A stretch of 23,864 nt of DNA from a virus. The notes beneath the pieces were generated by a model. The model did no database searches, was not told the DNA's origin, and worked only from the letters and a program-made list of their open reading frames with translations. Of the stretch, positions 1 through 23,864 are shown in pieces. The stretch spans positions 1 to 23,864 of the IMG/VR virus record IMGVR_UViG_3300022891_000073, one strand, 5' to 3'. The first letter of the stretch is position 1, and each line of letters starts with the position of its first letter. The translations under genes were made by a program, and so were the position numbers.

Positions 1-321
1 ATGGGCGACGCCACGGCGGTCGAGATCATCACGGCGGCGGAACTGATCACGCCGGATGACTACACGACCGAACTGGGCAAGCGCTGGGCGGCGCACCGCA
101 ACGAGTGGGTGACCGTGACCGAGATCCGGCTGGCGCACACCGGCGGCCAGCTGGCGGGCTACATCGTGGCCGGTGACGACAACCACGTGTTCGGCATGGC
201 GGAGTGCACCGACGGATCCTCCAAGTCGGTGGCGCACTGCATCCTGGACACGGCGTCGGGCAGGGAGCACATGATCGCCAGTGTGATCGCTGTCTGGGCT
301 GACAGCTGGGGCGGTAACTGA
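1..321 (+). CDS. hypothetical phage protein, 106 aa
   Basis: The frame is open from the first base of the window and begins with ATG, but no ribosome binding site can be seen, so the true start may lie upstream. I do not recognise the protein. It is acidic, with no signal peptide or membrane segment. The middle (about residues 50-70, GGQLAGYIVAGDDNHVFG) reads like a beta-hairpin followed by a short acidic stretch. The stop TGA is the first three bases of hairpin A1, so gene end and hairpin form one unit. Coding is supported by strong G/C at third positions and placement in the cistron-hairpin-cistron pattern. Confidence 0.8.
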   Translation: MGDATAVEIITAAELITPDDYTTELGKRWAAHRNEWVTVTEIRLAHTGGQLAGYIVAGDDNHVFGMAECTDGSSKSVAHCILDTASGREHMIASVIAVWADSWGGN

Positions 322-381
322 TCCTGCGGGTGAGGTCGAGGCGCGGCGTAGGCCGTGCCTGGACTCCGGCGCAGGGCCGGA
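319..381 (+). repeat. intergenic hairpin A1
   Basis: Outer stem CCTGCG (323-328) pairs with CGCAGG (370-375), followed by GGCCGGA. The apical part is AGGCGCGGC with GCCGTGCCT, a long variant shared only with A2 and A4. All 63 bp are identical to A2 at 642-704, stop codon included. Confidence 0.85.
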
Positions 382-398
382 TTGAGCAAGGGGGCGTC

Positions 399-644
399 AT
401 GCCGAAGTTCGAGATCCACGCCAACGGGGACCGTCAGGAAACCATCGAGCTGGAGATGCCCAAGATCGGGCTGCTGATCGAGGTGGTCAGCGCGTTCTGG
501 ACGCACGATGTGTTCCGCAACGAGGGTGGCTGCCCGTTCACGGTTGCGGTGGTCAAGCACGACGGCCGAACCGTGGCGTATGGGTGGCTGGAGCCTGCGG
601 GTTGGATGTGGGACGACATCGACGAGGCTTACGACGAGAGCTGA
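399..644 (+). CDS. hypothetical phage protein, 81 aa
   Basis: ATG at 399 is chosen because AAGGGGG (389-395) sits just upstream; an in-frame ATG at 330 would place the start inside hairpin A1. The product is acidic and of unknown function. Its second half (VAVVKHDGRTVAYGWLEP, then WMWDD) has the layout beta strand, turn, beta strand with YG, then a Trp-rich strand. The next two genes share this layout loosely. It ends DES with the TGA entering hairpin A2. Confidence 0.85.
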   Translation: MPKFEIHANGDRQETIELEMPKIGLLIEVVSAFWTHDVFRNEGGCPFTVAVVKHDGRTVAYGWLEPAGWMWDDIDEAYDES

Positions 645-704
645 TCCTGCGGGTGAGGTCGAGGCGCGGCGTAGGCCGTGCCTGGACTCCGGCGCAGGGC
701 CGGA
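642..704 (+). repeat. intergenic hairpin A2
   Basis: Exact 63-bp duplicate of A1. Outer stem CCTGCG (646-651) with CGCAGG (693-698). It begins with the stop codon of the upstream gene and ends 18 bp before the next ATG. Confidence 0.85.
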
Positions 705-722
705 CGTACGGAAGGTGTGAGC

Positions 723-980
723 ATGAGCTACCGCGTCGAGGTGCTGGAGCCCCTCACGGAGGAGCCGCTGGGCTTCCTGATGGCCGAGGACGACGAGAAT
801 CCGAACAACGTCGAGCGGGTCGCCAGCTTCGACACCCTGGAGGATGTCCGGCAGGCAATCGGCGAGTCGATCGCCGCTGGCCGCCCGATGGACTACCTGG
901 TCGAGGACGAGAGCGGCGAGCACATCGGCGTGGCCTACGCCGATGGGGAGGTGTGGCACTACGAACTGCCCGAGGACTGA
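723..980 (+). CDS. very acidic small phage protein, 85 aa
   Basis: Start ATG 723 follows GGAAGGTG (710-717). The 85-residue product has about 23 Asp/Glu against 4 Arg and no Lys, a net charge near -19. No domain is recognised. The C-terminal half (MDYLVEDESGEHIGVAYADGE then VWHYELPED) resembles the beta-turn-beta-Trp layout of its neighbours. Such charge density is seen in some phage DNA-mimic inhibitors, but nothing here proves that role. TGA at 978 opens hairpin A3. Confidence 0.85.
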   Translation: MSYRVEVLEPLTEEPLGFLMAEDDENPNNVERVASFDTLEDVRQAIGESIAAGRPMDYLVEDESGEHIGVAYADGEVWHYELPED

Positions 981-1039
981 TCCTGTGGTTGAGGGTGCGG
1001 GCCGCTACGGCGGCTCGTCGCCTCCGGCACAGGGCCGGA
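978..1039 (+). repeat. intergenic hairpin A3
   Basis: Outer stem CCTGTG (982-987) with CACAGG (1028-1033): one C-to-T change in the left arm matched by G-to-A in the right, relative to A1. Internal loop GTT opposite CGG, GAGG/CCTC stem, apical GCCGC/GCGGC. Confidence 0.85.
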
Positions 1040-1055
1040 TGAGAGCGAGGGCACG

Positions 1056-1310
1056 ATGACCTTCCGAATGATGATCCGTGAGGCTGTCAAGGGTGGCGGC
1101 ATCGAGGAATATCACCCCGAGGTCAGCGCCAAAGAGATCGACTACTTCGTCACGGTGACGGAGAAGTTCTACGGGGCCTGCCCGCAGTTCTTCGCGGTGA
1201 CGATCATCGACGAGGACACCGACGAGCCGGTGCTGTACGGGGCTCGCCAGCAGGGTGACGTGTGGCGCTGGAGCGGGGCGTACTACGCACCACGGCCGAA
1301 AGGCTACTGA
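1056..1310 (+). CDS. hypothetical phage protein, 84 aa
   Basis: ATG 1056 follows CGAGGG (1046-1051). The N-terminus (MTFRMMIREAVKGGG) is basic and probably helical. The C-terminal half reads FFAVTIIDEDTDEPVLYG, a turn, then VWRWSGAYY, the same strand-turn-YG-Trp layout as the genes at 399 and 723. Those three genes may be distant paralogs, though identity is too low to say by eye. No function is assigned. TGA is the start of hairpin A4. Confidence 0.85.
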   Translation: MTFRMMIREAVKGGGIEEYHPEVSAKEIDYFVTVTEKFYGACPQFFAVTIIDEDTDEPVLYGARQQGDVWRWSGAYYAPRPKGY

Positions 1311-1369
1311 TCCTGCGGTTGAGGTCGAGGCGCGGCGATGCCGTGCCTGGACTCCGGCGCAGGGCCGGA
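1308..1369 (+). repeat. intergenic hairpin A4
   Basis: Long-apex variant like A1 and A2, differing by GGTT for GGGT and a small deletion at the apex (GCGATGCC). Outer stem CCTGCG (1312-1317) with CGCAGG (1358-1363). Confidence 0.8.
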
Positions 1370-1385
1370 CGGAAGTGAGGGCATC

Positions 1386-1877
1386 ATGACCAGGATCATC
1401 GACCAGCGGGTCCGGGAGTTCGTCGCCGAGACCGGGCTGGATCTCGTGACGGTCAGCGAGTACGTCGAGGACGTCGTGACCGGCTACATCGGCACGCTGT
1501 TGTGGAGCGAGTCGTGCAACGGCACGGCGCCGTTGCACGTCTGCGACCACCTCAGCAGGCAGGGTGACGAGGCTGCCGACTGCGACACGAGCCTGGATTC
1601 GCTGGGCTACGCCGAGAACGATCTCGCCGGGGAGGCTTACGACTCGATCCGGGAGGACGTCGCGGACTTCGTCTGCGCCAACTGGGCGGACCTGTACGGC
1701 TCCGACATGGACGCCGGGCAGGCCGGTCACGACTTCCTGCTCACCCGCAACCACCACGGTGCGGGTTTCTGGGACCGGGGGCTCGGCGAGCGTGGCGACA
1801 GGCTCACGGCCAACGCTCACCCGTACGGCACAACCGACGCCTACGTGGGAGACGACGAGCTGGTCTACGTGAGCTGA
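1386..1877 (+). CDS. conserved phage protein with GHDF...GAGFWDRG motif, 163 aa
   Basis: ATG 1386 is preceded by GGAAGTGAGGG; an upstream in-frame ATG at 1338 lies within hairpin A4. The C-terminal block GHDFLLTRNHHGAGFWDRG (residues about 114-132) followed by LGERGDRL, AHPYG and YVGDDELVY is the signature of a family I know from many unrelated phages as a protein of unknown function. The N-terminal GYIGTLLWS (33-41) also fits that family, in which an aLWs motif precedes a variable helical middle. No catalytic role is established. It is one of the few genes here recognisable across phage groups. TGA opens hairpin A5. Confidence 0.9.
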   Translation: MTRIIDQRVREFVAETGLDLVTVSEYVEDVVTGYIGTLLWSESCNGTAPLHVCDHLSRQGDEAADCDTSLDSLGYAENDLAGEAYDSIREDVADFVCANWADLYGSDMDAGQAGHDFLLTRNHHGAGFWDRGLGERGDRLTANAHPYGTTDAYVGDDELVYVS

Positions 1878-1937
1878 TCGTCCAGATGAGGGTGAGCGCC
1901 GGTTACGCCCGGCGCTTCGCCTCCGGTGGATGGCCGG
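1875..1937 (+). repeat. intergenic hairpin A5
   Basis: Outer stem CGTCCA (1879-1884) with TGGATG (1927-1932), a sequence unlike other A copies but still complementary (one G-T pair). GAT opposite CGG, GAGG (1888-1891) with CCTC (1920-1923), apical AGCGCCGG/CCGGCGCT. The most divergent A copy, and the most informative for covariation. Confidence 0.85.
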
Positions 1938-1958
1938 CCGATTTCCAGGAGGAATCTC

Positions 1959-2228
1959 ATGATCGCCAACCTGATCGACAAGACTCACGCCATCGGCGGT
2001 ATCCGGGTGGCCGAGCGTCCCCGCCGCGCTGTGCGGCGCGGTGGCCCCGTGGTCATCGTGCCGCTGGCTGACGGTTCCGAGAAGGTCTACCCGGTCGGCC
2101 GTGATGTCGAGGTTACAGGCTGGACGGAGCCGTTCCAAGCGGGTCCGGTCAAGGCGCTTGTCGGTGGTCAGCGCATCGACTACGCCGAGCGTACGGCCAA
2201 CTTCACCGTGAGCCGTAATCCTCGCTGA
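1959..2228 (+). CDS. hypothetical phage protein, 89 aa
   Basis: Start ATG 1959 is fixed by a near-perfect AGGAGGAA (1947-1954). The product is basic in its first third (IRVAERPRRAVRRGG) and then beta-rich (PVVIVPLADGSEKVYPVG). No domain is recognised; a small beta-barrel or nucleic-acid-binding fold is possible but unproven. It is the last gene before promoter P1 and, unlike its neighbours, is not followed by a hairpin. Confidence 0.85.
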   Translation: MIANLIDKTHAIGGIRVAERPRRAVRRGGPVVIVPLADGSEKVYPVGRDVEVTGWTEPFQAGPVKALVGGQRIDYAERTANFTVSRNPR

Positions 2229-2234
2229 GCTGAG

Positions 2235-2277
2235 TGTCACGGCCAACTTGACAGGGTAGGGTGAGGGCCGCTACTGT
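2235..2277 (+). promoter_or_regulatory. promoter P1 with TGTCA-N9-TGACA dyad
   Basis: The -35 box TTGACA (2248-2253) and -10 box TACTGT (2272-2277) are separated by 18 bp. TGTCA (2235-2239) and TGACA (2249-2253) form an inverted repeat with 9 bp between, so the right arm is the -35 box itself. Expected transcript start is near 2284, giving a short leader of about 30 nt without a hairpin. Confidence 0.85.
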
Positions 2278-2313
2278 GGTCCTCAGCAAGGCAACGAGCG
2301 AGAGGGACGGGAC

Positions 2314-2511
2314 ATGGCAATCACACAGGACGTACTGGCGGGCAGCGCCGCATACGACGCAGTAGCCCAGACGGAGAGCGTCGAGGAAAAGCGACACCTG
2401 CTCCGGGCGTTCCGGCCGGGCGTGCTGCACTACCTCGCCGATGCGGTCTACGTGGAATGGGAGGGGCTGCGCGAGGAGACCGTGATCAACAACATCCTGA
2501 CCGAACTCTGA
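2314..2511 (+). CDS. hypothetical helical phage protein, 65 aa
   Basis: First gene of the P1 unit; ATG 2314 follows GAGGGA (2302-2307). The sequence is largely helical (SVEEKRHLLRAFRPGVLHYLADAVYVEWEG) and acidic, with no transmembrane segment. It is not recognised. Being promoter-proximal, it should be the most strongly expressed gene of its unit if the hairpins attenuate transcription. TGA enters hairpin A6. Confidence 0.85.
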   Translation: MAITQDVLAGSAAYDAVAQTESVEEKRHLLRAFRPGVLHYLADAVYVEWEGLREETVINNILTEL

Positions 2512-2569
2512 TCCTGTGGTTGAGGGTGGGCGCCAGCGTGCTGGCGCTACGCCTCCGGCACAGGGCCGG
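2509..2569 (+). repeat. intergenic hairpin A6
   Basis: Outer stem CCTGTG (2513-2518) with CACAGG (2559-2564). Apical GCGCCAGC/GCTGGCGC replaces the GCCGC apex of A3, so the tip is free to change as long as it pairs. Confidence 0.85.
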
Positions 2570-2587
2570 TACGAGCAAGGGAGCGAC

Positions 2588-2965
2588 ATGGACCCCAACG
2601 CCGCGTTGGAGCAGATCAGGGCAGCCCGCCGAGAGATCCAGTCGGTGGCCGAGCAGATCGTCTGGCCCTACCAGGGCGACCGTGAGCGGAACCTGGAGCG
2701 GGTCGCCGAGGAGCTGGCCGAACTCTTCCAGGGCTTGGATGAGTTCCTGACACACGGCGGTTTTCTGCCGAGCGACTGGGAGGGCAAGCGCAAGGCGTTC
2801 ACCCCGGAGCAGGGGGACGTCATCGCCGAGGCGCTGGGCGACGCCTACGCCTACCGCAACGACTCCGGCGAGAGGGACGAGGAGGACCTGGAGGAGTACG
2901 AGCGGGAGGCGTGCCGCCGGTACACGCAGCTGGCGACCGAACTGGGCGTGAAGATCGCCAACTGA
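2588..2965 (+). CDS. phage protein with GGFLPSDW motif, 125 aa
   Basis: ATG 2588 is preceded by AAGGGAG (2577-2583). The protein is acidic and mainly alpha-helical. Residues around 45-62 (LFQGLDEFLTHGGFLPSDW) match a sequence type I associate with small actinobacteriophage proteins of unknown function (aLdewL-x-GGfLP-x-W). The C-terminal part (DEEDLEEYEREACRRYTQL) is a charged helix that could form a coiled coil. No enzymatic motif is visible. Confidence 0.88.
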   Translation: MDPNAALEQIRAARREIQSVAEQIVWPYQGDRERNLERVAEELAELFQGLDEFLTHGGFLPSDWEGKRKAFTPEQGDVIAEALGDAYAYRNDSGERDEEDLEEYEREACRRYTQLATELGVKIAN

Positions 2966-3024
2966 TCCTGTGGTTGAGGGTGCGGGCCGCCACGGCGGCC
3001 CGATGCCTCCGGCACAGGGCCGGA
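2963..3024 (+). repeat. intergenic hairpin A7
   Basis: Outer stem CCTGTG (2967-2972) with CACAGG (3013-3018), loop GTT/CGG, apical GGGCCGC-CACG-GCGGCCC. Confidence 0.85.
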
Positions 3025-3044
3025 AGTGAGCACGAGGAGCGACC

Positions 3045-3404
3045 ATGAAGCTGCACACCGACATCCTGACGTCGATGAACATCGACGAGGCGCTGAACCG
3101 AGCCAAGGAGGCGGGCAAGGTCACTCGGGACATCTACTTCGTCCAGAAGAACGGCGCCGGGTCTCGGTCCCGCCGGGCCGGGTACGAGATCCAGCTGGGC
3201 ACCGACGACAAGACGTCGGGACCGACCAACTCCCGGCGCTTCAAGAACAGCGGCTGGACCGGCGCCGACACGGTGTACGCGGCGACCTACGACGAGTGGG
3301 GATGGTTCATCGCCCAGCTCTTCCAGGTCGACCCTGACGCCATCTTCGGCGGCTACAAGGGCGTGGAGGACTTCCACGAGCAGACCAAGAACGCGTATCG
3401 CTGA
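3045..3404 (+). CDS. hypothetical phage protein, 119 aa
   Basis: ATG 3045 follows GAGGAG (3034-3039). The N-terminal helix (MNIDEALNRAKEAGKVTRDIYF) leads into a basic beta segment (GSRSRRAGYEIQLG). The C-terminal half has YDEWGWFIAQLFQVDPDAIFGGYKG followed by DFH, resembling small Streptomyces-phage proteins of unknown role. No transmembrane helix or catalytic motif is seen. Confidence 0.88.
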   Translation: MKLHTDILTSMNIDEALNRAKEAGKVTRDIYFVQKNGAGSRSRRAGYEIQLGTDDKTSGPTNSRRFKNSGWTGADTVYAATYDEWGWFIAQLFQVDPDAIFGGYKGVEDFHEQTKNAYR

Positions 3405-3463
3405 TCCTGCGGGTGAGGGTGGGCGCCGGGTAACCGGCGCCATGCCTCCGGCGCAGGGCCGGA
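3402..3463 (+). repeat. intergenic hairpin A8
   Basis: Outer stem CCTGCG (3406-3411) with CGCAGG (3452-3457), GGT/CGG loop, GAGG/CCTC, apical GGCGCCGG-GTAA-CCGGCGCC, whose tip is a GNRA-type tetraloop. Confidence 0.88.
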
Positions 3464-3481
3464 CAGAATGAGGGAGACATC

Positions 3482-3859
3482 ATGGGCAGCGTCCTGGACT
3501 ACTTCGTCCGTCACATCACGCTGGTGCTCGACAACGACGAGGTGACCTACAACCGAATGACACGGACGGCGATCCGCATCGTCCGCAACAGCGGGGTCAC
3601 GGTCTCCGAGTGGAAGAAGATGAACAGCGAGGACCGCCGCGACGAGTACGCCATGAAGATCGGCGAGCGTCTGGTGGAGATCATCGAGGATGAGTACCTC
3701 GCCGAGGCGGTCAGTGACGGCACGGTCGGCGCGCAGCTGATCAGCGAGGTCATGATCACCGGCGACAGCGCGTTCGTCTACGAGATCGGCAGTCACTACA
3801 TCCCCGAGGACGCCGACGTCGTCGACCTGCTCGACGACGAGGACGAGGACGAGGACTGA
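3482..3859 (+). CDS. acidic-tailed phage protein, 125 aa
   Basis: ATG 3482 follows GAGGGAG (3470-3476). About 31 Asp/Glu against 11 Lys/Arg give a net charge near -20, concentrated in a C-terminal tail ending DLLDDEDEDED. The body is helical (YAMKIGERLVEIIEDEYLAEAV) with VVDLL before the tail. A charged tail like this is found in some single-strand-binding and chaperone-like proteins and in DNA mimics, but no such fold is recognised here. Function unknown. Confidence 0.88.
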   Translation: MGSVLDYFVRHITLVLDNDEVTYNRMTRTAIRIVRNSGVTVSEWKKMNSEDRRDEYAMKIGERLVEIIEDEYLAEAVSDGTVGAQLISEVMITGDSAFVYEIGSHYIPEDADVVDLLDDEDEDED

Positions 3860-3917
3860 TCCTGCGGATGAGGGTGCGGGCCGCTGAAGCGGCCCGATGC
3901 CTCCGGCACAGGGCCGG
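3857..3917 (+). repeat. intergenic hairpin A9
   Basis: Left arm CCTGCG (3861-3866), right arm CACAGG (3907-3912): the one A copy with a C/A mismatch in the outer stem, as if caught between the CCTGCG and CCTGTG types. Apical GGGCCGC-TGAA-GCGGCCC is intact. Confidence 0.8.
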
Positions 3918-3936
3918 TATGTACGAGGGAGTGGCG

Positions 3937-4221
3937 ATGGCAACCCTTTACGGCGTGATCTACACAGCCGACGACGAGAGCACCACCGAGCACTCGGCCC
4001 ACATCACCAAAGATGACGCGGCACGGGCTGGCGCTGAGCTGGTCAAGGCCGAGGTCGAGCGCATCAGGTCGTGGGACCCGTCAGCGCCTGACCTGCCCGA
4101 GGCGTGGGCAGGCGACTGGGACCTGATCGACTGGATGCGCTCGCACTACGAGGTGCGTCTGGAGATCGAGCCCGTCGAGGTCTCCGAGGATGTGATCCGG
4201 GCGCTGATTGCCCGGCGCTGA
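3937..4221 (+). CDS. hypothetical phage protein, 94 aa
   Basis: ATG 3937 follows GAGGGAG (3925-3931); an in-frame ATG at 3916 lies at the hairpin edge and lacks a binding site. Starts MATLYGVIYTADD, then a helix with Lys/Glu (DDAARAGAELVKAEVERIRSW), a Trp/Asp segment (GDWDLIDWMRSHYEVRLEIEPVEV) and a C-terminal helix. The arrangement beta-alpha-(loop)-beta-alpha suggests a small alpha/beta fold. Not recognised. Confidence 0.87.
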   Translation: MATLYGVIYTADDESTTEHSAHITKDDAARAGAELVKAEVERIRSWDPSAPDLPEAWAGDWDLIDWMRSHYEVRLEIEPVEVSEDVIRALIARR

Positions 4222-4280
4222 TCCTGCGGATGAAGGTGCGGGCCGCTACGGCGGCTCGTCGCCTCCGGCGCAGGGCCGGA
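4219..4280 (+). repeat. intergenic hairpin A10
   Basis: Outer stem CCTGCG (4223-4228) with CGCAGG (4269-4274). The GAGG box is GAAGG here, which weakens the middle stem. Apical GCCGC/GCGGC as in A3. Confidence 0.82.
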
Positions 4281-4298
4281 TGGAACGAGGGAGACACC

Positions 4299-4667
4299 AT
4301 GACCATGCCTCACATCAAGGTCTACCGCGAGTGGACCGTCTGGGAGAACGAGGGCGACGACGAGCCCACCGTGGTCAAGCAGGAGGAAGACACCTACCCC
4401 TGCTTCCCCGATGCGATCGACCACCAGGACGGCCTGACGGTCGTCGACCTGGCGGTGGCGGTCCTGGAGGGCAAGCTCTACGTGACCGAGACCAGCAACC
4501 ACCCGTGGTCGCTGGGGAGCTGGTACAGCGCCACTCCTGGCCCCGATCACAGCTGGGGCATGAACGGCGCCGACGAGAGCCTGACGGCGCACCTGGAGGG
4601 CTTCACACCGGAGGAGGAGACGACGATCTTCGAGACGGTGAGCAAGCACGTGCCGTCGATGCGCTGA
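4299..4667 (+). CDS. hypothetical phage protein, 122 aa
   Basis: ATG 4299 is preceded by GAGGGAGA (4287-4294); the next in-frame ATG at 4305 is a possible alternative. The product is acidic. It has a TVVDLAVAVLEG helix near residue 50 followed by WSLGSWYSATPGPDHSWG and a C-terminal helix after LEGFTPEEE. I have seen a similar WYS...HL-GF-PEEE ordering in actinophage proteins of unknown function, but cannot name a family. Confidence 0.88.
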   Translation: MTMPHIKVYREWTVWENEGDDEPTVVKQEEDTYPCFPDAIDHQDGLTVVDLAVAVLEGKLYVTETSNHPWSLGSWYSATPGPDHSWGMNGADESLTAHLEGFTPEEETTIFETVSKHVPSMR

Positions 4668-4727
4668 CCGTACGGATGAGGGTGGCTGCCAGCACGCTGG
4701 CAGCTCGCCTCCGGCGTACGGGCCGGA
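4665..4727 (+). repeat. intergenic hairpin A11
   Basis: Outer stem CCGTACG (4668-4674) with CGTACGG (4715-4721), a 7-bp arm wholly different from CCTGCG/CGCAGG yet perfectly paired. GAT/CGG loop kept, apical GCTGCCAGC/GCTGGCAGC. Confidence 0.9.
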
Positions 4728-4745
4728 CTGACGAAGGGAAACATC

Positions 4746-5081
4746 ATGAGCCTGAACTGGGACACCACCGCGTGCGTCGAGGACGTCACCAGCGAGGAGC
4801 ACTGGAAGATCACCGAGGCCATCATCTGGGGCACCATGGCCGTGGACATGGGCCGGATCACCGAGGCGAACTACAAGAAGTTCGCCAAGCGGATCGACAT
4901 GGTGCAGGGTCTGTACGGCGCGCTCTACCAGGTCTTCGAGGATGGGAAGGTCGTGGACCGCCCGGTCACCGAGGAAGACATCCGCCGGCGCATCGGTCTG
5001 AAGACCAATGTGACCACGACCAGCGACGCCAAGTTCAACAAGCGGATGGCCGATGCGCTTCAGCGCAAGGGCCGGGCCTGA
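4746..5081 (+). CDS. conserved actinophage protein, 111 aa
   Basis: ATG 4746 follows GAAGGGAAA (4733-4741). The pattern MSLNWDTT ... ITEAIIWGTMAVDMGRITEANYKKF ... LYGALYQVFEDG ... ITEEDIRRRIGLKTNV-like ending is one I recognise from many actinobacteriophages: a short protein beginning MSLNWD with a helix of the type TEaLIWlTM-x2-GM-x-x-ITE. Its role is unknown. Mostly helical, soluble, basic at the C-terminus (KFNKRMADALQRKGRA), which could suit nucleic-acid or protein contact. Confidence 0.9.
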   Translation: MSLNWDTTACVEDVTSEEHWKITEAIIWGTMAVDMGRITEANYKKFAKRIDMVQGLYGALYQVFEDGKVVDRPVTEEDIRRRIGLKTNVTTTSDAKFNKRMADALQRKGRA

Positions 5082-5141
5082 CCGTACGGATGAGGGTGGG
5101 CGCCAGCACGCTGGCGTCGCGCCTCCGGCGTACGGGCCGGA
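5079..5141 (+). repeat. intergenic hairpin A12
   Basis: Last A copy. Outer stem CCGTACG (5082-5088) with CGTACGG (5129-5135), apical CGCCAGC/GCTGGCG. It shares its outer stem with A11 but the apex type with A6. Confidence 0.88.
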
Positions 5142-5159
5142 ACGACGAAGGGAAGCAAG

Positions 5160-5447
5160 ATGCAGCGAGACAACCTGGCTATCGCGGTGTCCTACGAGGG
5201 TGAGCGGGAGGTTGACAGCGGCGGTGTGAGCAAGCTGGCCGAGCTGTACCGCCAGATGCAGTACGGCGCGGACATCCGGATCCTGAGCGTGGCCGCGCTG
5301 GACGAGGGCGGGGTGCTGGTGCCGGTGAAGCACGAGATGCTGCCCTACACCTTCGACGACAACTCGATGGCCTACCCGGTCGTCAAGGTGACCATGCCGG
5401 ACGGCCTGGCCGAGTGGGCGACCTTTTCGCTGGACGGCCGCGCCTAA
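5160..5447 (+). CDS. hypothetical phage protein, 95 aa
   Basis: ATG 5160 follows GAAGGGAAG (5147-5155). The predicted layout is beta-rich (LAIAVSYEGEREV, DIRILSVAALDEGGVLVPVKHEML, YPVVKVTMPDG). No conserved motif is recognised. It is the last gene of the P1 unit and the point where the intergenic hairpins change from family A to family B. Confidence 0.87.
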   Translation: MQRDNLAIAVSYEGEREVDSGGVSKLAELYRQMQYGADIRILSVAALDEGGVLVPVKHEMLPYTFDDNSMAYPVVKVTMPDGLAEWATFSLDGRA

Positions 5448-5505
5448 TCGTGCGCTGATGGTGGCGCCCGGCTTCGGCCGGGCGTTGCCACCGTCGCATG
5501 ACGGA
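5448..5505 (+). repeat. intergenic hairpin B1
   Basis: First family-B copy. Outer stem CGTGCG (5449-5454) with CGCATG (5495-5500, one G-T pair), CTGAT internal loop, GGTGGC (5460-5465) with GCCACC (5487-5492), apical GCCCGGC-TTCG-GCCGGGC with a stable UUCG tip. It ends just before the P2 dyad, so it could also stop transcription of the upstream unit. Confidence 0.88.
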
Positions 5506-5507
5506 CA

Positions 5508-5552
5508 CACTGTCACGACCAACTTGACAGTGGGGTTGAGATGCACTACGTT
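5508..5552 (+). promoter_or_regulatory. promoter P2 with 8-bp-arm dyad
   Basis: TTGACA (5524-5529), 17 bp, TACGTT (5547-5552). CACTGTCA (5508-5515) and TGACAGTG (5525-5532) are a perfect 8-bp inverted repeat with 9 bp between, centred upstream of and covering the -35 box. The whole promoter and leader are a near-copy of P3. Confidence 0.9.
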
Positions 5553-5588
5553 GGGTCTCAGCAGGGAAAACGACACACGGAGGTCACC

Positions 5589-6002
5589 ATGGGGAAGCTG
5601 CTCGCATCCAAGTTCCTGGAGCAGGTCATTCACCAGATGCCGGAGGACGTACTGGCCAACTACGGCAACTGCAGCGTGCCGGAGTCACACGAAAGCCCTG
5701 GTGCTCGGTTCCTCAACGGAGCACGTCAAGGCTTCCTGCAGATTCTGGATCAGTACAACGGCGAGAGCCGGCAGGAGACCCAGGACAAGGTCTGGGGCGT
5801 GGCTGCGGAATGCCCGGCTGGAGTCATCAGCCTGCTTTGGGAGCAGTTCGCCGACCTGCACGCCTACCGCGAGGACATCGAAATGGAGATGCGCTCGCTG
5901 AACGACATGGCGCACATCGCGTTGCAGCAGATCGCCGAGCGCGTCATCCAGGACCTGCTCAACGAGTGGTTCGACCAGCTCGAAGCGCCCGAATACTACT
6001 GA
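5589..6002 (+). CDS. helical phage protein, 137 aa
   Basis: First gene of the P2 unit; ATG 5589 follows GGAGGT (5579-5584). It is almost wholly alpha-helical: KLLASKFLEQVIHQM, FLNGARQGFLQILDQY, a central VWGVAAECPAGVISLLWEQFADLH, and a long C-terminal amphipathic helix (MAHIALQQIAERVIQDLLNEWFDQ). Net acidic. No recognised domain. Promoter-proximal position and the strong binding site predict high expression. Confidence 0.88.
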   Translation: MGKLLASKFLEQVIHQMPEDVLANYGNCSVPESHESPGARFLNGARQGFLQILDQYNGESRQETQDKVWGVAAECPAGVISLLWEQFADLHAYREDIEMEMRSLNDMAHIALQQIAERVIQDLLNEWFDQLEAPEYY

Positions 6003-6059
6003 CGTACGGATGATGGTGCGGCCCGGGTGACCGGGCCGATGCCACCGCTGTACGGCGGA
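6000..6059 (+). repeat. intergenic hairpin B2
   Basis: Outer stem CGTAC (6003-6007) with GTACG (6050-6054). Apical CGGCCCGG-GTGA-CCGGGCCG closed by a GNRA-type tetraloop. The GGATGAT in the internal loop resembles family A, so this copy looks transitional. Confidence 0.85.
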
Positions 6060-6080
6060 ACGATCGAGAGTGAGGCAGGC

Positions 6081-6374
6081 ATGACAACCTCTTACGTGCT
6101 GACGGTTCGGCACCCCGACTACGGCAACGAGTACACAGTCGACGGCGACGTGCATGTCGTCGACATCGACCTGGGCAACGGATTCTTCGTGCGGCCCGGC
6201 GACTACGAGACCGCGATGGACTTCGCGCTCTCCGTCGACAGGCTGTCGGACGTGCCGATCACCTCCCCGGTCTTCTCGGCCGGGCTGGCCATCTTCAGGG
6301 AGGCGCTGAGGGACTGGGACAACGTGCTGCCGATCATCGACGAGTACGAGCAGGAGCGCTGCCGCGTCGCCTGA
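6081..6374 (+). CDS. hypothetical phage protein, 97 aa
   Basis: ATG 6081 follows GAGGCAGG; an in-frame ATG at 6027 falls in hairpin B2. N-terminal half is beta-rich (YVLTVRHPDYGNEYTVDGDVHVVDIDLGNG in pieces), C-terminal half helical (FSAGLAIFREALRDWDNVLPIIDEYEQE). Acidic, no signal or membrane segment. Function not recognised. Confidence 0.87.
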   Translation: MTTSYVLTVRHPDYGNEYTVDGDVHVVDIDLGNGFFVRPGDYETAMDFALSVDRLSDVPITSPVFSAGLAIFREALRDWDNVLPIIDEYEQERCRVA

Positions 6375-6432
6375 TCCGTGCGCTGATGGTGCGGCCCGGT
6401 CATCCGGGCCGCCGCCACCGCCGCACGGCGGA
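6372..6432 (+). repeat. intergenic hairpin B3
   Basis: Outer stem CCGTGCG (6376-6382) with CGCACGG (6422-6428), 7 perfect pairs. CTGAT internal loop, GGTG/CACC, apical CGGCCCGG-TCAT-CCGGGCCG. Confidence 0.9.
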
Positions 6433-6450
6433 ACGATCGAGGGAGCAACC

Positions 6451-6900
6451 ATGGTCAGGTACTGCGAGGACAAGCTGGTCGACGAGCACGGTGACAAGCA
6501 GGAGGACATCACCTGCCCCGGCCACCTCAGCAAGTTCGACGACTGCGTCCAGGAGGCGCTGTGGGAGCTGGTGCTGGACAACGGCGGCGAGCTGCAGACG
6601 GGGACCGACGACTTCGAGGGCACCTTCACGCTCTTCAACTTCGCCGACGAAGAGGCGGTGGAGATCAACCCGGATGGTGTCGACGCCCGCTGGGTGATGG
6701 TGCCGGAGGGCTACTACATCCTGCAGACCACCAGCGGCGGGTTCGTCTACACGCTGAAGTACGAGACCTACCGCGAGGCGCGGGAGGCGTACGAGGTGGC
6801 CGACGACCGCTACAGCCGCTGGGAGAAGGGGTGCGAGCAGACCGGGCACGAGGTCTGCGAGACCGAAGACGAATGCCAGCTGGGTGGAATCCCCGCCTGA
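6451..6900 (+). CDS. acidic cysteine-containing phage protein, 149 aa
   Basis: ATG 6451 follows GAGGGAG. Strongly acidic. Cysteines at about 5, 22, 32, 128, 136 and 142 lie in two groups near the ends, which could bind metal or form a folded cap, though they do not make a standard CxxC zinc ribbon. Central part is beta-rich (GTFTLFNFADEEAVEI, YYILQTTSGGFVYTLKYE) followed by a helix with YREAREAYEVADDRYSRWE. No family recognised. Confidence 0.88.
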   Translation: MVRYCEDKLVDEHGDKQEDITCPGHLSKFDDCVQEALWELVLDNGGELQTGTDDFEGTFTLFNFADEEAVEINPDGVDARWVMVPEGYYILQTTSGGFVYTLKYETYREAREAYEVADDRYSRWEKGCEQTGHEVCETEDECQLGGIPA

Positions 6901-6930
6901 CGCCGGCAAGGATGCGAGAAGGAGAGGGCG

Positions 6931-7119
6931 ATGCCTGAAGACCACTACGACCTGCTGCACCGCACGCTGGGCGGCGGGCTGAACGATCGCCAGCACGGCG
7001 CGGTGTACGGGCTGGCCTACCAGTTCGGCCACAGCGCCGGGGAGGACGAGGTCAGGGTCTACTACGAGGACCTGGCGGACATGGCCCGAGCGGTCATCGA
7101 CGCCAACGACGAGCGCTGA
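6931..7119 (+). CDS. hypothetical phage protein, 62 aa
   Basis: ATG 6931 follows a strong GAAGGAGAGGG (6918-6928). The 30-bp gap before it has no hairpin, so it is probably expressed closely with the gene before. Acidic; a helix-turn-helix-like run of two helices (DDYDLLHRTL-type start, then DLADMARAVIDAND). The final codons GAC GAG CGC TGA are the left arm and internal loop of hairpin B4. Confidence 0.85.
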   Translation: MPEDHYDLLHRTLGGGLNDRQHGAVYGLAYQFGHSAGEDEVRVYYEDLADMARAVIDANDER

Positions 7120-7166
7120 TGGTGCGGCCCGGCATGTCCGGGCCGACGCCACCGCCGCTCGGCGGA
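7110..7166 (+). repeat. intergenic hairpin B4, overlapping the upstream stop
   Basis: Outer stem CGAGCG (7110-7115) with CGCTCG (7156-7161). The left arm is coding sequence, and the stop TGA (7117-7119) is the internal loop. Compared with B3 the T-A pair has become A-T, a paired change. Confidence 0.9.
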
Positions 7167-7187
7167 ACGAGACACAGGGAGCACCGA

Positions 7188-7763
7188 ATGCGCACTATCA
7201 CGGCAGATGATTTCGACGTCTACACCCTGGACGAGCTGGAGCCGGAAGCACGGCTTCGGGCCATCGGCGAGGTCGCCGAGAAGCTGGGCAGCACCTGGTG
7301 GGACAGCAACGACAACGACGACATCAGCGACGTCATGCGCTACACCCTGGCCAACAAGTTCGGCACTCCTGGTCACGGTGACTTCGGCGTCGGCGACTTC
7401 CCCGGCATCACGGGAGTCACGCTGCAGAGCTGGGACCTGGACCGGGGCAACTACATCGGGCTGACGGGTGTCCTGACCCGCGAGAACGCGCCCGCCCTGC
7501 CCTGGACGGACGGCGTCGAGCAGGTGGCACTGCGAGAGGGCAACGAGTACACGTCGATCGACGTCGAGTTCGACGACATGCTGGCCGAGCCGGACATGGA
7601 GCTGGCCAACGACCAGATGACCGAGGCGATCACCGACGCGATGCACGAGGCGCTGCGCGACGGCCGGGCCGAGATGGAATACAAGACCGGTGAGGAGTAC
7701 GCCGCCGGTTTCATCGAGGGCAACGGTCTGGAGTTCCTGGAGGACGGCACGCAGTACCCCTGA
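7188..7763 (+). CDS. phage protein of the 'DELxPEARxRA' type, 191 aa
   Basis: ATG 7188 follows CAGGGAG; an in-frame ATG at 7119 would read through the hairpin as a Pro/Gly-rich leader and is not favoured. The opening YTLDELEPEARLRAIGEVAEKL, then WWD, then a strand-rich centre (ITGVTLQSWDLDRGNYIGLTGVL) and a C-terminal GLEFLEDGTQYP match the layout of a widespread phage family of unknown function that starts y-ydELspeAkekA and ends with a near-terminal eFtedG. Middle helix (DMELANDQMTEAITDAMHEAL) is acidic. No catalytic residues are known for the family. Confidence 0.9.
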   Translation: MRTITADDFDVYTLDELEPEARLRAIGEVAEKLGSTWWDSNDNDDISDVMRYTLANKFGTPGHGDFGVGDFPGITGVTLQSWDLDRGNYIGLTGVLTRENAPALPWTDGVEQVALREGNEYTSIDVEFDDMLAEPDMELANDQMTEAITDAMHEALRDGRAEMEYKTGEEYAAGFIEGNGLEFLEDGTQYP

Positions 7764-7821
7764 TCGAGCGCTGATGGTGGCGCCCGGCTCCGGCCGGGCG
7801 TTGCCACCGCCGCTCGGCGGA
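7761..7821 (+). repeat. intergenic hairpin B5
   Basis: Outer stem CGAGCG (7765-7770) with CGCTCG (7811-7816). The stop comes before the stem here, yet CTGAT is still present in the internal loop, so that sequence is part of the element and not only a stop codon. Confidence 0.9.
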
Positions 7822-7841
7822 ACGGGACACAAGGAGTGGAC

Positions 7842-8135
7842 ATGGCAGGCATGAAGCAGCTGATGACGGCGATCGAGGAGATGGCGGAGACGCTGGCCAA
7901 CAGCGACACCGCGCTGGCGCACCTGACGTGCCGCGAGGTGGGCTCAATCGTGGACGTGCTGGTGTTGTCGGGCTTGGAGCAGCACGTCGGCGGTGTCCTC
8001 ATGGGGCACGCCTACGGCGACAGCGGCACGGGCGACACGCACCACGATCTGTACCAGTCAGACGAGCGGGGCAACGAGGACGAGCTGGTGGACGGTTACA
8101 TCGAGGCCGCGAAGCAGCGACTCGGCGTGCGCTGA
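7842..8135 (+). CDS. hypothetical phage protein, 97 aa
   Basis: ATG 7842 is preferred over the in-frame GTG at 7836 because AAGGAG (7831-7836) overlaps that GTG. First half is helical (MKQLMTAIEEMAETLANSDTALAHL); next TCREVGSIVDVLVLSGLEQHVGGVLMGHAYGD, then a histidine/aspartate run (GDTHHDLY) and a C-terminal helix. I do not recognise a family. The last codons (GGC GTG CGC TGA) are the left arm and loop of hairpin B6. Confidence 0.88.
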   Translation: MAGMKQLMTAIEEMAETLANSDTALAHLTCREVGSIVDVLVLSGLEQHVGGVLMGHAYGDSGTGDTHHDLYQSDERGNEDELVDGYIEAAKQRLGVR

Positions 8136-8182
8136 TGGTGCGGCCCGGCATGTCCGGGCCGACGCCACCGCCGCACGGCGGA
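8126..8182 (+). repeat. intergenic hairpin B6, overlapping the upstream stop
   Basis: Outer stem CGTGCG (8126-8131) with CGCACG (8172-8177). Body almost identical to B4 (apical CGGCCCGG-CATG-T-CCGGGCCG type) while the outer stem differs by a paired change. Confidence 0.9.
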
Positions 8183-8207
8183 ATCCCGAGCAGGAAGTGA
8201 GACCACC

Positions 8208-8570
8208 ATGAAGCAGGAACTCAAAGGTCAGGCCCGCCTGGACCCGAACGCCGCCGAGTACGAAGAGGCCATCGGGGGCGGGCTCAGCGCCGAGAGCACC
8301 GTGGCGCTGGGGTGGCCCACGGAGGACATCAACCCCAGCGACACCCCGGCCGAGGCAATCGAGCGGTTGTGCAACTACAAGGCCGGGATCGCAGCGCGGG
8401 CGCTGGCCGAGTACGCCCGGCTCACCGGCGGGCAGGGCGAGTCCATCCGAACCAACGCGGGTGACTTCGTCACGGACCTGATGCACCTGCTCGACGCCCT
8501 GGAGGTCGAGTTCTACGAGATCGCCGACTACGGCTACGACAACCACGCGGCAGAGCAGACCGAGCAGTGA
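8208..8570 (+). CDS. hypothetical helical phage protein, 120 aa
   Basis: ATG 8208 follows AGGAAGTGAG. Acidic. The C-terminal part TNAGDFVTDLMHLLDALEVEFYEIADYGYDNHAAEQ resembles short Streptomyces-phage proteins of the DLltDLrHLaDALgldF-x-x-A-x-x-H type, whose role is unknown. N-terminal half includes CNYKAGIAARALAEYARL, a probable helix. TGA at 8568 falls in hairpin B7. Confidence 0.88.
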   Translation: MKQELKGQARLDPNAAEYEEAIGGGLSAESTVALGWPTEDINPSDTPAEAIERLCNYKAGIAARALAEYARLTGGQGESIRTNAGDFVTDLMHLLDALEVEFYEIADYGYDNHAAEQTEQ

Positions 8571-8617
8571 TGGTGGCGGCCGGGCATCCCGGCCGCACGC
8601 CACCGCCGCTCGGCGGG
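8561..8617 (+). repeat. intergenic hairpin B7, overlapping the upstream stop
   Basis: Outer stem CGAGC (8561-8565) with GCTCG (8608-8612), one pair shorter than B4. GGTGGC/GCCACC-type middle with apical GCGGCCGGG-CAT-CCCGGCCGC. Confidence 0.85.
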
Positions 8618-8640
8618 ACGAACGCTACGAACGGAGCGAC

Positions 8641-9027
8641 ATGGACATCAAGACCCTGAGCGACAGCGACCTCTACGCCCTGATGACCGACATCCAGAAC
8701 GAGCTGCGGCACCGTACCGAGGTGCAGGCCGCAACCTCTCTGATCGGCGTGCTGCAGGCCAACCAGTACACGGCCGCCTTCGCCCCGCTGGCCAAGGCGA
8801 TCAGCTTCGGCTCCAAGGAGTACGACAACGGGTTCTTCTACGACTCGGCGCAGGCCGAGCTGACTCTCGGCAGCGGAACGAGGGTGCAGGTCGACCTGTC
8901 GGACATCAGCGAGGTCGAGGAGCTGCTCACCGACCTGAGCGACTCCGAACGGCGCGAGTACGGCTCGCTGTTCGAGACGAGCAGCGTTCGGATCGACCTG
9001 CGCACCGGCGAGGTCGTGCACCGCTGA
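8641..9027 (+). CDS. hypothetical phage protein, 128 aa
   Basis: ATG 8641 follows ACGGAG. Starts MDIKTLSDSDLYALMTDIQNELRHR, a helical beginning seen in small regulatory-type phage proteins, then a middle with YDNGFFYDSAQAELTLGSGTRVQVDLSD (beta) and a helix SEVEELLTDLSDSERREYG. Acidic, soluble. No family named with confidence. Confidence 0.88.
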   Translation: MDIKTLSDSDLYALMTDIQNELRHRTEVQAATSLIGVLQANQYTAAFAPLAKAISFGSKEYDNGFFYDSAQAELTLGSGTRVQVDLSDISEVEELLTDLSDSERREYGSLFETSSVRIDLRTGEVVHR

Positions 9028-9085
9028 CGTGCACCGATGGTGCGGCCCGGCTCTGGCCGGGCCGACGCCACCGCTGCATGGCGGA
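9025..9085 (+). repeat. intergenic hairpin B8
   Basis: Outer stem CGTGCA (9028-9033) with TGCATG (9075-9080): the sixth pair is A-T in place of G-C, plus one G-T pair. CCGAT in the internal loop replaces CTGAT. Confidence 0.87.
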
Positions 9086-9104
9086 AGACAACAAGGAGAA
9101 CGCG

Positions 9105-9452
9105 ATGACCAGCCAGATCGAGACCTACTACTTCTTCGCTGCCAATGGGGTGGAGTTTGCGGCTGTCGCGGTGCCCGCCAGCATCGAGGGGCCTAACAGC
9201 CTCCGGGCGCCGGCCGGCCGCACTCACGCCATCGTCGAGTTCTACGACCTGCGCTTCCCGGGCCGAGCCCGCGGCAGCGAGCCGGGCCAGTTCGTGTCGT
9301 ACTACCGGGCGAACGACATCATGGGGCAATACGACGGGTCCGTGGGCTTGGATCTTCAGGGCGGCGTGGACGCGTGGACGGTCGACGCGCTGAACATGCT
9401 CGACGTCTCGACGTGGCTTGCCACGATTGAGGGAAATGGCTGGCTGGAATAG
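9105..9452 (+). CDS. hypothetical phage protein, 115 aa
   Basis: ATG 9105 is chosen from AAGGAG (9091-9096); the in-frame ATG at 9078 belongs to hairpin B8. Beta-rich start (IETYYFFAANGVEFAAVAVPASIEG), then AHAIVEFYDLRFPG-like strands, and Trp-containing C-terminus (VDAWTVDALNMLDVSTWLATIEGNGWLE). The layout suggests a compact alpha/beta protein. Not recognised. The stop TAG sits in the loop of a compact hairpin. Confidence 0.87.
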   Translation: MTSQIETYYFFAANGVEFAAVAVPASIEGPNSLRAPAGRTHAIVEFYDLRFPGRARGSEPGQFVSYYRANDIMGQYDGSVGLDLQGGVDAWTVDALNMLDVSTWLATIEGNGWLE

Positions 9453-9462
9453 ATCCAGCCAG
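9440..9462 (+). repeat. compact hairpin with stop codon in its loop
   Basis: CTGGCTGG (9440-9447), 7-nt loop, CCAGCCAG (9455-9462): a perfect 8-bp stem. The loop AATAGAT holds the TAG stop of the upstream gene (9450-9452). It replaces the usual family-B element in this 30-bp gap. Confidence 0.8.
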
Positions 9463-9482
9463 ACTGACGATAGGAGCCAGGC

Positions 9483-9893
9483 ATGAGCACTCCCCCTGCG
9501 GAGCCGGAGCCGGAACGCACGATCAGCGAGATCGTGTACGGCAAGGTCGAGGGCATCGACGCCACCGAGGATGAGCAGGAGCGCCTGAAGGACTTCCTGC
9601 GCACCAACCCGACGCTGCGCCTGTCGAACCTGATCCGGGTGTGGTTCCCTGACCTGGCCGCCGAGGTGGCGGCCGAGGCGGAGAACTACGACACCAGCGG
9701 CGACCCGAACTACACGGTTCGCGGCGAGGCCGTAGGCGAGACTCAGCAGGCGGAGGGGCTGAACCGGGGTGACGCCTGGGTCGCCCGGTTCGTCGGCGAC
9801 TACATCGGCCAGGCGCTGCGCGAGGTGGATGCGCGAGAGCTGGCGAACGAGCACTATCGCCTGCGGATGCAGGAAGGGCAGCTGCAGGGCTGA
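9483..9893 (+). CDS. hypothetical acidic phage protein, 136 aa
   Basis: ATG 9483 follows TAGGAGCC. Begins with a disordered, proline/glutamate-rich stretch (STPPAEPEPERT), then helices (ISEIVYGKVEGIDATEDEQERLKDFL, LIRVWFPDLAAEVAAEAENY) and a C-terminal helix ending RMQEGQLQG. No motif recognised. Last gene of the P2 unit. Confidence 0.88.
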   Translation: MSTPPAEPEPERTISEIVYGKVEGIDATEDEQERLKDFLRTNPTLRLSNLIRVWFPDLAAEVAAEAENYDTSGDPNYTVRGEAVGETQQAEGLNRGDAWVARFVGDYIGQALREVDARELANEHYRLRMQEGQLQG

Positions 9894-9952
9894 CGTGCGC
9901 TGACGGGACCGCCCAGCGAGGGGGCTGGGCGGTGCCACCGTCGCACGACGGA
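9891..9952 (+). repeat. intergenic hairpin B9
   Basis: Outer stem CGTGCG (9894-9899) with CGCACG (9942-9947). Unusually strong apex ACCGCCCAGC (9908-9917) with GCTGGGCGGT (9924-9933). It lies directly before the P3 dyad, so it may also act as a terminator. Confidence 0.87.
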
Positions 9953-9953
9953 C

Positions 9954-9999
9954 CTAGTGTCACGCTCTACTTGACACTAGGGTTGAGGTGCACTACGGT
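9954..9999 (+). promoter_or_regulatory. promoter P3 with 9-bp-arm dyad
   Basis: TTGACA (9971-9976), 17 bp, TACGGT (9994-9999). CTAGTGTCA (9954-9962) and TGACACTAG (9972-9980) form a perfect 9-bp inverted repeat around 9 bp. Relative to P2 the flanking bases differ on both sides in a complementary way. The leader (GTCTCAGCAGGGAAAAC) is shared with P2. Confidence 0.9.
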
Positions 10000-10033
10000 G
10001 TGTCTCAGCAGGGAAAACAACAAGGAGGAACGG

Positions 10034-10210
10034 ATGATCTACAACGTGCGACACAGCGTCGTGCACCTCGTCGAGGCGCAGTCGCCGGAGGCGGCTATCG
10101 CGGCATTGCGCGACAGCCTGCTGCGAGCCGGGTTCGAGCCCTTCACCGACGAGGCCACCGACGCCTTCGAGACCGTCGACCAGGACGCCACCGCCGATTC
10201 GCTGCCCTGA
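10034..10210 (+). CDS. hypothetical small phage protein, 58 aa
   Basis: ATG 10034 follows AAGGAGGA (10020-10027). First gene of the P3 unit. Structure reads beta-alpha-beta: IYNVRHSVVHLVEA, PEAAIAALRDSLLRAG, FEPFTDEATDAFETV. The AxSPEAAIAALR segment resembles the helix of small ferredoxin-like or 'domain of unknown function' phage peptides that combine a strand with an xAhxxAxxA helix. Too short for a firm call. Confidence 0.85.
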   Translation: MIYNVRHSVVHLVEAQSPEAAIAALRDSLLRAGFEPFTDEATDAFETVDQDATADSLP

Positions 10211-10268
10211 CCGAGCACCGATGGTGCGGCCCGGCACGTCCGGGCCGACGCCACCGCCGCTCGGCGGA
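10208..10268 (+). repeat. intergenic hairpin B10
   Basis: Outer stem CCGAGC (10211-10216) with GCTCGG (10259-10264). CCGAT internal loop as in B8; apex as in B4 and B6. Confidence 0.88.
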
Positions 10269-10289
10269 ACCCCAAACGAACGGAGCAAC

Positions 10290-10742
10290 ATGAGCGACAT
10301 CGACACCCGCCCCGGCCTGTGGCTGTTGACCAGCCAGCGCCGCCCCCACATCGTCATCGACACTAGGACCGGCCAGCCGGTCAGCAAGGGCGACGAGATC
10401 ACGTCGTTCCGTGGCGAGAAGAGCACACTGCAGTCCGTCTCCCGAGGCCCGCAGTACAACGGCACCTCGAAAGTCACCAACGCCAAGGGTTGGGAGTATT
10501 ACGACTCGGTGTACGAGCTGCTCGTCCTGCCCCTGATCGAGGTCGGCGAGCTGTACCGTCTCGACATCTACAACCGGGAAGACATGATCCGGAAGTACCA
10601 CTTCGTCCAGATCACCGACATCGCCGAGGACCGTACGGTCACGGCGTACGAGGTGGACGACGACGGCGGGCCGACTTCCAACGAGATCACCTTCCGCTGG
10701 GACGACGTCTACATCGCGGACCTGTACGCAGACGTGTGCTGA
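10290..10742 (+). CDS. phage protein with KGDEITSFRGE motif, 150 aa
   Basis: ATG 10290 follows ACGGAG. The N-terminal half (about residues 25-80: TGQPVSKGDEITSFRGEKSTL, GTSKVTNAKGWEYYDSVYELLVL) matches a pattern familiar from actinophages, G-pV-kGd-vtsfRGe ... g-s-kV ... yy-sVf-L, of unknown function. The C-terminal half (IEVGELYRLDIYNREDMIRKYHFVQITDIAEDRTVTAYEVDD) is beta-rich and may be a second small domain. Ends DVC, encoded by the left arm of hairpin B11. Confidence 0.9.
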   Translation: MSDIDTRPGLWLLTSQRRPHIVIDTRTGQPVSKGDEITSFRGEKSTLQSVSRGPQYNGTSKVTNAKGWEYYDSVYELLVLPLIEVGELYRLDIYNREDMIRKYHFVQITDIAEDRTVTAYEVDDDGGPTSNEITFRWDDVYIADLYADVC

Positions 10743-10799
10743 TGGTGGCGGCCGGGCTTCCCGGCCGCACGCCACCGCCACACGGCGGAACCTACGAGC
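10733..10799 (+). repeat. intergenic hairpin B11, overlapping the upstream stop
   Basis: Outer stem CGTGTG (10733-10738) with CACACG (10789-10794): the C-G pair of the standard CGTGCG type is replaced by T-A, both sides changed. Apical GCGGCCGGG-CTT-CCCGGCCGC. Confidence 0.9.
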
Positions 10800-10815
10800 G
10801 AGAGTGAGACCCCCT

Positions 10816-10995
10816 ATGAGCACCCCGAAGCAGACCAAGACGATCGGTTCGGTCGTGGCCAGCCTCATCGCCGGCAAGCCGGCCGGGCCGGGCGCCCCGG
10901 ACCGCTACAACGGCAAGCACCGCCGGACCCGCAAGCTGCTCCCGGGCACCTCTGGCCGGCCGACGGACAACCCGCCGCCGCCGGCCGCGGCCTGA
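10816..10995 (+). CDS. small basic, disordered phage protein, 59 aa
   Basis: ATG 10816; the upstream GAGAGTGAG is a weak binding site and GTG 10804 is a less likely start. The product is basic and low in hydrophobics (RYNGKHRRTRKLLPG) with a Pro/Ala tail (NPPPPAAA), in contrast to its mostly acidic neighbours. Possibly a nucleic-acid-binding or scaffold peptide; function not known. Last gene before the terminator-like hairpin and P4. Confidence 0.72.
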   Translation: MSTPKQTKTIGSVVASLIAGKPAGPGAPDRYNGKHRRTRKLLPGTSGRPTDNPPPPAAA

Positions 10996-10999
10996 CGAC

Positions 11000-11030
11000 G
11001 CACCGGCCAGCCTTCGGGTTGGCCACGTGC
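11000..11030 (+). terminator. UUCG-capped hairpin, probable terminator before P4
   Basis: GGCCAGCC (11005-11012), TTCG loop, GGTTGGCC (11017-11024), with flanking GCAC/GTGC (11000-11003, 11027-11030) that also pair. No T-run follows, as is common in actinobacteria. It sits between the stop at 10995 and P4. Confidence 0.65.
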
Positions 11031-11042
11031 TGCTGACCCGCA

Positions 11043-11084
11043 CGTCAAGTACGGCTTGACGCAGTCAGTGTCAACTGCTACCTT
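11043..11084 (+). promoter_or_regulatory. promoter P4 with two overlapping dyads
   Basis: TTGACG (11056-11061), 17 bp, TACCTT (11079-11084). CGTCA (11043-11047) pairs with TGACG (11057-11061) across 9 bp, a covarying version of TGTCA/TGACA. A second inverted repeat, TTGAC (11056-11060) with GTCAA (11070-11074), also has a 9-bp spacer, giving three half-sites in register. Confidence 0.88.
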
Positions 11085-11091
11085 GAGTTCA

Positions 11092-11153
11092 CCGCAAGGG
11101 AGATGGTGGCCGCCGGTTACGACCGGCGGCGCGCCACCGCCGTGCGGCGGAGG
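11092..11153 (+). repeat. leader hairpin B12 at the predicted 5' end of the P4 transcript
   Basis: CCGCA (11092-11096) with TGCGG (11143-11147); GGTGGC/GCCACC middle; apical GCCGCCGG-TTACGA-CCGGCGGC. The only B copy placed after a promoter instead of after a gene: transcription from P4 should begin near 11091, so the RNA would start with the hairpin. Confidence 0.85.
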
Positions 11154-11182
11154 GAAAACCCCTTAAACGAAGGAGATCCACC

Positions 11183-11392
11183 ATGAACGTCTACGCCGTG
11201 AGCTTCAAGGGCCGCTCGACCCGCCGCGCCGATGGTGCACAGGGCCGCGAGACCCGCACCATCGAGGCCCTGGACATCCACGACGCCCGCTCACTGGCCA
11301 GCGAGCTGGCTGCCGCCGGCCTGAAGCTGGACGGGGTGGTGTGCGACGAGGTGAACGTGGCCAACGTCGTCAAGGTCAAGGTCAAGTACTGA
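11183..11392 (+). CDS. hypothetical small phage protein, 69 aa
   Basis: ATG 11183 follows AAGGAGAT. First gene of the P4 unit. Basic N-terminal strand (NVYAVSFKGRSTRRADG), central helix (ALDIHDARSLASELAAAG), and a valine-rich C-terminal strand (VCDEVNVANVVKVKVKY). The beta-alpha-beta layout resembles that of the P3-proximal gene at 10034, hinting at a common small fold. Function unknown. Confidence 0.87.
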   Translation: MNVYAVSFKGRSTRRADGAQGRETRTIEALDIHDARSLASELAAAGLKLDGVVCDEVNVANVVKVKVKY

Positions 11393-11450
11393 TCGTGCGC
11401 TGATGGTGGCGCCCGGCTTCGGCCGGGCGTTGCCACCGCCGCACGGCGGA
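11390..11450 (+). repeat. intergenic hairpin B13
   Basis: Outer stem CGTGCG (11394-11399) with CGCACG (11440-11445). Apex GCCCGGC-TTCG-GCCGGGC identical to B1. Confidence 0.9.
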
Positions 11451-11472
11451 CGAACGAAGGAGGACATGTCAG

Positions 11473-11901
11473 ATGGATTACCAGCACGGAAGCTTGCAGC
11501 AGTGGCGAGAGCAGGCCGAGCGTGCGCTGGCTGAGGCCGAGGCCGAGGTAGCCAGGGCGGCCAAGGGGCAGGCCATGTACGCGACCTGTCAGGCTTTCCC
11601 GGACGCCTTCACCGTGGTCTTCGCCGACCACCGGGGGCGCGAGATGGACGAACCGGTGGTCATCTCGCAGGTCCTCACCCGCAGCCGCCACGACCTGCTC
11701 GCCGCGACTCGGCACGACAGCGGCCCCGAAGACCAGGCGGAGTGGGAGAAGCGCCAGCAGGAGCGCCTCCCGCTGGACGAGATCGCCGAGATGATCACCC
11801 GGGCCTACGACATCGACCCGGAGCTGTTCCGGGACGCCAGGCGCCCCGAAGATCGCTTTCAGGCCTACGCGGAGCGCCGGTACGAGTTCGACGTGCACTG
11901 A
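11473..11901 (+). CDS. hypothetical phage protein, 142 aa
   Basis: ATG 11473 lies 8 bp after AAGGAGGA (11457-11464); a nearer ATG at 11466 is in another frame. Long N-terminal alanine/glutamate helix (LQQWREQAERALAEAEAEVARAA) with coiled-coil character, then TVVFADHRGREMDEPVVISQVL (beta), then helices with acidic residues (EWEKRQQERLPLDEIAEMITRAYDI). No recognised family. Last codons GAC GTG CAC TGA are in hairpin B14. Confidence 0.88.
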   Translation: MDYQHGSLQQWREQAERALAEAEAEVARAAKGQAMYATCQAFPDAFTVVFADHRGREMDEPVVISQVLTRSRHDLLAATRHDSGPEDQAEWEKRQQERLPLDEIAEMITRAYDIDPELFRDARRPEDRFQAYAERRYEFDVH

Positions 11902-11948
11902 CGGTGGCGCCCGGCCCTGGCCGGGCGTTGCCACCGCTGCACGGCGGA
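11892..11948 (+). repeat. intergenic hairpin B14, overlapping the upstream stop
   Basis: Outer stem CGTGCA (11892-11897) with TGCACG (11938-11943): last pair A-T instead of G-C, perfectly complementary. Internal loop CTGAC, apical GCCCGGC-CCTG-GCCGGGC. Confidence 0.9.
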
Positions 11949-11966
11949 GAAAACACAGGAGGAGCG

Positions 11967-12368
11967 ATGCCCGACATCACCAACGAAAGATTCATGGCCC
12001 GGCCGGCGGCCGAGCGGCAGGAGGTGCTCCGGCTTCTGATGGCTGGCCAGCGCGGCGCCAACCTGGCCCTGGCTCGATTCCTGGCAGCCGACGCGGCGGC
12101 CCGGGTCCGCGAGATCCATGCGACGGCCACCGAGCTGCTCTTCGACGTGACCGAGGTCACGGAGCAGGGCAACGAGGGGCTCCTGGCTGACACCGCCCTG
12201 GTCCTGGACCGGGACGGAAGGGTGCTGTTCGACGGAGCTACGGCGCCGGCGCACAGCTGCGAGGAGCTGTTCGAGGTGGAGTACCTGATCGCCGAAGCGG
12301 CCGACAACGGGCATCTGTTCGGCCAGAGCGGGTCGCGCTGGCGCCTGGACATCGAGGCGGGCGAATGA
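11967..12368 (+). CDS. hypothetical phage protein, 133 aa
   Basis: ATG 11967 follows AGGAGGAG. Helical N-terminal part rich in Arg/Ala (RFMARPAAERQEVLRLLMAGQRGANLALARFLAADAAARVREIHA, in segments), then a beta-rich C-terminal half (DTALVLDRDGRVLFDGATAPAH) ending in LDIEAGE. The segment LVLDRDGRVLFDG resembles a beta-hairpin in a small sensor-like fold but nothing firm. Its stop overlaps the next start by four bases, so the two are translationally coupled. Confidence 0.88.
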   Translation: MPDITNERFMARPAAERQEVLRLLMAGQRGANLALARFLAADAAARVREIHATATELLFDVTEVTEQGNEGLLADTALVLDRDGRVLFDGATAPAHSCEELFEVEYLIAEAADNGHLFGQSGSRWRLDIEAGE

Positions 12369-12952
12369 ACAAGGTCGCCATCACCGACCCGTCCGTGACC
12401 GTGATCTACGGGGTCACGGAGGACGACAACCCGCTCGACGCAGCGATGCGCATGATCGACGAGGCCAAGGTTCGCCCGGCGCACGACCGGCCCGGCTACT
12501 TCCACAACCAAGACCCCGGCGAGCACATCAACGTGCACACCCACCACGCGGACTCGCTGCCCGAGCAGTGGATGGAGATGGCCCCGCTCGGCGTGCAGAA
12601 GGCCGGCGACGTGGGCGGCGATGCGCAGGTCAGCGAGGCGTTCAGTCGGCGCTGGGTGATGCGCCGGCGCGTCGGCGACTGGGCGGTCTTCACGGCCACC
12701 TTCTACGTCGCGCTGGTCCCCCCGAGCGCCGGGGCTGACCAGCCTCGCGTGGTCGAGGTCATGGAGGACTACGAGATCGCCGAAGACCTGCACGACCTGG
12801 ACGGCTCGCAGACCTTCGCCGAGACGCGGTACCGCGGCCTGGTGGGCGAGCCGACCGAGGAGCACGCCCGGCTGCTCGCAGAGCAGATGAACGCAGGGCG
12901 CGTCCAGTGGACGGGCTCCGAGTTCTACGGGCACTTCATCCCCCTGCGCTGA
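12365..12952 (+). CDS. hypothetical phage protein, 195 aa
   Basis: ATGA overlap with the gene before sets the start at 12365. Among the larger unknowns here. Features are a His-rich stretch (HINVHTHHADSLPEQW, about residues 57-72), a basic centre (SRRWVMRRRVGDWAVFTATFYVALVPP) and a C-terminal helix (EEHARLLAEQMNAGRVQW). The His cluster could bind metal, but no catalytic signature of a known family is apparent. Ends FIPLR with the last codons in hairpin B15. Confidence 0.9.
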   Translation: MNKVAITDPSVTVIYGVTEDDNPLDAAMRMIDEAKVRPAHDRPGYFHNQDPGEHINVHTHHADSLPEQWMEMAPLGVQKAGDVGGDAQVSEAFSRRWVMRRRVGDWAVFTATFYVALVPPSAGADQPRVVEVMEDYEIAEDLHDLDGSQTFAETRYRGLVGEPTEEHARLLAEQMNAGRVQWTGSEFYGHFIPLR

Positions 12953-13000
12953 TGGTGCGGCCCGGCTCCGGCCGGGCCGTCGCCACCGTCGCATGACGGA
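12945..13000 (+). repeat. intergenic hairpin B15, overlapping the upstream stop
   Basis: Outer stem reduced to TGCG (12945-12948) with CGCA (12990-12993). CTGAT loop carries the stop; apical CGGCCCGGC-TCC-GGCCGGGCCG. Confidence 0.82.
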
Positions 13001-13016
13001 TACCGATGGGAGAAAG

Positions 13017-13439
13017 ATGGACGCCGAAATCCGGGACGCCTACGGCAGGATGCTGTGGCTGGAACCCAAAGACCTGGCCGAGATCGCCACCCGGCACCGG
13101 AGCCGGAGCGGCGGGCTGGTCGCCCCGACCGACCCGAGCAGCCCTGCGGGCCTGTTCCTCGTGGACGCCAAGATGACCCTGCTCGGATACCTGGACGACA
13201 AGAACAGGCTGCCGGCGGCCGGCCGCGGCGACCAGGAGTTCCTGTTCCACTTCGTCGAGTCGGCCGCATCGGACGACGTCTGGCAGGCATTCGCGGAGCT
13301 GAGGGCCTGGCAGACGGGGCACGCCAAGGACTACTACGGCCTGGGCGCCAGCATGCCCTTCGAGCTGCTCAACAACATCGCGTGGGATATCTGCCGGAAC
13401 CTGGTCACCGACTTCTGCGCGAAGGGGTCGCAGCGCTGA
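13017..13439 (+). CDS. hypothetical phage protein, 140 aa
   Basis: ATG 13017 is preferred because GGGAGA lies 6-8 bp upstream; the in-frame ATG at 12993 is within hairpin B15. Helical start (AEIRDAYGRMLWLEPKDLAEIATRH), a strand pair LFLVDAKMTLLGYLDD, then an acidic helical region (FHFVESAASDDVWQAFAELRAWQTG) and a C-terminal helix (PFELLNNIAWDICRNLVTDF). Not recognised. TGATG couples it to the next gene. Confidence 0.87.
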   Translation: MDAEIRDAYGRMLWLEPKDLAEIATRHRSRSGGLVAPTDPSSPAGLFLVDAKMTLLGYLDDKNRLPAAGRGDQEFLFHFVESAASDDVWQAFAELRAWQTGHAKDYYGLGASMPFELLNNIAWDICRNLVTDFCAKGSQR

Positions 13440-13681
13440 TGGCTGGCTACGGCAAGGTGAAGTACCGGATTCTGGTCGAGGTCGAGGTTGACCTGGACGC
13501 ATGGGTCGAGGCTCGCCAGCCCAGCAATAAGAGCGAGACAAACGTCAGGGCGAACGTGCAGCACGAGACCGAGTTGGCCTGCCAGGACGAGGCATTCGTC
13601 GGCCTGGTCAGCGACCACTTCCAGGCCCACGGCGGGGCCGTGCGCATCCTCGCCCCGACACGACCGGCCTACACCGACTGA
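13439..13681 (+). CDS. hypothetical phage protein, 80 aa
   Basis: Start ATG overlaps the previous stop (TGATG); GAAGGGG about 10 bp upstream can serve as binding site. N-terminal strand is strikingly regular (KVKYRILVEVEVDLDAWVEARQP), suggesting a beta-strand leading to a helix; the C-terminal half is helical (FVGLVSDHFQAHGG) then AVRILAP. Small alpha/beta fold, function unknown. Confidence 0.85.
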   Translation: MAGYGKVKYRILVEVEVDLDAWVEARQPSNKSETNVRANVQHETELACQDEAFVGLVSDHFQAHGGAVRILAPTRPAYTD

Positions 13682-13742
13682 CGTCTTCTGTGCCGGCCGG
13701 GCTCCCCGGCCGGCGCGGTGGTCGCCAGACCAGGACCACCGC
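13682..13742 (+). repeat. divergent double hairpin
   Basis: GCCGGCCGGG (13692-13701) pairs with CCCGGCCGGC (13705-13714), then GCGGTGGTC (13715-13723) with GACCACCGC (13734-13742). It occupies the place of a B element but is two successive stem-loops, not one bipartite stem. Confidence 0.82.
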
Positions 13743-13762
13743 GAGCAGAGGAGCAACCCCAC

Positions 13763-14071
13763 GTGACCCGACTGCAGCGAATCGCCGCCGAGGCGCGAAT
13801 CGCCAACCAGACAGATCAGACGATCACCCACGAGATAGCCCGGAGCGTAGCCGAGTACTTCGGTCTGGGCTCCGAGGATCCCCTCGACGACGAGTTCGTC
13901 CGGATCGGCCGGCTGCCGACCCGGATCCGGACCGTGATGGAGATCCACCAGGCGCTGACTTTCGGCCACACCGAGCTGCACATGGCGATGGCGTTGGGTC
14001 GTTACATGCGCAAGCGCGTCACCCAGGGCCTGACCGGAGAGACCTTCGGCTGGGCCGAATTGATCAATTAA
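13763..14071 (+). CDS. hypothetical helical phage protein, 102 aa
   Basis: GTG start at 13763 is chosen from GAGGAG (13748-13753); an in-frame ATG at 13718 falls in the hairpins. Mostly helical (RLQRIAAEARIANQTDQTITHEIARSVAEYFG, TRIRTVMEIHQALTFGHTELHMAMALGRYMRKRV). Two helices around EIHQALTFGHTELHMAMALG could form a DNA-binding fold, but no consensus HTH is evident. Function unknown. Confidence 0.85.
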   Translation: MTRLQRIAAEARIANQTDQTITHEIARSVAEYFGLGSEDPLDDEFVRIGRLPTRIRTVMEIHQALTFGHTELHMAMALGRYMRKRVTQGLTGETFGWAELIN

Positions 14072-14082
14072 CAGGAGGAATC

Positions 14083-14364
14083 ATGACTGAGCAGAAGACC
14101 CCTTACTTCCCCTCGGGCAAGCGTGGCTGGGATGCCACGGCGACCGTCGAGGAGATGGCCGAGTGGGTGCTCGGCGCGCTCAACAACGACAACGTTGTTC
14201 GCTTCGTCACCGACCACGACCTGGACCTCAGGGCTATCGACAGCATCACCGACCTGGAGGTCGACCTCGACAACTGGACGCCGGGACACGTCGAGATGCC
14301 GCGGTCCACGATCATCACACTGGCCAACGGGCAGAAATTCCGGGTGACGATCCAGGAGGACTGA
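14083..14364 (+). CDS. hypothetical phage protein, 93 aa
   Basis: ATG 14083 follows AGGAGGAA (14073-14080); the same AGGAGGAATCATG leader is used again at 14491. N-terminal WDATATVEEMAEWVLGALNN, then VVRFVTDHDLDLRAIDSITDLEVDLDNW (alternating beta/acidic) and STIITLANGQKFRVTIQED, a C-terminal beta-hairpin. Acidic. Last gene of the P4 unit. Confidence 0.88.
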   Translation: MTEQKTPYFPSGKRGWDATATVEEMAEWVLGALNNDNVVRFVTDHDLDLRAIDSITDLEVDLDNWTPGHVEMPRSTIITLANGQKFRVTIQED

Positions 14365-14424
14365 CGATCGTGCCGATGATGGTCCGTCCGGCTTCGGCCG
14401 GGCGTGGCCACCGGGGCATGACCG
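14362..14424 (+). repeat. intergenic hairpin B16
   Basis: Outer stem CGTGC (14369-14373) with GCATG (14416-14420). The middle stem is degraded (GGTC with GGCCACC) while the TTCG-tipped GCCGG apex remains. It lies directly before P5. Confidence 0.78.
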
Positions 14425-14427
14425 GGA

Positions 14428-14469
14428 TGTCATAAGCAACTTGACACGTAGTACGTAGAGCGCTACGCT
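14428..14469 (+). promoter_or_regulatory. promoter P5 with TGTCA-N9-TGACA dyad
   Basis: TTGACA (14441-14446), 17 bp, TACGCT (14464-14469). TGTCA (14428-14432) and TGACA (14442-14446) are the same inverted repeat as in P1 and P7. A further palindrome ACGTA-G-TACGT lies at 14446-14456, in the spacer. Confidence 0.88.
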
Positions 14470-14490
14470 ACTCGAAACCAAGGAGGAATC

Positions 14491-15186
14491 ATGATCGACC
14501 TGGGTAAGTGGCCCACGCTGCGCGTCGTCGGAGAGCCGGTGACCGAGGCAGAGGCAAGCCGAATCCTGATCGGCACGTTCTCGTGGTGGGGCGCCTTCGC
14601 CAACGACAAGGACTGGCTGGGTCAGGTGCGCGCCATCGCAGGCGAGTTCGGGATGCCGGTCGAGCCGCTGCGCGACGACTTCGGCTCCCACGACGAGTAT
14701 GTCAAGCATGCGTTCCGGGTCTGGCTGCCGGCATTCACCACGTGGACCGAGGAGCACGGGGTGCTCACCACGATCAGCCCGGACAGCATCGGCAACGACC
14801 GCATCACCGGCACCTACCGGGCCTGGTGTCACTGGGATGGCCTGATCGAGGGCCAGTACAGCGTCGGCAAGGACCCCGGCGAGGACGAAATCCTGGATGA
14901 GTGGGAGCAGATCGCCCGGCTGCACCCCGGCCTGGTCCTGACCGCCGATCTCGTCTCGGAGCACGACGACTGCCGGGGTGACACCAGCAACCCGGAGGGT
15001 TACACCGCCGCGTATCGCTACCACGTGGCCCACGGCATGGTCCGGATGGAGCAGAGCCTCAGCTTCGAGCCGCTGGTGCTCAGTGACGAGTACATGCACC
15101 GGGCGCACAACGAAGACCGGATGAGCGACCGCGGGACGACCCCCGAGCGCCTGCGCCGGGCGTTCCGAGACCTGGTGGGTGCCTGA
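14491..15186 (+). CDS. hypothetical phage protein, 231 aa
   Basis: First gene of the P5 unit, with AAGGAGGAA ahead of ATG 14491. It is the second largest protein in the window. Features are an aromatic-rich N-terminal third (ILIGTFSWWGAFANDKDW), a central RVWLPAFTTWTEEHGV and GTYRAWCHWDGLIEG, and acidic linkers (GEDEILDEWEQIARLH). The Trp/His distribution suggests an enzyme-like or ligand-binding core, but no motif of a known family is clear. The last base of its stop is shared with the next gene. Confidence 0.9.
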   Translation: MIDLGKWPTLRVVGEPVTEAEASRILIGTFSWWGAFANDKDWLGQVRAIAGEFGMPVEPLRDDFGSHDEYVKHAFRVWLPAFTTWTEEHGVLTTISPDSIGNDRITGTYRAWCHWDGLIEGQYSVGKDPGEDEILDEWEQIARLHPGLVLTADLVSEHDDCRGDTSNPEGYTAAYRYHVAHGMVRMEQSLSFEPLVLSDEYMHRAHNEDRMSDRGTTPERLRRAFRDLVGA

Positions 15187-15308
15187 TGAAGGTCTTCCTG
15201 CTCTGCCGCGTCCTGGGCCGGCACAAGCCGGTCCCGTCCTGGGTGTCCAACAAATGGCGCCACTCCTACTGCGAGCGCTGCAAGCTCGACCTGTGCTCGC
15301 CCGCCTGA
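15186..15308 (+). CDS. DUF1660-like cysteine mini-protein, 40 aa
   Basis: A short gene starting in a TGATG overlap with the one before. The 40-residue product begins MKVFLLCRVLGRHK and ends WRHSYCERCKLDLCSPA. A short basic/hydrophobic start (LC-x-lLGrHk) followed by a Trp and a terminal CxxC resembles the DUF1660 prophage-protein layout (mkLlCklfGHk ... C-x-x-C). Likely a zinc-binding mini-protein of unknown role. Coupled translation and codon pattern support it despite the small size. Confidence 0.7.
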   Translation: MKVFLLCRVLGRHKPVPSWVSNKWRHSYCERCKLDLCSPA

Positions 15309-15325
15309 CCACGAAAGGATCAGCC

Positions 15326-15502
15326 GTGACCTACGACGACCTGCTCGCCGCCGTCGAGCTGCACCGACCGCAGCTGATGGACAAGCACGCCCACCCCACC
15401 ACCGACCCGGCCAAGATCGTCCACCGGCGCTGTGGGGAGTGCCGGATCAACATCCCCGTGCAGGGGTGCCCCACCTGGGAGCGGGGCAAGATCGATGCGT
15501 GA
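15326..15502 (+). CDS. small zinc-ribbon-like phage protein, 58 aa
   Basis: GTG start at 15326 follows GAAAGGA. The product has HRRCGECRINIPVQGCPTWERG near its end, with a CxxC and a third cysteine, typical of half a zinc ribbon in small actinophage proteins. The N-terminal part (YDDLLAAVELHRPQLMDKH) is a helix. It overlaps the next gene by eight bases. Function unknown. Confidence 0.78.
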   Translation: MTYDDLLAAVELHRPQLMDKHAHPTTDPAKIVHRRCGECRINIPVQGCPTWERGKIDA

Positions 15503-15665
15503 CATCGACCGGCTGATCGAGTTCATCCAGGAGTGCGACCGGATCCCTCCGGTGCACAAGCGCGTGCTCATCAATCGGATCGAGTCGCCCCCGACCCGGG
15601 AGGAGCTGGACCGGGCGGCGGCCGAGGTGCGCGCCGAGAGCGCGCCGGCGGGAGGCGATGCCTGA
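15495..15665 (+). CDS. hypothetical helical phage protein, 56 aa
   Basis: ATG 15495 overlaps the end of the previous frame, with GAGCGGGG upstream. Two helices, DIDRLIEFIQECDRIPPVHKRVLINRIES and REELDRAAAEVRAES, joined by a short loop, give a small helical hairpin. Contains a single cysteine. TGATG coupling to the next gene. No family recognised. Confidence 0.8.
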   Translation: MRDIDRLIEFIQECDRIPPVHKRVLINRIESPPTREELDRAAAEVRAESAPAGGDA

Positions 15666-15901
15666 TGGCGGGCTCGTACTGCCAGTACTGCGACCGTCGC
15701 TGCTTCGTCTCGCGTCAGGTCATCGTGGCCGGCCAGCTGGTCTGGGCCGGCCACATGGCCACGTGCGAGCGCGGCAAGGAGCACGACCGGAACGCGATCG
15801 GCATGGACTCCACCACCGCGCACAACCCGGTCTGGGACGAATGCCCCTGCGCGCTCTGCAAGCCTGCCGCGGTCGGCTCGGGGGGTCCCGATGCCCAGTA
15901 A
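15665..15901 (+). CDS. cysteine-rich, probable zinc-binding phage protein, 78 aa
   Basis: ATG 15665 is in a TGATG overlap. Cysteines at about 6, 9, 13 and 34 (SYCQYCDRRCF ... HMATCERG) and a second group near 60-65 (CPCALC) suggest one or two metal sites. Reads like small Streptomyces-phage zinc-finger proteins that bind nucleic acid or protein. Its 3' end overlaps the next start by 11 bp. Confidence 0.82.
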   Translation: MAGSYCQYCDRRCFVSRQVIVAGQLVWAGHMATCERGKEHDRNAIGMDSTTAHNPVWDECPCALCKPAAVGSGGPDAQ

Positions 15902-16103
15902 CCGCCTCGCGGGGCACACGCTCCCGCTGGAGGGGCGCGTGCAGCTCGCCGGTCGGCTGATCGGGGACGGCAACGGGGAAGGGCGGGCGGTCTGCTCGTG
16001 CACCGACTACTCGCCCCTGCTGCCGTCCACGCGCGCCCGCCAGCAGTGGCACCGCGAGCACAAGGACGAGATCCGCTCCCGACGCAGCCCGGAGGAGTCG
16101 TGA
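15891..16103 (+). CDS. hypothetical basic phage protein, 70 aa
   Basis: ATG 15891 lies inside the preceding gene's end. Product has CSCTDYSPLLPSTRARQQWHREHKDEIR, a CSC followed by a basic, tryptophan-containing helix; I have seen comparable C-x-C-(8-12)-S-x-x-A/RxxWHxxHK strings in actinobacterial phage and host small proteins. Perhaps a zinc or nucleic-acid binder. TGATG to the next gene. Confidence 0.78.
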   Translation: MPSNRLAGHTLPLEGRVQLAGRLIGDGNGEGRAVCSCTDYSPLLPSTRARQQWHREHKDEIRSRRSPEES

Positions 16104-16300
16104 TGCACAGGACTCAGTTCGAGGTGCGCAACACGGACGGCACCCTGCTGGACGTGGGCGACTTCATCAACTGCCCGGACCTCGCGGATACCCGCATCGA
16201 CCGGTGCCTGAAGCACTACCCGGAGGCCACCGTTATCCGCTCCGACGACCCGGACTGGTATCAGGGGAAACCGGCGCCCGCGGGCACGGAGGGAGAGTGA
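16103..16300 (+). CDS. hypothetical phage protein, 65 aa
   Basis: ATG 16103 overlaps the previous stop; GGAGGAG about 6-12 bp upstream is a strong binding site. Starts TQFEVRNTDGTLLDVGDF (beta), then a segment with two cysteines (NCPDLADTRIDRCLKHYP), then VIRSDDPDWYQG. Small alpha/beta fold, no family recognised. Confidence 0.82.
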   Translation: MHRTQFEVRNTDGTLLDVGDFINCPDLADTRIDRCLKHYPEATVIRSDDPDWYQGKPAPAGTEGE

Positions 16301-16302
16301 CC

Positions 16303-16602
16303 ATGGGCGTCTCCGAGAGCGGGTACACCCACCCGCTGGTCCACGTCAATCGCAGCTCCCCGGACCCCTCGATCCCGCCGTGTTACGACTGCGGCGCCCA
16401 GGTCGACGACTACTACACGGAACCGAACCGGTGCGGCCCCTGCCACGCCAAGCATGTCAAGTGTGGGGGTGCACCCCTGGAGCCGTCCGGCGTGCCCTGC
16501 GATTACCACGACTTCCCGCACGGGGAAGCGTGTCCGGGCGCCCCGGTGTGCTCGCTGGGCCGGCCCGGTAGCCCGCCGAATCCGGGAGCGGATCATGCCT
16601 GA
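16303..16602 (+). CDS. zinc-ribbon phage protein, 99 aa
   Basis: ATG 16303 follows GGAGGGAGAG. A CYDC motif at residues 27-30 and a CGPC motif at 44-47 make a standard four-cysteine zinc ribbon, with more Cys and His downstream (HVKCGG, CDYHDFPHGEACPG) that might form a second site. Such ribbons often bind DNA, RNA or a partner protein. The function in this phage is unknown. The end overlaps the next start by 8 bp. Confidence 0.85.
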   Translation: MGVSESGYTHPLVHVNRSSPDPSIPPCYDCGAQVDDYYTEPNRCGPCHAKHVKCGGAPLEPSGVPCDYHDFPHGEACPGAPVCSLGRPGSPPNPGADHA

Positions 16603-16906
16603 GGACCCGATGCACATCGACAACGTACGGGTGCGGCAAGCCGCGGACAGCGCAGAGCGGGACATGTTCCGGGACCTCGCCCGAGAGATCGACGGCCCGT
16701 CGCCGCCCGGTATCGGTGCCCTGCTGAGGCGAGCGCTCAGCCAGCCCGCGGCGAGTACCGCGCCCAATCCGCCGACGCGGTGCTGCGATCGGTACGGCAT
16801 CGGAGACCACGACAGCGCAGACCACGCCGATCCCGATCTGATGCGCATGCAAAGTTGGGACGCCCACGAGAACGCCGAGCGGGTCGAGGACGATACCGGT
16901 TCGTAG
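16595..16906 (+). CDS. hypothetical acidic phage protein, 103 aa
   Basis: ATG 16595 lies inside the end of the zinc-ribbon gene, with CGGGAGCGG upstream. N-terminal helix (VRVRQAADSAERDMFRDLAREID), a Pro/Gly linker, then helix GALLRRALSQPAAS and a His/Asp-rich tail (DRYGIGDHDSADHADPDLMRMQSWDAHENAERV). Possibly a metal-binding tail. Not recognised. Confidence 0.82.
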   Translation: MPEDPMHIDNVRVRQAADSAERDMFRDLAREIDGPSPPGIGALLRRALSQPAASTAPNPPTRCCDRYGIGDHDSADHADPDLMRMQSWDAHENAERVEDDTGS

Positions 16907-16922
16907 CACTGAGGGCTTCTGT

Positions 16923-16947
16923 CGCCGCCGGCCCTGGGCCGGCGGCG
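16923..16947 (+). repeat. strong GC hairpin after the cysteine cluster
   Basis: CGCCGCCGGCCC (16923-16934) pairs with GGGCCGGCGGCG (16936-16947), effectively a 10-11 bp stem with a tight loop. It is the first hairpin since 14424 and closes the overlapping block. Confidence 0.8.
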
Positions 16948-16979
16948 TGCAGTGGACGTCAGTTCAAGAGGGGAGATCG

Positions 16980-17318
16980 ATGGAAACCACACACAAGAAG
17001 CAGGTCCGGGTCGCGTTTCTCGACGAGGAGACACAGGGCATCGGGCCGAACGGCCGTGGCACTCGGGTCGCGCCCGGTGCCTACATCATCGCTGACCTGG
17101 ACGGCATGGAGCCGGGGATGCTGATGCTGCAGGTCGCCGGCAGCATCCTGCTGCTGGCGATCGTGCAGGAGAGCGACGCCAACCACATCCAGGAGGTCCT
17201 GGATGGTCCGCACGCCCGTGATTGGGCCGCCTACTACCGCGCCCACCCGAACACCGTGGCCAGCTGGGGCGAGCAGAACGGCCGGCGGCCGGGTGCGCCC
17301 TATAACCAGGAGGACTGA
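16980..17318 (+). CDS. hypothetical phage protein, 112 aa
   Basis: ATG 16980 follows AGGGGAGA. N-terminal part is basic and beta-rich (KKQVRVAFLDEETQG, GTRVAPGAYIIADLDG), followed by a hydrophobic stretch MLMLQVAGSILLLAIV (about residues 45-60), not long or clean enough for a sure membrane helix, then an Asp/His helix. The hydrophobic run could be a buried beta-alpha element. No family recognised. Confidence 0.86.
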   Translation: METTHKKQVRVAFLDEETQGIGPNGRGTRVAPGAYIIADLDGMEPGMLMLQVAGSILLLAIVQESDANHIQEVLDGPHARDWAAYYRAHPNTVASWGEQNGRRPGAPYNQED

Positions 17319-17320
17319 TC

Positions 17321-17923
17321 ATGGACTACAGCGTTGACATCGTCCCGATCGAGACGATCGTCGGGCGCGTCGCCCGGGACCAGATCTTCCCGCTGGGCCG
17401 CTACACCCACATCGGTGCCAACCTGCCCGAGATCACCGAGCAGTACGCCGACGACTTCCTGACCTCCATCGCCCAGGAGCAGGCGCCGCCGCTGACCATC
17501 ACCCTGGACTCCAGCGGGGTGGTCGTCTCCGGCCAGCACCACCTGAGCATCCTGGTCGGCGCCCTGCTGCACCCGGACGAGCGCCACAACTGGGTGGAGC
17601 TGCCGAAGTTCCTCGACACGATGGTGGTCACCGACATCGGCGAGCCCAGCGGACCGACTGTCTGGTCCTCCTATGAGCCCGCCGGCCACGCCGTGACCTG
17701 GCTGCCGGTGAACTACATCCCCCGCACGGCGGCCTGGACCAGTTGGTGCGAGACGCTCGGGAACTCGCAGCTGATCACGGCCCGGGAGGCCCGCAAGGTC
17801 CTGTCCGAGGCGAACCGGATCGCCCGGATGTTCATGGACTACCGGGTGGTCCTGATCCGCGCTGGCCGGAACGTCAGCGGCTCGCGGCTCGCTGAGCTTA
17901 TGGCGGCCCGCGGCCAGCACTGA
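17321..17923 (+). CDS. hypothetical protein with a DGQQR-like motif (ParB/DUF262-like?), 200 aa
   Basis: ATG 17321 is two bases after the previous stop, with AGGAGG (17307-17312) ahead of it. Residues about 37-90 read LPEITEQYADDFLTSI, PPLTITLDSSGVVVSGQHHLSILVGALL. The order helix, 'PLTI' strand, 'VVVSGQHHLSIL' resembles the ParB/Srx/DUF262 layout (PilVl ... vDGQQRLtAL), with GQHHL in place of GQQRL. The C-terminal YRVVLIRAGRNVSGSRLAEL could match the later helix of DUF262. Known DUF262 members act in restriction and modification; that role here is inference only. Confidence 0.88.
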   Translation: MDYSVDIVPIETIVGRVARDQIFPLGRYTHIGANLPEITEQYADDFLTSIAQEQAPPLTITLDSSGVVVSGQHHLSILVGALLHPDERHNWVELPKFLDTMVVTDIGEPSGPTVWSSYEPAGHAVTWLPVNYIPRTAAWTSWCETLGNSQLITAREARKVLSEANRIARMFMDYRVVLIRAGRNVSGSRLAELMAARGQH

Positions 17924-17934
17924 TCGCAGGCGGC

Positions 17935-17985
17935 GCCAGGATGCACGATGATGGAGCGTACGCATCTACCGACGTCCATCCTGGC
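17935..17985 (+). repeat. long-loop inverted repeat
   Basis: GCCAGGATG (17935-17943) and CATCCTGGC (17977-17985) are perfect 9-bp arms with a 33-nt loop. Neither an A nor a B element; sits 25 bp before the DUF1353 gene. No -35/-10 pair was found within it. Confidence 0.75.
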
Positions 17986-18010
17986 ACCGCACCCGCACTG
18001 AGGAGATCGA

Positions 18011-18493
18011 ATGCCGTTCACCAACAGCCTGCAGGTCGTCGAGCACGACATCCGGTCGTGGAAGCTGCTCAACGACCTGCACTATCAAGGCGACACCGAC
18101 CACTTCACCGTGCCGGCCGGCTATGTCACCGACTTCGCCAGCGTGCCCGACTCGCTCGTGTGGCTGCTCAACAAGACCGGCCCTTACACCCGGGCCGCGG
18201 TCGTGCACGACTGGCTGATCACCGACGAGATCCCCGCCAAGCGGGTTACCTCGCGCGACACCGACGGCCTGTTCCGCCGGATCATGCGCGAGGAGGGCGT
18301 CCCGTTCCCGAAGCGCTGGGTGATGTGGGCCGCCGTACGCATGGGCGCCCTGTTCTCCCCCGGCCGGGCATACGGCCGGCAGTTCTACCGCGACGCGCCG
18401 CTGATCACCCTGATTGCCGTGCTGTCGCTCCCCATCGTGCCGGCGACCCTGCTGGTGCTGATCACCCGGACGCTGTTGCGCCCCCTGCGGTAG
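18011..18493 (+). CDS. DUF1353 family protein with C-terminal membrane helix, 160 aa
   Basis: ATG 18011 follows GAGGAGAT. The family signature is clear: PAGYVTDFASVP (residues 35-46), then GPYTRAAVVHDWLI (57-70), DTDGLFRRIMREEGV and a following WVMWAAVRMG helix, as in DUF1353 proteins common in phages and prophages, whose biochemical role is not established. After residue about 130 there is a hydrophobic stretch LITLIAVLSLPIVPATLLVLIT, a probable membrane helix followed by a basic end (RTLLRPLR). That places the domain at the inner membrane face or links it to a membrane process. Placement after a hairpin and before a short gene suggests co-transcription with the P5 unit. Confidence 0.93.
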   Translation: MPFTNSLQVVEHDIRSWKLLNDLHYQGDTDHFTVPAGYVTDFASVPDSLVWLLNKTGPYTRAAVVHDWLITDEIPAKRVTSRDTDGLFRRIMREEGVPFPKRWVMWAAVRMGALFSPGRAYGRQFYRDAPLITLIAVLSLPIVPATLLVLITRTLLRPLR

Positions 18494-18505
18494 AGAGGGA
18501 TGGCC

Positions 18506-18841
18506 ATGCTGGACCCGAGCGAAGCCTGGGCGCTGGACGTCGAGGACGGCTCGCCGCCGACCATCGAGCACCCCGAGATCTTCACGCAGGGAATGACCTG
18601 CCTTGGGTGCCCTGAGACATACGAAGGCATGCTGACCAGCGGCCTGCTGTTCTTCTTCCGCTACCGGCGAGGCCTGGCCTTCCTGGGCGTCGCGCCGACC
18701 GAGGACGGCGCGCTGATGGGCACCGAGTCGCAGGGGACCGGCGCATCGATGGCGGTCGGGGATGACCTGCAGGGGGTATTCAGCAACGACCAGCAGCGCA
18801 ACGACACGTTCGCCGCGCTGCTGGACCGGATCTACCACTGA
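18506..18841 (+). CDS. hypothetical phage protein, 111 aa
   Basis: ATG 18506 is preferred over ATG 18500 because AGAGGGA (18494-18500) overlaps the latter. Begins MLDPSEAWALDVEDG. Middle contains CLGCPETYEGMLTSGLLFFFRYRRGLAFLG, with a CxxC and a hydrophobic basic segment; end is helical (QQRNDTFAALLDRIYH). Might be a small metal-binding alpha/beta protein. Not recognised. Confidence 0.85.
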   Translation: MLDPSEAWALDVEDGSPPTIEHPEIFTQGMTCLGCPETYEGMLTSGLLFFFRYRRGLAFLGVAPTEDGALMGTESQGTGASMAVGDDLQGVFSNDQQRNDTFAALLDRIYH

Positions 18842-18898
18842 CGTGCGCTGATGGTCGCAGCCGGGCCTGCCGGCTGCGTGCCACCGTCGCATGGCGGA
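18839..18898 (+). repeat. intergenic hairpin B17
   Basis: Outer stem CGTGCG (18842-18847) with CGCATG (18888-18893, one G-T pair). Apical CGCAGCCGG-GCCTG-CCGGCTGCG. A lone B copy 4.4 kb downstream of B16. Confidence 0.88.
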
Positions 18899-18911
18899 GA
18901 GATGAGGAGTC

Positions 18912-19112
18912 ATGGAGAGCAGCAAACGAACCGAGAAGTGGCTGGTGCTGAACAGCTCGCTCGGCTGGCCGATCGAATGCAAGGACGCCGACCAGGCGGC
19001 CGACATGGTCCGCGAGTTCCGAACGGACAACACGCTGGTCGAGCGGATCGTCACCGTGACCACCACGACCACCAGCCAGGTGACCGTGGCTGAGTTCCTG
19101 GGAGAGCCCTAG
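18912..19112 (+). CDS. hypothetical phage protein, 66 aa
   Basis: ATG 18912 follows GATGAGGAG. Short alpha/beta protein: KWLVLNSSLGWPIECKDADQAADMVREF, then a threonine-rich strand (IVTVTTTTTSQVTVAEF). TAG overlaps the next GTG. Function unknown. Confidence 0.85.
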   Translation: MESSKRTEKWLVLNSSLGWPIECKDADQAADMVREFRTDNTLVERIVTVTTTTTSQVTVAEFLGEP

Positions 19113-19381
19113 TGGTCTGGCAACGTGGCCGGCTCCGCGCCGGCGGAACCGGCTTCGTCGGCGAGTCGGCCGGAGCGGGCCTGCGCGCCGACGACAGCAA
19201 GCGGATCGCCTGCCCGAAGTGCGGCGCAGGGATCCGGATGCGCTGCCGCGGCAAGGACGGTCACTACCTGCAGCGGCTGCACACGGAACGACAGGCCGCG
19301 TTCAAAGAGGTCAGACAGCCTTCGCTCACGGCCCGCCGCCGGCCCGCGCAGCGCCCGCAAGCAGAAGAGGGAGAGGAGTGA
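19112..19381 (+). CDS. phage CCCH zinc-finger protein, 89 aa
   Basis: GTG start at 19112 overlaps the preceding stop (TAGTG). Cys34, Cys37, Cys45 and His57 (ACPKCGAGIRMRCRGKDGHYLQRLHTER) match the DNA-binding phage zinc-finger type CPxCgA-x-G-x-x-C ... H-x-x-R common in actinophages and Streptomyces. Basic N- and C-terminal tails (LTARRRPAQRPQ) agree with nucleic-acid binding. Role in the phage is not known; such proteins may act as small transcription or replication factors. Confidence 0.85.
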   Translation: MVWQRGRLRAGGTGFVGESAGAGLRADDSKRIACPKCGAGIRMRCRGKDGHYLQRLHTERQAAFKEVRQPSLTARRRPAQRPQAEEGEE

Positions 19382-19383
19382 CG

Positions 19384-19620
19384 ATGCGACTGTTTCTCGT
19401 AACCGACTGGGCCGCCAGCTTCAACGAGCTGGAGGCCGCGGTGGTGCTGGCCGACTCGCCCAACGAAGCCAGGGAGCTGGTCGAGGAGGCCGACCTGGCC
19501 GCCGCTGCCAGGCCGAACCGCGACGGCTCGATGCCGCCGCTGCGCAAGGGCGCGCAGCTGGTCGTCCTGGAGTTGCCGATGGAGCGTGGCATCGTGCACG
19601 GGAACGGCCGGTGGGCCTGA
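19384..19620 (+). CDS. hypothetical phage protein, 78 aa
   Basis: ATG 19384 is preceded by GAGGGAGAGGAG inside the end of the zinc-finger gene. Beta-alpha start (MRLFLVTDWAASFNELEAAVVLADSPNEARELVEEAD), then KGAQLVVLELPMERG. The layout resembles small phage proteins with an N-terminal strand and an 'A-s-p-eARe-v' helix. Not assigned. TGATG couples it to the next gene. Confidence 0.85.
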   Translation: MRLFLVTDWAASFNELEAAVVLADSPNEARELVEEADLAAAARPNRDGSMPPLRKGAQLVVLELPMERGIVHGNGRWA

Positions 19621-19976
19621 TGGTCGACCCCGTCCTGCACGGCATGTTCCTCGGCGACGTGCTGCTGACCGCCCTGATCGACACCGAGGGCTCGCTGGGC
19701 ACCTGGGCCATCTGCGGATCCTGGCAGACCGAATCCTGCCTGGAGGTGGCCGTACGGCAGGCCAGCGGGGTCCGGATCCATATCAACCGGCAGGTCATCG
19801 AGCGCGGCCTGGCGCGGGCGCTCGGCTGTGAGGGCAGCGGGCCGACGGAGCTGGATGCCGATGCGCACTCCAGGATCGTGAAGGCCGACGCCAAGCAGGA
19901 TGCCAGCCACCTGACGCCGGCGGCAGCCAGCATGGTCATCCAGCTCGGGGTGTTCGGCCGGGTGCTGTACCGATGA
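19620..19976 (+). CDS. hypothetical phage protein, 118 aa
   Basis: ATG 19620 is in a TGATG overlap. Alternating strands and helices, with a C-terminal LTPAAASMVIQLGVFGRVLYR. That ending (d-a-i-v/iQLavFGevvY) is familiar to me from a widespread phage protein of unknown function. The centre has HINRQVIERGLARALG. ATGA overlap with the next gene supports an operon. Confidence 0.86.
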   Translation: MVDPVLHGMFLGDVLLTALIDTEGSLGTWAICGSWQTESCLEVAVRQASGVRIHINRQVIERGLARALGCEGSGPTELDADAHSRIVKADAKQDASHLTPAAASMVIQLGVFGRVLYR

Positions 19977-20404
19977 CCGTGCCGCCGCGGAAGGTCAACG
20001 GGCAGTGCCCTGAGTGCCTGCGCCACGACCTGTGGCAGGCGCCACGTAACTGCGTGCGCTGCGCCATGCAGGAGGCGGACCAGATGGGCTACAAGGCCTT
20101 CAACCTCTCCGAGATGTCGGCCTGGGACGACGACTTCTACGCCACCCTGATCAGGCACTACGAGGCCGGCTGGGTCCGGCCGGCGCACTTCTACGTCTAC
20201 GTGGGCTACACCCGCGGCCGGCTCAACCTGCCCATGGAGCCGCTGATGAGCCTGGACGCGACAGGCTGGGACGCCGCTGCCGGGCGGTACGAGAGCGCGG
20301 TAGTCGCCACCATGGCGGCGATGCGCGCAACCTACCGGTACGAGGCGGTGTGGATCGTGACGAAGTCCGGTGCCTGGATGATCGCGGACACCCGTAGTTT
20401 CTAA
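19973..20404 (+). CDS. zinc-ribbon phage protein, 143 aa
   Basis: ATG 19973 overlaps the previous stop. CPEC (residues 12-15) and CVRC (27-30) make a four-cysteine zinc ribbon at the N-terminus. The rest is mixed: FNLSEMSAWDDDFYATLIRHYEAGWVRPAHFYVYVGYTRGRL then a helix with VVATMAAMRATYRYEAVWIV. Combination of ribbon and aromatic alpha/beta domain suggests a nucleic-acid or protein binder; no function named. Last gene of the P5 unit. Confidence 0.88.
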   Translation: MTVPPRKVNGQCPECLRHDLWQAPRNCVRCAMQEADQMGYKAFNLSEMSAWDDDFYATLIRHYEAGWVRPAHFYVYVGYTRGRLNLPMEPLMSLDATGWDAAAGRYESAVVATMAAMRATYRYEAVWIVTKSGAWMIADTRSF

Positions 20405-20406
20405 TC

Positions 20407-20453
20407 CGTCAAGTGACACTGGACAATGTCCGGATGATCAGGTAACGTACCTG
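20407..20453 (+). promoter_or_regulatory. promoter P6 with palindromes over -35 and -10
   Basis: TGGACA (20420-20425), 17 bp, TAACGT (20443-20448). CGTCA (20407-20411) in register with GGACA (20421-20425) is a degraded copy of the -35 dyad. In addition GGACA-A-TGTCC (20421-20431) overlaps the -35 box, and CAGGTA-ACG-TACCTG (20439-20453) covers the -10 box. Candidate operators for the HTH protein downstream. Confidence 0.78.
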
Positions 20454-20472
20454 GTAGAAGCCGGACCGATCC

Positions 20473-20504
20473 ACTCAGCGCCCGCCGGTCGGCGGGCGCT
20501 GAGT
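20473..20504 (+). repeat. 14-bp leader hairpin of the HTH gene
   Basis: ACTCAGCGCCCGCC (20473-20486), GGTC loop, GGCGGGCGCTGAGT (20491-20504): 14 perfect pairs, the longest stem in the window. Lies in the leader between P6 and the start at 20544, so it can act as an attenuator or a 5' stabiliser. Confidence 0.85.
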
Positions 20505-20543
20505 GCTGTCGGGACGAAACCGCACGTAGTGAAGGGAGAGACC

Positions 20544-20996
20544 GTGATCAGCATCAACGACGTGATCGCCTTGAGCGAGAAGATCAAGAACGCACCCCAG
20601 TTCGCCGGCGCCGAAGGTGCGGCCACGGTGGCGGGCCTCATCGACGAGGCCCGCGTGGTCTACGGCAAGTGGCTGAACGTCACCCGGGCACGCATCCTGG
20701 CCGACGAGCACTACCTGAACGGCGCGTCGCAGCGCACCCTGGCGTCCACGCAGGGCGTCTCGGTCAACGCGGTCTCGCTGTGGCTGAAGCAGTACGGCCC
20801 GACGGAGTACGTGACCGTCCGGCAGGAGGCCGAGGCCTTCGTGATCGAGACCGTGAAGCCGCGGGCGGTCCGGGACCTGATCGGCGCCGGCCGGCGCGTG
20901 GCGCCATCCACGTGGGGTCTGTTCGACAACGACCTGGGCCTGATCTACACGGGCAAGCCCGAGAAGCTGTGGAACAACCTGGCCAGCCAGGCCTGA
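20544..20996 (+). CDS. HTH DNA-binding protein, 150 aa
   Basis: GTG 20544 is preferred to GTG 20529 because GAAGGGAG (20531-20538) lies between them. A single gene with its own promoter and terminator. Residues about 60-83 (NGASQRTLASTQGVSVNAVSLWL) fit a classical helix-turn-helix (sQR-LA-x-x-GVS-x-x-aVs-WL), as in resolvase-like and Xre-like DNA-binding domains. N-terminal part is helical (VIALSEKIKN, VAGLIDEARVVYGKWLN) and may dimerise. C-terminal third (AVRDLIGAGRRVAPSTWGLFDNDLGLIYTG) is not assigned. A likely regulator, perhaps controlling its own promoter; target sites are not proven. Confidence 0.9.
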   Translation: MISINDVIALSEKIKNAPQFAGAEGAATVAGLIDEARVVYGKWLNVTRARILADEHYLNGASQRTLASTQGVSVNAVSLWLKQYGPTEYVTVRQEAEAFVIETVKPRAVRDLIGAGRRVAPSTWGLFDNDLGLIYTGKPEKLWNNLASQA

Positions 20997-20997
20997 T

Positions 20998-21030
20998 AGA
21001 GGGCACGCATCCATGAGGGGCGTGCCCTCT
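20998..21030 (+). terminator. strong terminator of the HTH unit
   Basis: AGAGGGCACGC (20998-21008), 11-nt loop, GCGTGCCCTCT (21020-21030): 11 perfect pairs right after the stop at 20996, followed by T-rich TGATGTTGGT. Insulates P7 from the HTH gene. Confidence 0.82.
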
Positions 21031-21039
21031 TGATGTTGG

Positions 21040-21082
21040 TGTCACATCTGACTTGACAGCGTAGGACAGTATTAGATAGGCT
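21040..21082 (+). promoter_or_regulatory. promoter P7 with TGTCA-N9-TGACA dyad
   Basis: TTGACA (21053-21058), 18 bp, TAGGCT (21077-21082). TGTCA (21040-21044) and TGACA (21054-21058) repeat the P1/P5 arrangement. The -10 is less certain than in the other promoters because the region is AT-rich (TATTAGATAGG). Confidence 0.8.
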
Positions 21083-21110
21083 GACATCATAAGCAACGGA
21101 GGGAGAACGA

Positions 21111-21290
21111 ATGGACAGGGACGCATTCACCGTGCTGATCGCGGTGTGCACGCTGTTCGTCGGCATGCTGCTGATGGGCATCGTGGACAGCCAGTTCGAG
21201 AAGGCTCGCTGCAAAACCCTGGAGCGGGAGATCGGCGTCAACCTCGCCTACACCTTCAGCACCGGCTGCGTGCCGGCAGACAAGCTGTGA
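21111..21290 (+). CDS. small membrane protein, 59 aa
   Basis: First gene of the P7 unit, preceded by GGAGGGAG; ATG at 21111. Residues 6-25 (FTVLIAVCTLFVGMLLMGIV) are a clear single membrane helix with a short acidic/basic front (MDRD). The rest, about 34 residues, is soluble (DSQFEKARCKTLEREIG ... FSTGCVPADKL) with two cysteines. Charge rules put the N-terminus out or in equally. Stop overlaps the next GTG by 4 bp, so it is co-translated with the FtsK-like fragment. Confidence 0.85.
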   Translation: MDRDAFTVLIAVCTLFVGMLLMGIVDSQFEKARCKTLEREIGVNLAYTFSTGCVPADKL

Positions 21291-21736
21291 GCGACGACCA
21301 GCAGGGCACCAGCTCTGCAGACAGCGTCGGAGATGGGTTCCGGCGCATCGAACTGGCCGGCGGTACCGAGCGCGGTGAGCGCGGTGTGCAGTGGGCCGCG
21401 GCCGAAATGGTCCGCCGGCAGCAGACTCCGCTGGAGGGCGACGAGTCACGGCGGGAACGCTGGGACGAACCGCTGATCATCTACGTCGAAGAGATCGGCG
21501 GCTTCAGCGAGCAGGCCAAAGACCTGCTCGCGCGACTTGCCCATGAGGGCCGATCGGAAGGCGTCGTCGTGTCGGTCAGGCGCGACGTGAAAGGCCCGAA
21601 GCACCCGGTCACCAGGCCGGTCTCGGAGCGGTTCGACCCGCCCCTGGAGTACCGGCCGTACGAAGAGATCTACGCCCTGGTGAACAGGCTGTGGGCAGAC
21701 ATCGAAAACCGAAGCACCACGAAGGGACGCAAATGA
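21287..21736 (+). CDS. protein resembling the Walker B half of an FtsK/TraB-type ATPase, 149 aa
   Basis: GTG 21287 overlaps the previous stop (GTGA). Residues 33-47 (GVQWAAAEMVRRQQT), 60-70 (DEPLIIYVEEI), 71-85 and 88-99 (GRSEGVVVSVRR) follow the order of the C-terminal half of FtsK/TraB motor domains: AVaEMerRy, PlivvviDEla.L, ll-rla-kGRsaGi-lvlatQR. The Walker B acidic pair here is EE in place of DE, and the QR motif is weak. No Walker A (GxxGxGKT) is present in this or any neighbouring gene. So it is either a broken motor or a Walker-B-only partner protein. Stop overlaps the DUF932 start. Confidence 0.85.
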   Translation: MSDDQQGTSSADSVGDGFRRIELAGGTERGERGVQWAAAEMVRRQQTPLEGDESRRERWDEPLIIYVEEIGGFSEQAKDLLARLAHEGRSEGVVVSVRRDVKGPKHPVTRPVSERFDPPLEYRPYEEIYALVNRLWADIENRSTTKGRK

Positions 21737-23004
21737 CCGACGTCAACGAGGCTTTCCGCACCGAGCGCCTCTCCCAGATCGCCTTCGCCCAGAGCGCCGG
21801 CGAGCGGGCCGCGCAGAGCAACGAGGACCGGGTCCGCGAGTTCGACAGCCGTGTCGCGGACGGCAAGCTCCGCAACCTCGGCAACAACCGGTTCCAGGTC
21901 ACCGACCCCAGCTCCTGGGACAACGGCGAGGTGCTGGTCCTGCGTCAGATCGACGTGCAGGGCGTGATGCAGCGGCAGATCCTGCCGGAGCACGGCCTCG
22001 ACGACAGCACCGGCACCGTGAAGGTCTACTCCCGGGCGCCGATGTGGCACGAGCTGGGCACCGTCATCCCCGAGGGCGTCAGCGACATCGACACGGTCAT
22101 GGAGCTGGGCGGCCTGAACTACCAGGTCGAGAAGCGGCCGTACCTCTATCGCAACCCGGTCACCGGCGTCGAGGAGACCCTCGACGGCCAGTTCACCACG
22201 TACCGGATGGACACCGGGAAGGCGCTCGGCACCGTCGGCAACATGTACGAGCCGGCGCAGAACCGCGACAGCTTCGAGTTCCTGGAGAAGCTGGTCGCCC
22301 GGACCGGCGTCATCTGGGAGTCGGCCGGCCCGCTGCGCAACGGCGCCAAGACGTTCGTCTCGATGCGCCTGCCGCAGGAGATCCGCATCGACCCGAACGG
22401 CGTGAACGACGAGATCCTGCCGTTCGTGATCGCCCTGAACAGCCACGACGGCTCCGGCAAGTTCGAGGTCATGGTCAGCCCGTGGCGCCCGATCTGCGGC
22501 AACACGGAGCGGTTCGCCGTCCGGGACGCGCTGGTCCGCTGGGGCACCCGCCACACCAGCAACGGCGACGACAAGATGCGCGAGAAGATCCTCGACGCGC
22601 AGCGCACGATGGCCAACTCGGTCCAGTACTTCGAGCGGTTTGTCGAGGAGGAGAACGCGCTCGCGCAGGTGGCGATGCGGGACTCCGACATCGACGCTCT
22701 GATCAACGAGATCTGGGGCGAGGTCGACGAGGACGCGACCAAGCAGGCCATCACCAAGCGCGCGAAGTTCGCGGAGAAGATCCGGCAGGGCCACGCCGTC
22801 AACGTGGAGCAGGTCGGGTCCACCCTCTACGCCTTCGAGCGCACCGTGACCGCGTTCGCGGACCACGAGAAGACCTACAAGCCGCGCTCCAGCTCGCTGA
22901 AGGGCAAGGACGCCCTCATCCGGGCGACCGCGGTGGTCGAGGATCTCTCGGGCGACCTGAAGAGCCGGGCGCACCGCAAGCTGATGCTCCGCGTCAACCG
23001 CTGA
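21733..23004 (+). CDS. DUF932 (TIGR03299-type) phage/plasmid protein, 423 aa
   Basis: ATG 21733 is in an ATGA overlap with the gene before, with GAAGGGA upstream. Largest gene of the window. The WHELGT motif at 105-110, GMxY-like GTVGNMYEP, the VMVSPWRPICGNT segment (about 265-275, matching the family's pvRvvC-NTl) and the helix SVQYFERFVEEENALAQVAM identify DUF932/TIGR03299, a protein found on phages, plasmids and integrative elements next to replication or defence genes. Activity not established. An N-terminal 100 residues (helical plus QIDVQGVMQRQILPEHGL) precede the core. Confidence 0.95.
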   Translation: MTDVNEAFRTERLSQIAFAQSAGERAAQSNEDRVREFDSRVADGKLRNLGNNRFQVTDPSSWDNGEVLVLRQIDVQGVMQRQILPEHGLDDSTGTVKVYSRAPMWHELGTVIPEGVSDIDTVMELGGLNYQVEKRPYLYRNPVTGVEETLDGQFTTYRMDTGKALGTVGNMYEPAQNRDSFEFLEKLVARTGVIWESAGPLRNGAKTFVSMRLPQEIRIDPNGVNDEILPFVIALNSHDGSGKFEVMVSPWRPICGNTERFAVRDALVRWGTRHTSNGDDKMREKILDAQRTMANSVQYFERFVEEENALAQVAMRDSDIDALINEIWGEVDEDATKQAITKRAKFAEKIRQGHAVNVEQVGSTLYAFERTVTAFADHEKTYKPRSSSLKGKDALIRATAVVEDLSGDLKSRAHRKLMLRVNR

Positions 23005-23077
23005 CCTGACCATCACCGTCGTCGCCGGCTCCGGCCGGCGGCGAGCGGCGGTCGCCAGGAGGCGAACGAGACAGGGG
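23005..23077 (+). repeat. intergenic hairpin C1 (73-bp repeat, copy 1)
   Basis: CGTCGCCGGC-TCCG-GCCGGCGGCG forms a 10-pair stem (one G-T), with ACCG/CGGT as an outer closure. Identical to 23425-23497 except at 23044 and 23072. The right end supplies the AGGAGGCGAACGAGA leader of the next gene. Confidence 0.9.
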
Positions 23078-23082
23078 AAACC

Positions 23083-23421
23083 ATGACCAAGACGAACCTG
23101 AACGAGCTGATGGACCGGATCATCAACGGCCCCGACCCGTTCGAGCGGGCCAAGATCGCCTACGAGAACTTCGCTGAGGGCTGGCGCCGCGCGAACCAGG
23201 CGACACGCGGCATCGACGACCTGATGGATCGGAGCGCCGAGCTGGCCCGGTCCGGCGGCAGGGACACCGAGCTGCTGGTGGAGATCGCCGATCGTCTGGA
23301 GCGGTTCGCGGTCGAGAAAGAGCGAAGCCGAGTGATCGACACGATCACCGCCAGCACCGCCGCGGAGATGCGCTGCCTGTCGGAGGTCTACCGGCGGCTC
23401 GCCCAGAAGGACGACGAGTAG
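23083..23421 (+). CDS. hypothetical helical phage protein, 112 aa
   Basis: ATG 23083 follows CAGGGGA. All-helical (LNELMDRIINGPDPFERAKIAYENFAEGWRRANQAT, ELLVEIADRLERFAVEKERSRVIDTITASTAAEMRCLSEVYRRL in segments), with coiled-coil character. Flanked by the two C repeats on both sides. No family recognised. Confidence 0.88.
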   Translation: MTKTNLNELMDRIINGPDPFERAKIAYENFAEGWRRANQATRGIDDLMDRSAELARSGGRDTELLVEIADRLERFAVEKERSRVIDTITASTAAEMRCLSEVYRRLAQKDDE

Positions 23422-23424
23422 CAG

Positions 23425-23497
23425 CCTGACCATCACCGTCGTCGCCGGCTCCGGCCGGCGGCGTGCGGCGGTCGCCAGGAGGCGAACGAGAGAGGGG
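23425..23497 (+). repeat. intergenic hairpin C2 (73-bp repeat, copy 2)
   Basis: Second copy of C1, exactly 420 bp downstream, with T in place of A at 23464 and G in place of C at 23492. Flanks the 112-aa gene as a direct repeat, so recombination between copies would remove that gene precisely. Confidence 0.9.
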
Positions 23498-23501
23498 CAA
23501 C

Positions 23502-23864
23502 ATGTCGCAGCACCTGGAGTACTTCGAGTCCATCGCTCTGGACCTGAAGCAGCTGAGGTATCGAGACGACGACCTGGCGCAGCTGCTGGTCCGTGGCACC
23601 CGGTACGGCGGGGACTGGGTACTGAGCGCCAGTCCGTTCTTCGACGGCCAGCCGACGGACGCCGGCGTCGTCGGGAAGATCGAGACCACGGGCGTGAAGG
23701 GTGACGCCACCTGGGCGTTTCAGACCGCCTGCGTCTGGGTCGGGGACGCATGCAAGAAGGCGGACCTGGTGGTGGCGAGTTCGGAAGATCTCCGCAACCT
23801 GCTGCCGGCCGAGGAGCGCGAGTACTTCTGCAACGCGATGATCTTCATCGACCGGCTGCTCTGA
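23502..23864 (+). CDS. hypothetical phage protein, 120 aa
   Basis: ATG 23502 follows GAGGGG; the in-frame GTG at 23463 belongs to repeat C2. Ends with a TGA at the last base of the window, so the gene is complete. Helical N-terminus (LEYFESIALDLKQLRYRDDDLAQLLV), a central strand region (GGDWVLSASPFFDGQP), and three cysteines in TACVWVGDACKK and EREYFCNAM. Function unknown. Confidence 0.88.
   Translation: MSQHLEYFESIALDLKQLRYRDDDLAQLLVRGTRYGGDWVLSASPFFDGQPTDAGVVGKIETTGVKGDATWAFQTACVWVGDACKKADLVVASSEDLRNLLPAEEREYFCNAMIFIDRLL

Follow-up and report, generated by a model that had tools for sequence, protein, structure and literature searches.

Nearly every gene in one block of an uncultured actinobacterial phage ends with a 55–60 nt RNA element, and a three-helix pseudoknot structure of this element is well supported. 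The window, the whole analysed stretch of 23,864 nt of IMG/VR record IMGVR_UViG_3300022891_000073, contained 37 gaps of 60 nt or more between plus-strand genes. Twenty-nine of them held an element of family A or B, and all elements were in gene orientation (plus strand). A structural descriptor of the element gave 29 plus-strand matches vs. 1.5 in dinucleotide shuffles. The gaps at 23004 and 23421 held a third family, C, and the six remaining gaps (after 2228, 13681, 16906, 17923, 20404, and 20996) held promoters or other hairpins instead. A distant phage contig, 2930248008_000005, carried at least 37 copies of the fold and about 15 family C elements; genes common to the two phages were few and mostly of unknown function. 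As the role of the elements we tentatively propose intercistronic punctuation (probability about 0.4, judged from sequence), that is, an RNA at cistron ends serving most likely as an exonuclease barrier or a processing boundary.

The fold starts with the 5' arm a, followed by a joint of 4–5 nt (mostly CUGA), hairpin P2, and then the contiguous strands b, a', and b'. Helix P1 is formed by the strand just after the stop codon and the 6–7 nt loop of P3, the strand occupying the whole of this loop. P3 has 4–5 bp and, in most gaps, closes the element 17–19 nt upstream of the following start codon. Since the 3' arm of the outer stem (a') lies wholly within the loop of this second, covarying hairpin, the fold is a pseudoknot. 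Hairpin P2, rich in GC, is built on UGGUG...GCCA with U-A, C-G, or G-U as the closing pair. Its fourth pair, a U-G wobble, was near-invariant (48 of 50 elements), and so was the nGA of the joint; pairing explains neither feature. A middle stem GGTG:CACC was rejected in favor of UGGUG...GCCA, as it had zero double changes. The sequence-only reading had described a nested bipartite hairpin; its outer stem was retained, but the nesting was incomplete, since the b strand, the partner of the downstream b', makes up part of the "fixed internal loop". Families A and B were counted as one fold because a model built on B recovered A at E 1e-7 to 3e-4. In the family C element at 23005..23065, CCTG:CAGG is placed in the loop of TCGCC/GGCGA. 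The elements and promoter-like sequences of the window, all on the plus strand, are as follows.

322..381, plus strand, A1; P1 TCCTGCG:CGCAGGG, P3 CCGG:CCGG
645..704, plus strand, A2; sequence identical to A1
981..1039, plus strand, A3; P1 TCCTGTG:CACAGGG
1311..1369, plus strand, A4
1878..1937, plus strand, A5; P1 TCGTCCA:TGGATGG
2512..2569, plus strand, A6; left edge of a gene-plus-element unit missing from contig 3300022911_000012
2966..3024, plus strand, A7; right edge of the A6–A7 unit missing from contig 3300022911_000012
3405..3463, plus strand, A8
3860..3918, plus strand, A9; P1 with a single A-C mismatch (two relatives have G-C)
4222..4280, plus strand, A10
4668..4727, plus strand, A11; P1 CCGTACG:CGTACGG
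5082..5141, plus strand, A12; P1 CCGTACG:CGTACGG
5449..5504, plus strand, B1; stop codon before, promoter after
6003..6058, plus strand, B2
6377..6431, plus strand, B3
7110..7165, plus strand, B4; stop is the UGA of the joint; extra gene-plus-element unit here in L009
7765..7820, plus strand, B5
8126..8181, plus strand, B6; stop is the UGA of the joint
8561..8616, plus strand, B7; stop is the UGA of the joint
9028..9084, plus strand, B8
9894..9951, plus strand, B9; stop codon before, promoter after
10212..10267, plus strand, B10
10733..10788, plus strand, B11; P1 CGTGTG:CACACG; stop is the UGA of the joint
11091..11155, plus strand, B12; just 3' of the promoter at 11055–11084; P1 shifted and weaker
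11394..11449, plus strand, B13; left edge of a unit missing from contig 3300022911_000012
11892..11947, plus strand, B14; right edge of the B13–B14 unit; stop is the UGA of the joint
12943..12999, plus strand, B15; stop is the UGA of the joint
14368..14425, plus strand, B16; stop before, promoter after; different sequence with the same pseudoknot in a relative
18842..18897, plus strand, B17
23005..23065, plus strand, first family C element; 3' of the DUF932 gene
23425..23485, plus strand, second family C element
2247..2277, plus strand, promoter-like CTTGACR-N17/18-TANNNT
5523..5552, plus strand, promoter-like; 3' of B1
9970..9999, plus strand, promoter-like; 3' of B9
11055..11084, plus strand, promoter-like; 5' of B12
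14440..14469, plus strand, promoter-like; 3' of B16
21052..21082, plus strand, promoter-like; 3' of an ordinary terminator-like hairpin (~21000–21030)

P1 was fully paired in 47 of 65 elements and P3 in 61 of 65. When strands were permuted within each genome and family, the mean for P1 was 24.9 and the maximum 33, and for P3 these values were 35.4 and 44; such permutation removes ancestry incompletely, because copies within one genome are related. Phylogeny was additionally controlled by sliding and by orthologous comparison. A pair counter found 81.7% of cells paired vs. 75.1% after shuffling and 26–57% after sliding, with 78 vs. 36 double-change cells. P1 and P2 also covaried in an unsupervised alignment. 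Among orthologous copies in near-identical relatives, changes were present at 14 of 3494 paired vs. 33 of 736 unpaired positions; about nine independent differences affected paired sites, and seven of them keep or restore pairing. At one orthologous gap (the site of B16), two quite different sequences form the same pseudoknot. G-U pairs outnumbered A-C mismatches in P1 and P3 (43 vs. 17), which together with the fixed orientation points to RNA rather than DNA as the level of selection. The earlier expectation of about 29 covarying elements, one per gap, with outer arms changing in both halves was thus borne out (29 in 37 gaps, covariation above permutation), every listed arm change was present, and a selected RNA structure is supported by the covariation, the excess of G-U over A-C, and the pairing-preserving changes in relatives.

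The elements are anchored at stop codons and not at starts. Arm a begins 0–3 nt past the stop codon in 49 of 65 elements, and in 10 of 65 the UGA of the joint doubles as the stop codon; the Shine-Dalgarno sequence is not part of the element. The promoter-like sequence CTTGACR-N17/18-TANNNT was found six times vs. 0.01 expected. In three promoter gaps, with the order stop-element-promoter at 5447, 9893, and 14364, the element precedes the promoter and therefore goes with the upstream gene. B12 is the one element behind a promoter, near the expected 5' end of the transcript, a position compatible with a barrier.

The sequences directly show a fold of three helices that is conserved in both distant phages, its anchoring to stop codons, and gene gain or loss at the elements; the punctuation itself is our interpretation. 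The phage mRNA would form the pseudoknot directly after, or overlapping, the stop codon. With no ribosome at the stop, the pseudoknot would fold and act as a barrier at the cistron end, which would shield the cistron from exonucleases or set a processing boundary. In this way, numerous small genes of a single early transcript could retain separate stable messages, similarly to REP/BIME. The latter are intercistronic elements of enterobacteria with a conserved REP palindrome and a link to RAYT transposases. The phage elements share with them the multicopy, intercistronic or 3', stop-proximal location and the structured nature, and the proposed protection of upstream mRNA is that of REP/BIME. 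They differ in being covarying pseudoknots of divergent sequence, with about one copy per gene in one block of a phage and not of a host; the consensus of the 50-element alignment contained no shared short palindrome. In cultured actinophages, simple hairpins close to stop codons are common, and they could serve the same purpose without forming a pseudoknot. We regard as rather doubtful the broader view that a minimal stop-fused pseudoknot at nearly every gene of a block is a previously undescribed RNA class and a general mechanical exonuclease barrier (the bacterial counterpart of viral exonuclease-resistant RNAs) that also marks exchangeable gene cassettes.

With dozens of independent versions of one RNA fold per genome, nature supplies a set of mutants from which the structure can be defined ahead of experiments. 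If the elements control mRNA ends or decay, they would reveal how blocks of tiny genes of unknown function are expressed by large phages and would link such control to the swapping of genes between phages; they may also serve as a portable cistron-insulating part.

The main rival, possible although unlikely, is that the elements are terminators or attenuators without a U-tract, causing partial termination, with promoters behind some of them restarting transcription. Terminators without a U-tail are said to have been described in the early region of actinophage phiC31 (Ingham 1995, cited in PMC8355165). This precedent, the stable GC-rich hairpins, and the stop-element-promoter order at three sites agree with termination, and the phiC31 structures are likewise intercistronic, GC-rich, and devoid of a U-tract. 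However, the present elements are pseudoknots with two additional covarying helices, which termination does not need, the majority lack a promoter downstream, and the reported termination is that of the phiC31 structures. The canonical arrangement of a hairpin and then a U-tract was not found after any element: the 12 nt downstream contained 1.0 T on average and at most 3 T, with no TTTT. A terminator-like hairpin that does have a T-rich tail is present at another place in the window (~21015). Up to about ten genes in succession carry an element and no promoter, and most of these genes would be silent if termination were strong; B12 sits behind a promoter.

Binding sites for a phage or host RNA-binding protein controlling the whole early gene block are an unlikely explanation. 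The near-invariant U-G wobble of P2 and the nGA of the joint would suit such sites; nevertheless, no cognate protein was identified, and the genes common to both phages are few and mostly of unknown function. DUF932, encoded by both phages, was rejected as the cognate protein, as it is widespread in phages without the element.

It is improbable that the elements act as translational insulators or sensors, in which a ribosome ending at the stop would melt P1 and refolding would separate translation of neighboring genes. The exact anchoring to stop codons, which would place arm a within the footprint of the terminating ribosome, is in agreement with this, but in 10 of 65 elements the stop is located 10 nt deeper within the element, and the geometry would be shifted accordingly. 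Moreover, three elements precede promoters, the downstream cistron being absent from the same short transcript, and the Shine-Dalgarno sequence is left unmasked.

Between near-identical relatives, entire gene-plus-element units are present or absent, the breakpoints falling within elements, and three of the four large indels among them are exact units with both breakpoints in elements. We infer that conserved copies supply the homology for gain or loss of single genes. These indels could also suggest that the elements are primarily DNA-level recombination sites exchanging gene cassettes, as integron attC sites or T4-type mobile cassettes, but this is very unlikely: homologous recombination between repeats suffices as an explanation, the G-U excess and fixed orientation indicate RNA, no conserved columns corresponding to the attC core sites GTTRRRY / RYYYAAC were present in the alignment, and no dedicated recombinase was identified. 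T4-type cassettes consist of a promoter and a stem-loop, whereas most copies here are promoterless and the fold is a pseudoknot. Like the present elements, these mobile regulatory cassettes are intergenic, structured, and linked to small-gene shuffling (Arbiol 2010, cited in PMC4177764). A put-like antitermination role, also suggested earlier, is unlikely: put of HK022 acts on RNA polymerase from the leader, and the copy number of about one per gene and the position of three copies immediately upstream of promoters speak against such a role.

Among repeats of actinophages, the sequence-only reading had named the SAS/ESAS of cluster K mycobacteriophages as the nearest analog. Both are numerous one-way repeats among non-structural genes. 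SAS are 13 bp asymmetric sequences 3–7 bp from start codons, and changes in the ESAS inverted repeats were reported as not supporting RNA pairing (PMC3203893). The analogy fails in position, as the elements are fixed to stops and mostly end 17–19 nt short of the start, and in pairing, which the differences between elements support. The 17 bp dyad repeats of cluster O (PMC4351075) and the short inverted repeats of cluster EG (PMC7302621) are also repeated and intergenic, and one gene gain in Corndog is flanked by a repeat, but they are short palindromes that do not vary and have neither variable covarying arms nor stop anchoring.

Database searches of the window with Rfam 15 gave no covariance-model match at gathering score; for L090, three chance-level matches far below gathering were obtained at E up to 1. 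The CUGAUG of the joint resembles the hammerhead ribozyme core (CUGAUGA + GAAA); the consensus contained no GAAA strand, and no Rfam match to this ribozyme was found. BLASTN of the element blocks against cultured phages and plasmids yielded no element match, and one set of matches was rejected as a single coding gene. A degenerate pattern scan of bacterial genomes gave only single scattered matches among the matches listed, and a loose scan of viral contigs gave noise. A covariance-model search of 396 genomes of one bacterial phylum, run without a positive control, had no hits at E 1e-6. Descriptor matches that looked clustered in the unrelated contigs L064, L070, L077, and L079 did not stand up to inspection. 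No array of the fold was present in the stretches read of cultured phages Samy, Lollipop1437, Mollymur, Racecar, NTR1, and Lilbeanie.

The first gene of five of the six putative transcription units had its own leader without an element. In both phages (the window and the G001 DUF932 gene), DUF932 was followed by a family C element.

The strands of the 55–60-nt element follow the order a, joint, P2, b, a', b', and the stems P1 (a with a') and P3 (b with b') therefore cross. The sequence-only reading had proposed a nested bipartite hairpin. Its outer stem, P1, does covary, but the 3' arm of P1 coincides exactly with the loop of a second hairpin at the 3' side, so the fold is a pseudoknot. The P3 hairpins, with a' in brackets as the loop, are:
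Family A: CCGG[CGCAGGG]CCGG
Family B: CCGC[CGCACG]GCGG

The parsed set comprised 65 elements, including 37 from the distant phage contig 2930248008_000005 (G001), and was subjected to a permutation test in which the permuted strands were given the same optimisation. P1 was fully paired in 47 of 65 elements (permuted mean 24.9, maximum 33 in 3000) and P3 in 61 (permuted mean 35.4, maximum 44); the permutation overstates significance somewhat, since copies within one genome are kin, and orthologous comparisons and the second phage serve as safeguards. There were 43 different strand pairs for P1 and 18 for P3. When 50 elements of family B were aligned with MAFFT, both-side changes were observed in five of six P1 pairs, and 94.3% of cells were paired. 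The closing pair of P2 was U-A in 38 elements and C-G in 8, and its fourth pair was a U-G wobble in 48. An alternative register of the middle stem showed zero double changes and was dropped. P3 was aligned inconsistently by MAFFT because b and a' differ in length, and its support therefore comes from the permutation test. A covariance model of P1 and P2 built on family B alone detected family A (E 1e-7 to 3e-4) as well as the variant at 11091. Nested P1+P2 and nested P2+P3 were each several kcal/mol better in folding energy than P2 alone. P1 and P3 have no nucleotide in common, which makes their simultaneous formation more probable than a switch between them.

The window is a complete IMG/VR contig (23,864 bp) with small, tightly packed genes on the plus strand only. 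Known functions are few, the clearest being a DUF932 protein (21733–23004) and an HTH_23-like protein. No nucleotide match to the window was found among cultured phages; contigs L009, L011, L012, and the 35.9-kb contig 3300022911_000012 are near-identical relatives (about 94–99%). The protein encoded at 1386–1877, with the conserved core NHHGAGFWDRG, has relatives in 70-odd viral contigs, also in Gordonia and Microbacterium phages. Gaps of 60 nt or more number 37 (mostly 75–81 nt); 29 contained an element of family A or B, and two more contained one of family C. The earlier count of about 29 intergenic elements held. A descriptor (arm a, hairpin, then hairpin with a loop complementary to a) matched the plus strand 29 times vs. 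1.5 in dinucleotide shuffles. Other strong hairpins in three gaps (13682–13762, 16907–16979, and 17924–18010) had no clean parse and are possibly degenerate elements or family C-like.

Several observations point to a structure in RNA rather than DNA. Every element is oriented as the genes are, and P1 and P3 together contain 43 G-U pairs vs. 17 A-C mismatches. Differences from near-identical relatives affected 14 of 3494 paired positions and 33 of 736 unpaired ones, and about seven of nine paired-site differences (shared changes counted once) kept or restored the pair. The gap that follows 14364 holds very different element sequences in the window and in contig 3300022911_000012, with the pseudoknot kept in both, matching flanks, and the same promoter.

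In 49 of 65 elements, arm a begins 0–3 nt past the stop codon; in 10, the joint's UGA itself serves as the stop. The next start mostly follows the element by 17–19 nt, or by 65–84 nt with a promoter between. Six promoter-like sequences (0.01 expected) partition the window:
2247, 5523, 9970, 11055, 14440, 21052, plus strand: CTTGACR-N17/18-TANNNT, all intergenic

Three of the elements have a stop on one side and a promoter downstream. Only one is itself downstream of a promoter, close to where the transcript is expected to start; for these reasons the element is assigned to the 3' end of the upstream gene. A family C element follows the DUF932 gene in both the window and G001, the two proteins being only 48% identical.

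A structural barrier marking cistron ends is the simplest reading that fits, given the stop anchoring, the copies upstream of promoters, the single copy near a transcript start, the lack of a U-tract, and a ribosome-binding site that the element leaves unmasked. Such a barrier would protect or delimit each message. The main rival is termination, here without a U-tract, as reported for phiC31. Protein binding and translational insulation by the element are less supported.

G001, a 95-kb contig, carries at least 37 family B elements (44–65 kb) and about 15 of family C (60–84 kb), and has five proteins in common with the window at 25–46% identity, plus DUF932. Judged by its terminase, the closest cultured phage is Streptomyces phage Samy, in whose sampled stretches elements were not found. 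A tyrosine integrase (Pfam) and two proteins assigned by sequence, a regulator resembling GntR and a protein weakly resembling FtsK, located in regions 878–1777 and 76–84 kb, suggest that G001 is a temperate or plasmid-like actinophage. The otherwise unrelated contig 3300036846_000911 has four stop-proximal elements (UGGUG...UGCCA, then a UGUCC/GGACA hairpin):
Gaps after 6559, 7236, 8309, 8870: one element each

One of these copies can alternatively fold as a single long nested hairpin. The contig is a possible third lineage, a weak match left out of the proven set. Such an array was not found in sampled stretches of six cultured actinophages; gaps were read in four of the six, and simple stop-proximal hairpins were common there.

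Presence or absence among the near-identical phages involved exact gene-plus-element units. Contig 3300022911_000012 lacks genes 2588–2965 and 11473–11901, each together with one element, and L009 has an additional gene (L009 3971–4261) and element at window position 7110. All six breakpoints of these three indels fall inside elements, and those of a fourth large indel, near 16590, outside them; recombination as the primary role of the element is less supported than a barrier. The extra L009 unit has identical element copies on both sides (n = 2).
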